Part shown: piece after piece, positions 1-64,000 of the stretch
Position numbering within the stretch: position 1 is the stretch's first letter
Layout of the letters: every line of letters begins with the position of its first letter
NCBI RefSeq assembly: GCF_000156195.1
Contig: NZ_GG688324.1
Span: 119,030 to 183,029 of the forward strand
Source: Bacteroides finegoldii DSM 17565
GTDB taxonomy: Bacteria > Bacteroidota > Bacteroidia > Bacteroidales > Bacteroidaceae
Length of the DNA: 64,000 nucleotides
Direction of reading: 5' to 3'
Position numbers and translations under genes: made by a program
The notes under the pieces: generated by a model
The model's input: only the letters and a program-made list of their open reading frames with translations
What the model was told of the DNA's origin: nothing
Databases searched by the model: none

Positions 1-9
1 TTGTGCCCC

Positions 10-426
10 ATGAGCAGAATAGTAGCAATAGATTACGGAAGAAAACGTACAGGAATAGCTGTCAGCGACACCATGCAGCTGATTGCCAATGGCTTGACGA
101 CAGTTCCTACACATGAGCTTTTGAATTTTATCGGTGATTACATCGCTAAGGAACCGGTAGAGCGGATTATTATTGGATTGCCTAAGCAAATGAATAATGA
201 AGTTTCGGAGAATATGAAAAATATAGAACCTTTTGTCCGTTCACTGAAAAAACGTTTTCCTGAGCTTCCTGTGGAGTATGTGGATGAGCGTTTTACCTCC
301 GTTCTTGCACATCGGACTATGCTGGAGGCAGGACTGAAAAAGAAAGACCGGCAGAACAAGGCTTTGGTAGATGAGATTAGCGCTACAATTATTCTGCAAA
401 CATATTTGGAAAGTAAACGTTTTTAA
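10..426 (+). CDS. ruvX: RuvX/YqgF-family Holliday junction resolvase-like protein
   Basis: The predicted protein of 138 residues has an RNase H-like fold. It starts MSRIVAIDYGRKRTG, with the family's first catalytic aspartate at residue 8 and the conserved VDERFTS segment in the C-terminal half. Family members act on pre-16S rRNA 5' maturation and have been proposed as Holliday junction resolvases; which role applies here cannot be read from sequence. The frame is open to a TTG at base 1, but the ATG at base 10 gives the conserved N-terminus, so I chose it. Length is normal for the family. It sits 42 bases upstream of def on the same strand, and the two may be co-transcribed. Confidence 0.9.
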   Translation: MSRIVAIDYGRKRTGIAVSDTMQLIANGLTTVPTHELLNFIGDYIAKEPVERIIIGLPKQMNNEVSENMKNIEPFVRSLKKRFPELPVEYVDERFTSVLAHRTMLEAGLKKKDRQNKALVDEISATIILQTYLESKRF

Positions 427-468
427 TATAGACAAAGAATAACTTAATTTTTTAGTAGAATATCAGAT

Positions 469-1023
469 ATGATTTTACCTATTTATGTATATGGCCAGCC
501 TGTTTTAAGAAAGGTGGCAGAGGATATAACTCCGGATTATCCGAATCTGAAAGAGTTGATTGCAAATATGTTTGAAACAATGGTGCATGCGGATGGTGTA
601 GGATTGGCTGCCCCGCAAATCGGTTTGCCAATTCGTGTTGTTACCATTACATTAGATCCGCTCTCGGAGGATTATCCTGAATTTAAAGATTTTAATAAAG
701 CTTATATCAATCCCCATATACTAGAGGTCGGGGGAGAAGAAGTAAGTATGGAAGAAGGATGTCTGAGTCTGCCGGGTATCCATGAGACGGTGAAAAGAGG
801 AGATAAGATTCGCGTGAAATATATGGACGAGAATTTTGTGGAATACGAGGAAGTTGTAGAAGGCTATCTGGCTCGCGTAATGCAACATGAATTCGACCAT
901 TTGGACGGTAAGATGTTTATTGATCATATTTCTCCACTTCGTAAGCAAATGATTAAGGGAAAACTGAATACGATGTTGAAGGGGAAAGCTCGTAGTTCTT
1001 ATAAGATGAAACAGGTAAAATAA
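469..1023 (+). CDS. def: Peptide deformylase
   Basis: This 184-residue cytoplasmic enzyme removes the formyl group from the initiator methionine of nascent proteins, with a metal ion in the active site. All three signature motifs are visible: [10 protein letters not shown] at residues 43-52, EGCLS at 96-100 (metal ligand Cys98) and HEFDH at 140-144 (two His ligands and the catalytic Glu). Length is usual for type I bacterial deformylases, with a Lys-rich C-terminal tail. It lies between ruvX and a secreted TPR protein on the same strand. The start is the first ATG and matches the family N-terminus. Confidence 0.97.
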
Positions 1024-1051
1024 AGATAAAAAACGTTTATATCCCTGTTAA

Positions 1052-1084
1052 GTAAACGAAAAACATTATTTTTGCTTCGTTTAC
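1052..1084 (+). promoter_or_regulatory. Bacteroides-type promoter inside a 9-bp inverted repeat
   Basis: A -7 box TATTTTTG (1067-1074) matches the TAnnTTTG consensus, 19 bases upstream of the TPR gene start. It lies in the loop of a perfect inverted repeat, GTAAACGAA (1052-1060) and TTCGTTTAC (1076-1084). The -33 element is weak. The repeat could be an operator or an mRNA 5' hairpin; the sequence alone does not decide. Confidence 0.55.
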
Positions 1085-1093
1085 AAGTATAAA

Positions 1094-3133
1094 ATGTCGA
1101 TGATAAAGAGAATATTAACAGTATTATTACTGTTTCCCACACTGGTATGTGCTCAGATAAATACGGATCGGGTGATGACTATCGCCCGAAACGCTCTTTA
1201 TTTTGAGGATTATGTACTTTCCATTCAGTACTTCAACCAGGTAATTAACGCTAAACCTTATTTGTATGAGCCTTATTTTTTCAGGGCTTTGGCCAAACTG
1301 AATCTGGAAGATTTTCAAGGTGCGGAAGCAGACTGTGATGCGGCTATCCAACGCAATCCGTTTGTGGTAGGTGCTTATCAGATTCGTGGCCTTGCCAGAA
1401 TCCGTCAGAGCAAATTTGACGGGGCTATTGAAGATTATCAGAAGGCTTTGCATTATGATCCGGAGAATATCACTCTGTGGCATAATTTAACGTTATCTCA
1501 TATTCAGAAAAAGGATTATAATTCAGCAAAAGAGGATCTGGAAAGTTTGCTGAAAGTGTCTCCCCGTTATACACGTGCTTATTTAATGAGGGGGGAAGTG
1601 TCTTTGCAGCAGAAGGACACCATTGCTGCCTTGACCGATTTCAATAAGGCGCTTGAATTGGATAAATATGATCCGGACGCATGGGCTGCACGGGCAATTG
1701 TGAAATTGCAGCAATCCAAATATGCGGAGGCGGAATCGGATTTTGACCGGGCTATTCATTTAAGTGCGAAGAATGCCGGAAACTATATTAATCGTGCATT
1801 GGCAAGATTCCATCAGAATAATCTGAGGGGGGCTATGAGTGACTATGATTTGGCATTGGATATTGATCCCAATAACTTTATCGGACATTATAATCGTGGT
1901 CTGCTTCGTGCACGGGTAGGGGATGACAACCGGGCAATTGAGGACTTTGATTTTGTCATTCAAATGGAACCGGATAATATGATGGCTGTCTTTAACCGTG
2001 GTTTACTCCGTGCGCAGACAGGTGATTATCGTGGGGCCATACAAGACTATACGACTGTTATCAATCAGTATCCTAACTTTCTGGCCGGATATTATCAGCG
2101 TTCGGAAGCCCGTAGAAAAATTGGGGATAAGAAAGGAGCGGAACAAGATGAGTTTAAGGTCATGAAAGCCCAGATTGACAAGCAGAACGGTGTGACGACT
2201 AATAAGGATGTTGCCCAGAATAAAGATAAAGCGGACGGAAGTGGAGATGAAGATGGAGAAAAAACACGCAAGAAGTCGGATAAGAATATGAATAACTATC
2301 GTAAGATAGTAATTGCCGATGACTCTGAAGCCGAACAGCGTTATACGAGTGATTATCGTGGACGTGTGCAGGACAAGAATGTAAATATCACACTGGAGCC
2401 CATGTTTGCTTTGACTTATTATGAGAAAATGAGTGACGTGAAGCGTTCGGTGAATTTTCACAAGTATATTGAGGACTTGAACCGTACGGGAATCCTCTCT
2501 AAACGTCTTCGTATTACGAATATGGAAGCTCCGTTGACAGAAGAACAGGTGAAATTCCATTTTGCTTTGATCGATACACATACGTCCGCTATCGTGGCTG
2601 ATGAAAAGAGCGCTTCGAAGCGTTTTGCCCGTGCGATTGACTTCTATCTGGTGCAGGACTTCTCAAGTGCTGTGGCTGACTTGACACAGACGATTCTGTT
2701 GGACGGTGATTTCTTCCCGGCTTATTTTATGCGTGCGCTTATCCGCTGTAAGCAACTGGAATATCAGAAGGCGGAACAAGCCGCCGAAACGAATATTCCG
2801 GGTGATAAACGTAAAGAGATTACTGCGGTTGATTATGAAGTAGTAAGGAAAGACCTGGACAAGGTGATCAATCTGGCGCCGGACTTTGTTTATGCTTACT
2901 ATAACCGTGCGAATGTCTCTGCTATGCTGAAGGACTACCGGGCTGCTATTGCCGATTATGACAAGGCGATCGAGCTGAATCCTGATTTTGCGGATGCTTA
3001 CTTTAATAGAGGCCTTACCCATATATTTTTAGGTAATAACAAGCTGGGCATTTCTGATTTAAGTAAAGCCGGTGAGTTGGGCATTGTTTCTGCTTATAAC
3101 GTAATCAAACGTTTTACGGATCAGACGGAATAA
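1094..3133 (+). CDS. Secreted tetratricopeptide-repeat protein
   Basis: This 679-residue protein begins with a hydrophobic signal peptide ending VCA|Q near residue 21, so it is probably exported to the periplasm or envelope. Roughly ten TPR units cover residues 28-370, with recurring patterns such as GAIEDYxKAL and NRGLLRAQTGDY. A charged Lys/Asp-rich linker (about 375-400) leads to a segment without obvious repeats. A second TPR block occupies about residues 515-670. TPR arrays bind other proteins; no catalytic motif is visible, so the specific role is unknown. It lies upstream of thrS, which has its own promoter. A second start three codons in (ATG at 1100) is equally possible. Confidence 0.85.
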   Translation: MSMIKRILTVLLLFPTLVCAQINTDRVMTIARNALYFEDYVLSIQYFNQVINAKPYLYEPYFFRALAKLNLEDFQGAEADCDAAIQRNPFVVGAYQIRGLARIRQSKFDGAIEDYQKALHYDPENITLWHNLTLSHIQKKDYNSAKEDLESLLKVSPRYTRAYLMRGEVSLQQKDTIAALTDFNKALELDKYDPDAWAARAIVKLQQSKYAEAESDFDRAIHLSAKNAGNYINRALARFHQNNLRGAMSDYDLALDIDPNNFIGHYNRGLLRARVGDDNRAIEDFDFVIQMEPDNMMAVFNRGLLRAQTGDYRGAIQDYTTVINQYPNFLAGYYQRSEARRKIGDKKGAEQDEFKVMKAQIDKQNGVTTNKDVAQNKDKADGSGDEDGEKTRKKSDKNMNNYRKIVIADDSEAEQRYTSDYRGRVQDKNVNITLEPMFALTYYEKMSDVKRSVNFHKYIEDLNRTGILSKRLRITNMEAPLTEEQVKFHFALIDTHTSAIVADEKSASKRFARAIDFYLVQDFSSAVADLTQTILLDGDFFPAYFMRALIRCKQLEYQKAEQAAETNIPGDKRKEITAVDYEVVRKDLDKVINLAPDFVYAYYNRANVSAMLKDYRAAIADYDKAIELNPDFADAYFNRGLTHIFLGNNKLGISDLSKAGELGIVSAYNVIKRFTDQTE

Positions 3134-3173
3134 CATTTATTTGATAAAAAATGGAAAACTCAAAAGATTTACT

Positions 3174-3181
3174 TACTTTTG
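3174..3181 (+). promoter_or_regulatory. -7 promoter element for thrS
   Basis: TACTTTTG matches TAnnTTTG and would start transcription near 3188, 27 bases before the thrS ATG at 3215. It overlaps the TTG that would begin a longer reading frame (3179), so that longer start would not be on the transcript. This supports the ATG at 3215. Confidence 0.6.
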
Positions 3182-3214
3182 CGTTCAAATTGTGAAAATA
3201 TAACATCATCTATT

Positions 3215-5155
3215 ATGATAAAGATAAAATTTCCCGATGGCTCTGTTCGTGAATATAATGAAGGAGTGAACGGTTTACAGATTGCAGAAAGTATCAGTTC
3301 GCGTTTGGCACAAGATGTTTTGGCTTGTGGCGTGAATGGCGAGACTTATGATTTAGGACGTCCTATTAATGAAGATGCTGATTTCGTGCTTTATAAATGG
3401 GATGATGAAGAAGGCAAACATGCTTTTTGGCATACAAGTGCTCACTTGTTGGCTGAAGCTTTGCAGGAACTTTATCCGGGTATTCAGTTCGGTATCGGTC
3501 CGGCCATTGAAAACGGATTCTATTATGATGTAGATCCGGGAGAAGCGGTAATCAAGGAAAGTGATCTGCCTGCTATTGAAGCTAAGATGCAGGAACTGGC
3601 TGCCAAGAAAGAAGATGTAGTCAGAGAGAGCATTGCCAAAGCGGATGCATTGAAGATGTTTGGCGATCGTGGGGAAACTTATAAATGTGAGTTGATTTCC
3701 GAATTGGAAGACGGACATATTACTACTTATACGCAAGGGGCATTTACTGATCTTTGCCGTGGTCCTCACTTGATGACGACTGCTCCGATCAAAGCTATCA
3801 AACTGACTACGGTAGCCGGTGCATATTGGCGTGGTCAGGAAGACCGTAAGATGTTGACACGTATTTATGGTATCACGTTCCCGAAGAAGAAAATGCTGGA
3901 TGAGTATCTGGTATTGTTGGAAGAAGCCAAAAAACGTGACCACCGTAAGATCGGCAAAGAGATGCAGTTGTTCATGTTCTCGGAGACGGTAGGAAAGGGA
4001 CTTCCGATGTGGCTGCCGAAAGGTACTGCATTACGTCTGCGTTTGCAGGAATTCTTGCGTCGTATCCAGACTCGCTATGACTATCAGGAAGTAATCACCC
4101 CGCCGATTGGCAACAAGTTACTATATGTGACTTCCGGTCACTATGCAAAATATGGCAAAGACGCTTTCCAACCTATTCATACTCCGGAAGAAGGAGAAGA
4201 GTACTTCTTGAAACCGATGAACTGCCCTCACCATTGTGAGATTTATAAGAACTTCCCGCGTTCATATAAAGACCTTCCATTGCGTATTGCTGAATTTGGA
4301 ACAGTTTGTCGTTATGAACAAAGTGGTGAGTTGCACGGTTTAACTCGTGTACGTAGCTTTACGCAGGATGACGCTCATATTTTCTGCCGTCCGGATCAGG
4401 TAAAAGATGAATTCCTTCGTGTAATGGATATCATCTCTATTGTGTTCCGTTCTATGAATTTCCAGAATTTTGAGGCTCAGATATCATTGCGCGATAAAGT
4501 AAACCGCGAAAAATATATTGGTAGCGATGATAATTGGGAAAAGGCAGAACAGGCTATTATCGAGGCGTGTGAAGAAAAAGGATTACCTGCTAAGATTGAA
4601 TATGGTGAAGCGGCTTTCTACGGTCCTAAGCTCGACTTTATGGTGAAAGATGCAATCGGTCGTCGCTGGCAGTTGGGTACTATCCAGGTAGACTATAACT
4701 TGCCGGAACGTTTTGAACTGGAATATATGGGATCTGATAATCAGAAACACCGTCCGGTTATGATCCATCGTGCACCGTTCGGATCAATGGAGCGCTTTGT
4801 TGCCGTGCTGATTGAACATACCGCCGGTAAGTTCCCATTGTGGTTGACACCCGACCAGGTTGCTATTCTGCCGATCAGTGAGAAGTTCAATGAATATGCG
4901 GAACAAGTGAAGATGTATCTGAAAACTCACGAAATCCGTGCGATTGTAGATGACCGCAACGAAAAAATAGGTCGCAAGATCCGTGATAATGAGATGAAAC
5001 GTATTCCTTATATGCTGATTGTCGGCGAAAAAGAAGCAGAAAATGGTGAAGTTTCTGTTCGTAGACAAGGCGAAGGAGATAAGGGGACCATGAAATTTGA
5101 AGAATTTGCTAAAATTTTGAACGAAGAAGTTCAGAATATGATAAATAAATGGTAA
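3215..5155 (+). CDS. thrS: Threonyl-tRNA synthetase
   Basis: This 646-residue class II aminoacyl-tRNA synthetase charges tRNA-Thr with threonine. Domain order is standard: N-terminal TGS domain (about 1-62), the editing domain with its HxxxH motif (HTSAH, residues 73-77), the class II catalytic core with motif 2 around [11 protein letters not shown] and the zinc-binding MNCPHHC segment, then the anticodon-binding domain ending near residue 640. The ATG at 3215 gives [10 protein letters not shown], the normal start of the TGS domain; upstream codons overlap the promoter. It stands next to infC-rpmI-rplT, a linkage seen in many bacteria, and the infC promoter overlaps its stop codon. Confidence 0.97.
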
Positions 5156-5160
5156 CTTTG
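5153..5160 (+). promoter_or_regulatory. -7 promoter element for infC-rpmI-rplT
   Basis: TAACTTTG matches TAnnTTTG and overlaps the thrS stop codon TAA (5153-5155). It would give a leader of about 60 nt before infC. No clear -33 TTG is visible at the expected distance, so this is moderate evidence for separate transcription of the infC group. Confidence 0.5.
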
Positions 5161-5226
5161 CAGCCGTTTCATGATAAATATTTAGTAGAACAATAAAAAG
5201 ATCAAACTAGGAAGTAAACGTTTTTA

Positions 5227-5829
5227 ATGAAGAATGACACTTTTAAAGGGCAATACAGAATCAACGAACAGATTCGTGCCAAAGAAGTCCGCATTGTAGG
5301 CGACGATATTGAACCGAAAGTATATCCTATCTTTCAAGCCTTGAAAATGGCCGAAGAGAAAGAATTGGATTTAGTGGAAATTTCTCCTAATGCTCAACCC
5401 CCTGTTTGTCGTATTATTGATTACTCTAAATTTCTTTATCAATTAAAGAAACGCCAGAAGGAACAAAAAGCGAAGCAGGTTAAGGTCAATGTAAAAGAGA
5501 TCCGTTTCGGACCTCAGACAGACGATCATGATTACAACTTCAAGTTGAAGCATGCTAAGGGCTTTTTGGAAGATGGAGATAAGGTGAAGGCCTATGTGTT
5601 CTTTAAGGGACGTTCCATCCTTTTTAAGGAGCAAGGTGAAGTTCTTTTGCTTCGTTTTGCCAACGACCTTGAAGATTACGCAAAAGTAGATCAGATGCCT
5701 ATACTTGAGGGAAAGCGTATGACTATACAACTTTCTCCGAAAAAGAAAGAGGCAGCTAAAAAGCCAGCAGCACCGAAACCTGCCACTCCTGTGCAGAAAG
5801 CTGAAAAGCCGGAAGCTGAGGAAGAATAA
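5227..5829 (+). CDS. infC: Translation initiation factor IF-3
   Basis: The 200-residue factor binds the 30S subunit, prevents premature 50S joining and checks the initiator codon. The N-terminal domain starts [16 protein letters not shown] and carries the conserved PPVCRIIDY segment (about residues 58-67). The C-terminal domain contains [17 protein letters not shown]. The last 25 residues are an Ala/Pro/Lys/Glu-rich tail, a common extension in Bacteroidetes. The start here is an ordinary ATG rather than the rare AUU used for autoregulation in E. coli. It leads the infC-rpmI-rplT group. Confidence 0.97.
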
Positions 5830-5897
5830 GAGAAAATGCGTAACGCGCAGGTATAGTGCGTTGCCATTATATATTTAATAATTTAAAAATAAGTAAG

Positions 5898-6095
5898 ATG
5901 CCAAAGATGAAGACTAACTCCGGTTCTAAAAAAAGGTTTACCCTTACCGGAACAGGTAAAATCAAAAGAAAGCACGCTTTTCACAGTCACATTTTGACTA
6001 AGAAAACTAAGAAGAGAAAAAGAAATCTGTGCTACTCTACAACTGTTGATACAACAAATGTAAGCCAGGTTAAGGAACTCTTAGCAATGAAGTAA
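5898..6095 (+). CDS. rpmI: 50S ribosomal protein L35
   Basis: This 65-residue, strongly basic protein begins [14 protein letters not shown], the family signature, and has the Lys/Arg-rich middle expected for an rRNA-binding subunit protein. The frame extends upstream to a TTG at 5856, but the ATG at 5898 gives the conserved N-terminus. The 68-nt gap after infC can form a small hairpin (AACGC paired with GCGTT, around 5841-5861). The rplT gene follows after 98 nt. Confidence 0.96.
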
Positions 6096-6193
6096 TCAAA
6101 AGCGTAAAAGTATTATTAAAGTATTAACCGAATGCATTAGCCTGAAGTTCGCTGCGTGAAGTAGCGGCGCTAACATTCAAAAAAAGTAAAACT

Positions 6194-6544
6194 ATGCCAA
6201 GATCAGTAAATCATGTTGCTTCAAAAGCAAGAAGAAAGAAAATTTTGAAATTAACCAGAGGTTACTTTGGTGCAAGAAAGAATGTATGGACCGTAGCTAA
6301 AAACACTTGGGAAAAGGGTTTGACTTACGCGTTTCGTGACCGTAGAAATAAGAAAAGAAACTTCCGCGCTCTTTGGATACAGCGTATCAATGCAGCAGCA
6401 CGTCTTGAAGGAATGTCTTATTCTAAATTGATGGGCGGTCTGCACAAAGCCGGTATTGAAATAAATCGTAAGGTTTTGGCTGATTTAGCTATGAATCACC
6501 CGGAAGCTTTCAAAGCTGTGGTTGCTAAAGCAAAAGCTGCTTAA
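6194..6544 (+). CDS. rplT: 50S ribosomal protein L20
   Basis: The protein has 116 residues and starts [16 protein letters not shown], with the conserved [11 protein letters not shown] segment around residues 22-33. L20 binds 23S rRNA early in 50S assembly and in some bacteria represses its own operon. The 98-nt gap upstream holds a GC-rich patch (about 6140-6175) that may fold, but I cannot match it to a known leader class. A terminator hairpin follows the gene, then a separately promoted small RNA. Confidence 0.97.
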
Positions 6545-6567
6545 GACTCAACAGTTTATGAATTACA

Positions 6568-6605
6568 AAGTGTCAGTTGCTAGGCTAGTAACTGGCACTT
6601 TTTCT
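6568..6605 (+). terminator. Rho-independent terminator after rplT
   Basis: AAGTG (6568-6572) pairs with CACTT (6596-6600), extended inward by CAGTT/AACTG, and the stem is followed by a T run. It closes the infC-rpmI-rplT transcript. Confidence 0.8.
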
Positions 6606-6666
6606 TTGCACGGCAGTGAAAACAGAATAAAAAAATGTTAGTAGGTAAACAAAATCCTTTTTTTTC

Positions 6667-6697
6667 TTGCTAATATCAAGGATTCTTATTACATTTG
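6667..6697 (+). promoter_or_regulatory. Promoter of the 6S-like RNA
   Basis: A -33 TTG at 6667-6669 and a -7 TACATTTG at 6690-6697 are separated by 20 nt. This fits the Bacteroidetes sigma-ABfr consensus and places the transcript start near 6703. Confidence 0.75.
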
Positions 6698-6702
6698 TGA
6701 TA

Positions 6703-6890
6703 CAAAAATATTAGCCGTATCGACTGGATCGGGAAACTCTTCAAATTAATCTGATGCACCGAGAAAGCTTCGTTCTTCAATGGCGGGCCACATCCTTCGG
6801 GACAGCTTTAAGCCGGTGGATTACAAAGAGGACGAGCGCTCAAATCTTGTTCTATCAGAGTTTCATCACATCGTCGGTACGGCTTTCTTA
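6703..6890 (+). ncRNA. ssrS: 6S-like RNA (Bacteroidales-1 class)
   Basis: A non-coding transcript of about 185 nt with its own promoter lies between rplT and the next gene. Its ends form a 12-bp helix: 6713-6724 pairs with 6873-6884 with one G-U pair. A second 8-bp helix follows inward, GAAACTCT (6733-6740) with AGAGTTTC (6857-6864). Further short pairings (AAAGCT 6764-6769 with AGCTTT 6804-6809) and a TTCG-capped hairpin sit near the apex. A T-rich stretch follows the closing helix. The rod shape with internal bubbles, the length and the position after rplT match the Bacteroidales-1 motif, which I recall being regarded as the Bacteroidetes 6S RNA, a regulator that binds RNA polymerase holoenzyme. 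The class assignment is from memory; the pairing is seen directly. Confidence 0.8.
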
Positions 6891-6901
6891 TATACTTTTC
6901 T

Positions 6902-7672
6902 ATGATATTTTATTTCTCAGGTACAGGTAATTCAAAGTGGATCGCTAATCAGCTGTCTAAGGAACAAAAAGAGGATTTAGTTTTCATTCCCGACGCATTG
7001 AGGAGTGGAGTGTTGGAGTTTTGTCTTAAAGAGGAAGAAACGATTGGATTCGTGTTTCCTATTTACTCGTGGGCGCCTCCTGAGATTGTATTGAACTTTA
7101 TCCAAAAACTCTCGCTGAAGGGGTACAGAGGGCAGTATTTGTTCTTTGTATGTTCTTGTGGAGATGATATCGGCTTGACTCAACAGGTTCTGATGAAAGC
7201 GTTCAGACATAAGGGATGGGAATGTCATGTCGGCTTTTCAGTCACCATGCCTAACAATTATGTATTGCTTCCGGGATTTGATGTGGATAGCGAGGAACTG
7301 GAGAGGAAGAAGTTGGCAGAGAGCGTCGCGGAACTTAAAAGGATAAATACTTTGATCAGTAAAAGAGAACACTTGTTTTCCTGTCACGAAGGCAGTATTC
7401 CTTTTATTAAAACGAGAATAATCAATCCTTTATTCAATCGTTTTCAAATGTCACCTAAGCATTTCTATGTAACAGATGGCTGTATCGGATGTAGGCGTTG
7501 TGAGAAGAATTGTCCGATGGAGAATATTACTATGTCAGAAGGGAAGCCGGTCTGGGGAATGAATTGCACCTCATGCCTGGCATGTTACCATGTATGTCCC
7601 CGGCAAGCGGTGCAATATGGGAAAAGAACAAAAGGAAAGGGGCAGTATTTCAACCCCAATTCCGGCTATTGA
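6902..7672 (+). CDS. EFR1-type flavodoxin/ferredoxin protein
   Basis: The 256-residue cytoplasmic protein fuses an N-terminal flavodoxin-like domain to a C-terminal ferredoxin with two [4Fe-4S] clusters. The phosphate-binding loop of the flavodoxin part is [11 protein letters not shown], residues 4-14. Cluster cysteines are C194, C197, C200, C204 and C222, C225, C228, C232. Such proteins shuttle electrons, but the partner is not known. The ATG lies 12 bases after the end of the preceding RNA's T-rich tail, so expression may depend on read-through of that RNA or an unseen promoter. The 3' end overlaps the convergent xpt gene by 7 bases. Confidence 0.85.
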
Positions 7673-8238
7673 TCTTTGATTTTAATGCTGCAATGAGATA
7701 GGTCTTCGATGATTGCAAGGCTTTCTACTCTGACACCCTGCTCTTCCAGCACTTTGCGTCCGTTTTGGAATGCTTTTTCAATGATGAATCCCATTCCTAC
7801 CAGATTTGCTCCGGACTGCTTAATGAGATCAAGAACACCTAATGCCGCATTTCCGTATGCAAGGAAGTCATCTACAAAAAGTATGTTGTCATTTGGAGTC
7901 AGAAAATCGGAGCTGATAACAACTTCGTAATCACGGTCTTTTGTAAACGAGTGGACGGTGGTACTTAGTGCATTCTGAATCGTTTTGGGAGATTTCTTTT
8001 TGGCAAATACAACAGGCAAATCCATCAGGTAACCTGTCATGATAGCCGGAGCAATGCCACTGGCTTCTATTGTCATGATTTTATTTACGTTTGTGGCTGC
8101 AAAACGGCGGACAAATTCGACTCCGATTGATTTCATCAGAACAGGGTCCATCTGGTGGTTGATAAAACTATCCACTTTCAGAATACCTCCTTCGTAACAT
8201 TTTCCATCTTGCAGAATTCTTTTTTTGAGTAATTGCAT
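7666..8238 (-). CDS. xpt: Xanthine phosphoribosyltransferase
   Basis: The 190-residue enzyme salvages xanthine to XMP using PRPP. The start [13 protein letters not shown], the early INHQMDP segment and the PRPP-binding loop around [10 protein letters not shown] (about residues 126-135) are typical of Xpt. Length matches the family. A 15-bp inverted repeat lies in the 89-nt gap upstream, between this gene and the arylacetyl-CoA ligase on the same strand, and may act as terminator or leader structure. I do not see a purine riboswitch. Confidence 0.93.
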
Positions 8239-8259
8239 ATAATCTGATATTAATTAATA

Positions 8260-8313
8260 ATGTGCTAATATGCCATTCCGGATGATGAAACAAAGGACGG
8301 CATATTAGCACAT
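8260..8313. repeat. Perfect 15-bp inverted repeat upstream of xpt
   Basis: The arms ATGTGCTAATATGCC (8260-8274) and GGCATATTAGCACAT (8299-8313) are perfectly complementary with a 24-nt loop. On the minus strand this follows the ligase stop codon and precedes xpt. There is no long T run after the stem, so it is a poor terminator; an mRNA stabilising hairpin or an operator are alternatives. Confidence 0.7.
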
Positions 8314-8327
8314 GAACTATTTTAGTC

Positions 8328-9635
8328 TTACTTGTTATCTCTTAAATCTTTCACACGAACGGCTTTCCCCTCGCTTTGAGGTAGAGAACCTTTCTTAACC
8401 AGTTTTACTTTGGGAGTAACCAGGATTTCGTCTTTCAGTTGGTGGGTAATATCCTTGCGTATTTTCTCCAATTCAATATAATTGTCGGTAGAAAGATCGC
8501 TCAGCTCCACTTCAACAATCATTTCATCCTGATTATTGATTGTTTCCAGCGTAATTAAATAGTTGCTGCCCAATTCGGGGAATTGTACTAGAATTTTCTC
8601 TACCTGCATCGGGAAAATATTGACTCCCTTGATGATAAACATATCGTCACTACGTCCTTTAATCCGGTCAATACGGATATGTGTACGACCGCAAGGACAT
8701 TTTCCCGGAAGAATACGGGTTAAGTCGCGGGTACGATAACGGATGAGCGGCATCATTTCCCGATCAAGGGTAGTGAGTACTAATTCTCCGGTTTCTCCTT
8801 CAGGAACAGGTTCGCCTGTTTCTGGATCAATGATTTCTACTAAGTAGCAATCCTCCCAAAAGTGCATTCCGTTCTGTTCCAGACATTCGAAAGCAACACC
8901 GGGACCGTTCATTTCCGTCATACCGAAGCTGTTGTATGCTTTTACACCCAACATCCGCTCTATTTTCCGACGTTGTTCATCTGTATGGGGCTCTGCACCG
9001 ATTACCAAAGTTTTCAGTGTGGTGCCTCTTGGGTCTAGTCCTTCTTCCTGAAAGACCTCTGCAAGACGAATGGCATAGCTTGGTATAGCATGCAGAGCGG
9101 TTGTCTTAAAGTCATTGATGAATTTAATCTGCCGCTTGCTGTTACCGGCTGCGGCAGGAACGGTAAGACAGCCCAGACGTTCGGCGCCATATTGGAACCC
9201 TAGTCCTCCTGTAAACATTCCATATCCTGAACTATTTTGAAAAACATCTGTTTTACGGATTCCTACCGTATATAGGCAACGGGCTACCAGATTAGCCCAA
9301 GAATCAAGGTCGTGTTGTGAGTGAACGATAACTGTCGGATTTCCGGTAGTACCACTGGAAGAGTGAATACGCACACCATCATTCCTCATATCTCCCGCCA
9401 CCAGTCCGAAAGGGTAGTGGGCACGCATATCGGCTTTGGTCGTGAACGGTACTTTACGGATATCATCCAGCGATTGTATGCTGTCTGAGGTAATACCATG
9501 TTTACTGAAAACCTCCTTATAGTATGGAGCGTTTGCAGCGATACTGATTGTTTTCTTCAAGCGTTGAAGCTGCAATTCCTGCAACTTCTCCCGACTCATG
9601 GTTTCTATTTCTTCTTCCCAGTATTGTGTACTCAT
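8328..9635 (-). CDS. paaK: Phenylacetate-CoA ligase family protein (arylacetyl-CoA ligase)
   Basis: The 435-residue AMP-forming ligase belongs to the adenylate-forming superfamily. The P-loop SSSGTTGNPT is at residues 92-101, followed by the adenine-binding segment NSFGMTEMNGPG and the DRIKGRSDDM hinge before the C-terminal lid. In PaaK-type enzymes aryl acetate, ATP and CoA give arylacetyl-CoA. It lies 14 bases downstream of iorB in an iorA-iorB-ligase operon. This suggests it handles the arylacetyl-CoA made by the oxidoreductase, perhaps running toward free arylacetate. Direction and substrate are inferred from context only. Confidence 0.85.
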   Translation of the reverse strand: MSTQYWEEEIETMSREKLQELQLQRLKKTISIAANAPYYKEVFSKHGITSDSIQSLDDIRKVPFTTKADMRAHYPFGLVAGDMRNDGVRIHSSSGTTGNPTVIVHSQHDLDSWANLVARCLYTVGIRKTDVFQNSSGYGMFTGGLGFQYGAERLGCLTVPAAAGNSKRQIKFINDFKTTALHAIPSYAIRLAEVFQEEGLDPRGTTLKTLVIGAEPHTDEQRRKIERMLGVKAYNSFGMTEMNGPGVAFECLEQNGMHFWEDCYLVEIIDPETGEPVPEGETGELVLTTLDREMMPLIRYRTRDLTRILPGKCPCGRTHIRIDRIKGRSDDMFIIKGVNIFPMQVEKILVQFPELGSNYLITLETINNQDEMIVEVELSDLSTDNYIELEKIRKDITHQLKDEILVTPKVKLVKKGSLPQSEGKAVRVKDLRDNK

Positions 9636-9649
9636 GGCAGTCTCTATTA

Positions 9650-10231
9650 TTACATAAGCTTTTCCGCAATTTCCTTGCCGGCAGCCAATGCTTTAAGATT
9701 CATTTCTACAATTGCTTCCCCTTTACGTTGGAAAATCTCGTGAATGCTGTCCTGCACTTTTGCGTAGTCAATGCCAAGAAATGGAATTGTTGCTCCCAAC
9801 AGGACGATATTGGCTACCCGTGCGGAACCGGCTTCTTTGGCTACTTTATCTACATTCAATACTATCTTATGAGGTAGTTTGTTGATTTCTGCCATTACTT
9901 TGTCCGTTTCCGGATAGTTGGGAATATTGACAAAAGGAGTTTCATTCGTTACCAGCCACCCTTCAGGGCTAAGGTAAGGAAGATATCGAAGGCCTTCCAT
10001 AGGTTCCAGTGAGATAATAAGATCACATTTGCCGGAAGGAATCAAATCGGAAGCAATCGGCTGATCGCTGATGCGGAGGTTGGATTGAACGTCTCCTCCG
10101 CGCTGGCTCATTCCGTGCACTTCTGCTTGTTTCATATAAAGTCCTTCCTTTAAAGCGGCTTTACCGATTACGGTAGCAATGGACAAAATACCCTGTCCGC
10201 CTACTCCTGATAATATAATATCTTTTTTCAT
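9650..10231 (-). CDS. iorB: Indolepyruvate oxidoreductase subunit beta
   Basis: This 193-residue gamma-type subunit of the 2-oxoacid:ferredoxin oxidoreductase family contains the signature GVGGQGILSIATVIG near the N-terminus and EVHGMSQRGGDV about residues 38-49. With IorA it oxidatively decarboxylates arylpyruvates (from Trp, Phe, Tyr transamination) to arylacetyl-CoA, reducing ferredoxin. The subunit itself carries no Fe-S motif. It starts 3 bases after iorA ends and is clearly co-transcribed. Confidence 0.9.
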   Translation of the reverse strand: MKKDIILSGVGGQGILSIATVIGKAALKEGLYMKQAEVHGMSQRGGDVQSNLRISDQPIASDLIPSGKCDLIISLEPMEGLRYLPYLSPEGWLVTNETPFVNIPNYPETDKVMAEINKLPHKIVLNVDKVAKEAGSARVANIVLLGATIPFLGIDYAKVQDSIHEIFQRKGEAIVEMNLKALAAGKEIAEKLM

Positions 10232-10234
10232 GGT

Positions 10235-11827
10235 TTACTTGCTTCTTTTTTTACGTGCTAATGTCTGGATACACTCTCTGCGTGGAATAATGACAGATAC
10301 GCCACAATATTCGATTTCTTCGCGTATGATCTGTTTCATCTCTTCGTAATTCTTCTTCAAAGGAACAACCACTCTGATATGGGCGGGCTCTACACCGAGA
10401 CCTGCACAGATTGCTTCGATACGTCCGGTTCCTGCAGAATCTTGCCCGCCTGTCATAGCGGTAGTCTCGTTGTCGGATATTACAATTGTCACATTGGCGT
10501 TTTCATTTACGCAGTCTAATAATCCCGTCATTCCCGAATGAGTGAATGTGGAGTCACCGATGACGGCTACGGCCGGAAACAAGCCTCCGTCGACTGCACC
10601 TTTTGCCATAGTGATAGAAGCACCCATATCTACGCATGAGTTGATAGCATTGAATGGCGCATTTGCTCCCAGTGTATAACAGCCGATGTCACTGAATACT
10701 TTATGTGCGGGATATTCCTCTCTGAGCACTTCAGTCAATGTGGTATACATATCGCGATGGCCGCAACCTTCACAAAGTGCGGGCGGACGCATCTCTACCA
10801 CAGACGGAATGCCAAATTCGGACTTGTTCTCTTTGCTTACCGCACGGGCTACCGAGTCAGGATTCAGTTCTCCGTCTTGCGACAAAGTGCCGTCTAAACG
10901 CCCTTTTACCTTTATACCAATACCCAGATAACCTTTCAGTTGTTTTTCTACAAAAGGTTGACCGTCTTCCAAAACAAGAATCTCATCGCAAGATTCTACC
11001 AACTGATGGAGTTGTTTTTTCGGCAGTGGATATTGTCCGATTTTGAGTACCGGATATTCACAGCCTTCGGGGTAGTTTTCCATCAGGTAATTGTAACCGA
11101 TACCACATGCGATGATTCCTAGTTTCTTGTTAGGGCCATCTGTATATTTGTTGTACGGTGATTCTTCGGAGGCCTTTATGAACTCATCTTGACGTGAAAG
11201 TAATACTTTATAGCGTTTGCGGGCATTTCCCGGCAACAGGATGAATTGACGCGGGTCGTTGCTGAATGATATTCCATTCTGTGGTTTCTGTTCCTTGCGT
11301 TCTACTCCGGAACGGGAATGCGCAAGACGGGTTACCATACGCATTAAGATAGGTTCTCCCATTTTTTCGGAGAATTCAAAACCGCTGTACACCATGTCAT
11401 ACGCTTCCTGCTGATTGCTGGGTTCGTACATAGGAATGAGGGAAAAATCTCCGTAGAAACGGCTGTCTTGCTCGTTCTGTGAGGAGTGCATACTAGGATC
11501 ATCTGCCGCTATCACAATCAGTCCGCCTTTCACGCCGGTGATGGCAGAGTTGACAAAACAGTCAGCGGCCACATTCATACCTACATGCTTCATGCAGACT
11601 AAGGCCCGCTTGCCGACGAAAGACATACCTAAAGCAGCCTCCATCGCTGTTTTTTCGTTGGCACACCAACGGTTATGTATATTCCGTTCGGTCGTTATCG
11701 GGGCCATCTGAATATATTCCGTAATCTCAGTTGAAGGAGTACCGGGATAGGCATAAACACCTGAGAGTCCGGCATCCAATGCAGCTTGTGCAATGGCTTC
11801 ATCGCCAAGTAAGAGTTGCTTGCTCAT
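10235..11827 (-). CDS. iorA: Indolepyruvate oxidoreductase subunit alpha, without ferredoxin domain
   Basis: The 530-residue thiamine-diphosphate subunit has an N-terminal pyrimidine-binding domain (GDEAIAQAALDAG, then YPGTPSTEI) and a C-terminal TPP domain with the conserved PPALCEGCGHRDM and GDSTFTHSGM segments. Classical IorA proteins exceed 600 residues and end in a ferredoxin-like domain with two [4Fe-4S] clusters. This one stops after IPRRECIQTLARKKRSK, just where that domain would begin. The stop leads directly to iorB with a 3-base gap, so it is not an obvious recent truncation. Electrons must leave through a separate carrier. A Bacteroides-type promoter lies upstream. Confidence 0.88.
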   Translation of the reverse strand: MSKQLLLGDEAIAQAALDAGLSGVYAYPGTPSTEITEYIQMAPITTERNIHNRWCANEKTAMEAALGMSFVGKRALVCMKHVGMNVAADCFVNSAITGVKGGLIVIAADDPSMHSSQNEQDSRFYGDFSLIPMYEPSNQQEAYDMVYSGFEFSEKMGEPILMRMVTRLAHSRSGVERKEQKPQNGISFSNDPRQFILLPGNARKRYKVLLSRQDEFIKASEESPYNKYTDGPNKKLGIIACGIGYNYLMENYPEGCEYPVLKIGQYPLPKKQLHQLVESCDEILVLEDGQPFVEKQLKGYLGIGIKVKGRLDGTLSQDGELNPDSVARAVSKENKSEFGIPSVVEMRPPALCEGCGHRDMYTTLTEVLREEYPAHKVFSDIGCYTLGANAPFNAINSCVDMGASITMAKGAVDGGLFPAVAVIGDSTFTHSGMTGLLDCVNENANVTIVISDNETTAMTGGQDSAGTGRIEAICAGLGVEPAHIRVVVPLKKNYEEMKQIIREEIEYCGVSVIIPRRECIQTLARKKRSK

Positions 11828-11874
11828 ATATTTCTTTTTATTTAGTGTTGATCACAGTTTGTTATTCTATCGGG

Positions 11875-11907
11875 CAAAGATAGACTTTTCAGTTCGTTTT
11901 ATCACAA
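11875..11907 (-). promoter_or_regulatory. Promoter of the iorA-iorB-ligase operon
   Basis: On the minus strand a TTTG (11907-11904) and a -7 TATCTTTG (11882-11875) are separated by 21 nt, upstream of iorA. Transcription would begin near 11868 and give a leader of about 40 nt. Confidence 0.65.
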
Positions 11908-11909
11908 AT

Positions 11910-12947
11910 TTACTTGAAAATCTTTCTTTCATTCAGCGCTTTCCAATATTTTCTTGCATTTGCCATGTGTTCGGCATAATTGGATGCGAAATTGTGAGTC
12001 CCGGAAAAGTCCTCTTTGGCACACATATAAATATAGTTGTGCTTGGTATAATTCAATACACTGTCTATCCCTTTTTTAGAGGGGATACGGATAGGCCCGG
12101 GAGGTAATCCGGTATTTATATATGTGTTATATGGCGAATCGATTTTCAAATGCTCGTTCGTAATACGTCGCAGACCAAAATCCTGTAGGGCAAATTTGAT
12201 TGTCGGGTCTGCTTGCAGGGGCATATCTTTGTGCAGGCGGTTGATGTATAATCCGGCTACCATTGGCTTTTCTTCATTATTATTGGTCTCTTCTTCAACG
12301 ATGGAAGCAAGTGTGCTGACTTCTTCCGGTGTCATACCGATCGCAGTGGCTTGTGCCAACCGTTCTTTGTTCCAGAAACGTTCATGCTCCTTTCTCATAC
12401 GTTCGATTAATTCATCCGCACTCATATCCCAGTATACTTGGTAGGTTTCGGGAATGAAAAGACCGGGCAAGGTTGCTTCTGTGTATCCTAGTTGGGCTTG
12501 AACGGTGGAATCAAACAACTGGCGAGCAATCTCGGCAGAATCGATCATTAACTGTTTGCCCATACTTCGTGCCAGTCGTTTTAAAGTACGGACACTTCCG
12601 ACTGTGAGATTCATCGGCTCTTGGTAACCTCTGGAAAAACGGCTGTATACATGGTATACATTGTCGTTCGGACGGATGGCATAACGTCCCGTGTGTATAT
12701 TCTGTTCGAGATTTTTATATTTGGCCATCCAATGGAATCCGGTGAGTTTGTTGACATATCCGAACTTTTTTATTTTATTGGTAATAGAATCGGCCGTATC
12801 GTCCCGGTCTACGTAAATGTATACGGTTTTGGACGGATGGAATTGGGGAGCAAACAGGCAGTAATAAATAGTCCCTCCTGCAATAGCGCAAAGTAAAAAT
12901 GTTCCAATCAGAATGGATAATAAAATAGTTCTCTTTTTTTTCTTCAT
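11910..12947 (-). CDS. mltG: Endolytic murein transglycosylase MltG
   Basis: The 345-residue inner-membrane enzyme cleaves nascent glycan strands of peptidoglycan. After a Lys-rich start (MKKKKRTILL) one transmembrane helix spans about residues 8-28 and anchors a periplasmic YceG domain. The catalytic motif SIVEEET contains Glu218, the same number I recall for the E. coli enzyme. The frame is open to 13034, but a -7 box (TATCTTTG) lies inside that extension, so I chose the ATG at 12947 in front of the membrane helix. Confidence 0.9.
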   Translation of the reverse strand: MKKKKRTILLSILIGTFLLCAIAGGTIYYCLFAPQFHPSKTVYIYVDRDDTADSITNKIKKFGYVNKLTGFHWMAKYKNLEQNIHTGRYAIRPNDNVYHVYSRFSRGYQEPMNLTVGSVRTLKRLARSMGKQLMIDSAEIARQLFDSTVQAQLGYTEATLPGLFIPETYQVYWDMSADELIERMRKEHERFWNKERLAQATAIGMTPEEVSTLASIVEEETNNNEEKPMVAGLYINRLHKDMPLQADPTIKFALQDFGLRRITNEHLKIDSPYNTYINTGLPPGPIRIPSKKGIDSVLNYTKHNYIYMCAKEDFSGTHNFASNYAEHMANARKYWKALNERKIFK

Positions 12948-12973
12948 CTTATGAGACGTTATTTTTGCAGCGT

Positions 12974-12981
12974 CAAAGATA
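12974..12981 (-). promoter_or_regulatory. -7 promoter element for mltG
   Basis: TATCTTTG reads on the minus strand from 12981 to 12974, predicting a start near 12967 and a leader of about 20 nt before the chosen mltG ATG. It rules against the longer upstream start. Confidence 0.6.
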
Positions 12982-13034
12982 AGAAGAATTTGAATAGGAG
13001 TGGTTTCTTTCTGAGATGAATCTTTCTTCTGCAA

Positions 13035-13469
13035 TATTTTTGTCTTTATATTAAGTATTATACCCGGAAAAACAAAAATGTCACATTGTTGATAATTAGA
13101 TGTTTATGGGTAAAAATAGGGCTAAATTAAGATAAGTTTACAAAAAACGTCTAGATGTTTTTAGCTTTTTGAGAACAAAAAATGCATTTTTTCTGCAATG
13201 CTTTGTCACTGAGTTACTTATATGATTTTGTAGCTATTAATACTGTTCTATTGGGTTATAGTTGAACAACTGTGGAGAAGGACAAGTGTAATTGACAGGT
13301 TGCACAATAGTATCACGCTGGTTGCTCAACAGTAACAGCCTTAATATCTCGGCAGGTTTTATTAATATGCCGCAAGGTTTTATTAATATACCACCGGATT
13401 TTATTTATTGGTAAAGAAGAAATCAATCGGTTCACTGCATGATTTTAAGATATAATACGGTATTTCTGA
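13035..13469. other. Intergenic stretch between mltG and the nuclease gene
   Basis: This AT-rich gap of about 430 bases lies upstream of mltG and downstream of the nuclease gene (both minus strand). I see no convincing gene. Its only structure is a set of three imperfect 21-bp tandem repeats at 13351-13411. The part next to the nuclease stop has no clear terminator. Confidence 0.6.
13351..13411. repeat. Three imperfect 21-bp tandem repeats
   Basis: Units at 13351-13371, 13372-13392 and 13393-13411 share the core GGTTTTATTAATAT (third copy GGATTTTATTTATT). The 21-bp period is two helical turns, so the copies would face the same side of the DNA, as for binding sites of a dimeric protein. No function can be assigned. 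Confidence 0.7.
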
Positions 13470-14438
13470 TTAATTCGGCCATTGGAAATAATCTGCTTCT
13501 GCTTCTATTTTATTTTCTATTTCATCGGGAAGGGCCGCAAAGAAATCCATGTTTGTAAGATGTTCAATACTATCTATTGTCACTGCGTATGTAGAAAGTG
13601 GCTCTACTGACTGTTTATTGTTGAATAAGAAACCGATAGCCCGCATAGGCTTTACGAAAGGGGAGAGGATTACCTTGAAAAACTGTTGGGGCACTACAAC
13701 TTTATTTTTTCCGATCGTTTTGGGTTGTCTGGTTATAATAGGTCCGCATATAATGATAATGGCGCTGTCTGCTATCGCCCAATCCCGGATTTTCTCTTCC
13801 AGATTTTTCCACCCTCTTCTGTTTAGTTGCGGGTGTTGCGGACACATATTGCTGAAGTAAAATGATTCTTTCATAGCTTGCGGACTCCATTTCATATCTG
13901 CAGCCGGTGCCATGTGTCCTTTGTCGTATCCTGAATGTGCATAGTCTGTATTGGTTGCTATCAAGCCTCTGACCTGTGGGTCGGTAATAAAACGGTTACT
14001 TCTTTTCTCCTTTCCCTTTGTCTCTTTACGAGTCAATTCGTATGAAACCCAATTGGGGAGTTTTAAATCTTTATTGTAAGAAACGGTGTATCCGGTGTGA
14101 TGGATGATCTGTTCTTGACGTCGGGTAAGTGACACCGGTATTTCCAACTCTTTTGTTGTCGGATTTTTACCTCCCGACTTATTGTTCTCCGACTTCGTAC
14201 CTTTTGTTTTTTTACCTTCTGGCTTCTTGTTCTCCGGCTTTTGGTCAGATGAAGTTTGAAATGATGTGCTGGTCTGTGGCTTTTCTTTTTGAGAAGTATC
14301 AATTCCCTGACAATATAAATAAACGCCGTAAAGAATAGGTATAAGTATAATGATGGTGATAATACATCCCAATTTATAATTGGAACGTGATTCTTTTTTG
14401 AATATTTTTCTGTTTTTGCCTTTCTTTCTTCGATTCAT
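13470..14438 (-). CDS. Membrane-anchored or secreted DNA/RNA non-specific endonuclease
   Basis: The 322-residue protein has a basic N-terminus, one hydrophobic segment (about residues 22-44) and a Lys/Ser/Glu-rich low-complexity linker (about 50-95). A NUC1/NucA-type beta-beta-alpha-metal nuclease domain follows. The catalytic motif DKGHMAPAAD (a DRGH variant with Lys) places the general base at His175. The metal-ligand asparagine is expected in the downstream segment QHPQLNRRGW. The enzyme probably degrades extracellular or periplasmic nucleic acid. It starts 28 bases after queH and may be co-transcribed with it. Confidence 0.88.
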   Translation of the reverse strand: MNRRKKGKNRKIFKKESRSNYKLGCIITIIILIPILYGVYLYCQGIDTSQKEKPQTSTSFQTSSDQKPENKKPEGKKTKGTKSENNKSGGKNPTTKELEIPVSLTRRQEQIIHHTGYTVSYNKDLKLPNWVSYELTRKETKGKEKRSNRFITDPQVRGLIATNTDYAHSGYDKGHMAPAADMKWSPQAMKESFYFSNMCPQHPQLNRRGWKNLEEKIRDWAIADSAIIIICGPIITRQPKTIGKNKVVVPQQFFKVILSPFVKPMRAIGFLFNNKQSVEPLSTYAVTIDSIEHLTNMDFFAALPDEIENKIEAEADYFQWPN

Positions 14439-14466
14439 TGGTTTGCAGGTGATGATGGGATTGTTT

Positions 14467-15048
14467 TTATTCTTCTTTTCTCATGCTGAATTCGCAACCG
14501 CAATATTGCTGATTGTAGAAATTATATTCTTTGATGATTGCGATGCGTCGTTCACTTAATCCGCCTTTACGCCAATTCTGTTCCCAATATGTGACATCAG
14601 GATAATGTGTCATGGCATATCGTCCGGCTTCATTTATCTGTTCCAGGCTTTTCCAACGGCTGGAAGCAAGGGTAGTGGTAATTACGGAGAAACCATGCTC
14701 GTGGGCATAACGGGCTGTTTCCAACAAGCGGCTCTTGAAGCAACGCAGGCAACGTCCTCCTCTTTCGGGTTCCTGTTCCATTCCTGCCATTTGGCAACGC
14801 CAGGCTTCGTGGTCATAGTCGGCGTCTACAATTTCCAGTCCTAATGATTGCGCATAACGGGTGCATTCATCTTTTCTTATGTTGTATTCTTCCTGTGGGA
14901 AAATATTGGGATTGCAATAGTAAATGACAGGGGTTATATTGTGTTGCATCAGACATTCGATGATAGCTGACGAACAAGGAGCGCAACAAGTATGAAGTAA
15001 GATTTTGTCGGCTCCTCCCGGAACTTCGAGTTGGAATTTCTTTTTCAT
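14467..15048 (-). CDS. queH: Epoxyqueuosine reductase QueH
   Basis: The 193-residue enzyme catalyses the last step of queuosine synthesis on tRNA, reducing epoxyqueuosine. It belongs to the DUF208/QueH family, the non-homologous substitute for QueG. Diagnostic cysteines are visible: CCAPC (residues 21-25), RCLRC near the middle and YCGC close to the C-terminus; these bind Fe-S and metal. Length is usual. It precedes the secreted nuclease on the same strand, probably without functional connection. Confidence 0.92.
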   Translation of the reverse strand: MKKKFQLEVPGGADKILLHTCCAPCSSAIIECLMQHNITPVIYYCNPNIFPQEEYNIRKDECTRYAQSLGLEIVDADYDHEAWRCQMAGMEQEPERGGRCLRCFKSRLLETARYAHEHGFSVITTTLASSRWKSLEQINEAGRYAMTHYPDVTYWEQNWRKGGLSERRIAIIKEYNFYNQQYCGCEFSMRKEE

Positions 15049-15191
15049 GCGGTAAAGTTAGTATATATTTTGTCATACCATGCAACACTTTATAATTTAT
15101 TCACAGGCGGAATTATCATTGATTATTGGGACAAAAAGTATCGAAAACAAAAGTTGTTATAAAAATAGCTCAAAAAATAGGCGGATTCTTT

Positions 15192-15220
15192 TTGTAGTTT
15201 CAAATAAAGCTGTAATTTTG
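15192..15220 (+). promoter_or_regulatory. Promoter of tRNA-Thr
   Basis: TTG at 15192-15194 and the -7 box TAATTTTG at 15213-15220 are separated by 18 nt and lie just upstream of the tRNA gene. Transcription would start near 15227. Confidence 0.65.
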
Positions 15221-15243
15221 CACGCTGTAAACGAGAGACAAAC

Positions 15244-15316
<73 letters not shown>

Positions 15317-15320
15317 CTCA

Positions 15321-15373
15321 AAAGGAAGTCTATTAACTATCTTGTATTTAGTTATTTAGACTTCCTTTTTTAT
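15321..15373. terminator. Terminator between tRNA-Thr and the ROK gene
   Basis: AAAGGAAGTCTA (15321-15332) pairs with TAGACTTCCTTT (15357-15368), followed by a T run on the plus strand and preceded by A residues. It can therefore end both the tRNA transcript and the convergent ROK transcript. Confidence 0.85.
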
Positions 15374-15393
15374 TTACTGGTTCTTCAATTTAA

Positions 15394-16602
15394 TTAGCTT
15401 TCAAACATTCTGCTACGTGCCAGCATACATGCACCAACAATACCAGCCTTATCTTTCAACTTGGATGTGATAATAGCTGAATCCTTGTTGACCAGATTCA
15501 GAGAGTATTTACGTACCGCAGTCTTTATAGGTTGGGTTATATAATCACTAGTCAACGACAAAGTACCACCTATAATAACCAATTCCGGATTAAAAATATT
15601 GATCAGTCCTGCAATTTGTTTTCCTAGCTTCTGTCCGATCTCTTCTACAATCTCGATACAGAGTAGATCTTCTTTGTTTACTGCCGCAATTATCTCATCA
15701 AGGGTTATGGGATCTTCTTCGGCAGCGATTCTAGTTGATAATATAGAGCTTTCTCCGTTCCGGATGCGTTCTAAAAGGATACGGTGAAGGGCAGAACCGG
15801 AAGCTTCGGTTTCTAAGCACCCTTTTTTGCCGCAGTGGCAGATAATTTCATTATCATAAGTACTCATGTGACCGAATTCACCGGAAAATCCTGATTTACC
15901 TGTATAAATCTTGCCATCTATGATAATTCCGATTCCCAATCCCCAACTTACGTTTACAAAGATAATATCTTTTTCTCCTTTTACGCAGCCTTGCATATAC
16001 TCTCCATAAGTCATAGCCCGCGTATCGTTATCGACAGTAACTTTGTAGCCCAGTTTCTCAGACAACACATCTGCCAATGGTCTTTCTTCGAAATTGAACT
16101 GACTGAAACTGTATCCAGATTCAGGATTCACGCGTCCCGATACATTTACATTAATATTTAAGATTTTCTCTTTGTTGATGGTGAGCTTTTTTATAAAATT
16201 GATAATCAGCTTGCATAATTCATTCATTCCCTCAATTGAATTCTCAAAATTATAAGGTATGTTCATTTTCAGTTCTACCATATCGCCTTTAAAATTTATC
16301 AGGCCGATATTGACTGCAAATCTTTTGATATCTACACCTAAAAAGTAACCGGATTCGGGATTAAGTCCATAAAGGTTCGGATGGCGCCCACCACTGGTCT
16401 CCAATTTTCCATAATCATTAATATATCCGTCATCACACATTTCGCCAATAAATTTGGTGACGGTTGGTACACTCAAATCCAGCTCTTTTGAAAGATCGGG
16501 AATTGTAGAACTGCCATTATATATATAATGTGTAATAATTCTCTTTTTGACGAGAGCGCTTTTAGAGCCCTTTTCTATTTCTTTCAAGAATTGTTGGTTC
16601 AT
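15394..16602 (-). CDS. ROK-family transcriptional regulator (NagC/Mlc-like)
   Basis: The 402-residue protein has an N-terminal winged helix-turn-helix (about 20-75, with STIPDLSKELDLSVPTVTKF) and a C-terminal sugar-kinase-like ROK domain. The domain shows the FLGVDIK start, the DNDTRAM motif, and the zinc motif CHCGKKGCLE with Cys255, 257 and 262. Such regulators bind a sugar or sugar phosphate and release DNA. It is divergent from the PUL A operon and is the only regulator near the glycan loci, so it is the likely controller, probably of an amino-sugar regulon. The frame opens at 16686, but a -7 box lies within the extension, favouring the ATG at 16602. Confidence 0.88.
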   Translation of the reverse strand: MNQQFLKEIEKGSKSALVKKRIITHYIYNGSSTIPDLSKELDLSVPTVTKFIGEMCDDGYINDYGKLETSGGRHPNLYGLNPESGYFLGVDIKRFAVNIGLINFKGDMVELKMNIPYNFENSIEGMNELCKLIINFIKKLTINKEKILNINVNVSGRVNPESGYSFSQFNFEERPLADVLSEKLGYKVTVDNDTRAMTYGEYMQGCVKGEKDIIFVNVSWGLGIGIIIDGKIYTGKSGFSGEFGHMSTYDNEIICHCGKKGCLETEASGSALHRILLERIRNGESSILSTRIAAEEDPITLDEIIAAVNKEDLLCIEIVEEIGQKLGKQIAGLINIFNPELVIIGGTLSLTSDYITQPIKTAVRKYSLNLVNKDSAIITSKLKDKAGIVGACMLARSRMFES

Positions 16603-16627
16603 ATGTTTGGTTATTTGGTAATATCTA

Positions 16628-16654
16628 CAAAGATAATTAATTTTTTTATTAAAT
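16628..16654 (-). promoter_or_regulatory. ROK gene promoter with candidate operator
   Basis: On the minus strand the -7 box TATCTTTG (16635-16628) lies 26 bases upstream of the ROK ATG. Just upstream of it is TTTATTAAAT (16645-16654, plus-strand reading). Its exact reverse complement appears in the spacer of the divergent PUL promoter, so it may be an autoregulatory operator. The -33 element is weak. The motif is AT-rich in an AT-rich region, so chance is possible. Confidence 0.5.
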
Positions 16655-16842
16655 GTGGCGTTTTGTGTGGAAAAAATTAGAATCAAGTGGGCGATGTTCT
16701 CTTTATTGCTTTATGCATATAATAAGGTATAGGATTCACGATTCATTATTTACTTTTGTATATCAAGTGTATAGAGTCTCTATTATCTTTTATTCTGATC
16801 GTTTTTGAACTTATATTTGTGAATTATATGTTTAAATGCAAC

Positions 16843-16899
16843 TTTATTAATAAAATATTTTATTATATATTGTTTATTTAATAAATATGCCTATATTTG
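16843..16899 (+). promoter_or_regulatory. PUL A operon promoter and candidate operators
   Basis: TTG (16870-16872) and the -7 box TATATTTG (16892-16899) are separated by exactly 19 nt, an ideal Bacteroides promoter, predicting a leader of about 75 nt before the DUF4434 gene. ATTTAATAAA (16876-16885) lies in the spacer, and a perfect palindrome TTTATTAATAAA (16843-16854) lies just upstream. Both are candidate binding sites for the divergent ROK regulator. The rest of the 378-base gap is AT-rich without genes. Confidence 0.65.
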
Positions 16900-16980
16900 T
16901 AGCGTGATATTAATTAAAACACATTGTGACTTCAATAGGTTAACATATATACAAAGTAGAAAAACCAAAAAATTAAAGCT

Positions 16981-18081
16981 ATGGAAACAAATAATCGTAG
17001 AGATTTTCTAAAAAAGGCGGCCTTGGCCGGAGCGTCAGCTTTGGTGGCTCCTTCTTTATTTGCTACCGGTGAAGAGGGGAGTGAAATATCTATTCTTAAA
17101 AATGAGGAGAATGGTTTGGAGAATAATTTAATTGTTCCTAAAAATAATGGTCTGAAAATAACAGGAACTTTTCTGGATGAAATCTCCCATGACATTCCTC
17201 ATCAGAATTGGGGAGAAAAAGAATGGGATATGGATTTCCAACACATGAAAAAGATTGGAATAGATACGGTGGTAATGATTCGTTCCGGTTATCGGAAATT
17301 TATAACTTATCCTTCACCTTATTTATTAAAAAAAGGATGCTATATGCCATCAGTTGATTTGGTAGATATGTATTTGCGTCTTGCTGCTAAATATAATATG
17401 AAGTTTTATTTTGGTTTATATGATTCAGGACGATATTGGGATACGGGTGATTTAAGTTGGGAGATTGAGGATAATAAATATGTGATAGACGAAGTCTGGA
17501 AAATGTATGGAGAGAAGTATAAAAGTTTTGGAGGCTGGTACATTAGCGGAGAAATTAGCCGGGCAACCAAAGGCGCAATCGATTCATTTTATACAATGGG
17601 AAAGCAATGTAAAGATGTTTCGGCCGGGCTTCCTACTTTTATTTCTCCTTGGATTGATGGCAAGAAGGCGATTATGGGAACAGGTAAACTGACAAAAGAA
17701 GATGCAGTTTCTGTACAACAACACGAAAAAGAATGGAATGAAATTTTTGATGGTATTCATGAGGTGGTAGATGCATGTGCTTTTCAAGATGGACATATTG
17801 ATTATGATGAATTGGATGCTTTCTTTTCTGTCAATAAAAAATTAGCAGATAAGTATGGGATGCAATGCTGGACAAATGCCGAATCTTTTGATCGTGATAT
17901 GCCTATTCGTTTTCTACCCATTAAGTTTGATAAACTTCGGATGAAATTGGAAGCTGCCAAGCGTGCCGGATATGATAAGGCTATAACCTTTGAATTTTCT
18001 CATTTTATGAGTCCGCAATCTGCTTACTTGCAAGCAGGGAATTTGTATAACAGATATATAGAATATTTTGAAATAAAATAA
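16981..18081 (+). CDS. Tat-exported DUF4434 protein, putative TIM-barrel glycoside hydrolase
   Basis: The 366-residue protein starts with a twin-arginine signal (RRDFLKK, then a hydrophobic segment to about residue 28), so it would be exported folded. The rest resembles the DUF4434 family, with the opening GLKITGTFLDE and a TIM-barrel-like alternation. Two glutamates sit where clan GH-A barrels keep their catalytic pair: Glu191 in YISGEIS and Glu301 in TNAESF. I know no proven activity for the family. It is the first gene of the PUL A operon and overlaps no neighbour; the sugar porter follows after 4 bases. A cofactor-free barrel using Tat export is somewhat unusual. Confidence 0.75.
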   Translation: METNNRRDFLKKAALAGASALVAPSLFATGEEGSEISILKNEENGLENNLIVPKNNGLKITGTFLDEISHDIPHQNWGEKEWDMDFQHMKKIGIDTVVMIRSGYRKFITYPSPYLLKKGCYMPSVDLVDMYLRLAAKYNMKFYFGLYDSGRYWDTGDLSWEIEDNKYVIDEVWKMYGEKYKSFGGWYISGEISRATKGAIDSFYTMGKQCKDVSAGLPTFISPWIDGKKAIMGTGKLTKEDAVSVQQHEKEWNEIFDGIHEVVDACAFQDGHIDYDELDAFFSVNKKLADKYGMQCWTNAESFDRDMPIRFLPIKFDKLRMKLEAAKRAGYDKAITFEFSHFMSPQSAYLQAGNLYNRYIEYFEIK

Positions 18082-18085
18082 TATT

Positions 18086-19492
18086 ATGCAATCTACTATT
18101 AATTTTGGCTATCTTATATTCCTTTCTGTTGTGGCTGCTTTGGGCGGTTTTTTGTTCGGATATGATACGGCAGTTATATCCGGTACAATTGCTCAGGTTA
18201 CTCAGCTTTTTCAACTGGATGCATTGCAGCAGGGATGGTATGTAGGGTGTGCGTTGGTCGGTTCAATCATTGGAGTCCTTTTTGCCGGTATTTTGAGTGA
18301 TAAATTAGGGAGAAAATTGACTATGGTTATTTCTGCTATTCTCTTCTCCGCATCGGCTTTAGGATGTGCTCTCTGTACGGATTTTACGCAATTAGTGGTG
18401 TATCGTATAATTGGGGGTGTCGGGATAGGCGTTGTTTCCATAGTGTCTCCTCTTTACATTTCGGAAGTTTCAGTAGCACAGTATAGAGGGCGTTTAGTCT
18501 CTTTATATCAACTGGCTGTGACCGTTGGCTTCTTAGGAGCTTATCTGGTTAATTATCAGTTGTTGGCTTGGTCGGAAAGTGGTGCTTTATTGGGTGTTCC
18601 TCTATTAAATAAGATATTTATAACTGAGGTATGGAGAGGTATGTTAGGTATGGAAACGTTACCTGCGATATTATTCTTTATAATCATATTTTTCATACCG
18701 GAGAGTCCTCGTTGGTTAATTGTACGAGGGCAGGAGAGAAAGGCTATAAATATTCTGGAGAGAATCTATAATTCGATTACAGAAGCAACGAACCAATTGA
18801 AAGAAACTCAATCAGTTTTGACTGCTGAAACAAGCTCAGAATGGTCGTTATTGATGAAACCCGGCATTTTGAAGGCAGTAATTATAGGTGTATGCATTGC
18901 TATTTTGGGACAATTTATGGGAGTCAATGCGGTGCTTTATTATGGTCCTTCTATTTTTGAGAATGCAGGACTTTCAGGAGGTGATTCTCTTTTTTACCAA
19001 GTTCTGGTAGGACTAGTCAATACTTTGACCACGGTTCTGGCTCTTGTCATAATCGATAAGGTGGGCCGCAAGAAGCTGGTTTATTATGGAGTTTCGGGAA
19101 TGGTTGTTTCTCTGATTCTCATCGGCCTGTACTTCCTCTTCGGAGATTCCCTGGGAGTATCCAGCCTCTTCCTGCTTGTTTTCTTCCTGTTCTATGTATT
19201 CTGCTGTGCCGTATCCATCTGTGCCGTGGTGTTTGTACTCCTCTCGGAGATGTATCCCACCAAGGTTCGCGGACTGGCCATGTCGATAGCAGGATTCGCT
19301 CTCTGGATCGGAACGTACCTGATCGGACAGTTAACCCCCTGGATGCTCCAGAACCTTACCCCCACCGGAACATTCTTCCTGTTCGCGCTCATGTGTGTGC
19401 CGTATATGCTCATCGTATGGAAACTAGTCCCGGAAACGACCGGGAAGTCACTGGAGGAAATTGAAAGATACTGGAACCGTTCGGAACAGTAA
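18086..19492 (+). CDS. MFS sugar porter
   Basis: This 468-residue inner-membrane transporter of the sugar porter family has twelve predicted helices. Family motifs are visible: GGFLFGYDTAVISG at the first helix, DKLGRK after helix 2, PESPRWL before the central loop, and PETTGKSLEEIE at the C-terminus. The cargo is likely a monosaccharide from the PUL, possibly an amino sugar given the adjacent epimerase. Base composition changes inside the gene: the first two thirds are AT-rich, while from about 19060 the sequence becomes GC-rich. The last 160 codons are nearly repeated, inverted, at 52324-52830. Confidence 0.88.
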   Translation: MQSTINFGYLIFLSVVAALGGFLFGYDTAVISGTIAQVTQLFQLDALQQGWYVGCALVGSIIGVLFAGILSDKLGRKLTMVISAILFSASALGCALCTDFTQLVVYRIIGGVGIGVVSIVSPLYISEVSVAQYRGRLVSLYQLAVTVGFLGAYLVNYQLLAWSESGALLGVPLLNKIFITEVWRGMLGMETLPAILFFIIIFFIPESPRWLIVRGQERKAINILERIYNSITEATNQLKETQSVLTAETSSEWSLLMKPGILKAVIIGVCIAILGQFMGVNAVLYYGPSIFENAGLSGGDSLFYQVLVGLVNTLTTVLALVIIDKVGRKKLVYYGVSGMVVSLILIGLYFLFGDSLGVSSLFLLVFFLFYVFCCAVSICAVVFVLLSEMYPTKVRGLAMSIAGFALWIGTYLIGQLTPWMLQNLTPTGTFFLFALMCVPYMLIVWKLVPETTGKSLEEIERYWNRSEQ

Positions 19493-19526
19493 AAAAGATC
19501 ATATTAACTTAACACTTTAAAGATAT

Positions 19527-20750
19527 ATGGATTTTAAAAAACTATCGGACCAATACAGGGATGAATTGTTGAACAATGTTCTTCCTTTTTGGCTTCAAAA
19601 CTCTCAAGACAAAGAGTTTGGCGGCTATTTCACCTGTCTGGATCGTGAAGGCAAAGTATTCGATACAGACAAGTTTATCTGGCTGCAAGGGCGTGAGGTA
19701 TGGATGTTCTCCATGCTTTACAATAAGGTGGAGAAACGCCAGGAATGGCTGGACTGTGCCGTTCAAGGTGGCGAATTCTTAAAGAAATACGGACATGACG
19801 GAAATTACAACTGGTACTTTTCCCTCGACCGTTCGGGTAGACCGTTGGTAGAACCGTATAACATTTTCTCCTATACTTTTGCGACAATGGCTTTCGGACA
19901 ATTGAGTTTGGCAACCGGTAATCAGGAGTATGCCGATATTGCCAGAAAGACATTCGATATTATCTTGTCCAAAGTTGATAATCCTAAAGGAAAATGGAAC
20001 AAGCTTCATCCTGATACACGCAATCTAAAGAATTTTGCTCTGCCGATGATTCTATGCAATCTCGCTATGGAAATAGAGCATATTTTAGGTAAAGACTACT
20101 TGGAACGAGCTATGAACACTTGCATCCATGAAGTTATGGACGTCTTTTATCGTCCCGAACTTGGTGGAATCATTGTCGAAAATGTAGATATAAACGGTAA
20201 TCTTGTGGATTGTTTTGAGGGTCGCCAGATTACTCCCGGTCACGCGATTGAAGCGATGTGGTTTATCATGGATCTGGGTAAACGTCTGCATCGTCCGGAA
20301 CTGATAGAGAAAGCAAAAAACACGACTTTTACCATGCTTGAATACGGTTGGGATAAGGAGCATGGCGGTATCTTTTACTTTTTAGATCGTAACAGTTTTC
20401 CTCCCCAACAATTGGAATGGGACCAGAAACTCTGGTGGGTACATATCGAATCTTTAATTTCATTGTTAAAAGGCTATCAGTTGACAGGAGACAAACAGTG
20501 TTTGGATTGGTTTGAAAAAGTACATGATTATACATGGGCACACTTTAGGGACGCTGAATATCCGGAATGGTACGGATACTTGAATAGAAGAGGCGAAGTA
20601 TTGTTACCCTTGAAAGGTGGTAAATGGAAAGGATGTTTTCATGTACCTAGAGGACTGTTTCAATGCTGGAAAATACTAGAAACTATTTCGCTACAAACAT
20701 TTCCCGGATTATTAAATATTGCTGAAACACAATTTAAATCTATTTACTAA
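19527..20750 (+). CDS. N-acylglucosamine 2-epimerase (AGE), copy A
   Basis: The 407-residue (alpha/alpha)6-barrel enzyme interconverts N-acetylglucosamine and N-acetylmannosamine. The catalytic residues His239 (PGHAIEAM), Glu308 (VHIE) and His372 (CFHVPR) fall at the same numbers I recall for the cyanobacterial AGE. This favours the N-acyl sugar over the cellobiose epimerase branch. It is about 90% identical by eye to the copy at 51110-52282. The two diverge abruptly after residue 388: copy A has a foreign 19-residue tail rich in Phe, Leu and Asn. It follows the sugar porter by 34 bases and precedes susC by 10. No neuraminate lyase is present in the window. Confidence 0.87.
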   Translation: MDFKKLSDQYRDELLNNVLPFWLQNSQDKEFGGYFTCLDREGKVFDTDKFIWLQGREVWMFSMLYNKVEKRQEWLDCAVQGGEFLKKYGHDGNYNWYFSLDRSGRPLVEPYNIFSYTFATMAFGQLSLATGNQEYADIARKTFDIILSKVDNPKGKWNKLHPDTRNLKNFALPMILCNLAMEIEHILGKDYLERAMNTCIHEVMDVFYRPELGGIIVENVDINGNLVDCFEGRQITPGHAIEAMWFIMDLGKRLHRPELIEKAKNTTFTMLEYGWDKEHGGIFYFLDRNSFPPQQLEWDQKLWWVHIESLISLLKGYQLTGDKQCLDWFEKVHDYTWAHFRDAEYPEWYGYLNRRGEVLLPLKGGKWKGCFHVPRGLFQCWKILETISLQTFPGLLNIAETQFKSIY

Positions 20751-20760
20751 ATTCAAAATT

Positions 20761-23700
20761 ATGAAACAATGGACCTTAAACATGTCTAAATACCATCGCG
20801 GAATTTTAGACTCAAAAAAAGGACTACAATGTATGATGCTGTGTATTGCATTATTAGCACCTAGCTATGCTACAGCAAGTACAAATGTAGGGAACGAGCA
20901 AAAATCATTCTATGAAGTAACACAACCTTTGTCAATGATGAAAGAGACATCAAACGTTTCTCCAATTGACAATTCTGTTCGTGGAACAATTATTGATGAA
21001 AAAGGTGTTCCTCTACCCGGTGTCAGTGTTGCAATTAAAGGCACATCCACTGGTGTGATTTCAGATATTAATGGTTATTACATTATTAACGCAAAAGCAG
21101 GAGATATTCTAGTATTCTCGTTTGTAGGCTTCAAATCGCAAGAAATCACAGTCGGTAAGAAACCGGCTCTTGACATCGTAATGAAAGAAGATGTACACGA
21201 ACTGGAAGAAACGGTTATTGTCGGTATGGGTAAACAACGGAAAGCCAGCGTTATAGGTTCTATCTCTTCTGTTTCAATAAAGGAACTGGAAGTACCGCAA
21301 CGAAATCTGACTAACGCTCTTTCCGGACGTATTGCCGGTGCAGTGGTCGTACAACGTTCAGGTGAACCAGGACAAGACAATGCTGATTTCTGGGTACGTG
21401 GTATCTCTTCGTTCGGAGCTAATCAAAAACCATTAGTATTAGTTGACGGAGTGGAACGGGATATGTCTGATTTGTCAATTGAAGAAGTAGAATCCATTTC
21501 TATCTTGAAAGATGCATCGGCAACGGCAGTATATGGTGTGCGCGCAGCCAATGGAGTTGTATTGGTAACTACCCGTAAGGGGGTTGCCCAAAAACCGGTC
21601 ATAGAAGTAAAATTGGAAACAGGTTTCTCCGATCTCCCGACAATGCCGAAGTTATTGGACGGGGTCAATTACGCATTGCTAGCCAATGAAGCATTGGGTA
21701 CTGAAAATTATACTCCGGAGTACATAGACAATTTGAGAAGTGGAACCAATCCTTTTCTATATCCGAATGTAAACTGGATGGATCAACTTTTCCGCAAGTA
21801 TTCAACTAATACGAATGCAGCCATCAATATTCGTGGAGGTGGCGAAAGAGCACGTTATTATATTAGTGCCAGTTTTATAGAAGATAACGGTAACTTGAAA
21901 AATAATCCGGAAGCGGATTACAAATCAAACATTTCACTTCGTCGATATAACTTTCGATCAAACATTGATTTGACATTGACTAAAACAACCAATTTATCAT
22001 TAGAAATAGGTGCCAATATGACAGATATGCATCAACCCGGTTTAGGAAATGAGTATGTAGACAACAGATGGTTCAGCCCTGTTGAATTACTTTATTACTA
22101 TTCCTATTTATCCAATCCATTATCCGCTCCGGTTCGGGTACCTATCGGAAAAGATGCGTTTGGTAATACAGAATGGGGTTGGGGAGCACCATCACAGGTC
22201 GGTGAAGTGAATCCGGCAGAACGTTTGTTTGGCTCTGGATATAATAAATCATTCCGCTCACAAATCATGAGCCAGATTACATTAAAACAAGACTTGAGTT
22301 TCTTATTAAAGGGCCTTGACATACAAGCTTCTTTCTCTTTCGATGCCAATAATCAGACCATACAGAACAGACGCAAAAATTCTTCTACCTATAACATAAC
22401 GGGAGTTGACGATGAAACCGGAGAATTTCAAGTAGCGGAAATTACCAAAGGAAATGAATTCTTGGGATACAATGTAACTCCATCCAGTAACCGCGCCGAA
22501 GAACTGAAAGTGCAATTGAATTATAATCAGATTTTCAATGAAACACACCGCATCGGTGCAATGGCGATGTATTATCAGCGTGACTACGTAGACCAGACTG
22601 CCGGATCGTCTATTAAATCATTGCCCTATAAAAAGCAAGGTCTGGCTTTAAGAACAACTTATGCTTTCAAAGACCGTTACTTTGCTGAATTTAATATGGG
22701 ATATAATGGCTCGGAGAACTTTCCGAAAGGAAAACGTTTTGGTCTATTTCCGGCAGGAGCATTAGGGTATTTGATATCCAATGAGTCTTTCTGGCCTTTT
22801 AAAGCTATAAATGTATTAAAAGTCAGAGGCTCTGTTGGTCTGGTAGGTTCCGAATCATTGCCTGACAATATGCGTTTCGGTTATCTGTCATATTTTGGTG
22901 AAGGTTTAGGAGGATACTATTTCGGTATGGCCCCTAGCTTTCACGAAGGTATCGGAGAAGACCAAATCGGAGTAGCTGATCTGACTTGGGAGAAAGGTTT
23001 TAAGAAAGATATCGGTATTGAACTGAAAATGTTCGATAGCATGGTTTCTCTGGATCTTGACTACTTCCACGAAAAACGTTCCGATATTCTTATTCAACGT
23101 CAGTCTGTTCCTGCAACCATGGGAGTCATCAAACAGCCCTTTGCTAATATGGGTGTAATGGTGAATCAAGGTATAGACGGTACGTTGGAATTTAACCATT
23201 CAATTGGAGATTTCCGTTATAAACTCTATGGAAACTTCACCTACACTCATAATGAAATTAAAGAAATGGATGAAGCTCAGAAAAAATATGCATACCGTAT
23301 GCAAACGGGACATCGTTACGGACAGCATTTTGGGCTAATTGCCTTAGGATTATTTCAAGACCAAAAAGAGATCAATGAAAGTCCTGAACAGAAATTCGGT
23401 GATGTACGTCCAGGTGATGTAAAATATTTGGATTATAACGAAGATGGCGTAGTAGATGAAGATGATAAATGTCCGATCGGTTATTCAAGTGTTCCGGAAA
23501 TTGTTTATGGTTTTGGAGCTCAGCTTTTCTGGAAAGGATTCGACTTCGGTATTTTCTTCAGAGGACAGGCACATGTTACTTACGGTCTAGGGGGGGATAC
23601 ATTCATTCCATTCAATAAAGGAGTAGGGAAAGGTAACTTATTTGAAAAAGCACTTGACCGTTGGACGGAAGATAATCCTAATCCCAATGCATTCTATCCC

Positions 23701-23979
23701 CGTCTGTCCAATGGAGCTTCATCCAACAACTGGCAATCATCTACGCGTACCATTTATAATGGCCGTTTGCTGCGCTTGGCCGATCTGGAACTCGGATATA
23801 CTTTCAAGAAAAACTGGATTGCTCCAATTGGCATGAAATCTCTTCGCATCTATTGCTTGGCGAATAATGTCGCATTGTTTGCACCATGGGATATGTGGGA
23901 CCCGGAAACAGCTTCATTTAATGGTAGCAAATATCCTCTCCCGAGAAAAGTTAATATTGGAATTAGAGCTTCTTTTTAA
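20761..23979 (+). CDS. SusC-like TonB-dependent transporter, PUL A
   Basis: This 1072-residue outer-membrane transporter imports glycan pieces with its SusD partner. It has an unusually long N-terminal stretch before the carboxypeptidase-D-like domain (about residues 75-150, VRGTIIDEKGVPLPGVSV). The plug follows (VRGISSFG, LVDGVERDMSDL, ILKDASATAVYGVRAANGV), and then the 22-strand barrel ending in NIGIRASF. The frame opens at a TTG inside the epimerase gene; the ATG at 20761 fits the spacing of the operon. A run of seven G occurs at 23590-23596. It is clearly divergent from the PUL B SusC. Confidence 0.93.
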   Translation: MKQWTLNMSKYHRGILDSKKGLQCMMLCIALLAPSYATASTNVGNEQKSFYEVTQPLSMMKETSNVSPIDNSVRGTIIDEKGVPLPGVSVAIKGTSTGVISDINGYYIINAKAGDILVFSFVGFKSQEITVGKKPALDIVMKEDVHELEETVIVGMGKQRKASVIGSISSVSIKELEVPQRNLTNALSGRIAGAVVVQRSGEPGQDNADFWVRGISSFGANQKPLVLVDGVERDMSDLSIEEVESISILKDASATAVYGVRAANGVVLVTTRKGVAQKPVIEVKLETGFSDLPTMPKLLDGVNYALLANEALGTENYTPEYIDNLRSGTNPFLYPNVNWMDQLFRKYSTNTNAAINIRGGGERARYYISASFIEDNGNLKNNPEADYKSNISLRRYNFRSNIDLTLTKTTNLSLEIGANMTDMHQPGLGNEYVDNRWFSPVELLYYYSYLSNPLSAPVRVPIGKDAFGNTEWGWGAPSQVGEVNPAERLFGSGYNKSFRSQIMSQITLKQDLSFLLKGLDIQASFSFDANNQTIQNRRKNSSTYNITGVDDETGEFQVAEITKGNEFLGYNVTPSSNRAEELKVQLNYNQIFNETHRIGAMAMYYQRDYVDQTAGSSIKSLPYKKQGLALRTTYAFKDRYFAEFNMGYNGSENFPKGKRFGLFPAGALGYLISNESFWPFKAINVLKVRGSVGLVGSESLPDNMRFGYLSYFGEGLGGYYFGMAPSFHEGIGEDQIGVADLTWEKGFKKDIGIELKMFDSMVSLDLDYFHEKRSDILIQRQSVPATMGVIKQPFANMGVMVNQGIDGTLEFNHSIGDFRYKLYGNFTYTHNEIKEMDEAQKKYAYRMQTGHRYGQHFGLIALGLFQDQKEINESPEQKFGDVRPGDVKYLDYNEDGVVDEDDKCPIGYSSVPEIVYGFGAQLFWKGFDFGIFFRGQAHVTYGLGGDTFIPFNKGVGKGNLFEKALDRWTEDNPNPNAFYPRLSNGASSNNWQSSTRTIYNGRLLRLADLELGYTFKKNWIAPIGMKSLRIYCLANNVALFAPWDMWDPETASFNGSKYPLPRKVNIGIRASF

Positions 23980-23991
23980 AACACATCGAAT

Positions 23992-26013
23992 ATGAAAAAA
24001 TATATTATAGTTTTATTTAGTTTGTTGGCATTGTCGACTAGTTGTACTGACTACTTGGACAAACAGCCCGATGATATGAAAACAGATGAAATGGTTTGGA
24101 GTTCCCGCATGGAAACGGAGAAGTATCTGGCCAATTGTTACGGAGGAATCCCCACAGGGCATTTGCATCAACATGAACCTTGGGTTGGAGCAGCCGATGA
24201 ATGTAATATAACCTGGAATTTCTATCAGGCGGATAACTTCAACAGAGGTGACTGGACCCCTTCCAGTGAATTGGTGTGTGATAGATACGCTCGTTTTTAT
24301 CAAGCTATTCGTGCTACTTTGACATTTGAGAACAATGTGGATCGTTGCGGCGAACTAAGTAGCGAATTGAAAACGCGTTATAAAGCCGAGGTCCGTTTTC
24401 TACGTGGATATTATTATTATCTTCTTCTTCGTCAATATGGTCCGGTAGTGTTAATTAAAGAATTGCTCCCTTCTGAAACAGATTTTGCAAATATGCAGCG
24501 TGCCCCCTATGATGAATGTGTAGAATATATTTGCCAAATGATGGACTTAGCAGCTTATGACCTTCCGATGCATTATTGGGATGACCAGACCCGTTTGGGA
24601 CGACCGAACAAATTGGTTTGTCTAGCAGTAAAAGCAATTGTACGTAATCTGGCCGCCTCTCCTCAATTTAATGGTAATACGGAATATGCCAACTTCAAAA
24701 ATCATGATGGTACCCCACTTATTAATACCACTTACAGTGAACAAAAATGGAAAGATGCGGCAGCCGCAGCAAAAGCCGTCATAGATATGGCAGAGAAATA
24801 TCCGGACACTCGTTTGAAACTATACCGGAATGATGAGAATGGGGATACAGAGTTTAATCCGTATAAATCATGTGTGGATGTTCAACTAAAGGCTTGGAAT
24901 TGTGAGGTAATATGGGCTAGGTCAGAAGGACAATATGATGATACATTTCAACGGTCATGGATGGTACACAATACACCCGGCCCGCACTGTTTGGGAGGAG
25001 TAAGTCCTACTTTACGACTGGTAGATGCTTTTCTGATGAAGAACGGAAAGCCTATCGATGTGGCCGGTTCCGGTTATGTTGAAAAAGGATTTGCGGCTGA
25101 CGGTGGAGATAATTGGAATCCCAACGGACATGACATTGCTTCCGAAGAAGGTCGTAAAGGTATCATAGCAGATATCCGTGATAGTAAGGCATGGGGGCAT
25201 TGGAAAGGTGACTGGAATATGTTCTGCAATCGTGAGCCTCGTTTCTATGCAGCTATCCTATATAATCACAGAGTGATACCTAGTCTGTCGGATGATAAAA
25301 ACATTCGTAACGAATGGAGTACTGGAAGACAGAAAGATGGTTTCGGACGCGCAGAATTATATTTAGGAGGAGCAGCTCGTCCATCTATTAATTATGCGAA
25401 CTACTCTAAAACGGGTATGTTAGTATTCAAGCGCAACGACCCGCAGGCAGACATGTATAACCGTGCTTATCCTCAAAACTATGCTTGTACTTACATACGC
25501 TATGCTGAAATCTTGTTAGACTATATAGAAGCGTTAAGCAATTATGATCCTACCAATGCGGACATTCGTAAATATTGGGATCAAATTCGTAAAAGAGCAG
25601 GTGTAGAAAGCGCGTTTGTCGCTACTCCTGAAATAGCTTCTGATCCGGCTTTAATGCATGAATACATTATTCGTGAACGTCAGATTGAGCTTTGTTTTGA
25701 AGGTGACCGTTATTTCACTACTCGTCGTCTTTGGAAAGCCCACACACCGGATAAAATTGTAACAGATCCTGTGACCGGTGAAGAAAAAGACGGTCGAATA
25801 TATGGTGATGGAGGCAGTATGTGGGGAATGAATGTTGATGCCGGTGATGTAGGTTCAAATGATTTCAATTTTGAAGGTTTCTATAAACGTGCTGTTTTTG
25901 AAATAAGGGAATTCAAGAAAGAGTACTATTTATTCCCCATTCCGCAAAAAGAAATGGATAAGTGTCCGGGATTGGTTCAGAATCCATGGTGGAGTGGTAA
26001 TACTGCTAATTAA
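23992..26013 (+). CDS. SusD-like outer-membrane lipoprotein, PUL A
   Basis: The 673-residue glycan-binding lid protein has a lipoprotein signal (LALSTSC, lipid on Cys18), then the SusD start TDYLDKQPDDMKTDE. TPR-like helices include KAEVRFLRGYYYYLLLRQYG, and the typical C-terminal segment IRERQIELCFEGDRYF comes before the final YLFPIPQKEMDKCPGL. It is more than 100 residues longer than the other two SusD proteins of this window, mostly in the ligand-facing middle. It is 12 bases downstream of its SusC. Confidence 0.92.
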   Translation: MKKYIIVLFSLLALSTSCTDYLDKQPDDMKTDEMVWSSRMETEKYLANCYGGIPTGHLHQHEPWVGAADECNITWNFYQADNFNRGDWTPSSELVCDRYARFYQAIRATLTFENNVDRCGELSSELKTRYKAEVRFLRGYYYYLLLRQYGPVVLIKELLPSETDFANMQRAPYDECVEYICQMMDLAAYDLPMHYWDDQTRLGRPNKLVCLAVKAIVRNLAASPQFNGNTEYANFKNHDGTPLINTTYSEQKWKDAAAAAKAVIDMAEKYPDTRLKLYRNDENGDTEFNPYKSCVDVQLKAWNCEVIWARSEGQYDDTFQRSWMVHNTPGPHCLGGVSPTLRLVDAFLMKNGKPIDVAGSGYVEKGFAADGGDNWNPNGHDIASEEGRKGIIADIRDSKAWGHWKGDWNMFCNREPRFYAAILYNHRVIPSLSDDKNIRNEWSTGRQKDGFGRAELYLGGAARPSINYANYSKTGMLVFKRNDPQADMYNRAYPQNYACTYIRYAEILLDYIEALSNYDPTNADIRKYWDQIRKRAGVESAFVATPEIASDPALMHEYIIRERQIELCFEGDRYFTTRRLWKAHTPDKIVTDPVTGEEKDGRIYGDGGSMWGMNVDAGDVGSNDFNFEGFYKRAVFEIREFKKEYYLFPIPQKEMDKCPGLVQNPWWSGNTAN

Positions 26014-26030
26014 TAAAAAAGTATATAGTT

Positions 26031-27269
26031 ATGAAGAAAATATATTTATACGCAATACTCGCTACATTTGCAAGTATGTCAATGCTGACTTCTTGTGATG
26101 CGGATGCGGAGTTTGAAACAGAAGTTCCCGTGAATCCTGTAATGCGTCCTATCATCAGCTTGACGGCAATGGAACAGGAAGATATTTTTGAAGGTGTCAT
26201 TGATGATAATAAACGTACTATTAAATTGGAAGTCGAAGCTTGGACTGATTTGTCAAATATGACTGTTAATTTGAATATACCGAAACGAGCTACACTTATA
26301 TCTCCGTCAAGCCCGGAAGGTGTATGGGACTTAACCCAACCGGTAAATGTTGTGATAAACAATATTGAAAGAGATGTGACTTATACAGTAACGGCTAAGA
26401 AAAAGGCGGAGTTTATTGAAAACCCGATTGTAAGTCTGGTGGCAAAAGCAGGCGGTGAAACTGCTACAGGAGAAATTGATCATACTAATCATACAATTAA
26501 ATTAAATTTTGGTCCTTGGGTGAATTTGTCAGAAACGACACTGACTATTGAAGTGAAACCACATGTGAAATTAGTAGATCCTATTACTTTGGAAACGGTA
26601 TGCAATTTTAGTGAAACTAAAACGAAATCTATCATCGTAAATGATGTGCAGAAAGATGTTACTTACAATTTAGTGGTAACTCAAACTGAACTAGAGGCCG
26701 TGGAAGTGGCTAGAGAAAATCTAAAAGAATACAAATTAGATAATGACGCAAATCCATTAACCGGAGATTTACCTGGAGCTTTTGGTGATCGTACAACAGC
26801 CAAATTATTTGATGGTAAATTTATGTCAGCAGCAAATCAATGGGGTGAAGTAGGTTGGAGTGCAGGCTCATGTGGTTTCCAACCTAATAATAATCCAGAT
26901 GGTTCCGCTTGGATCACAGTTAATGTAGGGAAAATTATATATTTAGCAAAGTTTAGTGCTCACCGTTATCGTAGTGAAGAGTTAACTCATGTTACAAATT
27001 TTGATATATTTGGATATTGCCAAGAGGGACAACCCGCCCAAGATGGAAATTGGGATGGATGGATTAAATTAGGCACTTTTAAATATAATCCTGATACACA
27101 TATAAACTTTGCAGAGGGTGACTGTATAAATATAGATAAGAATAGCACAAAACAAGCTCAGTATTATCGAATTGTAGCACGAGAAAATTGGTTTGGTTAT
27201 ACTCATACGCCAGAATGGCGAGAACACGTTTATACTTTCACCGAATTCCAATTCTGGGAATATAAATAA
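26031..27269 (+). CDS. Surface glycan-binding-type lipoprotein with two Ig-like repeats and a discoidin-like end
   Basis: The 412-residue lipoprotein (lipobox MLTSC, Cys22) occupies the SGBP position after SusD. Two homologous Ig-like modules (about 38-125 and 130-220) share a pattern of hydrophobic strands ending in DVTYxxxxxKK or DVTYNLVVTQ, resembling DUF5018. The C-terminal part (about 225-412) resembles a galactose-binding/discoidin fold, with the segments LFDGKF, WITVNVGKI and YYRIVARE. It probably binds glycan on the cell surface; no catalytic signature is visible. It is 17 bases after susD. Confidence 0.75.
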   Translation: MKKIYLYAILATFASMSMLTSCDADAEFETEVPVNPVMRPIISLTAMEQEDIFEGVIDDNKRTIKLEVEAWTDLSNMTVNLNIPKRATLISPSSPEGVWDLTQPVNVVINNIERDVTYTVTAKKKAEFIENPIVSLVAKAGGETATGEIDHTNHTIKLNFGPWVNLSETTLTIEVKPHVKLVDPITLETVCNFSETKTKSIIVNDVQKDVTYNLVVTQTELEAVEVARENLKEYKLDNDANPLTGDLPGAFGDRTTAKLFDGKFMSAANQWGEVGWSAGSCGFQPNNNPDGSAWITVNVGKIIYLAKFSAHRYRSEELTHVTNFDIFGYCQEGQPAQDGNWDGWIKLGTFKYNPDTHINFAEGDCINIDKNSTKQAQYYRIVARENWFGYTHTPEWREHVYTFTEFQFWEYK

Positions 27270-27362
27270 CATTCAATAACTTTTAGATGGTTGGTAGAGC
27301 TGTATAATACTATCAGCCATCTAATTACATTTCATAAACTACATAACTTCACAAAATTGATT

Positions 27363-28559
27363 ATGAGAAAATTTATCAAATTCAGTGTACTTTTTTTATG
27401 CTCTTTGATGGCATTATGTGTTTCATGTTCTTCTTCCGACGGTCCATCAGACGATAAAGAAGTTCCCCCTACTCCTCCGGTAAATCCGGGTGAGCTCTAT
27501 CCATGGGAAGAGAATCGCACAGCACTTTTGAATTCCACTGATATGGTTCTTATTTATGGAGGAGGACATCACAGGGAACCTTATAATTGGGATGTAGACA
27601 GAATAAGTTCTTATGTAACTTATAAAGACAAGGCTGGAACAGAGCACTGGCTCTTCGACGCCTTTTTGTTTCTGGAATTGAAAGACACAGGTAATGGAGG
27701 AACCAATAAAACCTACACTTACGAAAATCAAGAAGGTTTGGATGCAGCCAATCAAAAGGATTGGAAAAGATTGGTTGATTATTATTTTGCAAGTAGTACC
27801 GGACTGGGAGCATTGAATCGTGCCATATCAAATGCACAAAAGCGTTTGGAAAACCCAAAAACGAAACATAGAGTAGTCATTGCCATTCCGGAACCCATAG
27901 CCCACAAGACACCGGCAAATGAAAATTCGACTACCGTATATTGGGGAAGCTTGGATGGACATATCATGGACTTTTCCATCGCACAGGATCGGGTAGATGC
28001 TTGTAAATGGTACATAGACTATGTCCGCAGCAAATTCAACGAGATGCAGTACCAGAATATAGAATTGGCAGGCTTTTATTGGTTGGCGGAAACAGCTGGA
28101 ACTACCAGAGATATTATTTCCAAAGTAGGAGCTTACGTCAACCAATTCAAATATAGTTTCAACTGGATACCTTACCGTGGTGCAGAAGGACATGATAAAT
28201 GGGAAACTTTGGGATTCAACAATGCCTACTACCAGCCTAACTATTTCTTCAATACAGAACAGTCATACGCTGTCTTGGAAGAAACTTGTAAAACTGCGAA
28301 AAGGGAAAATCTGGATATGGAATTTGAGTTTGATTACCGGGTGTTGGCAAGTAATTCGGAACACAATATTTATTATCCCCGTATGAAAGACTATATAAAA
28401 GCATTTAAAGCTCATCAAATATGGGACACTAAACGCTTGGCATATTATGAAGGCGGTGGAAACCTTCTTTCATTAAAGAACTCTGCCAATGAAGCTGATC
28501 AAGAACTGTATCATGAATTTTGCCAATTTGTGATTACCCGTCCCATTCGTTCCAAATAA
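27363..28559 (+). CDS. DUF4855 lipoprotein, PUL A copy, putative glycan hydrolase
   Basis: The 398-residue lipoprotein (lipobox in CVSCSSS) has a Pro-rich linker followed by a DUF4855-like domain. Its order of motifs is WEENR, TDMVLIYGGG, FDAFLFLE, IAIPEP, GFYWLAE and LDMEFEFD. Glu243 in GFYWLAE and Glu320/Glu322 in MEFEFD are conserved in the PUL B paralog. They sit in strand-like contexts that could be barrel strands 4 and 7, as in retaining TIM-barrel hydrolases. No activity of this family is known to me. The frame starts upstream at 27291, but the ATG at 27363 gives the lipoprotein signal. The 93-base gap before it is the largest in the operon. Confidence 0.72.
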   Translation: MRKFIKFSVLFLCSLMALCVSCSSSDGPSDDKEVPPTPPVNPGELYPWEENRTALLNSTDMVLIYGGGHHREPYNWDVDRISSYVTYKDKAGTEHWLFDAFLFLELKDTGNGGTNKTYTYENQEGLDAANQKDWKRLVDYYFASSTGLGALNRAISNAQKRLENPKTKHRVVIAIPEPIAHKTPANENSTTVYWGSLDGHIMDFSIAQDRVDACKWYIDYVRSKFNEMQYQNIELAGFYWLAETAGTTRDIISKVGAYVNQFKYSFNWIPYRGAEGHDKWETLGFNNAYYQPNYFFNTEQSYAVLEETCKTAKRENLDMEFEFDYRVLASNSEHNIYYPRMKDYIKAFKAHQIWDTKRLAYYEGGGNLLSLKNSANEADQELYHEFCQFVITRPIRSK

Positions 28560-28579
28560 TAATTATCAGATCAATTAGG

Positions 28580-31177
28580 ATGAGACGTATAAGAAAGCAT
28601 ATTCGTACATTGATTATAGTCAGTATCCCGTTCTTCACGACTCTGATAGTGAAAGCACAGCAAATGCTTCCCTATCAAAATCCGCAACTGTCCGTAGAAG
28701 AACGAGTGAACGACTTGTTAGGTCGGATGACTTTGGAAGAGAAAATAGGGCAGATTACCCATCTCCATTCGTACAAAGTATTTGACGGACAAGAACTGAA
28801 TCCGAATAAGTTGGAAGTAGCATGTGGCAACATAGGATACGGGTTCTTTGAGGGGTTTCCACTCACAGCCTCACATTGCCGCAAGAACTTCCGCCGGATA
28901 CAAGAATATCTGATAAAGCACACACGTTTAGGCATTCCCGGATTCTCGGTTGCGGAGTCTCTTCATGGAGTAGTCCATGAAGGGGCTACTATCTATCCGC
29001 AGAATATTGCATTGGGAAGCACTTTTAACCCTGAATTGGCGTATGCGAAAACCAAACATATTTCCGGTGAGCTGAACACGATGGGAGTTAAACAAGTACT
29101 CTCCCCCTGTATTGATGTAGCACGTGAATTACGCTGGGGACGAGTTGAGGAATCTTTCGGAGAAGATCCTTTTCTTTGTTCTGCTATGGCAGTAGCGGAG
29201 GTGCGAGGGTACTTGGATCATGGAATCTCCCCTATGCTGAAACATTACGGTCCTCATGGCAATCCATCAGGAGGATTAAACTTAGCTTCTGTTGACTGTG
29301 GGGTTCGTGATTTATTCGACATATATCTGAAACCTTTTGAAACGGTTCTTGCACAAACCCGCGTGATGGCAGTCATGTCAAGCTATAACGCTTGGAACCG
29401 AGTTCCCAATTCAGCTTCACATTTCATGTTAACGGAAATTCTTCGAAACAAATTTGGTTTTCGAGGGTATGTATATTCTGATTGGGGAGTAGTGGCTATG
29501 TTAAAATCATTCCATAAAACTGCAGGTGATGATTTTGAAGCTGCCCGTCAAGCTTTAGAAGCAGGTCTTGACGTGGAGGCCTCCAGTCCTTGTTTTGAAA
29601 CATTAGCAAAGCAGGTGAAGAATGGAAACTTTGACATTCGTTACATAAATCAAGCTGTAAAACGCGTATTACGGGCTAAATTTGAATCAGGTTTGTTTGA
29701 GGACCCTTTTCAAGAGAAAGCTTCCTATCATCTTCCGTTGCGTGCAAAAGAAAGTATACAGCTTTCTCGTCAGATAGCTGATGAATCTACAGTATTGTTG
29801 AAGAACGAAGGAGATTTACTACCTTTGGATTGCACAAAACTAAAATCTATCGCGATAATCGGACCTAATGCCGATTGTGTGCAATTCGGAGATTATACAT
29901 GGAGTAAAAACAAAAGTGACGGCATCACGCCACTCCAAGGCATACGAAATCTGCTCGGAAAACGGGTGAAAATAAATTATGCAAAAGGATGTTCGTTAGC
30001 GTCAATGGATACGACATTGATAACGGAGGCTGTTAAAGCTGTTCACGATAGTGAGATTGCTCTAGTATTTGTAGGAAGTTCCAGTACGGCATTTGTGCGC
30101 CACAGTAATGAACCCTCGACAAGTGGAGAGGGAATAGACCTTAGTGATATTTCCCTAACAGGAGCGCAGGAACAACTCATCCGTTCCGTATGCGCGACAG
30201 GCAAACCTGTTGTTGTGGTTTTGGTAGCCGGTAAACCATTTGCCATACCCTATATAAAAGAAAAAGTACCCGCTATATTGGCTCAATGGTATGCTGGAGA
30301 ACAGGCTGGAAACTCCATTGCTGATATTCTGTTTGGCAAAGTTAATCCTTCTGGAAAACTGCCATTCTCTTTTCCTCAAAGTACAGGTCATTTGCCTGCT
30401 TATTATAATTATCTTCCTACTGACAAAGGATACTATAAAGAACCTGGCACATACACCTCTCCGGGACGAGATTATGTTTTTTCAAGTCCTGCCCCCTTAT
30501 GGACGTTTGGACATGGATTAAGTTATACCCGCTTTGAATACGTGCAAGCTACTACTGATAAAACAAGCTATCAGCCTCATGACACAATACGCATATCCGT
30601 AAAAGTAAAGAATAGTGGGAAATTAGCAGGAAAAGAAGTTGTTCAGATATATATTCACGATGTGGTTAGTACGGTCATGACACCGGTCAAACAACTGAAG
30701 GGGTTTAAAAAGATAGAACTACAACCAGGCGAGGAAAAGCTGGTGCAGCTAAAAGTACCTGTACATGAACTTTACTTGACTAGTAATTTCGGAGACCGAT
30801 ATTTGGAACCTGGAAAGTTCGAAATCCAAGTAGGCACTTCTTCAGACGAAATATATTATAAATTACCAGTATGGGTAGGCAATAAGCCTATTTCTTTAGA
30901 GGAAAACAGTTTGTCAAAAGCCCCCGTAATAACCACTGGTAAAATTATACGCATAGAAGGAATTGTTCGCGATGTCCAAGCTACACCAATAGCCGGAGTG
31001 AAAGTAAAAACTATAAATTCTGAAGAGGAAGTTATGACTGATGCAAAGGGATCTTATTCCTTACCAGCACATTCAGATGATATTCTCTTGTTCTCCAAAA
31101 AAGGCTATGCGAGCCAAAAAGTACGGACAAACGGACAACATAAGATCAACATACAAATGATGAAAGAAAACTTTTAA
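28580..31177 (+). CDS. GH3 glycoside hydrolase with C-terminal carboxypeptidase-D-like domain, PUL A
   Basis: This 865-residue exported enzyme has a signal peptide (about 1-28), the GH3 barrel (about 40-390) with nucleophile Asp301 in VYSDWG, the alpha/beta sandwich domain (about 410-620), and a fibronectin-III-like domain (about 665-740). After these comes a carboxypeptidase-D regulatory-like domain (about 790-865, IEGIVRDVQATPIAG...), the kind normally found at the N-terminus of SusC. GH3 enzymes release terminal beta-linked Glc, Xyl or GlcNAc; the exact sugar is not decided here. It is about three quarters identical by eye to the PUL B enzyme and lies 20 bases after the DUF4855 gene. Confidence 0.88.
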   Translation: MRRIRKHIRTLIIVSIPFFTTLIVKAQQMLPYQNPQLSVEERVNDLLGRMTLEEKIGQITHLHSYKVFDGQELNPNKLEVACGNIGYGFFEGFPLTASHCRKNFRRIQEYLIKHTRLGIPGFSVAESLHGVVHEGATIYPQNIALGSTFNPELAYAKTKHISGELNTMGVKQVLSPCIDVARELRWGRVEESFGEDPFLCSAMAVAEVRGYLDHGISPMLKHYGPHGNPSGGLNLASVDCGVRDLFDIYLKPFETVLAQTRVMAVMSSYNAWNRVPNSASHFMLTEILRNKFGFRGYVYSDWGVVAMLKSFHKTAGDDFEAARQALEAGLDVEASSPCFETLAKQVKNGNFDIRYINQAVKRVLRAKFESGLFEDPFQEKASYHLPLRAKESIQLSRQIADESTVLLKNEGDLLPLDCTKLKSIAIIGPNADCVQFGDYTWSKNKSDGITPLQGIRNLLGKRVKINYAKGCSLASMDTTLITEAVKAVHDSEIALVFVGSSSTAFVRHSNEPSTSGEGIDLSDISLTGAQEQLIRSVCATGKPVVVVLVAGKPFAIPYIKEKVPAILAQWYAGEQAGNSIADILFGKVNPSGKLPFSFPQSTGHLPAYYNYLPTDKGYYKEPGTYTSPGRDYVFSSPAPLWTFGHGLSYTRFEYVQATTDKTSYQPHDTIRISVKVKNSGKLAGKEVVQIYIHDVVSTVMTPVKQLKGFKKIELQPGEEKLVQLKVPVHELYLTSNFGDRYLEPGKFEIQVGTSSDEIYYKLPVWVGNKPISLEENSLSKAPVITTGKIIRIEGIVRDVQATPIAGVKVKTINSEEEVMTDAKGSYSLPAHSDDILLFSKKGYASQKVRTNGQHKINIQMMKENF

Positions 31178-31196
31178 AATTAATCTACTAAATAAA

Positions 31197-32732
31197 ATGA
31201 GAAAATACAATTTTTTACTAGTAATGCTTGTGGCTATATTGGCCATTTCATGTTCACAATCTTCTTCTGATACACAAGTCTCAAATCTCGGAACAAAATG
31301 GCATTGGGATAAAGGGACTATTGTCATTGAAACTCCTGAACGTCCTACCGGACAAACTAGTGTAATAGGTTTAAAAGCTCCCAAAATGGAATTTGTTCGT
31401 GTAGGATTCGTTGGATTAGGGATGCGTGGTCCGGCAGCGGTAGAACGTTTCACTTATATTCCGGGTGTGGAGATTGTAGCATTATGTGATTATGAGAAAG
31501 AACGTGCGGAAGAATGTCAAAAGTTATTAAAGAAGGCTTCTATGCCCGAGGCTACTGTTTATTCAGGTGAAAAAGGATATGAAGAATTATGCAAACGGGA
31601 TGATATTGATTTAGTTTATATTGCAACGGATTGGTTACATCATTTTCCTGTAGCTATGTGTGCAATGGAGAATGGCAAGCACACGGCTATTGAAGTGCCT
31701 TCCGCTATGAGTTTAAAAGAATGTTGGGCTTTGATTGATATGTCAGAAAAGACCCGTAAACATTGTATGATTTTAGAAAACTGTTGTTATGACTGGTTCG
31801 AAATGAATACCTTAAATATGGCTCAACAAGGGGTATTCGGTGAGGTCATTCGTGCACAAGGAGCTTATATTCATAACCTCGATGAATTTTGGGATTATTA
31901 TTGGAAAAAAGGAAAAGATGACAAACTCGGATGGAGATTGGAATATAACATGAAACATCGCGGAGATGTATATGCTACTCATGGTCTGGGGCCTGTGGCT
32001 CAAGCCTTAAATATCCATCGCGGAGATCGTATGAAAACATTGATTGCAATGGATACAAAATCTGTCATTGGCAAAGATCTGGTTGAAAAAAGAACAGGGG
32101 AAACGTGTAACGACTTCCGCAATGGTGACCATACGACTACACTTATTCGTACAGAAAACGGGAAAGTTATTGAAATACAACATAATGTAATGACCCCACA
32201 ACCCTACAACCGTTTATATCAGCTTACAGGCACTAAGGGACTGGCTAATAAATATCCGGTAGAAGGATATGCGTTAGATTCTAATCAGATGAGTGCATCC
32301 GGAATGAAGCCCAAAGTGGATAACTTGACCTCACATAACTTTTTGCCTGAAAATGAGATGAAAACGTTAGTAGAAAAGTATCAACATCCTATTTTAAAAA
32401 AATATGGTGAGATGGCTAAAGAAGTAGGTGGACATGGCGGCATGGATTTTATAATGGATAGCCGTCTGATTTATTGTTTACAGAATGGATTACCATTAGA
32501 TATGGATGTCTATGATTTGGCTGAATGGTGTTGCTTGGCAGAATTAGGTGAATTGTCAATGGACAACAATTGTGCATCTGTCGCATTTCCAGATTTTACC
32601 CGTGGTGAATGGAACAAAATACAAGGTTACAAACACGCTTATGCTACTCAGGAAGAAGAAGCCAATAGTATGGAAAAAGCCAAGACTTTTACTAAAAAAT
32701 TAAAAGAAAAAAATAGGAATAAACTTAGGTAG
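31197..32732 (+). CDS. GH109 alpha-N-acetylgalactosaminidase-like lipoprotein
   Basis: This 511-residue lipoprotein (LAISC, Cys19) of the Gfo/Idh/MocA oxidoreductase fold has the NAD-binding motif GFVGLGMRGPA near residue 75. GH109 enzymes use bound NAD+ in a redox-assisted mechanism to cleave terminal alpha-GalNAc, the blood group A determinant. Tyr259 and His262 in YATHGLGP match the Tyr-x-x-His signature of characterised members. Length and the exported form fit GH109 rather than a cytosolic dehydrogenase. It is the last gene of the PUL A operon, 19 bases after GH3. Confidence 0.85.
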   Translation: MRKYNFLLVMLVAILAISCSQSSSDTQVSNLGTKWHWDKGTIVIETPERPTGQTSVIGLKAPKMEFVRVGFVGLGMRGPAAVERFTYIPGVEIVALCDYEKERAEECQKLLKKASMPEATVYSGEKGYEELCKRDDIDLVYIATDWLHHFPVAMCAMENGKHTAIEVPSAMSLKECWALIDMSEKTRKHCMILENCCYDWFEMNTLNMAQQGVFGEVIRAQGAYIHNLDEFWDYYWKKGKDDKLGWRLEYNMKHRGDVYATHGLGPVAQALNIHRGDRMKTLIAMDTKSVIGKDLVEKRTGETCNDFRNGDHTTTLIRTENGKVIEIQHNVMTPQPYNRLYQLTGTKGLANKYPVEGYALDSNQMSASGMKPKVDNLTSHNFLPENEMKTLVEKYQHPILKKYGEMAKEVGGHGGMDFIMDSRLIYCLQNGLPLDMDVYDLAEWCCLAELGELSMDNNCASVAFPDFTRGEWNKIQGYKHAYATQEEEANSMEKAKTFTKKLKEKNRNKLR

Positions 32733-32751
32733 GTGATCTTTATGTACCGAA

Positions 32752-32868
32752 ATTGAATTAACCCGTTGGCAGAATTACATTAGCACATATGTTAATAATC
32801 AGCATTATGCACAACTTTTTAGTCACAAATCTTTTATAATTTTAATTCCGCCAACGGGTTGAATTAAT
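32752..32868. repeat. MITE-like element or large hairpin after GH109
   Basis: Terminal inverted repeats at 32752-32777 and 32843-32868 match at 22 of 26 positions around a shared core CAACCCGTTGGC, separated by 65 bases of AT-rich sequence without a gene. The compact size and long terminal repeats resemble a miniature inverted-repeat element. It could also terminate the operon. It lies 20 bases from the GH109 stop and 21 bases from an insertion sequence. Confidence 0.6.
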
Positions 32869-32889
32869 AAAATACAATATTATGATAAT

Positions 32890-34209
32890 AATACTTTGTT
32901 AAACATTGAATTAACATTTATGCAGCAATAGCGGCAAATTTAATTTCCTTTTCCCATAGCTTCCGATTTGTTTCCTTGTCAGGCCTAATCCCTGATATGG
33001 AAATAAATCGTTGCATGAGCAAAATGTTGTGACATAGCACTTTTACAGATGCCATTGATAAGGCTGTCCCCTTTTTCGAAGCTCCAGATTCACGGCGTTC
33101 AATGCTACATTAAAATGGAAATTCAGTTTATCCAGCTCCCGCCTTTGGCAGTCGGTCAGCCCTGTAAACTGCTTTGAGTCGCGAAAGCAGCATCCGACCT
33201 GAAAACGCGTCCCATAATAATCCATTACATCTATTGCCTGTATCTGCGTGTCAGTAGAGACATACTGTTTACGTACTTTCTCGTCCTCACTCTCCCAAAT
33301 GCATAATCGAATATTTCTTTTGAGGGAACGGGAATGTACGATTGTCGAGAGTATTCGTCCCTCCTGCCCATTTTTTATGGAATAATTTCAAAACGGTTTT
33401 CTTCGAGATGCTTCATGTCCATTTTCCCATCGTACAGTTTGGGGCATCTTGCCACCGGTAGGTTTATCCTTGGTCAGATAACGAAAATAAGCGTCATCGC
33501 GAAAACGACTGATTACATATAATCCCATATCCAGGACGCCAGCCACAAAAGATGATTTGGAGAAATAGGCATTGACCACCACATGGCTAGTCAACCGTTG
33601 AAGTATTTCCTTGCGGCTTCGTAACACATGCAAATACCAGTCTGTTAGTGTCCACCTGACTTGCTCCAGTATTTTTGCCGGTAGTGTTTGAACAGTTTCT
33701 AGATGAAAGCAGTTGTGAAGATCTACATCAATGAATCCAATGCCGGAAATTTCCAGACCATGTTTAGTCGATTTAGCACAACCGGACCAGAAACGCCCCA
33801 GATAGGGCGTGCATTTACTCGATTTGCTGATATAGCTCGGATCAAAAGCGATAGCAACCAGATTGTCGGTATGTGAATCAGCCAAGCAGGCATTAAAAGA
33901 CAACCGGTCACACTTACGTTCGAACTGCTGACGGTAACGCTGTTCATCCAAACGGCCGTAACACCCTAATTGGAGGAAATTTATTCTCCCAGGAATAATC
34001 AGATATAAAAGTAGCATTTCATGCATAAAACTCTCACGCCATTCATTTATCTTTACTGCTGAATTTAGCAGTACGCGTTTTATTATCTCCAAATATTGGT
34101 CAAGTTCGTTTCTATTCATCATTATTAAAGATGTGGTGACCCTTAATATAATGAATCGGTAGGACTTGATCTACTTTTTATTTGTTAATTCAATGTTTAA
34201 CGAAGTATT
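32890..34209. mobile_element. Inactive insertion sequence, IS4-like DDE type
   Basis: The element is about 1.32 kb and bounded by 27-bp inverted repeats: 32890-32916 and 34183-34209, 26 of 27 identical, with TTTAAC-rich ends. It encloses one minus-strand transposase broken by frameshifts. No convincing target duplication is seen. It lies exactly between the two convergent PULs. Confidence 0.8.
32918..34122 (-). pseudogene. Transposase pseudogene with three frameshifts
   Basis: The reading frame of 244 codons from 34122 to 33388 carries the N-terminal and DDE-type segments (IAFDPSYISKSSK, GCAKSTKHGLEISG, and FIDVD). Continuation in other frames restores recognisable transposase text: KLYDGKMDMKHLEENRFEII, then NGQEGRILSTIV through YGTRFQVGCCFRDSKQFTG, then VLCHNILLMQRFISISGI to a stop at 32918. 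Frameshifts therefore lie near 33445, near 33380 (next to an A6 run) and near 33060. Unless frameshifted by design, which three events make unlikely, the element cannot transpose by itself. Confidence 0.85.
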
Positions 34210-34889
34210 GTTATTAAGACTTATCCATATAATTATCAAAATGGCATTTTTCATTTTGATAATTATAAATTCTCTGCCGGACGTATTTCCATCCATTGTA
34301 CAGAATAGAGGATAAAATGGCAGAGATTTGCCATTATAAGAAATCACTTTGTTGCAGATATATCCATGTATATGTTCTTTTTACGTTATTTCTCACACTA
34401 TTCTGTAATACATCTTAATTTTTAATGTTACTTTGCATCATTATGATTAGTAAGGGGTTAATAAATGAAACACTCCCTATTTCAGGGCTAAAATACGTTC
34501 CTTTTAAACGTACTTAGCATTTTTTTTAAACCTAATGGGACGTTGGACGTTCCTTTAAAATCAACCTTATGTTTTGAACAAATAATACGGTAATTCATAT
34601 GCAAACAACAGCTATTTTATGCACAATTCTGTAAATAAATTCTATATTTTAGTAGTTCCTCGCTCTAGTTTCATCTATTTATCAAAAGCATCAGTTATCG
34701 AAAGTGAAGAAAAATAGCATAAAGACATTCTATTCAACATAAGACAGTCATATTGATTATCGATTTCTCAAATAATACCATGATACCCCGTATCTCTAGC
34801 TTTGATGCAAAGATCATAATAATGTGCATTACTCTTTCCCATATAGTTCGTTGTCAGACAAAATTAATAGTGAATGAGCCATAAAACCA
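34210..34889. other. Non-coding stretch with hairpins downstream of PUL B
   Basis: This stretch of 680 AT-rich bases without a supported gene lies between the IS and the end of the SGNH gene. It contains a perfect 15-bp hairpin at 34229-34266 (ATAATTATCAAAATG and its complement, 8-base loop). A second inverted repeat, TCTCTGCC (34272-34279) with GGCAGAGA, is about 40 bases further on. Either may end the PUL B transcript. The rest shows nothing I can name. Confidence 0.6.
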
Positions 34890-35972
34890 CTATTTTTTAA
34901 GTAGCTTTTTAATCACTGGAGTCACCAAATCAGCATAACGCATCATACCCACATCGGTAAAATGAATGCCATCTACTGTTGCCTCACGATCGCTTCCAAG
35001 CATCCTCTTTGAGGATATATAGTATATGTTTTTCTCTTTTCCTTTTTTCAACTCATTAAATATACGACGCAAGGTGTCATTCAAAGTCTTAATTTTCCGG
35101 GCATTGGCGTTATTGTAGTAGGAGTCCATGAACTGTGGATCTTCAATAAAGATAACAGGTGTATGAGGATGCCTGTCACGAAGTATACGGTAAAACTTCT
35201 CCATTCGCTCATTCATCTGCTCAACCGTGACATTAGGTACAAAATCAAGCACGAAAACACCGGCATCTACTCCAGCCATCACTTGAGCTACTCCAAGATC
35301 AAGAAAAGCGTTGCCACTAAACCCGAGATTGATACATTCCCGATTCAAACGGCGTGAGATTATATTGGTGTGAGCCATGCCTGGGCGGGAGGCACATCCG
35401 CCTTGAAGAATGCTGGTTCCATAAAATACTACAGGTTTTTCACGTACAGGACTTTCTATTGCGGGCTGATTGATACTAGCGCCAGCATCGATTCCAATCG
35501 ACAAAGAAACTAGTCCGTCGTATAGCGGTAAATAAATCATAAACTCCCGTTCTTTGGCTTCCATACCGCTGATGAGGCTAGATTCCGTACTTTTTCCTAT
35601 GGGACGGGCACTATTCACAAAATACCAGTTCTTTCCTTCCAGACAGTAGAGGTCAAGTCCTTTCACTGCTACATCAGTCATATGATCCATATGGAAATTA
35701 ACCAACGATTCCCATTTTACTGCAACTTGAGTCGAATTGCTTCGGAAACGCACTGCCATACCCGATGAATTCCGACTTAGTTGCCACAACGGTAAGCGAG
35801 AAACATGTTCCAATGAATCAGGCAAACGTACATACCGCTCTGTGGTAGCAGCGGTAGCCTTTCCCAATAGTTGGAATTCAGCCGCATCATAGTAGGTTAC
35901 CTGAGCTGACAGATTACTTGCCACAAGTAATAAAATAAGGTTTGCTATCTTCCTATAAACTGAAAATGACAT
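34890..35972 (-). CDS. Exported SGNH/GDSL hydrolase with GxDLY domain
   Basis: This 360-residue exported protein has a signal peptide (to about residue 23), an N-terminal beta-sandwich domain carrying the GLDLY motif, and an SGNH hydrolase domain. Ser187 lies in YGTSILQGG, with the block II glycine in NLGFSGN and the Asp334-x-x-His337 pair in DGIHF. Such enzymes usually remove acetyl or other acyl esters from sugars; here the likely target is an O-acetylated host or dietary glycan, which is inferred from context. It is the last gene of the PUL B operon, 21 bases after GH3. Confidence 0.85.
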   Translation of the reverse strand: MSFSVYRKIANLILLLVASNLSAQVTYYDAAEFQLLGKATAATTERYVRLPDSLEHVSRLPLWQLSRNSSGMAVRFRSNSTQVAVKWESLVNFHMDHMTDVAVKGLDLYCLEGKNWYFVNSARPIGKSTESSLISGMEAKEREFMIYLPLYDGLVSLSIGIDAGASINQPAIESPVREKPVVFYGTSILQGGCASRPGMAHTNIISRRLNRECINLGFSGNAFLDLGVAQVMAGVDAGVFVLDFVPNVTVEQMNERMEKFYRILRDRHPHTPVIFIEDPQFMDSYYNNANARKIKTLNDTLRRIFNELKKGKEKNIYYISSKRMLGSDREATVDGIHFTDVGMMRYADLVTPVIKKLLKK

Positions 35973-35993
35973 AGTATATATAATTAAAGTTCT

Positions 35994-38573
35994 TTACTTC
36001 ACTAATCTGATATTAATATTTTTGCGTCCTTTCACCTCCATTTGTTGAGTGATGAATCTTGCTTTGACAAAAGCTATGGAATCATCAGTCCTAAGGTTTA
36101 TAGAATAGAATCCCTTTTCATCAGTTTGAGTTTCCTGACCGGATGAAATGGCACGAACCGTGACATAAGCTACTGGAGTAGCTTGTGCATCACGTACAAA
36201 TCCCTGTACAGTAATAAACTCGCCACTAGGCGTGACTTTAATGATTTGAGGAGAATCAATTACAGGAGTCTTCTCAGGTTCACGCCCTACTTCGATAGAA
36301 ATGCGATGGGTTATGCGATCTGATGCAGTGCCCACTTTTATCTCAAAAGTCCCGGGTTCCAAGTAGCGATTACCGATATTATCGGTCAGGTAGAGTTCGT
36401 GTATGGGGACTTTCAATGTGATTTCTTTCGTTTCGGCCGGGTTCAAACTTACCTTCTCAAAAGCTTTCAGCTGCTTTATTGGTGTCATAACAGTACTGAC
36501 AACATCACGTATGTAAAGTTGAACGACTTCTTTGCCGACAACTTCTCCACTGTTTGCAATCTTTACTTTTACGGCTATGGTGTCATGAGCCTGATAGTGA
36601 GTTTTGTCGGCAATCGCTGAAACCAGATCAAATGTAGTATAACTCAATCCATGACCAAAAGCCCAAAGAGGGTTCGGAGAAGAAAACACATAATCTCGTC
36701 CCGGCAATTCATAAGTTCCGGGCTCTTTATAAAATCCCTTATCAGTGGTCAAATGATTGTAAAAAGCGGGAAGGTGACCGGAACTTTGAGGAAAGGAAAA
36801 ACTAATTTTCCCTGATGGATTTACTTTACCAAAAAGAATATCGGCAATGGAATTACCTGCTTGTTCTCCGGCATACCATTGAACTAAAATAGCAGGGACA
36901 TTTTTTTTAGCGAAAGGTATAGCAAACGGTTTACCGGCTACCAATATTAGGACTACCGGTTTACCTGTTGCACAGACCGCTTCAATCAGTTCCTCTTGAG
37001 CACCAGTCAATTCAACACCACTAAGGTCAATTCCCTCGCCACTGGTAGAAGGGGCATTGCTGTGGCGTACAAAAGCGGTACTTGAACTGCCAACAAATAG
37101 TAATGCAACATCACTCTGTTGAGCCGCACGTACAGCTTCTTCAATACCTGACTGATTCAACGAAGAGATAGAACAGCCTTGGGCATAGTTCACTTTCACC
37201 TTTTTGCCTGCCAAACGACAGATGCCTTGTAACGGTGTGATACCATCTTCTTTGTTTTTACTCCATGTATAATCGCCAAATTGCACACAGTCTGCATTAG
37301 GACCAATTACTGCCACCGACCGAAGTTTCTTTATATCCAATGGAAGCAAATTACCTTCATTTTTCAGAAGTACTGTCGATTCATCAGCAATCTGACGTGA
37401 AAGTGAAATGCATTCTTTGGAACGTAACGGCCAACGATATGAATTTTTCTCAAGATAAGGGTCTTCAAACAAACCTAATTCAAATTTAGCACGTAACACA
37501 CGTTTCACCGCCCGGTCGATGTAGCGTACATCAAACTCACCAGCCAGCACTTTACTCTCAAGCGACTTGAAACAGAGACTCGACGCTTCAACATCCAAAC
37601 CGGCCGTAAGTGCTTGACTGGCAGCTTCAAAATCATTATCAGCTGTTTTATGAAAGTTCTTCAACATATCAATAACTCCCCAATCAGAGTAAACATAGCC
37701 CCGGAAGCCAAAACGGTCACGTAAAATATCAGTCAGCATGAATTTTGAAGCTGAATTGGGTTCACGGTTCCAGGCATTGTAGCTTGACATAACTGCTAAA
37801 ATATCGGTTTCAGCCAGTATGGCTTCAAAAGGTTTCAGATAGACATCAAATAAATCACGAATGCCACACTCCACTGATGCCAGATTTAAGCCGCCCAATG
37901 GATTGCCGTGCGGTCCGTAATGCTTTGCCATTGGTGAAATGCCATGATCCATATATCCTTTAACCTCTGCTACAGCCATACGAGCACAAAGGAAGGGGTC
38001 CTCACTAAACGATTCCTCCACTCTGCCCCAACGCAACTCACGAGCTACATCTATACAAGGAGCTAACACTTGTTTTACCCCGATTGTATTAAGTTCACCC
38101 GCAATATGTTTTGTCATTTCATAAGCCAATGCAGGATTAAATGTACTGCCTATAGCTATATTTTGCGGATAGATAGTAGAACCTTCATGCACCACTCCAT
38201 GAAGTGACTCCGCTACCGAAAAACCCGGAATACCCAGACGTGTCTGCTCCAGTAAATAGGTTTGAATAATGCGGAAGTTCTTCCTGCATTGCGCTGCCGT
38301 GAGTGGAAAGCCTTCGAAAAAGCCATACCCTTTATCACCGCACATCTTTGCTAACTTGGCGGTATTGAGCTTTTGTCCGTCAAATACATCCCACGATTGC
38401 AAATGGCTGATTTGAGCTATTTTTTCCTGTAACGTCATACGGTTCAACAGATCGTTTACCCGTTCTTCAGTGGGAAGTAATGGATTCTTGTATGGAAATG
38501 CATGCTGTGCATTCAATGAAGAGGCACAACAAAATAAACATATGATCAGAATATCTTTAATTATAAATTTCAT
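35994..38573 (-). CDS. GH3 glycoside hydrolase with C-terminal carboxypeptidase-D-like domain, PUL B
   Basis: This 859-residue exported enzyme has a signal peptide ending near SLNAQ and the same architecture as the PUL A enzyme. The architecture is the GH3 barrel with nucleophile Asp297 in VYSDWG, the sandwich domain with GGEGID-like active-site loops (STSGEGIDLSG), a fibronectin-III-like domain, and a final carboxypeptidase-D-like domain (VQGFVRDAQATPVAY, about residue 785 on). High similarity to the PUL A enzyme suggests the same bond is cut in both loci. It is 23 bases after GH89. Confidence 0.88.
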   Translation of the reverse strand: MKFIIKDILIICLFCCASSLNAQHAFPYKNPLLPTEERVNDLLNRMTLQEKIAQISHLQSWDVFDGQKLNTAKLAKMCGDKGYGFFEGFPLTAAQCRKNFRIIQTYLLEQTRLGIPGFSVAESLHGVVHEGSTIYPQNIAIGSTFNPALAYEMTKHIAGELNTIGVKQVLAPCIDVARELRWGRVEESFSEDPFLCARMAVAEVKGYMDHGISPMAKHYGPHGNPLGGLNLASVECGIRDLFDVYLKPFEAILAETDILAVMSSYNAWNREPNSASKFMLTDILRDRFGFRGYVYSDWGVIDMLKNFHKTADNDFEAASQALTAGLDVEASSLCFKSLESKVLAGEFDVRYIDRAVKRVLRAKFELGLFEDPYLEKNSYRWPLRSKECISLSRQIADESTVLLKNEGNLLPLDIKKLRSVAVIGPNADCVQFGDYTWSKNKEDGITPLQGICRLAGKKVKVNYAQGCSISSLNQSGIEEAVRAAQQSDVALLFVGSSSTAFVRHSNAPSTSGEGIDLSGVELTGAQEELIEAVCATGKPVVLILVAGKPFAIPFAKKNVPAILVQWYAGEQAGNSIADILFGKVNPSGKISFSFPQSSGHLPAFYNHLTTDKGFYKEPGTYELPGRDYVFSSPNPLWAFGHGLSYTTFDLVSAIADKTHYQAHDTIAVKVKIANSGEVVGKEVVQLYIRDVVSTVMTPIKQLKAFEKVSLNPAETKEITLKVPIHELYLTDNIGNRYLEPGTFEIKVGTASDRITHRISIEVGREPEKTPVIDSPQIIKVTPSGEFITVQGFVRDAQATPVAYVTVRAISSGQETQTDEKGFYSINLRTDDSIAFVKARFITQQMEVKGRKNINIRLVK

Positions 38574-38596
38574 AGTTACGAAAAATTAGTTAACAA

Positions 38597-40804
38597 TTAC
38601 GGATATAATGAGTGGAAGTCATCATCATATTTCAATATTAGTTCTTTAGCCAAAGAAATTGGATTTTCTCCAGAAGTGATTGGAAAATCTTCATTTTTCA
38701 ATGTCCATTCATACTCAAACTGTGTAATATCCTGATGAAATTTCTCTTCATCAAAGTTTTTATGCCTGGTCATAGCGGCAATTACTTCTTCTGTGAAACG
38801 TTTCCAGCGTTCTCTGTAGAATGTACGTGTCAATCCTCCCCATCCTCTATTGGCATAATCGTTAAGCTGGGTATCTTTCTGTCCCCACACCGTAAGAATG
38901 CACCGTGCATTTTCTTCATAATATTTTTGTTCTTGTTCATTCACTGCAAAATCTCTGGCATCTTTTATCCATTTACCTATTGAGAGAACAGGACTGCAGC
39001 AGAGCAATCGATCTACATCAAGCAAAAGTTGGTCCATACGCTGTCCCCACACCTTAGTTCCTTCCAAATCTTTTTTCCGATAGCAATCGGCAAACTTATC
39101 ACGATAGTCAGCAAAAAGATTGCCTAAAACTTGCCTTCCCACATTAATTACATCAAAATGATATTCAGAATGATATACTCCTTCAGCTTTCAGCAACTCC
39201 TTCCAAATTTCCCACAAATCGATATTTTTATAATCGTATCCGGGAAGTGTGTTCCATCCTTCTACGCCTTCTAACTGTGGACGAGCATTCATCAATACTG
39301 CTTGTCCGCAAAGGGCTGCTGAGGTATAGATCTTCTCATATAGTTGTTTCCATGCTTTAATAATATGATTATCTACATTCCCCCCTCTGCATTGGGCCCA
39401 ATTTGCAATCCACTGGTGGACAGGTATTGAATTTTCCCATGCACGTTCAAAAACGAATTCATACATTAAAGGATTTACATCAAGACCTTCAAGCGTCACT
39501 CCCAAACCATATACGTTATCGCCTCCTTCTTTGAAAAGTCGATCAATTTTAAAATCTACATCATTCAGGTCACCAGCTAAAAAAGTGTTTCCACCAAAAT
39601 TTCCTAAATAACACCAAATATAAGGTTTCCCGTAGTATTGCTCTGTATCACGCCATATTTCTGTATAATCACAATAATAATCAAGTAAAATCAGTTTATC
39701 TTGGGGAACAGCATTTAAAAAGGATTTGATACGGGGTTGAGTCCATTTCTCTTTGGCATGATAAAACATCCACGTCATCTGTAACCATTGAGCAGCGGAA
39801 TCCACACTTTGGATCGATTTATAGATTTTATCAGATACATTGGACAAAAACTCCTCGTTCCAGTTGGGTGAGTCTACTTCGTTGAAAGGATCGATACCAT
39901 AAATGTGGTTAGTGCCATACACTTTTGTTTGTTCCTCTAAAAAACGATGTTGAATGACTGAATAAAGCGAATCCATGGGATCAATGAAGTGACTACGATA
40001 CTTTTCATCGTATCCTCCCCATTGACTCATTGTGTAGATTTTAGCTTCCGGATAAAGTTCTTTAAGTTCAGCGGGAACATGTCCTGCAAAAGCTGGTAGA
40101 ATGGGAGTCATATCAAAAGCCCGTTCACGTTCTAGAATTAATTTCTGTAGTTTTTCTTGGTCTGCCAACCATGATTGAGGTAACGGACTTTGCCAATAAT
40201 CTACGTTTGACATACGATGCCAGGGAAGGTGAGCCGGACCTGTAAAATAAGTACGAACCTCCTCGTCAGACAGTCCCATCTCCGTCCATACTTTATACCA
40301 TATAGACTCTTGACCTGTGATAGCCAACGGCATGGTTACTCCATTCAGAGCCATCCAGTCAATAAGTCGTTCCCAATCACTCCATTTCCAGTAGGGCATA
40401 GAGTAACCAAAGGTGCAATAATTAAGAAAGAAACGATTCTTACACTTTGAACGTAAAATAACAGGAGTTTCTACTTCAGGCAGTTGAGCAGGCATTACTA
40501 CACTATCCGAAGCATACCAAGAGACATGTGTCTGACAGTAATACTTCAAATAATGGTTTAGTCCTACGGCCAATGAATTCCGGTTGTTTCCTTTAATCAG
40601 AATCTTCCCATTGTCAGACTCAAGTGTAAAGCGGTCTATATCTACAGAATCAGTCAGAAGTTGAAATTGGAAAGAATGAGCATGTTGAGGAAACAAACGT
40701 TCGCACATTTCACTAAGTGTATTTGTGGCCGGATCTTGATTTCTTTGGCAACTCACCATAAAAAAAAGTAGTATAAGATAAAAGTATTTATTGTTCATAA
40801 GCAT
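38597..40804 (-). CDS. GH89 alpha-N-acetylglucosaminidase lipoprotein
   Basis: The 735-residue lipoprotein (lipobox FMVSC) is homologous to human NAGLU. It cleaves terminal alpha-linked GlcNAc, found on gastric-type mucin O-glycans (alpha-1,4) and in heparan sulfate. Glu309 in DPFNEVD is the expected acid/base and Glu439 in LEGLDVNP the nucleophile. The 130-residue spacing equals that of the human pair I recall (316 and 446). The MWGGY-like segment MSQWGGYDEKY lies between substrate strands. An ATG two codons in (40798) is an alternative start. A hairpin separates it from the DUF4855 gene upstream. Confidence 0.93.
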   Translation of the reverse strand: MLMNNKYFYLILLFFMVSCQRNQDPATNTLSEMCERLFPQHAHSFQFQLLTDSVDIDRFTLESDNGKILIKGNNRNSLAVGLNHYLKYYCQTHVSWYASDSVVMPAQLPEVETPVILRSKCKNRFFLNYCTFGYSMPYWKWSDWERLIDWMALNGVTMPLAITGQESIWYKVWTEMGLSDEEVRTYFTGPAHLPWHRMSNVDYWQSPLPQSWLADQEKLQKLILERERAFDMTPILPAFAGHVPAELKELYPEAKIYTMSQWGGYDEKYRSHFIDPMDSLYSVIQHRFLEEQTKVYGTNHIYGIDPFNEVDSPNWNEEFLSNVSDKIYKSIQSVDSAAQWLQMTWMFYHAKEKWTQPRIKSFLNAVPQDKLILLDYYCDYTEIWRDTEQYYGKPYIWCYLGNFGGNTFLAGDLNDVDFKIDRLFKEGGDNVYGLGVTLEGLDVNPLMYEFVFERAWENSIPVHQWIANWAQCRGGNVDNHIIKAWKQLYEKIYTSAALCGQAVLMNARPQLEGVEGWNTLPGYDYKNIDLWEIWKELLKAEGVYHSEYHFDVINVGRQVLGNLFADYRDKFADCYRKKDLEGTKVWGQRMDQLLLDVDRLLCCSPVLSIGKWIKDARDFAVNEQEQKYYEENARCILTVWGQKDTQLNDYANRGWGGLTRTFYRERWKRFTEEVIAAMTRHKNFDEEKFHQDITQFEYEWTLKNEDFPITSGENPISLAKELILKYDDDFHSLYP

Positions 40805-40849
40805 ATCGTCTATTCAAATGCGAGAAAAATGTTTTGTATAAGAATTTTA

Positions 40850-40873
40850 AGGGTGTCCTTCTTTGGACACCCT
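40850..40873 (-). terminator. Intra-operon hairpin between DUF4855 and GH89
   Basis: A perfect 9-bp stem, AGGGTGTCC with GGACACCCT, has a 6-base loop and is followed on the minus strand by TTAAAATTCTT, a weak T-rich tail. It probably gives partial termination or a processing barrier that lowers expression of the downstream enzymes relative to SusC/SusD. Confidence 0.6.
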
Positions 40874-40898
40874 CGATTGCAAATGTGAAATTTACTTG

Positions 40899-42101
40899 TT
40901 AATGTGAATCACGGATAGGGCGTTCTATAACAAACTTGCAGAACTTATGATAAAGAGCCACATCAGCCGGCTCACTAGAGTACTTCAAAGTAAGCAATGC
41001 GCTATTACTCTGATAGTAAGCCAAGCGGCATTTTTCCCATACACCATACTCCTTGAATTTTGCCATATAGTTTTCCAAACGGTAAGCTTTACCGTGAGCT
41101 GCCAACACATCGTCCTCGAACTCCATCTCCATCTGCATATTGCAACGCAAAGCTTCTTTGCAGGCTTCATCAAGACGTGTAAGAGGTATTTTATCGTCAA
41201 AATAGTAGTTGGGCTGGTAGTAAGCATAGTGAAATCCCAGTTCTTTCCAAGACTCGTGGCCATCGGAATTGAAGAATGGAATCCAGTTGAAACTATATTT
41301 CAGTTCGTTCAGATAGTTGGCAATGGGGGTAATGATATTTCCGGTATGTGAAGCATCCTCGGCAATCCAATAGAATCCAGCTAAGTCGACATATTGATAC
41401 CCCTTCTCGTTGAAACGGGCACGTACTTGATCGATGAACCACTTACAAGCCTTCACACGGTCAGCAGGTTTGGAGAAGTCGAGCGACACATTATCAATCT
41501 CACCCCAATATACACTCGACGAACCTGGCACCAATTCATTCTGTACGTCAATAGGCTCAGGAATGCCAATTATTACCTGGCGTTTGTACACAGGCGCCCC
41601 AATGGTAATCATTGCTTTCTTTACACCGGCTTCGATAGCTGCAATACCAGTTTCTGAATTGAAATAACAATCGATGAGTTTCATCCACTCAGCCTTGGTG
41701 GCTGATTCATAGCGCATACCCTTGGTATACTCTCTCACCGTCTGCCAATTGTCGGAAGTATTGAGGATTTCAAGCATAAGGAAGCTATCAAAGAACCAGT
41801 GTGAAGTGTTTTGTTCGTCTACATAAGTAATATAAGGTTGGGCGCGTTCCTGCGTCCAAATGGGGCGTTGGTCACCACCCGAGTAAAAAAGTACCATATC
41901 GGTATTAGCCAAGATTGACTGACGGTTGATTTCCCAATCGTATTTTTGGTCGGGCTTAATTTCAATTTCTCCACTGCCGTCTTCTGGGAAAATAGGAACG
42001 GTATGTTCCTCATCGGAACAAGCTACTAATACTGAGCATAAGCCTCCCATCAGTAGTGATACAAAGGTAAGAACAATCTTTTTCATACGTTTCTTATTCA
42101 T
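40899..42101 (-). CDS. DUF4855 lipoprotein, PUL B copy, putative glycan hydrolase
   Basis: The 400-residue lipoprotein (VLVACSDE, lipid on Cys28) is paralogous to the PUL A protein. It shares the order WEINR, TDMVLFYSGG, FDSFLMLE, IGIPEP, GFYWIAE and MEMEFED. The conserved acidic residues are Glu248 (FYWIAE) and Glu327/Glu329 (MEFE). By eye about 40-45% of residues match, enough for the same fold but possibly a different linkage. It is downstream of the SGBP gene by 69 bases. Function is unknown; a retaining glycosidase is my inference from the paired glutamates. Confidence 0.72.
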   Translation of the reverse strand: MNKKRMKKIVLTFVSLLMGGLCSVLVACSDEEHTVPIFPEDGSGEIEIKPDQKYDWEINRQSILANTDMVLFYSGGDQRPIWTQERAQPYITYVDEQNTSHWFFDSFLMLEILNTSDNWQTVREYTKGMRYESATKAEWMKLIDCYFNSETGIAAIEAGVKKAMITIGAPVYKRQVIIGIPEPIDVQNELVPGSSSVYWGEIDNVSLDFSKPADRVKACKWFIDQVRARFNEKGYQYVDLAGFYWIAEDASHTGNIITPIANYLNELKYSFNWIPFFNSDGHESWKELGFHYAYYQPNYYFDDKIPLTRLDEACKEALRCNMQMEMEFEDDVLAAHGKAYRLENYMAKFKEYGVWEKCRLAYYQSNSALLTLKYSSEPADVALYHKFCKFVIERPIRDSH

Positions 42102-42170
42102 TGTTTTATTATGTTTAAATAATCGTTTGAATATCGTTTAAATGGAATTAAAAATAACATTAGGTACCGT

Positions 42171-44039
42171 TTACAGGCCTTTGAACTTTGTGAGTTCGAA
42201 AGCTATCAAGCCATGATCGGTAGTAAGCATATATACCTGTACGGCCAGTCCGTCCTGACTTTTGGCAAAAATTACATCACCTGTACAAGGAATATTCTCA
42301 CCAAGCACACTGCTCACTCCATCGAACGCCCAAGGAGAGGTATATCCCGTAGCTGTATAACCTGACCCCGGTACGCCGCCCGGCACATCTGCATTTCCTA
42401 TTGTATTGCCTTGCTGTGAATCGAAGATGAAGCCATTACTCATAGAATTAGCATTGGGATTTTTGGTGATGTCAGCTACATAAAGGCGTTGTGGTCCATT
42501 GAAGGAACCCGAACCATTCTGAACAGCTAACAATCTCGCGCCGTTAAAATCAACATAATCGATACCTTTAGTGAATCCTTGCCACCCCCAATAATGTGAA
42601 TCGGGAACAGTAAAAGCAAAAGCTCTGTCTGCACTATCACCAACAGGAGCACAAATCACCATATTAGTTTCATTGGCTGGTGTAGATATGTAGCTGAAAG
42701 GTTTCTCCGTATTAGTTGTAAGGATCTTCGTATAGTCTTCTACACGTGCACCACTCACATTAGCAAATTCAACATGCGCCTTGCCACTCATTATGCCATC
42801 GACAAAGCTGATAAATACCATACGGTATGAGAAAGGAGACGTAGTGGTGAGTACAGCTTTTCCACTAGTAATGTCACCTGTGATGTGAATAGAACTACCC
42901 ATATCAATATTATAGTTCCAGTTAACTCCCATAGGTGCCTGATCGAAAACTGGATCACTGAAAGGTTTATCAAGTATCAATGTGGGAGTGTTCTCTATAC
43001 CATTTTTCCATACCCATACATTAACATCCGTATAAGGAGTGGCATAGCTTCCTGTACGGGTACTCACGTAAGCCATGGCTACCATGTGTCCATTATCATC
43101 GGAGGTAATAGCACGTATGATGCGATTAGATGGTATACCGGTCACATTCACTTTCACCTGATCAAGCAACTTGCCGTTATATCGGTTAAACACCGGCATG
43201 TTGACGAAATTATTGCTATTACTAAGGATGAGATAATCATCTACTACAGCCATAGTACGATTGGCACCCACTTCAAACCCATGCGAATTTTCTTTCAAAG
43301 TCTGGAAACCAAAGAGTCCGGCCACATAACCCACACCATATTCCACGAACTCAGGAGTTTTGTACACTGTTTCGTATACCGTCTTCTTAACACCATCCTG
43401 TGCAATGATAGTAACAGTAGGCATCACACTCAAATCGAGGATTTTTGTCACAGGATCGTAAGCATCCGATTCAATAGTCGCCCATGGAGCAATGGTGATA
43501 AGTGCATTTTGCAATTCTCCGTCGATACTTGACGAGGTCTTATAGATAATAATTTGTCCTTTTTTACCCTCTTCAACAGGATCAGCCACTACAATCTGAG
43601 CACGTACATTGGCTAGTTCGACCTTAATGATATTAGCACGTTCCGATTTTTTATAAATAGCTGTAAAAGTGTAGTTCTTCTTGGAACCATCGGCTTCAAT
43701 TAAGGTAGAAGAGAATCCTTCTTTCAAATTGTGAATACCCGATAAAGGGGGATCAAAACGGGCACCCACAGGAAGTGTAGCTTTGAGTCGCATACGGGTA
43801 ATATCTCCTTGAATAGGTTCTGTATCTGAGATGTAGTAGGGAGTCTGTACTACAGCAGTACCGTTGGCACGATCGATAACGGTTTCATACTCAGTGTTCT
43901 CATTACCTGCAAATCGTCCGGTAATGATGAGTTGATCGGTGATTTCACTTTCGGTTCTCACCAAATCGTCAGGGTCAACACATCCCGTCAGGCAGAACGA
44001 GAAAGCCCAAAAGCCATTTATGATATGTTTTAGTTTCAT
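42171..44039 (-). CDS. Surface glycan-binding-type lipoprotein, PUL B
   Basis: The 622-residue lipoprotein (lipobox CLTGCVD, Cys20) stands in the SGBP position. Two Ig-like DUF5018-type modules (about 35-135 and 138-235) are followed by a long beta-rich domain (about 235-622), repeating short blades such as AVVDDYLILSNSN and FNRYNGKLLDQ that suggest a beta-propeller. Only the N-terminal modules resemble the PUL A counterpart; the C-terminal binding domain is of another kind. No catalytic motif is seen. It is 30 bases after susD. Confidence 0.72.
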   Translation of the reverse strand: MKLKHIINGFWAFSFCLTGCVDPDDLVRTESEITDQLIITGRFAGNENTEYETVIDRANGTAVVQTPYYISDTEPIQGDITRMRLKATLPVGARFDPPLSGIHNLKEGFSSTLIEADGSKKNYTFTAIYKKSERANIIKVELANVRAQIVVADPVEEGKKGQIIIYKTSSSIDGELQNALITIAPWATIESDAYDPVTKILDLSVMPTVTIIAQDGVKKTVYETVYKTPEFVEYGVGYVAGLFGFQTLKENSHGFEVGANRTMAVVDDYLILSNSNNFVNMPVFNRYNGKLLDQVKVNVTGIPSNRIIRAITSDDNGHMVAMAYVSTRTGSYATPYTDVNVWVWKNGIENTPTLILDKPFSDPVFDQAPMGVNWNYNIDMGSSIHITGDITSGKAVLTTTSPFSYRMVFISFVDGIMSGKAHVEFANVSGARVEDYTKILTTNTEKPFSYISTPANETNMVICAPVGDSADRAFAFTVPDSHYWGWQGFTKGIDYVDFNGARLLAVQNGSGSFNGPQRLYVADITKNPNANSMSNGFIFDSQQGNTIGNADVPGGVPGSGYTATGYTSPWAFDGVSSVLGENIPCTGDVIFAKSQDGLAVQVYMLTTDHGLIAFELTKFKGL

Positions 44040-44069
44040 ATTATCTACTTATTTAGATGGTAACCATAA

Positions 44070-45764
44070 TTATTTCCAACTAGGAGTTTGCTCACACATT
44101 ATGTTATTTCGAAGCTCGCTGGAAGGTATCGGGAAAATATTATATTTCTTGGGGAACTTACGATCCTGCGTGTCACATTCTACACGGGTATAAAGAAAGC
44201 TTGAACCGGTTTTTTCAATTTTGATACCATGCAGTCGTTGCCCATTGAGTACCTTTTGAGCAATATCCCAACGAACAAGATCATACCAACGATGTCCTTC
44301 GAGTCCCAATTCACATACCCGTTCCTTCGAGAGATCTTCAAGATAATTGTCCCAGGTAGACTGCTGAGCTAAAATAGGCAATCCCACACGAGTACGAATT
44401 TTGTTGAGATAGTCGTAAGCTTCCTTAAACTTATCCAAACGGGCATAGGCCTCGGAAAGGATAAGAACAATCTCGGCATAACGCATCTCAATCCAGTAGG
44501 ATGTACTTTCAATGTCTACGTAGTTGATATTGTCGCTTTCATCCATAAATTTACGGAAGATATAACCGGTGGTACTAGTGCGCACATAGTCCTGGCTTGC
44601 CGATGTAGAGAAATCCATGTATCCGTCTTTACCACCTACGTAAAGTTCAAGTTGACGTCCTGTCCAATTGGCACCATTATAGAGAATAGAAGCATAGAAA
44701 CGTGGGTCGCGGTTTCCCCATGGTCCTTCGGAATATTCATTCAAATGAGTCCAATCAAACGATTTCCAGTCCTTACCTACCTTGATATCAAATGCAGAAG
44801 CATACTCATCGGTAGGCGTAGCGGCTGCGCCCAACGTACCAGGTTGTAAGCCTGCTTTTTCTGTGTCATAGGGTGGGCAGAAGAAATGATTAAACATGTG
44901 TTGCTTAGTCTTCTGTTGAAAATAGACAGGCAAAATTAACTCCTTATTATTCACAGTATTGAAAATTTGCATATAGCTGTCCTTAGAAGTTCCTGAAAGT
45001 AGTTGATATACACCCTTTTTCTCCAGCTTTTCTACCTCTAATGCTGCATTAACAGCATCCTGCCAACGCTTGGCATAGAGAGCGGCACGGGCTTTCATGC
45101 CATAAGCAGCCCCCTTTGTAAGGCGGCCTGCCTCCGATCCTGTCCATTCTTCCGGTAGGATTTGGGCTGCTTTTTCATATTCGTCAAGGATAAAAGTCCA
45201 GCAATCTTCTTCTGACGAACGAGCTTTTGCACGCTGGTTATGATCATCCACTCGATCTTCGTTGATACGCAGGATTACACCGCCATGACGCAATACCAGC
45301 TCTTGATAAGCAAAAGCACGCATAAAACGAACTTCGGCAGTTCGAATGGCTAACTGATCGGAATCCAAATTATCAGCAAAGCCACTATGAACATCGTAAA
45401 AATACTCATTAAACCGGCGAATCTGCTCGTACATGTCATCCCAATTAGAGCGATAATTAGCATCAGGACTCATCATATTGTCGTAATAAAAAAGTTTGTT
45501 CACGCTACCCTCAGCTACATTGAACCAAGAATATTTAATGAGGTCACTCACACCATCGTCCATGGCCAGATTAGCTCCCACATTGATATCGGCATTGCTA
45601 TAAAACACGTTATAGAAACTTTTGACATAAAGATCCAGGTTCTTTATAGAAGCATAGGCTGTAGATTCGCTATAAGTGTCAGTAGGATCGATATCGAGCA
45701 CATTACACGATTGCAATGTGAGGGTCGACAGAGCCAATCCCAGTAATAGATTTTTTGTTTTCAT
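44070..45764 (-). CDS. SusD-like outer-membrane lipoprotein, PUL B
   Basis: This 564-residue SusD/RagB protein has lipobox TLQSC (Cys20), the early YSESTAYASIKNL segment, the helix-rich EVRFMRAFAYQELVLRHGG stretch and the C-terminal SKERVCELGLEGHRWYDLVR motif followed by IFPIPSSELRNN. It forms the lid of the adjacent SusC pore. Length is typical. It lies 34 bases after susC and 30 before the SGBP gene in the minus-strand operon. Confidence 0.93.
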   Translation of the reverse strand: MKTKNLLLGLALSTLTLQSCNVLDIDPTDTYSESTAYASIKNLDLYVKSFYNVFYSNADINVGANLAMDDGVSDLIKYSWFNVAEGSVNKLFYYDNMMSPDANYRSNWDDMYEQIRRFNEYFYDVHSGFADNLDSDQLAIRTAEVRFMRAFAYQELVLRHGGVILRINEDRVDDHNQRAKARSSEEDCWTFILDEYEKAAQILPEEWTGSEAGRLTKGAAYGMKARAALYAKRWQDAVNAALEVEKLEKKGVYQLLSGTSKDSYMQIFNTVNNKELILPVYFQQKTKQHMFNHFFCPPYDTEKAGLQPGTLGAAATPTDEYASAFDIKVGKDWKSFDWTHLNEYSEGPWGNRDPRFYASILYNGANWTGRQLELYVGGKDGYMDFSTSASQDYVRTSTTGYIFRKFMDESDNINYVDIESTSYWIEMRYAEIVLILSEAYARLDKFKEAYDYLNKIRTRVGLPILAQQSTWDNYLEDLSKERVCELGLEGHRWYDLVRWDIAQKVLNGQRLHGIKIEKTGSSFLYTRVECDTQDRKFPKKYNIFPIPSSELRNNIMCEQTPSWK

Positions 45765-45798
45765 GCTAATTTATTTTATTAGATGTTGTACATAGGGT

Positions 45799-48700
45799 TT
45801 AGAACGTTACGTCTACACCAAACGTAAAGGTGCGTTGCTGCGGATAGTAACCTTGAATGACATTGGCCGACTCTGGGTCGAGGTACTTAAACTCGGTGAG
45901 AGTAAAAAGGTTGTGGCCGCTGGCAAACAGACGAAGATTGCTGATACCGGATTTCTTTACCCATGACTGTGGCAAGGTGTATCCCAAAGTCACATTCTTG
46001 AGGCGTACGTAAGCACCATTACGCTTCCAGAAGTCAGATACCTGCGCATTATTAGCATAAGCTACTGTACTGAGACGCGGATATTCAGCATTGGTATTGT
46101 CAGGACGCCAGCTGTTCTCCACCAAGTAGTAAGGCGCGTTATCCCATCCGGCATAGAAAGGGCGCGTAAGTGGAGTCTGGTCACGTGCACCGTTGTTCCA
46201 TTCGCCACAAAGCAACTTGTCGCACAAGGCAGCACCTTGCAACTGAACAGAGAGGTCGAACCCTTTCCAGTTGGCGTCGGCCATCAACGAGAACATCATC
46301 TCAGGCGTGGTGGGGCGTGCAATCTTTACCTCATCGTCCCAGCTAATGAGTCCATCACCATTATAATCAAGGTAACGGATGTCACCCAATCGGGGAGTTT
46401 CGCTGATGGGTAATGGAGCTGCGTCAATCTCGGCTTGTGTCTGATACAGACCTAGCGATTTCAACCCCCAAATGGACCCTACCGATGTTCCCAGACGGTT
46501 CTGCCAAGGTTTAGTATTGTCAGCCTGCGTCATACGCAGTATTTTATTGCGGGCAAACGAAAGGTTACCATTCAAGCTGTAATTGAATTTGCCAATGTGA
46601 TTACGGTGTTTTACTGTCATCTCGAATCCACGGTTATCAAATGTACCACTGTTTTCAATACTCGGATAATGGCCTCCCAGCGAAGGAGGATATACACCGC
46701 CAATGGAACGAAGGATATCGTAAGTATATTTGTAGAAAACATCGAACTCAATGCCCAAAAGACCATTCCATGCCGAAAGTTCGAAACCAACGTTGATAGA
46801 ACGACATTTTTCCCAAGTAAGATTCTCCATCGGGTAAGATACTTTATTATACAGAGTATTCACCGCTTGTGGAGTAGTACCGAAAACTGTACTGTTTTTG
46901 GCCCATGCGTACTGTTTGCGATAGAGGAAAGGATCAACATTGTCGCTACCTAAGATACCGAAAGAGGCTCTTAACTTGAAGCGTTCCACTTGAGGAAAGA
47001 GTTCTTTGAAAAAATCCTCTTCAGAAGCAACCCAGCCCAATGAAGCCGATGGGAAGAATCCCCAGCGATTACCCTTTTTAAAGTGATAAGAGCCATCGTA
47101 CCGGAAAGTAAATTCAGCCAAATAACGGTTATTATAAGCATAGTTGAAACGACCAACATAACCGGCATAGCCCTGGCGGATGCTGCTGGAAAAGTTACCA
47201 TCGGTGGGATGAATAGTAGAGCCAAAGGGTAACTCGTCAATATCGAGAAGTGCGAAATCGGAGCGATAGCCTGTCAGCGTATTTCCTTTACGCTCAGTCT
47301 GTTCATAAAGGAATAGTGCACCTACATCATGTAAACCAAACTTTTGGTTGTATGAGATAGAAGGGCGTAATACTACTTGCTGTTCTTTCTCGTCACCGAC
47401 TGACATCCCCCCTGTTGGCTGCAGATTAGAAGCATATTGACGTACATATTTCTTGGACTCGGGTTTATAAAGCATTAATTCGTAAGAGTATTTGAAGCTG
47501 CGTGAATCACGATCTTGCCAGTCCCAACCCACAAACATACCAGCTTTCAAACCTTTGAGGAAGGGGAAAGAGTATTCTATCTTGGCCGATGTCTCCAGAC
47601 GCATGGTGCGCGTTTTACTATAGCCCGAATGTCCAGCTGCATACTCAGGATTGGAAGCACCACGATAACCAGATGTCGGCATCCCTTCATATTCGAGTGG
47701 AACAAACGGAGCGGCATAAAGCAATACCCCCACCACATTATTCGTCGTTTGATTCTCATAACTGTCGCCACCTGGCTGATAATAGTCGTTAATTTTACCG
47801 GCCACGTTAAGTGACACACTGATATCTTTGGTTACTTGCGTATCGATATTCGAACGAAAGTTACCACGTTCCAGCTCAAAACCTTTAATGAAGCCATTCT
47901 GTTTCATAAATCCGCCACTGAGGAAGTAACGGGTTTTCTCGTTGCCACCACTGATAGAAAGATTGTGCTGATGCATTAAAGTAGTACGATAAATAGGTTC
48001 CTGCCAATCGGTATTTTCAAAGCCATCGGTAGGATCTCCATTGGTAGTCATGGCAATTTCTTCATCGGTAAAGTAGGCTTTCTCACCATCCATGCGACGA
48101 GCATAGTTATACCACTGCATATAGTGTGTACCATTCATAAACTTGGGTAGCGTAGTAGCATGTGACAAAGTGAGCGACCCTTTATAATTAATGGCAGTTT
48201 TGCCCTCTGTTCCTCGTTTGGTAGTGACCAATATTACACCTGCAGCAGCTTTCATTCCATACACAGCACACGAGGCGGCATCTTTTAATATAGTAACTGA
48301 TTCCACTTCATTGGGATTGATATACGCCATGCTTCGTTCTACACCATCTACCAGAATAAGGGGGCCATCACCTCCATTATATGTAGAATGTCCACGAACC
48401 AACAATGAAACATCATCAGCTCCCGGGGCTCCGGTGGCTTGTTGAGATATCAATCCCGGCAACTTGCCGACCAAGGCTTGCGAAACGTTGCTTGTTGTTG
48501 ACTTCAATAATTCTTTAGAAGATACCGAAGATATTGATCCTGTAAGATGGATCTTTTTCTGAGTACCATAACCGACTACTACCACCTCGTCGAGGCTATT
48601 AATGTCTTCTTGAAGGGTAACATTGATCATAGAACGGCTGTTAACTTTTACCTCTTGTGTTATCATACCTATATATGATAGTACTAATGTAGCAGACCTG

Positions 48701-48927
48701 GGTGCATTCAAGGTAAAATGACCATTAAGATCAGTAGTTGTGCCCGTTGCGCTCCCCTTTACGGTCACACTGACTCCGGGTAACGGCAACCCTGTCGCAT
48801 CTATGACGACTCCATTGACTGTACTTTGCGCATAACTATTCGATGCGCATACAAAAAGTATTGTTAATGAGAAGAATAATATTCTCATAGAACAAAAACG
48901 ACCTTTTTGCATAGCTTTGTGTTTCAT
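45799..48927 (-). CDS. SusC-like TonB-dependent transporter, PUL B
   Basis: The 1042-residue outer-membrane transporter has a signal peptide ending NSYAQ near residue 34. A carboxypeptidase-D-like domain (VNGVVIDATGLPLPGVSV) follows, then the TonB box-like region DEVVVVGYG, the plug (VRGHSTYNG, ILVDGVERSM, ILKDAASCAVYGMKAAAGV) and a barrel ending in FGVDVTF. Its sequence differs strongly from the PUL A SusC, indicating a different imported glycan. It is preceded by the 712-residue lipoprotein gene with a 37-base gap. Confidence 0.94.
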   Translation of the reverse strand: MKHKAMQKGRFCSMRILFFSLTILFVCASNSYAQSTVNGVVIDATGLPLPGVSVTVKGSATGTTTDLNGHFTLNAPRSATLVLSYIGMITQEVKVNSRSMINVTLQEDINSLDEVVVVGYGTQKKIHLTGSISSVSSKELLKSTTSNVSQALVGKLPGLISQQATGAPGADDVSLLVRGHSTYNGGDGPLILVDGVERSMAYINPNEVESVTILKDAASCAVYGMKAAAGVILVTTKRGTEGKTAINYKGSLTLSHATTLPKFMNGTHYMQWYNYARRMDGEKAYFTDEEIAMTTNGDPTDGFENTDWQEPIYRTTLMHQHNLSISGGNEKTRYFLSGGFMKQNGFIKGFELERGNFRSNIDTQVTKDISVSLNVAGKINDYYQPGGDSYENQTTNNVVGVLLYAAPFVPLEYEGMPTSGYRGASNPEYAAGHSGYSKTRTMRLETSAKIEYSFPFLKGLKAGMFVGWDWQDRDSRSFKYSYELMLYKPESKKYVRQYASNLQPTGGMSVGDEKEQQVVLRPSISYNQKFGLHDVGALFLYEQTERKGNTLTGYRSDFALLDIDELPFGSTIHPTDGNFSSSIRQGYAGYVGRFNYAYNNRYLAEFTFRYDGSYHFKKGNRWGFFPSASLGWVASEEDFFKELFPQVERFKLRASFGILGSDNVDPFLYRKQYAWAKNSTVFGTTPQAVNTLYNKVSYPMENLTWEKCRSINVGFELSAWNGLLGIEFDVFYKYTYDILRSIGGVYPPSLGGHYPSIENSGTFDNRGFEMTVKHRNHIGKFNYSLNGNLSFARNKILRMTQADNTKPWQNRLGTSVGSIWGLKSLGLYQTQAEIDAAPLPISETPRLGDIRYLDYNGDGLISWDDEVKIARPTTPEMMFSLMADANWKGFDLSVQLQGAALCDKLLCGEWNNGARDQTPLTRPFYAGWDNAPYYLVENSWRPDNTNAEYPRLSTVAYANNAQVSDFWKRNGAYVRLKNVTLGYTLPQSWVKKSGISNLRLFASGHNLFTLTEFKYLDPESANVIQGYYPQQRTFTFGVDVTF

Positions 48928-48964
48928 AAGTTAGAAGTTTATTAATAATATGTATATATTTTAT

Positions 48965-51103
48965 TTAAAGTTGGCGTGTTATCATTTCCTCAATTACTTT
49001 AGTGGCAACAGTAGAAACATCTTTTTGGTTAGCAATATCCCATAATGATGAATCTTCTTCAAGAACAAACTGTGTACCCACAATCCAACTCTGAATCCAT
49101 CCGGTAAGAGTGCTCCATACCCCCCATCCGGCATCAGCATTCGAAGCCCAATAATTCCAATCTTCGTAATTGAAAGCCCTGAACCATGCACCATCTATGC
49201 TCTTGAATTTATCACTACGTACTTGAATACGAATCAAAAAATCGCGCATTTGATTTACAGCCTTTATGTAAGTAGCATCCTGAGTTGCCTTAGCTGCTTC
49301 ACACAGACCCACAAAGGCAAAGTTTGTTGTATAAAGCATATCAGCAACCGGATCGCCATTGTCAAAAATTAGTGGTGCTTCGTTGTTGCCATATTCCGCA
49401 TTGGAAGGAGTACGTCCAAAAAGACTTTTTGACTCATCACCCAGTTCTTCGCGAATACCTCCACAAGGCACTTGATTTCTAAGAAGTTCATTTGTCATAA
49501 AATGCAGCCAATCCAAGTGTTCCTCTGTTGGTTCCACCCGATAGAGCCATGCTAGCGGCAGAATCATACGGGCACGTTCTTGTTGAATTCCATTAGTCCA
49601 CGACCACTGTTCCGGATATCCTTCCATCATCATAGTTATTCCACGTTTCACACGTTCAAGCAGTGGCTGATAATGTGTTTGATTATAAAGCCAAAGATAG
49701 CAAGCCCAATTCCAAGCCTCAAAGTGAGCATGCAGATTTACCAGGTTAGCATTATAGTATGATTTCCATCCGCGTTTCTGTAAATCAGACTCAAGAATAT
49801 TTTGTCCTCTAAATCCATTTAATCCCGTAGTACGGAAATTACCTACAATGCCCTCAACAATTTGCTTATCCCATTTAGGGTTATTCATCAATGCTGATGA
49901 AGCGATAGAACCTAATAATGAACGGGCATTATCATCGCCATAATAAGTGCCTTTATGTGTATAAGCCCATCCTAATAGACCATATGATGGGGATTTTGGA
50001 TCATTGCGTACTGAATCTCTATATTCAGTGAATGAATAGTCGAGTAAATTGGCAGCTACCTTTGTATATTGTGAATTATCCAGTAATGTACCGGCAGCAG
50101 CAAAAGCGAACGAAGTTTCTCCTTGAACATCATCACGCATCCAGTAACGATACATCTGCGCACCGTCATATTTAATACCTGACATATGCCCTTCCAATAC
50201 ACCCAACGAACCATCACCATCAGGCATGTCAGCTGGCAATTCAGGACCAACCGGCATCAAACCATCACCCATATACTGATCTGCCCAATCTTTTTTCCAA
50301 GAAGGATGCACCAAGAAGTGACCATTATAATACCATTCCACTCCCTTAGCAATACTTTGTTTTCCAGCCTCCTCTGGTAACGGCTCGGTAGCAGTATAGG
50401 ATGGTGACACATATGTCAACCAAGAAGAAAATGTTACACCTTCTTTATGCAGCAACCAGTTCATAATATATTCAAACATAGACTGCACACGCTGCTCAGG
50501 AAGATAACGACAAACTGCAAAATTACTGATACTAGTAGCAGCTACCATCAACTGATTATTCTGCTGATACAACAATGGATGGACCGGTGTATTGGCCAAG
50601 CCATATACCGCTTTATCAAAACCTGCTACCCTAGCAGCTACCAAATACGTACTATCAGGTGTTAAATCCAATTCCTTCAACACGCATCGGTGAAAAGCCA
50701 TCAAAGCCATAGAAGGAAGTTGAGGAGTTAGTGAATCACAAACCACTATCCGCTCCAGTTCCATGGTATCCGTCTTTACACACAAATGTTCACCGATCTG
50801 CTGAGGAAAGTCCATGAAAACACGCAGAGACTTCGATTGAATCAAGGCTAAATCCTCGCTTGTCACCACTGTACCCTGTTCTGGATAAGAAGGACAAAGC
50901 AATAAAACCGGAGCCTGCTCTGAAGCTATCCGAAGAGCCTCTGTTACAGAAGTACAGAAATGTAATTGATATCCCTCATCTGTCAACAACTGAGCCAGAT
51001 TGCTATGTGCATCGCCATAACACACAATCTTCTCCTTCTTCACTCCACAAGAGAATAAGAACAGACAAAAAAATAGGATTGATATAATTCTTAATTTATT
51101 CAT
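48965..51103 (-). CDS. Uncharacterised 712-residue lipoprotein, six-hairpin-barrel-like
   Basis: I do not recognise a named family. The lipoprotein (lipobox FLFSC, Cys19) has an N-terminal alpha/beta region (about 25-210) with short hydrophobic strands (KIVCYGD, VLLLCPSYP, LRVFMDFP) like a Rossmann or amidotransferase-type fold. A long helical region (about 250-700) is rich in Trp, Tyr and acidic clusters (KGVEWYYNG, MRDDVQGE, YYGDDNARSLLG, NLHAHFEAWNW, WSWTNGIQQE), reminiscent of (alpha/alpha)6-barrel glycosidases. It lies between the epimerase (6-base gap) and susC and has no counterpart in PUL A. A glycan-active role is inferred. Confidence 0.6.
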   Translation of the reverse strand: MNKLRIISILFFCLFLFSCGVKKEKIVCYGDAHSNLAQLLTDEGYQLHFCTSVTEALRIASEQAPVLLLCPSYPEQGTVVTSEDLALIQSKSLRVFMDFPQQIGEHLCVKTDTMELERIVVCDSLTPQLPSMALMAFHRCVLKELDLTPDSTYLVAARVAGFDKAVYGLANTPVHPLLYQQNNQLMVAATSISNFAVCRYLPEQRVQSMFEYIMNWLLHKEGVTFSSWLTYVSPSYTATEPLPEEAGKQSIAKGVEWYYNGHFLVHPSWKKDWADQYMGDGLMPVGPELPADMPDGDGSLGVLEGHMSGIKYDGAQMYRYWMRDDVQGETSFAFAAAGTLLDNSQYTKVAANLLDYSFTEYRDSVRNDPKSPSYGLLGWAYTHKGTYYGDDNARSLLGSIASSALMNNPKWDKQIVEGIVGNFRTTGLNGFRGQNILESDLQKRGWKSYYNANLVNLHAHFEAWNWACYLWLYNQTHYQPLLERVKRGITMMMEGYPEQWSWTNGIQQERARMILPLAWLYRVEPTEEHLDWLHFMTNELLRNQVPCGGIREELGDESKSLFGRTPSNAEYGNNEAPLIFDNGDPVADMLYTTNFAFVGLCEAAKATQDATYIKAVNQMRDFLIRIQVRSDKFKSIDGAWFRAFNYEDWNYWASNADAGWGVWSTLTGWIQSWIVGTQFVLEEDSSLWDIANQKDVSTVATKVIEEMITRQL

Positions 51104-51109
51104 TATTCT

Positions 51110-52282
51110 TTATTTTTGACTAATTGCTTCCAATGTTTTCCAGCACTGATACAAGCCTCTAGGTACGTGGAAACAGCCTTTCCATTTTCCTCCTTTTAAT
51201 GAAAGTAACACTTCACCGCGGCGGTTCAGATAACCAAACCATTCAGGGTGTTCCTGATCCTTGAAGTGTTCCCAAGTATAGTTGTGCACCTTTTCGAACC
51301 ATTCCAGGCACTGTTTGTCTCCTGCAAATTGATATCCTTTTAATAAAGAAATAAGCGTCTCGATATGCACCCACCAAAGTTTCTGGTCCCATTCCAACTG
51401 TTGTGGTGGATAGCCATCACGATCCATGAAATAATAGATACCTCCATATTCTTTATCCCAACCATATTCAAGCATCGTAAGAGTGATGTTCTTAGCCTTT
51501 TCGATTAACTCCGGACGGTTTAGGCGTTTCCCCAAATCCATGATAAACCACATGGCTTCAATCGCGTGACCAGGGGTAATCTGCCGTCCTTCAAAGCAAT
51601 CTATTAGATTACCATTCACATCTACATTCTCAACAATGATTCCACCAAGTTCGGGGCGAAAAAAGACGTCCATCACTTCATGGATGCAGGTATCCATAGC
51701 CTGTTCTAGGTAATCTTTCCCTAAAATATGCTCTATTTCCATAGCAAGATTGCAAAGAATCATCGGCAGGGCAAAGTTCTTCAAATTGCGGGTTCCCAGG
51801 TGAAGTTTGTTCCATTTGCCTTTCGGATTATCCACTTTAGACAGGATGATATCGAAGGTTTTCCTGGCAATGTCTGCATATTCCTGATTGCCGGTAGCAA
51901 GACTTAGCTGACCGAAAGCCATGGCAGCGAATGTATATGAAAAGATATTGTATGGTTCTACCAATGGTCTACCCGAACGGTCAAGGGAAAAATACCAGTT
52001 ATAGTCTCCATTATGTCCATATTTTTTTAAAAATTCACCACCTTGAACGGCACAATCCAGCCATTCCTTACGTTTTTCCACTTTATTGTAAAGCATGGAA
52101 AACATCCACACCTCGCGGCCTTGCAACCAGATAAACTTATCCGTATCGAAAACTTTTCCTTCACGGTCCAAACAGGTGAAATAGCCGCCAAACTCTTTGT
52201 CTTGAGAGTTTTCAAGCCAGAAAGGAAGAACATTATCCAAGAGTTCATCCTTGTATTGATTTGCCAGTTTCTTAAAATCCAT
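51110..52282 (-). CDS. N-acylglucosamine 2-epimerase (AGE), copy B
   Basis: The 390-residue enzyme is collinear with copy A through residue 388 without gaps, with roughly 39 substitutions by eye. It keeps His239, Glu308 and His372. It has the normal family length, ending CWKTLEAISQK, while copy A has an added tail. It should interconvert GlcNAc and ManNAc in the cytoplasm. It is followed after 6 bases by the 712-residue lipoprotein gene and preceded by a fragment of the sugar porter gene in the same order as PUL A. Confidence 0.87.
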   Translation of the reverse strand: MDFKKLANQYKDELLDNVLPFWLENSQDKEFGGYFTCLDREGKVFDTDKFIWLQGREVWMFSMLYNKVEKRKEWLDCAVQGGEFLKKYGHNGDYNWYFSLDRSGRPLVEPYNIFSYTFAAMAFGQLSLATGNQEYADIARKTFDIILSKVDNPKGKWNKLHLGTRNLKNFALPMILCNLAMEIEHILGKDYLEQAMDTCIHEVMDVFFRPELGGIIVENVDVNGNLIDCFEGRQITPGHAIEAMWFIMDLGKRLNRPELIEKAKNITLTMLEYGWDKEYGGIYYFMDRDGYPPQQLEWDQKLWWVHIETLISLLKGYQFAGDKQCLEWFEKVHNYTWEHFKDQEHPEWFGYLNRRGEVLLSLKGGKWKGCFHVPRGLYQCWKTLEAISQK

Positions 52283-52323
52283 ACATCTTTTATTATTAAG
52301 TTATTAAGGTCTTTTTTGTTTTA

Positions 52324-52830
52324 CTATTCCGAACGGGTCCAATATCTTTCAATCTCCTCCAGCGACTTCCCGGTGGTCTCCGGCACGAGTTTCCAGACAA
52401 TCAGCATATACGGTACGCACATGACGGCGAACAGGAAGAATGTTCCGGCGGGGGTAAGGTTTTGGAGCATCCAGGGGGTTAACTGTCCGATCAGGTACGT
52501 TCCGATCCAGAGAGCGAATCCTGCTATTGACATGGCCAGCCCGCGAACTTTGGTGGGATACATCTCCGAGAGAAGCACGAACACTACAGCGCAGATAGAC
52601 ACGGCACAACAGAATACATAGAACAGGAAGAAAACAAGAAGGAAGAGGCTTGAGACATTCAGGGAATCTCCAAAGAGGAAATAAAGGCCGATGAGAATCA
52701 AAGAGACAACCATTCCCGAAACTCCGTAATAAACCAGCTTCTTACGACCAACTTTATCAATGATGACAAGAGCCAAAATGGTGGTCAAAGTATTAACAAG
52801 TCCTACCAGAACTTGGTAATAGAGAGAAAG
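52324..52830 (-). pseudogene. 3' fragment of an MFS sugar porter gene
   Basis: The fragment matches about the last 160 codons of the sugar porter at 18086-19492, from SLFYQVLVG to the PETTGKSLEEIERYW end, with long identical DNA runs. Upstream of about 52830 the similarity stops and an unrelated frame runs to a stop codon. The only in-frame start-like codon is a TTG at 52788, inside a helix. It lacks about seven of the twelve helices and cannot be a transporter. It marks the edge of an inverted duplication that includes the epimerase. Confidence 0.88.
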
Positions 52831-52923
52831 TTTGTGGCTCTCATATTGTATTTTAAAGAAAAAGCTTAATTTGTATAAGAAAAATCCTATCTTTACCGCG
52901 TTAAACTAACTAATAACCCCATT

Positions 52924-54576
52924 ATGAAAAGAAATCATTATTTTCTCCTCTTTATTTTATTAGGATTTTTCTTTAGTGTTCAAGCTTCAGATACTGTCCG
53001 AGCTTCAGATACAGTTTTTATCCGTGAAACACAAATCCCCATTCTGATAGAACGGCAAGACAATGTTTTGTTTTATATTCGTTTGGATGCTGAAGAAAGT
53101 AAGTTTCTGAATGAAGTCGTATTAGATTTCAGCAAAAGCACGCCACAGCACGATATCCAGTCAGTAAAACTCTATTATGGAGGCACGGAGGCATTGCAGC
53201 ATAGAAATAAAAAGTGTATGGCTCCTGTAGAATATATATCCAGTTTTCATCCGGGAACTACCTTATCTGCCAATCCGTCGTATTCGGTGAAATGTGCGGA
53301 AGTAGTGAGACCTTCCAATAAAGTAGTACTTAAGAGTAATTATAAATTATTTCCAGGCGTAAATTTTTTTTGGATTAGCTTGCAGATGAAAAAAGGGACT
53401 TCTTTATATACCCGAATAAACTCTGAACTATGTGCGGTAAAAGTAGATGGCAGAGATTTGACTTGTAAATATCTTTCTCCTAAGAACATCTCTCATCGAA
53501 TGGCTATCGGCGTACGTCACGCAGGAGATGACGGATCGGCAGCTTTCCGTATTCCGGGATTGGTGACTACGAATAAAGGAACTTTGTTAGGAGTATATGA
53601 TGTTCGTTATAATAGTAGCGTTGATTTGCAAGAATATGTTGATGTTGGGTTGAGCCGTAGTACAGATGGAGGAAAGACATGGGAAAAAATGCGTCTTCCT
53701 CTTTCATTTGGTGAGTATGGTGGTTTGCCAAAAGCCCAAAATGGGGTAGGGGATCCTTCTATTCTGGTAGACACAAAGACAAATACTGTATGGATAGTTG
53801 CTGCATGGACACATGGTATGGGTAATCAGCGTGCGTGGTGGAGTTCACATCCGGGAATGGATATGAATCATACAGCACAATTGATGATGGTAAAGAGTAC
53901 TGACGATGGTAAAACGTGGTCGGAACCAATCAATATAACGGAGCAGGTGAAAGATCCATCCTGGTACTTTCTACTTCAAGGACCGGGACGGGGAATAACG
54001 ATGAGTGACGGTACATTGGTTTTTCCGACCCAGTTTATAGATTCGACACGTATCCCTAATGCCGGAATTATGTATAGTAAGGATCAAGGTAAGACATGGA
54101 AGATGCATAACATGGCCCGTACCAATACCACAGAAGCCCAAGTTGTAGAAATAGAACCAGGAGTTTTGATGTTGAATATGCGTGATAACAGAGGAGGTAG
54201 CCGGGCGGTATCCATTACAAAAGATTTGGGCAAGAGCTGGACCGAACACGCTTCTTCACGTAAAGCACTTAATGAGCCCGTATGTATGGCCAGCTTGCTG
54301 AATGTCAAAGCACTGGATAATGTGTTGAACAAAGACATCCTTCTATTTTCAAATCCGAATACAGTAAAAGGACGTGACCATATTACAATAAAGGCAAGTT
54401 TGGATAAAGGACTTACTTGGCTGCCGGAACATCAACTTTTATTGGATGAAGATTCGGGATGGGGGTATAGCTGTCTGACTATGATTGATAAAGAAACTAT
54501 AGGCATTTTATACGAAAGTAGTGTAGCACACATGACATTTCAAGCAGTGAAGCTTACAGATATTATTAAAGAATAA
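52924..54576 (+). CDS. nanH: GH33 exo-alpha-sialidase
   Basis: The 550-residue exported enzyme releases terminal sialic acid from host glycans. Signal peptide to about residue 21; an N-terminal beta domain (about 30-190) precedes the six-bladed propeller. Arg209 in FRIP (208-211) is the first of the arginine triad, a further one is in MRDNRGG, the Glu is in NTTEAQVVEIE, and the nucleophile is Tyr515 in GWGYSC. Asp-boxes include SRSTDGGKTW, KSTDDGKTW, SKDQGKTW and ITKDLGKSW. It is divergent from the PUL B operon. An 18-base direct repeat sits at the mature N-terminus. Confidence 0.95.
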   Translation: MKRNHYFLLFILLGFFFSVQASDTVRASDTVFIRETQIPILIERQDNVLFYIRLDAEESKFLNEVVLDFSKSTPQHDIQSVKLYYGGTEALQHRNKKCMAPVEYISSFHPGTTLSANPSYSVKCAEVVRPSNKVVLKSNYKLFPGVNFFWISLQMKKGTSLYTRINSELCAVKVDGRDLTCKYLSPKNISHRMAIGVRHAGDDGSAAFRIPGLVTTNKGTLLGVYDVRYNSSVDLQEYVDVGLSRSTDGGKTWEKMRLPLSFGEYGGLPKAQNGVGDPSILVDTKTNTVWIVAAWTHGMGNQRAWWSSHPGMDMNHTAQLMMVKSTDDGKTWSEPINITEQVKDPSWYFLLQGPGRGITMSDGTLVFPTQFIDSTRIPNAGIMYSKDQGKTWKMHNMARTNTTEAQVVEIEPGVLMLNMRDNRGGSRAVSITKDLGKSWTEHASSRKALNEPVCMASLLNVKALDNVLNKDILLFSNPNTVKGRDHITIKASLDKGLTWLPEHQLLLDEDSGWGYSCLTMIDKETIGILYESSVAHMTFQAVKLTDIIKE

Positions 54577-54588
54577 GATAATTATATT

Positions 54589-54630
54589 ATGAAGAAAGCT
54601 ATTTTTGGTGGGTTATTGTGTTTTACCTGA
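54589..54630 (+). pseudogene. Remnant of a lost secreted-protein gene
   Basis: Fourteen codons including the stop (MKKAIFGGLLCFT) start 12 bases after the sialidase stop, at normal operon spacing. They read as the first part of a signal peptide that is cut off. The most economical explanation is deletion of a gene between the sialidase and the GH20 gene, leaving its 5' end. A genuine 13-residue peptide is possible but less likely. Confidence 0.55.
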
Positions 54631-54695
54631 TTAATATATTTTGTTAAATTATCCGTGGAATATGATGGAAAATGTGAAATATGGCAGAAAAATAA

Positions 54696-54703
54696 TATCT
54701 TTG
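54696..54703 (+). promoter_or_regulatory. -7 promoter element for the GH20 pair
   Basis: TATCTTTG matches TAnnTTTG and would start transcription near 54710, about 38 nt before the first GH20 gene. No clear -33 TTG is seen at the ideal distance. Confidence 0.5.
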
Positions 54704-54747
54704 ACTCCATAAATTTATTAATAACTTAACACTTAATTTTTTAATTT

Positions 54748-57072
54748 ATGAAACAACTGTTGAATTTAACCAGATGCTTGGCGGTGGCAGGGCTTTTTGC
54801 TTCTTGCCAGTCAGTTCAGCAAGAAGCTAATTATCAGGTAATTCCTTTGCCTCAGGAAATCGTTGTAGAGCAGGGAGCCCCCTTTATCCTGAAAAGCGGA
54901 GTAAAGATTCTCTATCCGGAAGGAAACGAGAAGATGCAGCGCAATGCGAAATTCCTGGCCGACTATCTGAAGACGGCTACGGGAGAAGACTTTACCATTG
55001 AGGCCGGAACAGAAGGAAAAAATGTCATTATCCTGGCTTTGGGAACAGAAAATGAGAATCCGGAAGCCTATCAGCTGAAAGTTGCCGGTGACGGAGTAAC
55101 CATTACCGGTTCTACGGAAGCCGGAGTATTTTATGGTATCCAGTCTTTGCGTAAATCTTTGCCTATTGCTGTGGGAGCAAATATAGCCCTCCCGGCCGTA
55201 GAAATCAAAGACGCTCCCCGTTTTGGTTATCGTGGCGCCCATTTTGATACCAGCCGTCATTTTTTCACGGTAGATGAAATAAAGACTTACATCGATATGC
55301 AGGCATTGCACAACATGAATCGTTTGCATTGGCATATCACGGACGACCAGGGGTGGCGTCTGGAAATCAAGAAATACCCGAAGCTGACAGAAATCGGTTC
55401 CAATAGAACGGAAACCGTCATCGGACGCAACTCCGGTGAGTATGACGGTAAACCTTACGGTGGATTTTATACGCAGAAACAGGCAAAAGAAATTGTAGAA
55501 TATGCTGCAGAACGTTACATAACCGTTGTTCCTGAAATAGATCTTCCGGGACATATGCAAGCTGCCCTTGCCGCTTACCCTGAACTGGGTTGTACCGGTG
55601 GTCCGTACGAAGTATGGAGACAGTGGGGAGTATCCGAAGACGTGCTTTGTGCCGGAAATGATCAGGTATTGAAATTCCTCGAGGATGTATATGGAGAATT
55701 GATTGAAATCTTCCCGTCGGAATATATCCATGTGGGTGGTGACGAATGTCCGAAAGTAAGATGGGAACAATGTCTGAAGTGCCAGGCACGTGCCAAGGCA
55801 TTGGGCTTGAAATCGGATAAGGAACACTCTAAAGAAGAACGTTTGCAGAGTTTCATTATCAATCATATCGAGAAATTCCTCAATGCTCACGGACGCCAGA
55901 TTATCGGTTGGGATGAAATCCTTGAAGGCGGACTTGCTCCGAATGCCACTGTGATGTCATGGCGCGGCGAAAAAGGAGGTATTGAAGCCGCCAAGCAGAA
56001 ACACGATGTCATCATGACTCCGAATACTTATTTATATTTCGACTACTATCAGTCTAAAGATATCGAAAATGAACCTTTCGGTATCGGAGGTTATCTGCCG
56101 ATGGAAAGAGTATACAGCTACGAGCCTATGCCAGCTTCTCTTACTCCGGAGGAACAGCAATGTATAAAAGGGGTACAAGCTAATCTTTGGACCGAATATA
56201 TCGCTACATTCCCGCATGCGCAATATATGGTATTGCCCCGTTGGGCTGCTTTGTGTGAAGTTCAGTGGACGAATCCCGATAAGAAGAATTATGCAGACTT
56301 CCTGTCTCGGCTTCCTCAGTTAATCAAATGGTATGAAGCCGAAGGATATAATTATGCTAAACACGTCTTTGAGGTGCAGGTCCAATTTGAACCGAATCCG
56401 ACAGAAGGGGCATTGGATATTATGTTATCTACTATTGATAAGTCCCCTATTCATTATACTTTGGACGGTACGGAACCTACCGTTGCTTCTCCTTTGTATG
56501 AAGGCGTGTTGAAAGTCAAGGAAAATGCAACTTTGTCTGCCAAAGCTATTCGTCCTTTAGGAGACAGCAAGGTGCTTACCGAGAAAATTGATTTCAGCAA
56601 ATCTAGCATGAAGCCGATTGTTGCCAATCAGAAAATCAATGAACAATACATGTTCAAGGGAGCTGCTACATTGATAGACGGTCTGAAAGGAAACAGTAGT
56701 TACAAATCCGGCCGTTGGATTGCTTTCAACGGGAATGACATGGATATGACGATTGATCTCCAACAACCCGTAGAGATTTCAAGCGTGTCCATCTCTACTT
56801 GTGTGGCCAAAGGCGATTGGGTATTCGATGCGAGAACTGTGACCGTAGAAGTTTCGGATGACGGAAAGAACTTTACTAAAGTTGCTTCCGAAGAATATCC
56901 GGAAATGAAAGAAGATGATAAAGACGGTGTCTATGATCATAAGTTGACCTTTACTCCGGTGAAAACGCAGTATGTAAGAGTTATTGCATCACCGGAGAAA
57001 TCAATGCCGGCATGGCATGGTGGAAAAGGTAAAAACAGTTTCTTGTTTGTAGACGAAATCAGTATTGATTAA
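54748..57072 (+). CDS. GH20 beta-N-acetylhexosaminidase lipoprotein with C-terminal discoidin domain
   Basis: The 774-residue lipoprotein (LFASC, Cys20) removes terminal beta-linked GlcNAc or GalNAc by substrate-assisted catalysis. Domains: GH20b N-terminal domain (about 30-155) and catalytic barrel (about 160-505) with Asp332-Glu333 in GGDEC. A chitobiase-like C-terminal Ig module (about 545-610, IHYTLDGTEP) is followed by an F5/8 discoidin domain (about 640-774). It shares a one-base stop/start overlap with the second GH20 gene, so translation is probably coupled. Confidence 0.94.
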   Translation: MKQLLNLTRCLAVAGLFASCQSVQQEANYQVIPLPQEIVVEQGAPFILKSGVKILYPEGNEKMQRNAKFLADYLKTATGEDFTIEAGTEGKNVIILALGTENENPEAYQLKVAGDGVTITGSTEAGVFYGIQSLRKSLPIAVGANIALPAVEIKDAPRFGYRGAHFDTSRHFFTVDEIKTYIDMQALHNMNRLHWHITDDQGWRLEIKKYPKLTEIGSNRTETVIGRNSGEYDGKPYGGFYTQKQAKEIVEYAAERYITVVPEIDLPGHMQAALAAYPELGCTGGPYEVWRQWGVSEDVLCAGNDQVLKFLEDVYGELIEIFPSEYIHVGGDECPKVRWEQCLKCQARAKALGLKSDKEHSKEERLQSFIINHIEKFLNAHGRQIIGWDEILEGGLAPNATVMSWRGEKGGIEAAKQKHDVIMTPNTYLYFDYYQSKDIENEPFGIGGYLPMERVYSYEPMPASLTPEEQQCIKGVQANLWTEYIATFPHAQYMVLPRWAALCEVQWTNPDKKNYADFLSRLPQLIKWYEAEGYNYAKHVFEVQVQFEPNPTEGALDIMLSTIDKSPIHYTLDGTEPTVASPLYEGVLKVKENATLSAKAIRPLGDSKVLTEKIDFSKSSMKPIVANQKINEQYMFKGAATLIDGLKGNSSYKSGRWIAFNGNDMDMTIDLQQPVEISSVSISTCVAKGDWVFDARTVTVEVSDDGKNFTKVASEEYPEMKEDDKDGVYDHKLTFTPVKTQYVRVIASPEKSMPAWHGGKGKNSFLFVDEISID

Positions 57073-59144
57073 TGAATATAAGAAATAGATACGCTAAAGT
57101 TTGTCTTTTCTTATGGATATTAGGGATGTGCCTTGCGGTGCATCCCATCAAAGCACAGTCCGTAATTCCTGTTCCATTGAAAATGGAGCAGGGTGCGGAC
57201 TACTTTTTTCTATCAGAAAAGACAAAGCTTTATACAAACTTAGAGGGGGAAGAAGCGAGACTTTGGGAGAACTGTCTGCAAGCACTTCCTGTTTCGTTGA
57301 AGAAAGGTTCGAAAAAGGACGTACGCCAAGTACTTTCACTGCTGATAACCGAAAAGAATGACCGGTTGCCCTCTCCGGAAAGTTACACACTGTCCGTCAC
57401 TCCCCGACGAATCATTATCTGTTCAACTTCCGGAGCCGGATTATTCTACGGAATGCAGACGCTATTACAGTTGCTTACCCCTTCGGGCACGGGCTATTCC
57501 GTCGCATCCGTTGAAATAGAGGATACTCCTCGTTTTGCTTATCGTGGTTTTATGCTCGATGTTTCCCGCCATTTCTTCTCCAAAGAATTTGTGAAGAAGC
57601 AGATAGACGCATTGGCTTTTTATAAAATAAACCGGCTTCATCTGCATCTGACTGATGCGGCAGGCTGGCGCATTGAGATAAGGAAATATCCTTTGCTCAC
57701 TGACTTTGCCGCTTGGCGTACGGAACCGAACTGGAAGAAATGGTGGAACGGTGGACGCGAATACGTTCGCTTCAATGAACCCGGAGCTTCCGGCGGTTAT
57801 TATACTCAGAAAGACATTTGTGAGATACTTGAATACGCCCGTCAGCATTATATGACGGTCATCCCTGAAATAGAAATGCCTTCCCATTCGGAAGAAGTGC
57901 TGGCTGCTTATCCGCAACTGTCCTGTTCGGGCGAGCCGTACAAGAATTCGGACTTCTGTGTCGGTAATGAAGAAACCTTTACCTTTCTCGAAAATGTGCT
58001 GACCGAAGTCATGGAACTTTTTCCGTCAGAATATATCCATATCGGTGGTGATGAGGCTGGCAAGTCGGCATGGAAAACGTGCCCGAAGTGTCAAAAGAGA
58101 ATGAAAGATGAACATCTTGCCAATGTAGATGAACTGCAAAGTTACCTGATACACCGCATTGAGAAGTTCCTCAATGCCCACGGCCGTCATTTGCTGGGAT
58201 GGGACGAGATCTTGCAAGGAGGTATAGCTCCCAATGCTACTGTTATGTCCTGGCGTGGAGAAGAAGGTGGGATTGCTGCCATAACCTCCGGTCATCGGGC
58301 TGTCATGACACCCGGCGCTTATTGTTATCTGGACAGTTATCAGGATGCACCCTATTCACAGCCGGAAGCTATCGGCGGATATCTGCCATTGAAGAAAGTG
58401 TATTCGTACGATCCGGTTTCCGTTTCCCTGACTACAGAGCAGGCTAAACTTGTTTACGGTGTGCAGGGTAACTTATGGGTGGAATATATTCCCACTCCCG
58501 AACAGGTTGAATATATGATGTATCCCCGTATCCTCGCATTGGCGGAAGTGGCTTGGTCTGCTCCCGAGCGTAAGTCATGGCGGGATTTCCATGCCCGCGC
58601 CTTGAAAGCGGTGAGAGAGTTACAGGCAAAGGGGTATCATCCTTTCGATTTGAAGAATGAGATTGGCAGTCGTCCGGAATCCGTAAAACCTGTTGCCCAT
58701 CTGGCATTGAGTAAGAAGGTAATATACAATTCATCGTATAGTCCCCATTATCCGGCACAGGGCAATACCGCTCTAACGGACGGCATACGTGGCGATTGGA
58801 CGTATGGAGACCGTTGTTGGCAGGGATTTATTGACGGTGACCGGTTAGATGTGATAATCGATATGGAAACTGTTACTCCTATTCATTCCGTTACTGCTGC
58901 TTTCATGCAAGTGACGGGTGCGGAGGTGTTTTTGCCTGAGTCTGTCACAATCTCTGTCTCTGACGATGGAACCAATTTTACGGAATTGGAACACCGGACT
59001 TTTGAAGTCACCAAAGAAATTCCTATCCAATTTACGGACATCTCATGGAAGGGGAATGCTACAGGAAGATACATTCGCTATCAGGCTCAAGCCGGAAAAG
59101 AATTCGGAGGCTGGATATTCACAGATGAGATAATCGTGAAATAA
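57072..59144 (+). CDS. GH20 beta-N-acetylhexosaminidase with C-terminal discoidin domain
   Basis: The 690-residue exported enzyme has a signal peptidase I-type signal (HPIKA|Q) instead of a lipobox, so it is probably periplasmic. Its partner carries a lipobox and may be surface-exposed. The GH20b domain is followed by the catalytic barrel with Asp327-Glu328 in GGDEAG and by a C-terminal discoidin module (about 555-690); the chitobiase-type Ig module of the first enzyme is missing. The start overlaps the previous stop (TAATG). A terminator follows 45 bases after the gene. Confidence 0.94.
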   Translation: MNIRNRYAKVCLFLWILGMCLAVHPIKAQSVIPVPLKMEQGADYFFLSEKTKLYTNLEGEEARLWENCLQALPVSLKKGSKKDVRQVLSLLITEKNDRLPSPESYTLSVTPRRIIICSTSGAGLFYGMQTLLQLLTPSGTGYSVASVEIEDTPRFAYRGFMLDVSRHFFSKEFVKKQIDALAFYKINRLHLHLTDAAGWRIEIRKYPLLTDFAAWRTEPNWKKWWNGGREYVRFNEPGASGGYYTQKDICEILEYARQHYMTVIPEIEMPSHSEEVLAAYPQLSCSGEPYKNSDFCVGNEETFTFLENVLTEVMELFPSEYIHIGGDEAGKSAWKTCPKCQKRMKDEHLANVDELQSYLIHRIEKFLNAHGRHLLGWDEILQGGIAPNATVMSWRGEEGGIAAITSGHRAVMTPGAYCYLDSYQDAPYSQPEAIGGYLPLKKVYSYDPVSVSLTTEQAKLVYGVQGNLWVEYIPTPEQVEYMMYPRILALAEVAWSAPERKSWRDFHARALKAVRELQAKGYHPFDLKNEIGSRPESVKPVAHLALSKKVIYNSSYSPHYPAQGNTALTDGIRGDWTYGDRCWQGFIDGDRLDVIIDMETVTPIHSVTAAFMQVTGAEVFLPESVTISVSDDGTNFTELEHRTFEVTKEIPIQFTDISWKGNATGRYIRYQAQAGKEFGGWIFTDEIIVK

Positions 59145-59188
59145 TCCGTGAAATAACCGTGAGGTACTCCGTGTCCCAAAAATAAAAA

Positions 59189-59226
59189 AAGAAGGAATCC
59201 ACTCAACCAGATTCCTTCTTTTTTTG
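59189..59226 (+). terminator. Terminator after the GH20 genes
   Basis: AAGAAGGAATC (59189-59199) pairs with GATTCCTTCTT (59210-59220), followed by a T run. It separates the sialidase/GH20 group from the following SusC/SusD pair. Confidence 0.88.
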
Positions 59227-59261
59227 TTATATTTATAGTATTACCTTAAAAACTAACAATT

Positions 59262-62009
59262 ATGATACGACGACACGGTAAACTAACATTGCTCACTCTT
59301 CTTTTGTCGGCTTCGTGTAGTGGTATATTCGCTCAGGAGATACCCGTTACCACGCCCATAGACTCATTGATAACAGTTGGATATGCCACCGGAAGTTTGA
59401 AAACCCTCTCCGGTTCCGTAGAGAAGATTACGGAGACACAGATGAATAAGGACCAGATAACGAACCCTTTGGAAGCAATCCGCGGACGTGTGCCGGGCTT
59501 GACTATCCAACGCGGGTCAAATGGTCCGGCAGCCTTGGATGCAGTACGCCTGCGGGGAACTACCTCACTGACCAGTGGCAATGACCCTTTGATAATCGTC
59601 GACGGAGTATTTGGTGACTTGAGTATGCTCACCTCCATTTACCCTACGGATATTGAGAGCTTCACCATTCTGAAAGACGCTTCCGAAACCGCACAATACG
59701 GTTCACGAGGAGCTTCCGGTGTGATCGAGGTCACCACTAAAAAAGGAATGAGCGGCAGAACACAGGTAGCCTACAACGGTAGCTTCGGAATTTCCACCGT
59801 CTACAAGAATCTGAAAATGCTGTCCGGCGATGAGTACCGCCGTGTCGCTTCGGAACGCGGGATTTCCATTCTGGACAAAGGAAATAATACCGATTTTCAG
59901 AAAGAAATTGAACAGACAGGACTACAACAAAACCATCACATCGCCTTTTATGGCGGTTCCAGTGAGTCCAGCTATCGCGTTTCTCTTGGTTTCATGGATC
60001 GTCAGGGAGTGATTCTGAATGAAGACATGAAAAACTTCACTTCGAATATGAACATGAATCAGAAAATGTTCGACGGCTTCCTGAACTGCGAGCTGGGAAT
60101 GTTCGGTTCCATTCAGAAGAATCATAATCTGGTGGATTATCAGAAAACGTTCTATTCGGCAGCCACATTCAACCCCACCTATCCCAACCATAAAGACCCC
60201 GTCACCAATTCTTGGGATGGAATAACAACCGCCAGTCAAATCACCAATCCATTGGCATGGATGGAAGTGCAGGACGATGATGCCACTTCGCACATCAGCA
60301 CGCATGCCCGTCTGACTTTCAATCTACTGGAAGGGCTGAAACTTAACCTCTTCGGTGCCTATACCTATAATATCGTGGAAAATTCGCAATACCTCCCCAC
60401 CTCCGTCTGGGCGAACGGCCAGGCTTACAAAGGAACCAAAAAGCGAGAATCCTTGCTGGGCAACATGATGCTGACCTATAAGAAAAACTGGAAAAAACAT
60501 TTCTTTGACGTGTTGGCACTTGCCGAACTTCAAAAAGAAACCTACACGGGATATTATACAACAGTAAGCAATTTCAGCACCGACAAATTCGGGTATAATA
60601 ATCTTCAGGCAGGCGCACTCCGTTTGTGGGAAGGCACTAATTCTTACTACGACCAACCCCGTCTGGCATCCTTCATGGGACGTTTCAACTATACATACGC
60701 CGACCGCTACGTACTGACGCTGAACGCCCGTACAGATGCTTCCTCCAAATTCGGGGCGAACCACAAATGGGGATTCTTCCCCTCCGCATCTGCCGCATGG
60801 GTGATTAGTGAAGAAGAATTTATGAAGCAGTTGCCGATGGTGGATAATCTGAAATTCCGTATTGGCTACGGTCTGGCAGGTAATCAGAGTGGGATTAACT
60901 CATACACTACATTGAACCTTGTAAAGCCGAACGGTGTAGTCCCCGTCGGAAACTCCGCCGTCGTATCTTTAGGAGACTTACGGAACACGAATCCCGACCT
61001 GAAATGGGAAGTGAAACATACCTTTAATACCGGTATCGACGTAGCTCTCTTCGGCAACCGCCTGCTGCTTTCCGCCAACTATTACAACTCTCGAACCACA
61101 GACATGCTTTACCTTTACAACGTAAGCGTACCGCCTTTCACCTATAACACCTTACTTGCCAACATCGGTTCCATGCGCAACTGGGGTACGGAAATCGCCA
61201 TCGGCATCACCCCCTTGAAGATCAAGGATATGGAGCTGAATATCAATGCCAATATCACTTTCCAGCGCAACAAACTGCTCTCATTAAGCGGTATGTACAA
61301 CGGCGAAATGCTTTCTGCTCCCGAATATAAAAGTCTTGCCAGCCTCGATGGAGCCGGCTTTCACGGAGGATACAACCACATCGTATATCAGATGGTGGGT
61401 CAACCGTTGGGCGTGTTCTATCTTCCCCATAGTACGGGACTGGAATCCGACGGAAACGGCGGATACACCTATGGCATCGCCGATCTGAATGGCGGAGGTG
61501 TCAGCCTTGAAGATGGTGAAGACCGCTACGTGGCAGGACAAGCCGTACCTAAAACGATTCTTGGCTCCAACATCAGTTTCCGCTACAAGCGTTTCGACCT
61601 GTCTTTGCAGGTTAACGGAGCTTTCGGACATAAAATTTACAACGGAACCTCCCTGACCTATATGAACATGAATATATTTCCCGACTATAACGTAATGAAG
61701 AAAGCCCCGAAACAGAACATCAAGGATCAAACCGCCACCGACTATTGGTTGGAAAAGGGAGATTATGTCAACTTCGACTATGTGACGCTGGGTTGGAACG
61801 TGCCGATTGAGAAAGTACAGAAACTGAAGAAATATGTCCGTTCCCTGCGTCTGGCATTTACAGTCAACAACCTGGCAACTATTTCCGGTTATTCGGGACT
61901 TTCACCTATGATTAACAGTTCAACGGTGAACTCCACTTTAGGCGTGGATGATAAACGGGGATATCCGTTGGCGCGGACGTATACACTGGGATTGAGTATT
62001 AACTTTTAA
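59262..62009 (+). CDS. Short SusC-like transporter without N-terminal carboxypeptidase-D domain
   Basis: This 915-residue TonB-dependent transporter has a signal peptide ending GIFAQ near residue 25. A short linker is followed directly by the TonB box-like SLITVGYATG and the plug domain (VPGLTIQRG, RLRGTTSL, ILKDASETAQYGSRGASGV). The 75-90 residue carboxypeptidase-D-like domain present in the two other SusC proteins is absent, which explains the shorter length. The barrel ends LGLSINF. It lies 117 bases after the second GH20 gene with a terminator between, so it has its own promoter, though no perfect TAnnTTTG is visible. Confidence 0.92.
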   Translation: MIRRHGKLTLLTLLLSASCSGIFAQEIPVTTPIDSLITVGYATGSLKTLSGSVEKITETQMNKDQITNPLEAIRGRVPGLTIQRGSNGPAALDAVRLRGTTSLTSGNDPLIIVDGVFGDLSMLTSIYPTDIESFTILKDASETAQYGSRGASGVIEVTTKKGMSGRTQVAYNGSFGISTVYKNLKMLSGDEYRRVASERGISILDKGNNTDFQKEIEQTGLQQNHHIAFYGGSSESSYRVSLGFMDRQGVILNEDMKNFTSNMNMNQKMFDGFLNCELGMFGSIQKNHNLVDYQKTFYSAATFNPTYPNHKDPVTNSWDGITTASQITNPLAWMEVQDDDATSHISTHARLTFNLLEGLKLNLFGAYTYNIVENSQYLPTSVWANGQAYKGTKKRESLLGNMMLTYKKNWKKHFFDVLALAELQKETYTGYYTTVSNFSTDKFGYNNLQAGALRLWEGTNSYYDQPRLASFMGRFNYTYADRYVLTLNARTDASSKFGANHKWGFFPSASAAWVISEEEFMKQLPMVDNLKFRIGYGLAGNQSGINSYTTLNLVKPNGVVPVGNSAVVSLGDLRNTNPDLKWEVKHTFNTGIDVALFGNRLLLSANYYNSRTTDMLYLYNVSVPPFTYNTLLANIGSMRNWGTEIAIGITPLKIKDMELNINANITFQRNKLLSLSGMYNGEMLSAPEYKSLASLDGAGFHGGYNHIVYQMVGQPLGVFYLPHSTGLESDGNGGYTYGIADLNGGGVSLEDGEDRYVAGQAVPKTILGSNISFRYKRFDLSLQVNGAFGHKIYNGTSLTYMNMNIFPDYNVMKKAPKQNIKDQTATDYWLEKGDYVNFDYVTLGWNVPIEKVQKLKKYVRSLRLAFTVNNLATISGYSGLSPMINSSTVNSTLGVDDKRGYPLARTYTLGLSINF

Positions 62010-62020
62010 TGGAGGAGGAG

Positions 62021-63664
62021 ATGATGAAACAATATATGAAAAATAAAAGTCGGTTAGGATTCTTTCTGGCAATGTGCCTGGGTTTATTCTCATGTAGTAA
62101 GTTTTTGGAGGAAAATCCGAAAGATAAGTTACCCGAAGATGACGTTTACAATACAATCTCGGAAGTATATCTCAATGCAGTAGCTTCGCTTTATACATAC
62201 GTAGGCGGTTATAGTGATAGTCAGGGATTGCAGGGAACGGGTAGGGGAGTCTACGACCTGAACACCTTTACCTCCGACGAAGCCATTATCCCCACCCGTG
62301 GAGGTGACTGGTATGACGGTGGTTTTTGGCAAGGACTTTACCTGCACGATTGGGGAATAGAGAATGATGCCATTCAGGCTACATGGGAATATCTCTATAA
62401 AGTCGTCATGTTAAGTAACAAATCACTGGAACGGATAGACAAATTCGCCGAAACTCATTCCGCTACGGAACTGCCGACATACCGTGCCGAAGTACGTGCC
62501 ATGCGGGCTATGTATTATTATTACCTGATGGATTTGTTCGGACGCATCCCGCTAGTTCAATCCTCTTCCGTAGCAATGAAAGATGTAGTGCAAAGTGAAC
62601 GGAAAACGGTCTTTGACTTTGTTGTCAAGGAATTGCAAGAGGCGGCTCCTTTGTTGAGCGATGCACATAGCAACCAGTCCGGCCCTTACTATGGCCGTAT
62701 CACTCGCCCCGTGGTAACTTTCCTACTGGCCAAACTGGCTTTGAACTCCGAAGTTTATACAGACAATGATTGGACGGACGGACAACGCCCGGATGGAAAA
62801 AATATAAAGTTCACAGTGAACGGCTGCGAACTAAATGCCTGGGAAACAGTCATCTACTATTGTGACCAACTCAAGACTATGGGCTACAAACTGGAACCGG
62901 AATACGAAACGAATTTCTCTATATTCAACGAACCGTCCGTAGAGAATGTCTTCACTATCCCGATGAATAAAACTCTGTACACCAACCAGATGCAATATCT
63001 CTTCCGTTCCCGCCACTATAATCACGCCAAGGCTTACGGACTAAGCGGTGAGAACGGTCCCAGCGCCACCATTGAAGCCCTCGAAGCTTTCGGTTATGAA
63101 ACCGCGGAACAAGATCCCCGTTTTGATATTTGCTATTTTGCAGGAACTGTCCACGACCTGAAAGGAAACATAATCAAACTGGATAATGGAACGGTACTGG
63201 AATATCTACCCTGGAAAGTATCTCTGGATATAACAGATACCCCATACGAACAAACCGCAGGAGCCCGCATGAAAAAGTATGAAGTCGACCCGACTGCCAC
63301 AAAAGACGGTAAGTTGATGGAGAATGACATTGTATTGTTCCGCTATGCAGACGCTTTGTTGATGAAGAGTGAAGCGAAAGTCCGGAACGGAGCAAACGGA
63401 GATGAAGAACTCAATGAAGTTCGTAGCCGTGTCAACGCTTCTCCCCGCACTGCCACTTTAGAGAATATCCTTGCCGAACGTCAGCTGGAACTGGCTTGGG
63501 AAGGATGGAGGCGACAGGACTTAGTCCGCTTCGGGAAGTTTACAAGAGCTTACAGCAGCCGTCCGCAACTACCGGATGAGGCAAGTGGATATACAACTGT
63601 ATTCCCTATACCGGAGAAAATACGGGTGATGAATGAGAGGTTGAAACAGAATCCGGGGTATTAG
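62021..63664 (+). CDS. SusD-like outer-membrane lipoprotein, third pair
   Basis: The roughly 547-residue SusD/RagB lipoprotein has lipobox LFSC, then SKFLEENPKDKLPEDD. Features include the AEVRAMRAMYYYYLMDLFG helix and the ending LAERQLELAWEGWRRQDLVRFG with FPIPEKIRVMN. The frame starts at an ATG that overlaps the SusC stop (62009), but that ATG is followed by three GAG codons that look like a purine-rich ribosome site for the ATG pair at 62021/62024, so I chose 62021. It pairs with the short SusC. Confidence 0.92.
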   Translation: MMKQYMKNKSRLGFFLAMCLGLFSCSKFLEENPKDKLPEDDVYNTISEVYLNAVASLYTYVGGYSDSQGLQGTGRGVYDLNTFTSDEAIIPTRGGDWYDGGFWQGLYLHDWGIENDAIQATWEYLYKVVMLSNKSLERIDKFAETHSATELPTYRAEVRAMRAMYYYYLMDLFGRIPLVQSSSVAMKDVVQSERKTVFDFVVKELQEAAPLLSDAHSNQSGPYYGRITRPVVTFLLAKLALNSEVYTDNDWTDGQRPDGKNIKFTVNGCELNAWETVIYYCDQLKTMGYKLEPEYETNFSIFNEPSVENVFTIPMNKTLYTNQMQYLFRSRHYNHAKAYGLSGENGPSATIEALEAFGYETAEQDPRFDICYFAGTVHDLKGNIIKLDNGTVLEYLPWKVSLDITDTPYEQTAGARMKKYEVDPTATKDGKLMENDIVLFRYADALLMKSEAKVRNGANGDEELNEVRSRVNASPRTATLENILAERQLELAWEGWRRQDLVRFGKFTRAYSSRPQLPDEASGYTTVFPIPEKIRVMNERLKQNPGY

Positions 63665-63696
63665 GAAGAAATCATAGTGAAAATATGAATACTTCT

Positions 63697-63727
63697 TTTG
63701 GTAGTGTTCATATAATTACTATATTTG
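63697..63727 (+). promoter_or_regulatory. Promoter of the hicA-hicB pair
   Basis: TTTG at 63697-63700 and the -7 box TATATTTG at 63720-63727 are separated by exactly 19 nt, 24 bases before the hicA start. HicB-type antitoxins usually repress such promoters. Confidence 0.7.
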
Positions 63728-63751
63728 TGCAGTAATTAAGTCCAAAGCGTT

Positions 63752-63940
63752 ATGAGTTACAAATCAGTTAAAGACGTTGTAACTATGTTGCTGGAAAACG
63801 GTTTTGTTCTAAAAGGTCAGAAAGGTAGCCACATGAAGTTTGAGAAGAACGGTAGGGTAGTTATTGTACCGAATCATAATAGCAAAGGCGTTGAGAAAGG
63901 CACTTATTACAGCATTTTGAAACAAGCGGGGCTAAAGTAG
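63752..63940 (+). CDS. hicA: HicA-family mRNA interferase toxin
   Basis: The 62-residue protein has the double-stranded RNA-binding-like fold of HicA toxins, which cleave mRNA and stop growth until neutralised by HicB. The catalytic histidine is His27 in QKGSHMKF, and the strand VVIVPNHNSKGVEKGTYYSILKQAGL is the usual C-terminal half. The toxin gene precedes the antitoxin gene, the common order for hicAB. A good promoter lies directly upstream. Confidence 0.9.
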   Translation: MSYKSVKDVVTMLLENGFVLKGQKGSHMKFEKNGRVVIVPNHNSKGVEKGTYYSILKQAGLK

Positions 63941-63976
63941 CCCCCTTGTTTTCTGTAATTTAATATAGGAGGAGAT

Positions 63977-64000
63977 ATGAAAACAGTAGAAGTAATTGTG
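63977..64000 (+). CDS. hicB: HicB antitoxin, cut by the window end
   Basis: Only eight codons are inside the window (MKTVEVIV), starting 36 bases after hicA behind a strong purine-rich ribosome site (GGAGGAG, 63968-63974). The assignment rests on position and on the typical short beta-strand start of HicB proteins. Confidence 0.6.

Follow-up and report, generated by a model that had tools for sequence, protein, structure and literature searches.

The locus described here raises the question of why two PULs face each other between matching ends: was one gene set copied in inverted orientation, or do the ends frame sets of separate origin? The window (the whole 64,000-nt stretch that was analysed, from Bacteroides finegoldii, genome G000) holds a head-to-head pair of different host-glycan PULs, framed by two copies of one common gene block. 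According to self-comparison of the window and Pfam, both PULs are convergent and read inward from an inverted repeat; the mirror proper extends from 18985 to 52828, with a repeat-bounded interior of about 33 kb. Both arms are PULs by their content, a SusC gene next to a SusD gene plus glycan-active enzymes (GH3, GH109, GH89), and Pfam places Plug and CarbopepD_reg in both SusCs and SusD_RagB in both SusDs. The features are as follows.

15394-16686, minus strand: ROK-family regulator, fixed left flank, likely start near 16602 (Pfam ROK 1.8e-57, HTH_24)
16843-16866, plus strand: AT-rich palindrome, candidate ROK/NanR operator (by conservation; putative function)
16981-18081, plus strand: DUF4434 protein of the fixed left flank, not part of the repeat (Pfam 6.1e-90); still on the left in sister species G106
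18086-19492, plus strand: full-length sugar porter, MFS (Pfam Sugar_tr 1.3e-109; TIGR00879)
18985-20687, plus strand: left inverted repeat, porter 3' end and epimerase (83.5% identity to 52828-51122)
19527-20750, plus strand: N-acylglucosamine 2-epimerase, left copy (Pfam 1.1e-86)
20719-32732, plus strand: cargo A, left slot, with SusC, SusD, DUF5000, DUF4855, GH3 and GH109 (Pfam)
32885-34214, strand not applicable: pivot, an insertion-sequence-like relic bounded by terminal inverted repeats of 32 nt (94%)
34890-51103, minus strand: cargo B, right slot, with SGNH esterase, GH3, GH89, DUF4855, DUF5018, SusD, SusC and a 712-aa lipoprotein (Pfam)
51110-52282, minus strand: N-acylglucosamine 2-epimerase, right copy (Pfam 1.3e-86)
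51122-52828, minus strand: right inverted repeat, porter fragment and epimerase (match to the left repeat)
52319-52839, minus strand: headless porter fragment, codons about 297-467 (homology to the porter 3' end)
52924-54576, plus strand: GH33 sialidase, fixed right flank (Pfam BNR families)

The SusC gene of cargo A likely starts at the ATG at 20761. The sole ORF named in the pivot relic (33388-34122, minus strand) matched no Pfam or NCBIfam family; the transposase label of the relic was given by eye, and the pivot of G106 is mostly of different sequence.

The sequence-only reading had described the arms as an imperfect mirror image with the same genes in the same inward order. The convergence of two PULs from an inverted repeat is confirmed; a complete porter is absent from arm B, which also carries the 712-aa lipoprotein gene between epimerase and SusC and GH89 between DUF4855 and GH3. 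The SGBP, counted there as a shared gene, is DUF5000 in A and DUF5018 in B, which are different families with no blastp match between the two proteins at E <= 1e-3. The arm-specific genes are as listed then (Pfam), except that DUF4434 lies beyond the repeat, in the fixed left flank. The similarity figures were about right: at the protein level the epimerases are 90% identical (388 aa), GH3 70% and DUF4855 42%, and SusC (31%) and SusD (28%, over part of its length) are low. The 712-aa lipoprotein gave no match to Pfam, NCBIfam or solved structures, and a structure prediction from three sequences (pLDDT 36) was unusable.

In DNA, gene-scale similarity across the mirror is limited to the porter 3' end with the epimerase (83.5%, 1.7 kb), to GH3 (71%) and, in DUF4855, to a patch of 245 nt. 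The order SusC-SusD-SGBP is generic for PULs; duplication is therefore needed only for the porter 3' end and epimerase, and perhaps GH3. That a whole PUL was duplicated in inverted orientation, its import genes diverging and its core enzymes being conserved or re-homogenised, agrees with the epimerase and GH3 identities, with the conserved inward synteny and with a tree in which GH3-A and GH3-B are sisters (modest support, 93/93, on deep branches); GH3 may be a true mirror pair, and is the only candidate. The SusCs, however, have closer kin elsewhere than across the mirror, contrary to divergence of import genes after a PUL duplication: SusC-A is 56% identical to SusCs of loci in G142 and G125, where the epimerase is absent from the stretches compared, vs 31% to its mirror partner, and SusC-B is 65% identical to a SusC of G044. 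Phylogenies placing paired genes nearer to other loci than to each other had been named as grounds for abandoning the duplication, and the window epimerases behave in this way: the right copy groups with the left copy of G021 (support 98/95) and the left copy with the right copy of G106 (100/99). Mirror partners are thus nearest each other for GH3, weakly, and not for SusC (by identity) or epimerase (by tree). In addition, the SGBP families differ between the arms, the two arm interiors of any one of the 11 framed genomes have 0-18% of their DNA in common, arms re-pair between genomes, and the start of the porter fragment marks the outer end of the copied block. Duplication of the whole PUL is very unlikely and was rejected; what stands of the proposed old inverted duplication is its porter 3' end and epimerase.

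The left repeat starts with the last 510 nt of the full porter. In arm B only the 3' end of the porter is present (about 170 codons, from codon about 297 of 468), with 89% DNA identity to the intact 3' end over 510 nt; it carries a TTG-started ORF of 154 aa (52324-52788), and no stop codons occur across the 480 nt compared. Between species, dN/dS is 0.064 for the fragment vs 0.059 for the 3' end of the intact gene. The homology of the fragment starts at the same point, and GH33 adjoins it, in 8/8 resolved frames. The closest solved relatives of the right epimerase are 6f04 and 2gz6, named GlcNAc 2-epimerases. Synonymous sites of the epimerase pair are saturated (dS 2.4), so the 90% identity reflects protein constraint and not recent conversion; dS is 0.53 for the porter 3' end pair, and the GH3 pair gives no estimate. 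In its long form of 135 nt, the porter-epimerase spacer folded with six weak pairs only and gave no conserved RNA, and Rfam had no match in the G106 stretch with one 135-nt spacer copy. A chance meeting of two unrelated PULs, each with its own epimerase, would fit SusC and SusD proteins that are unrelated beyond family level and an epimerase present in 65 of 399 family genomes. It has a negligible probability and was likewise rejected, on 1.7 kb of inverted homology that includes a truncated porter with one starting point in all resolved frames.

The frame, full porter-epimerase at one end and epimerase-porter fragment-GH33 sialidase at the other, was found in 11 of 158 genus genomes, with one genome sampled per species. 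Eight are resolved and give an orientation; the assemblies of G110, G059 and G001 are broken in the repeat, those of G110 and G059 with unanchored flanks. Conserved flanks with non-homologous PULs between them, as expected of a PUL-exchange site, characterise the eight resolved frames. Arm B is paired with A in the window genome and G106 and with W in G001, its block lying in the left slot in G106 and facing another arm in G001; W also stands opposite V in G044; and X is paired with Y (G021), Z (G110) or Z' (G059, G143). In G030, G149 and G154 the left arms agree over their inner 4.5 kb and the right arms at their SGNH end (88-93%), and the outer arm parts differ. G143 was left out of the count as a twelfth frame: its porter fragment has the usual start point, yet on that contig a W-type arm takes the place of GH33 before it, which gives no simple fit to the frame. 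As a direct-repeat contrast, two same-strand copies flank a PUL in G117, and G073 looks like a one-copy product of such an arrangement. Two G149 contigs with a duplicated region were considered as a double orientation and set aside; the arm is the same on both, they diverge past an IS-like repeat, and they are therefore uninformative on inversion.

In the sister species the interior is turned around. G106 4369-21842 matches window 52303-34827 on the minus strand (94%), and G106 22956-36711 matches window 32761-18985, also minus (96%), between flanks that are collinear on the plus strand (left 97%; right piece, which runs into the repeat, 93%). The cargo A block thus occupies the right slot of G106, inverted, at 96%. 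Its genes are 96.5-98.1% identical to those of G106, except DUF5000 (82%), and the flanking genes 97-98.5%; this similar likeness indicates that cargo A was inherited and then flipped. The ratio of flank-linked to cargo-linked sites is 7:1 in the porter 3' end, 1:16 in the spacer and first 234 nt of the epimerase, 2:4 in the middle of the epimerase and 1:13 in its last third. On this sequence evidence a single inversion of the whole interior separates the two species, with its switch point inside the repeat. Misassembly of G106 might be suspected, with repeats 91-97% alike and other assemblies visibly broken there, but it is highly improbable: the locus lies within a 5.24-Mb contig, the repeats differ by 3-9% with a longest exact run of 218 nt, which ordinary long reads can span, and cargo-linked sites are distributed in the epimerase as expected of a true crossover. 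Both orientations were seen between G000 and G106 only. By the SGNH marker, 7/8 resolved frames share one orientation and a single flip is seen, so flipping is rare or selected against. A side-swap of X between G021 and G059/G110 was dropped as a second inversion, the assemblies of G059 and G110 breaking in the repeats. As the interior is turned around in a sister species, the mirror is better read as a docking frame for exchangeable sets than as one set copied twice.

Among 22 copies, compared also in trees, left and right porter 3' ends are closest within the genome in 6/8 resolved frames, and left and right epimerases in 3/8. Exact left-right runs reach 1688 nt in G149, 509 in G044 and 383 in G030; the window repeats are the most diverged of the eight (89% and 81%, with exact runs of 65 nt at most), and the window genome may therefore now flip poorly. 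Gene conversion evidently keeps the repeats alike in most species, and has not done so recently in the window genome; the suggested re-homogenisation thus holds across species for the repeats and fails as a recent event here. Exchange of cargo was judged against a single housekeeping gene, thrS. GH3-B is 99.2% identical to G001 vs 96.2% to sister G106, and thrS 87.9% and 98.9%, respectively; cargo W of G143 and G044 is 95.2% identical over 8.1 kb at a thrS identity of 89.1%. Cargo X of G021 and G110 has no excess similarity (98.4% vs 98.1% for thrS). Part of B, and W, well above thrS similarity, are accordingly taken to have crossed between species.

The ROK regulator is, from its neighbouring genes, the likely candidate counterpart of B. 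thetaiotaomicron BT0433, which is called NanR, a predicted ROK regulator, in Table 2 as available in PMC3878776. The palindrome at 16843-16866, accompanied by a -7-like TATATTTG at 16892-16899, is the sole window match at <=3 mismatches (0 in 100 shuffles) and recurs with 0-2 mismatches in the left flank of all nine framed genomes with flank sequence compared; no candidate operator was found on the right side. It may act as the ROK/NanR operator. No Bacteroides consensus promoter occurs between GH33 and the right epimerase in 8/8 right arms; the strict consensus is also absent from the two left flanks tested, which makes this a weak test. Since the NanR-like operator has only the left slot downstream of it, a flip would change which PUL shares the promoter and the intact porter. 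If this were a PUL-scale phase switch, frequent recombination within a strain would let a population express PUL A or B from the left promoter. In its favour are inverted repeats on either side of the segment, both orientations between sister species, repeats that are almost identical in several species (exact over up to 1688 nt) and a candidate operator on the left only. Such a switch is nevertheless unlikely: orientation is kept in 7/8 resolved frames, the window genome's own repeats have drifted apart, a Pfam/NCBIfam scan of 38 window proteins gave no recombinase family, although an invertase may be encoded elsewhere, and both B. thetaiotaomicron operons (see below) are reported as induced in the available text of PMC6989115. 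Doubtful, too, is a form in which RecA-type recombination between the porter 3' end/epimerase repeats flips the roughly 33 kb in living populations, choosing the PUL behind the ROK promoter (NanR-like, for sialic acid/GlcNAc) and the intact porter, and in which gene conversion keeps the repeats, among them a dead porter fragment that would serve solely as recombination substrate.

The locus is probably a two-slot PUL docking locus, an inverted-repeat frame around two PULs, which are open to flipping or replacement by recombination, and with the ROK operator on the left only. Long ago, the porter 3' end and adjoining epimerase would have been copied in inverted orientation beside the sialidase gene. 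The fixed frame would then be ROK regulator, DUF4434, full porter, epimerase, slot 1 and slot 2 converging, epimerase, porter fragment and GH33, each slot taking one host-glycan PUL that closely adjoins the epimerase gene. Exchange may proceed by ordinary homologous recombination with no dedicated invertase, the 1.7-kb repeat presumably providing outer homology and often the SGNH/pivot stretch inner homology. An inverted frame would retain both PULs, since recombination between its ends can do no more than turn them round; between direct copies it would remove one. Counting against the docking reading, the epimerase is absent, at the cut-off, from 7 of 19 genomes whose thrS identity is 87% or more.

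This docking arrangement would give a concrete physical answer to the open question in PUL exchange of what makes a site gain, pair and swap PULs. If flipping is frequent, species with near-identical repeats (G149, G044, G030) should give flip products by PCR. An inverted frame should retain both PULs and a direct one (G117) should lose one, and sister species should have different PULs under ROK control solely through the turned interior. Some assemblies break in the repeat and so hide orientation.

Repeats of invertible capsule loci are short; here, unlike there, the repeat is 1.7 kb of coding sequence. Invertible Bacteroides surface loci include capsule promoters, SusCD orthologs and larger segments moved into expression sites (PMC12632263, available part); inverted repeats, SusC/SusD among the targets and a one-sided expression site are shared with them, and the capsule loci differ in having a named invertase, no recombinase family having been found in the window. 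The B. thetaiotaomicron locus BT0433-BT0455, whose numbering runs inward through two operons, BT0453-BT0449 and BT0439-BT0443, and in which BT0438 is GH89, is most likely the same frame, matched by names and numbering alone; the available parts of PMC6989115, PMC8225759 and PMC3878776 describe no repeats, inversion or exchange there. Titles and abstract openings on PUL conversion, inversion, exchange, B. theta tags and NanR contain no description of the frame, in a coverage mostly without subscription papers. Exchange of Bacteroides PULs between conserved 'node' genes by homologous recombination was described by Pudlo et al. 2022 (PMC8845570), in whose main text, as available, 'inversion' has 0 occurrences. 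As far as that text goes, the two systems have in common a single chromosomal site where different PULs stand between conserved neighbouring genes, and interspecies exchange, with recombination in flanking homology proposed there; unlike that system, the present locus has inner flanks that are inverted copies of each other, two slots, and a possible flip within one genome.

The two PULs of the window point towards each other and meet at a pivot near 33-34.8 kb. A repeat search of the window returned the following inverted pairs.

18985-19494 / 52319-52828, inverted, porter part, 89% identity
19519-20687 / 51122-52290, inverted, epimerase part, 82% identity
two GH3 stretches, inverted, 71-72% identity
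a 104-nt DUF4855 patch, inverted
a 32-nt pair at the pivot, inverted

In blastn the porter and epimerase pairs form a single 1.7-kb block (83.5% identity), containing the 3' end of a sugar-porter gene and a GlcNAc-type 2-epimerase gene. The left porter is complete (468 aa). The right one lacks the codons before about 297 and is followed by a spacer of about 85 nt and a GH33 sialidase pointing outward. These genes are termed the frame here; its left slot holds cargo A (SusC to GH109) and its right slot cargo B (SGNH to SusC and a 712-residue lipoprotein).

The sequence-only reading had proposed an old inverted PUL duplication, and its identity figures proved about right: between left and right proteins, identity is 90% for the epimerase, 70% for GH3, 42% for DUF4855, 31% for SusC and 28%, over part only, for SusD. 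The shared gene order it described holds for the epimerase, present in both arms, but not for the porter, a mere fragment on the right, or for the surface-binding proteins (DUF5000 left, DUF5018 right). The left-right comparison gives a dS of 0.53 in the porter fragment and of 2.4 in the epimerase; no estimate was obtainable for GH3, DUF4855, SusC or SusD. As the epimerase value is saturated, the high protein identity reflects constraint, not recent copying, which speaks against recent conversion in the window. Among the best few candidates per genome, SusC-A has its closest match outside the sister species in G142 and G125 (56% identical); for SusC-B the closest, besides the sister species (G106) and G001, is in G044 (65% identical), where it belongs to a third copy of the porter-epimerase genes that has a single slot. 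Set against 31% across the mirror, these values contradict a common origin by duplication; judged by such comparisons, the import genes of the two arms are not duplicates. In a tree of 25 sampled rows, GH3-A and GH3-B form a sister pair; their support (93/93) falls just short of the 95/80 line, and their stems measure 0.29 and 0.42 changes per site. Either an old duplication or separate recruitment from one subfamily may account for this.

The right epimerase was used as query against 158 genomes of the genus, one per species, and matched in 44 at E <= 1e-140. Facing copies on the same contig within 40 kb were found in nine of the 158 (G000, which is the window's genome, G106, G044, G021, G127, G030, G149, G154 and G110). 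The frame was resolved in eight, with full porter and epimerase at one end and epimerase, porter fragment and GH33 at the other. In G110 both epimerases are cut at about codon 75 and the left flank lies elsewhere in the assembly, stopping at the repeat start, which we take as an assembly artefact. G059 and G001 hold the frame contents on contigs that end within the repeat, which brings the framed genomes to 11. A possible variant is seen in G143, where one contig carries arms X and Z' (arm types other than A and B are lettered V to Z') beside an epimerase, and another (G143:C48:10000-21351) carries the porter fragment, with its usual start, and the epimerase start, preceded by a W-type arm instead of GH33. 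Either a third arm linked on to the frame or a wrongly joined contig may explain this arrangement.

By thrS, the single housekeeping yardstick, 19 genomes are at least 87% identical to the window, including all 11 framed genomes and G143; the remaining seven lack the epimerase at the cut-off. No thrS match was obtained in 15 of 157 genomes searched, and these were left unplaced. A wider search of 399 family genomes (E <= 1e-200) matched the epimerase in 65; among the matches listed, at most the best four candidates per genome, there was no inverted close pair beyond G000 and G106, both part of that sample, and G313 has two copies on separate contigs. The porter-fragment homology starts at an identical TACCAAGTTCT, after a T-rich run, in all eight resolved frames, and the spacer between fragment and GH33 has diverged among them. 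One ancestral event best explains this common start and diverged outer spacer.

G106, whose thrS is 98.9% identical to that of the window, is collinear with it outside the repeats (97% left; 93% right, where the piece runs into the repeat). The interior is inverted: G106 4369-21842 corresponds to window 52303-34827 (94%) and 22956-36711 to 32761-18985 (96%). The left half reads ROK, DUF4434, porter, epimerase, lipoprotein and SusC(B) to SGNH(B), and the right half GH109(A) to SusC(A), epimerase, porter fragment and GH33. Across the four repeat copies, flank-linked sites outnumber cargo-linked sites 7:1 in the porter part; cargo-linked sites prevail by 16:1 over the spacer plus the opening 234 nt of the epimerase, by 4:2 in the middle of that gene and by 13:1 in its last third. 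This switch places the exchange near the porter end. Sites homogenised between the two G106 copies are even more numerous (porter part 46, spacer 3, epimerase 167). The inversion, the one clear case in the comparison, probably arose in G106, since SGNH ends the right arm in 7/8 resolved frames, G106 alone having it at the end of the left arm. The marker is imperfect, as the left side of G127 holds an additional SGNH fragment and each arm of G001 ends in one SGNH. An IS-like relic with 32-nt terminal inverted repeats occupies the pivot (32885-34214), where G106 has mostly different sequence; the pivot thus seems to collect insertions.

Re-homogenisation, also proposed earlier, was found in most other frames but, for recent times, not in the window. 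Left-right identity within a genome exceeds that to any foreign copy in 6/8 frames for the porter part (0.963-1.000; exceptions G000, 0.891, and G154, 0.896) and in 3/8 for the epimerase (G044, G030, G149). Left and right porter copies are sisters in G127 and G030 (strong support), G044 and G021 (weak) and G149 (identical copies); epimerase copies are sisters, all strongly, in G044, G030 and G149. The window's right epimerase groups with the left copy of G021 (98/95). Over the 480 nt compared, the headless fragment is free of stop codons in all eight genomes, and its between-species dN/dS (0.064) is close to that of the intact gene (0.059). With its start and first half missing, it most likely stays open through conversion from the intact copy; it could also have a function of its own. 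The porter-epimerase spacer occurs in short (about 38-45 nt) and long (about 135 nt) alleles, sometimes both in one genome (examined: G106 left, G044 and G127 both, G021 and G154 right); five long spacers share CATTCA..A.AC.T and a weak hairpin.

By blastn (E <= 1e-15), 0-18% of the DNA is common to the two interiors of a genome in the 11 framed genomes; the G143 stretch was treated as a single piece. Arm B is paired with A (G000, G106) or W (G001), W also faces V (G044), and X faces Y (G021), Z (G110) or Z' (G059, G143). G030 (B. bouchesdurhonensis), G149 (B. faecalis) and G154 share the left arm's inner 4.5 kb and the right arm's SGNH end (88-93%); the rest of the right arm is alike in G030 and G154 (88%), whereas that of G149 is Z-like. 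Their left arms differ in the outer part. The pattern fits exchange bounded outside by the epimerase repeat and inside by the pivot. GH3-B of the window is 99.2% identical to that of G001 and 96.2% to that of G106, against thrS values of 87.9% (G001) and 98.9% (G106), which points to exchange of cargo B across species. The cargo-B lipoprotein gives the same indication, with 96.8% identity for G106 against G001 but 87% for the window against G106. Likewise, cargo W of G143 matches the right arm of G044 at 95.2% over 8.1 kb (thrS 89.1%), indicating cross-species exchange. Cargo X gave no such signal (98.4%; thrS 98.1%).

The 712-aa lipoprotein (48965-51103) adjoins the epimerase, is strongly conserved in its C-terminal part, matched no known family and also occurs in arms of G106, G110, G154 and G001. 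DUF5000 (26031-27269) is 82% identical in DNA to that of G106, against 96-98% for the remaining cargo A genes, by either local replacement or fast evolution. Contigs C3 and C4 of the G149 assembly both carry over 10 kb of the locus, 100% identical, and part ways at an IS-like 1.6-kb repeat within a SusC gene.

Recombination between inverted repeats cannot remove the intervening DNA. In G117 two copies of the porter-epimerase genes in direct orientation enclose one PUL (G117:C4:203000-243000). Its relative G073 (G073:C1:5786000-5806000), 96% identical as far as the end of the first copy and 82% past the second, looks like a one-copy recombination product, though a change in either direction would fit.

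A palindrome at 16843-16866 is found with 0-2 mismatches in the left flank of all nine framed genomes compared (G044 and G154 left out). The window has no second copy at up to 3 mismatches, and the framed interiors and right flanks fetched have nothing nearer than 5. The likely SusC start of arm A lies 10 nt past the epimerase stop and the epimerase-lipoprotein gap of arm B is 6 nt, distances that would hardly accommodate promoters of their own. Turning the interior would then be expected to bring the other PUL under the putative ROK-controlled promoter. No right-arm promoter was recognised in a weak test, left flanks likewise lacking a strict consensus. A Bacteroidales-1 RNA (suggested 6S-like; 179 bits) lies at 6713-6890.

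The families of the frame genes (ROK regulator, porter, GlcNAc-type epimerase, sialidase and two GH20s) and of the cargo enzymes (GH89, GH109, GH3) suggest host amino-sugar glycans as substrates. In B. theta, Table 2 of PMC3878776 lists BT0433 as the predicted NanR, the ROK-type regulator for sialic acid and GlcNAc, and BT0438 is a GH89 (PMC8225759). In vivo induction and BT4338 dependence are described for the operons BT0453-BT0449 and BT0439-BT0443 (PMC6989115), and the BT0439 protein was found on galacto- and milk oligosaccharides (PMC5238430). From these accounts, the BT0433-BT0453 region is most likely the same frame as that of the window, with both arms evidently expressed.
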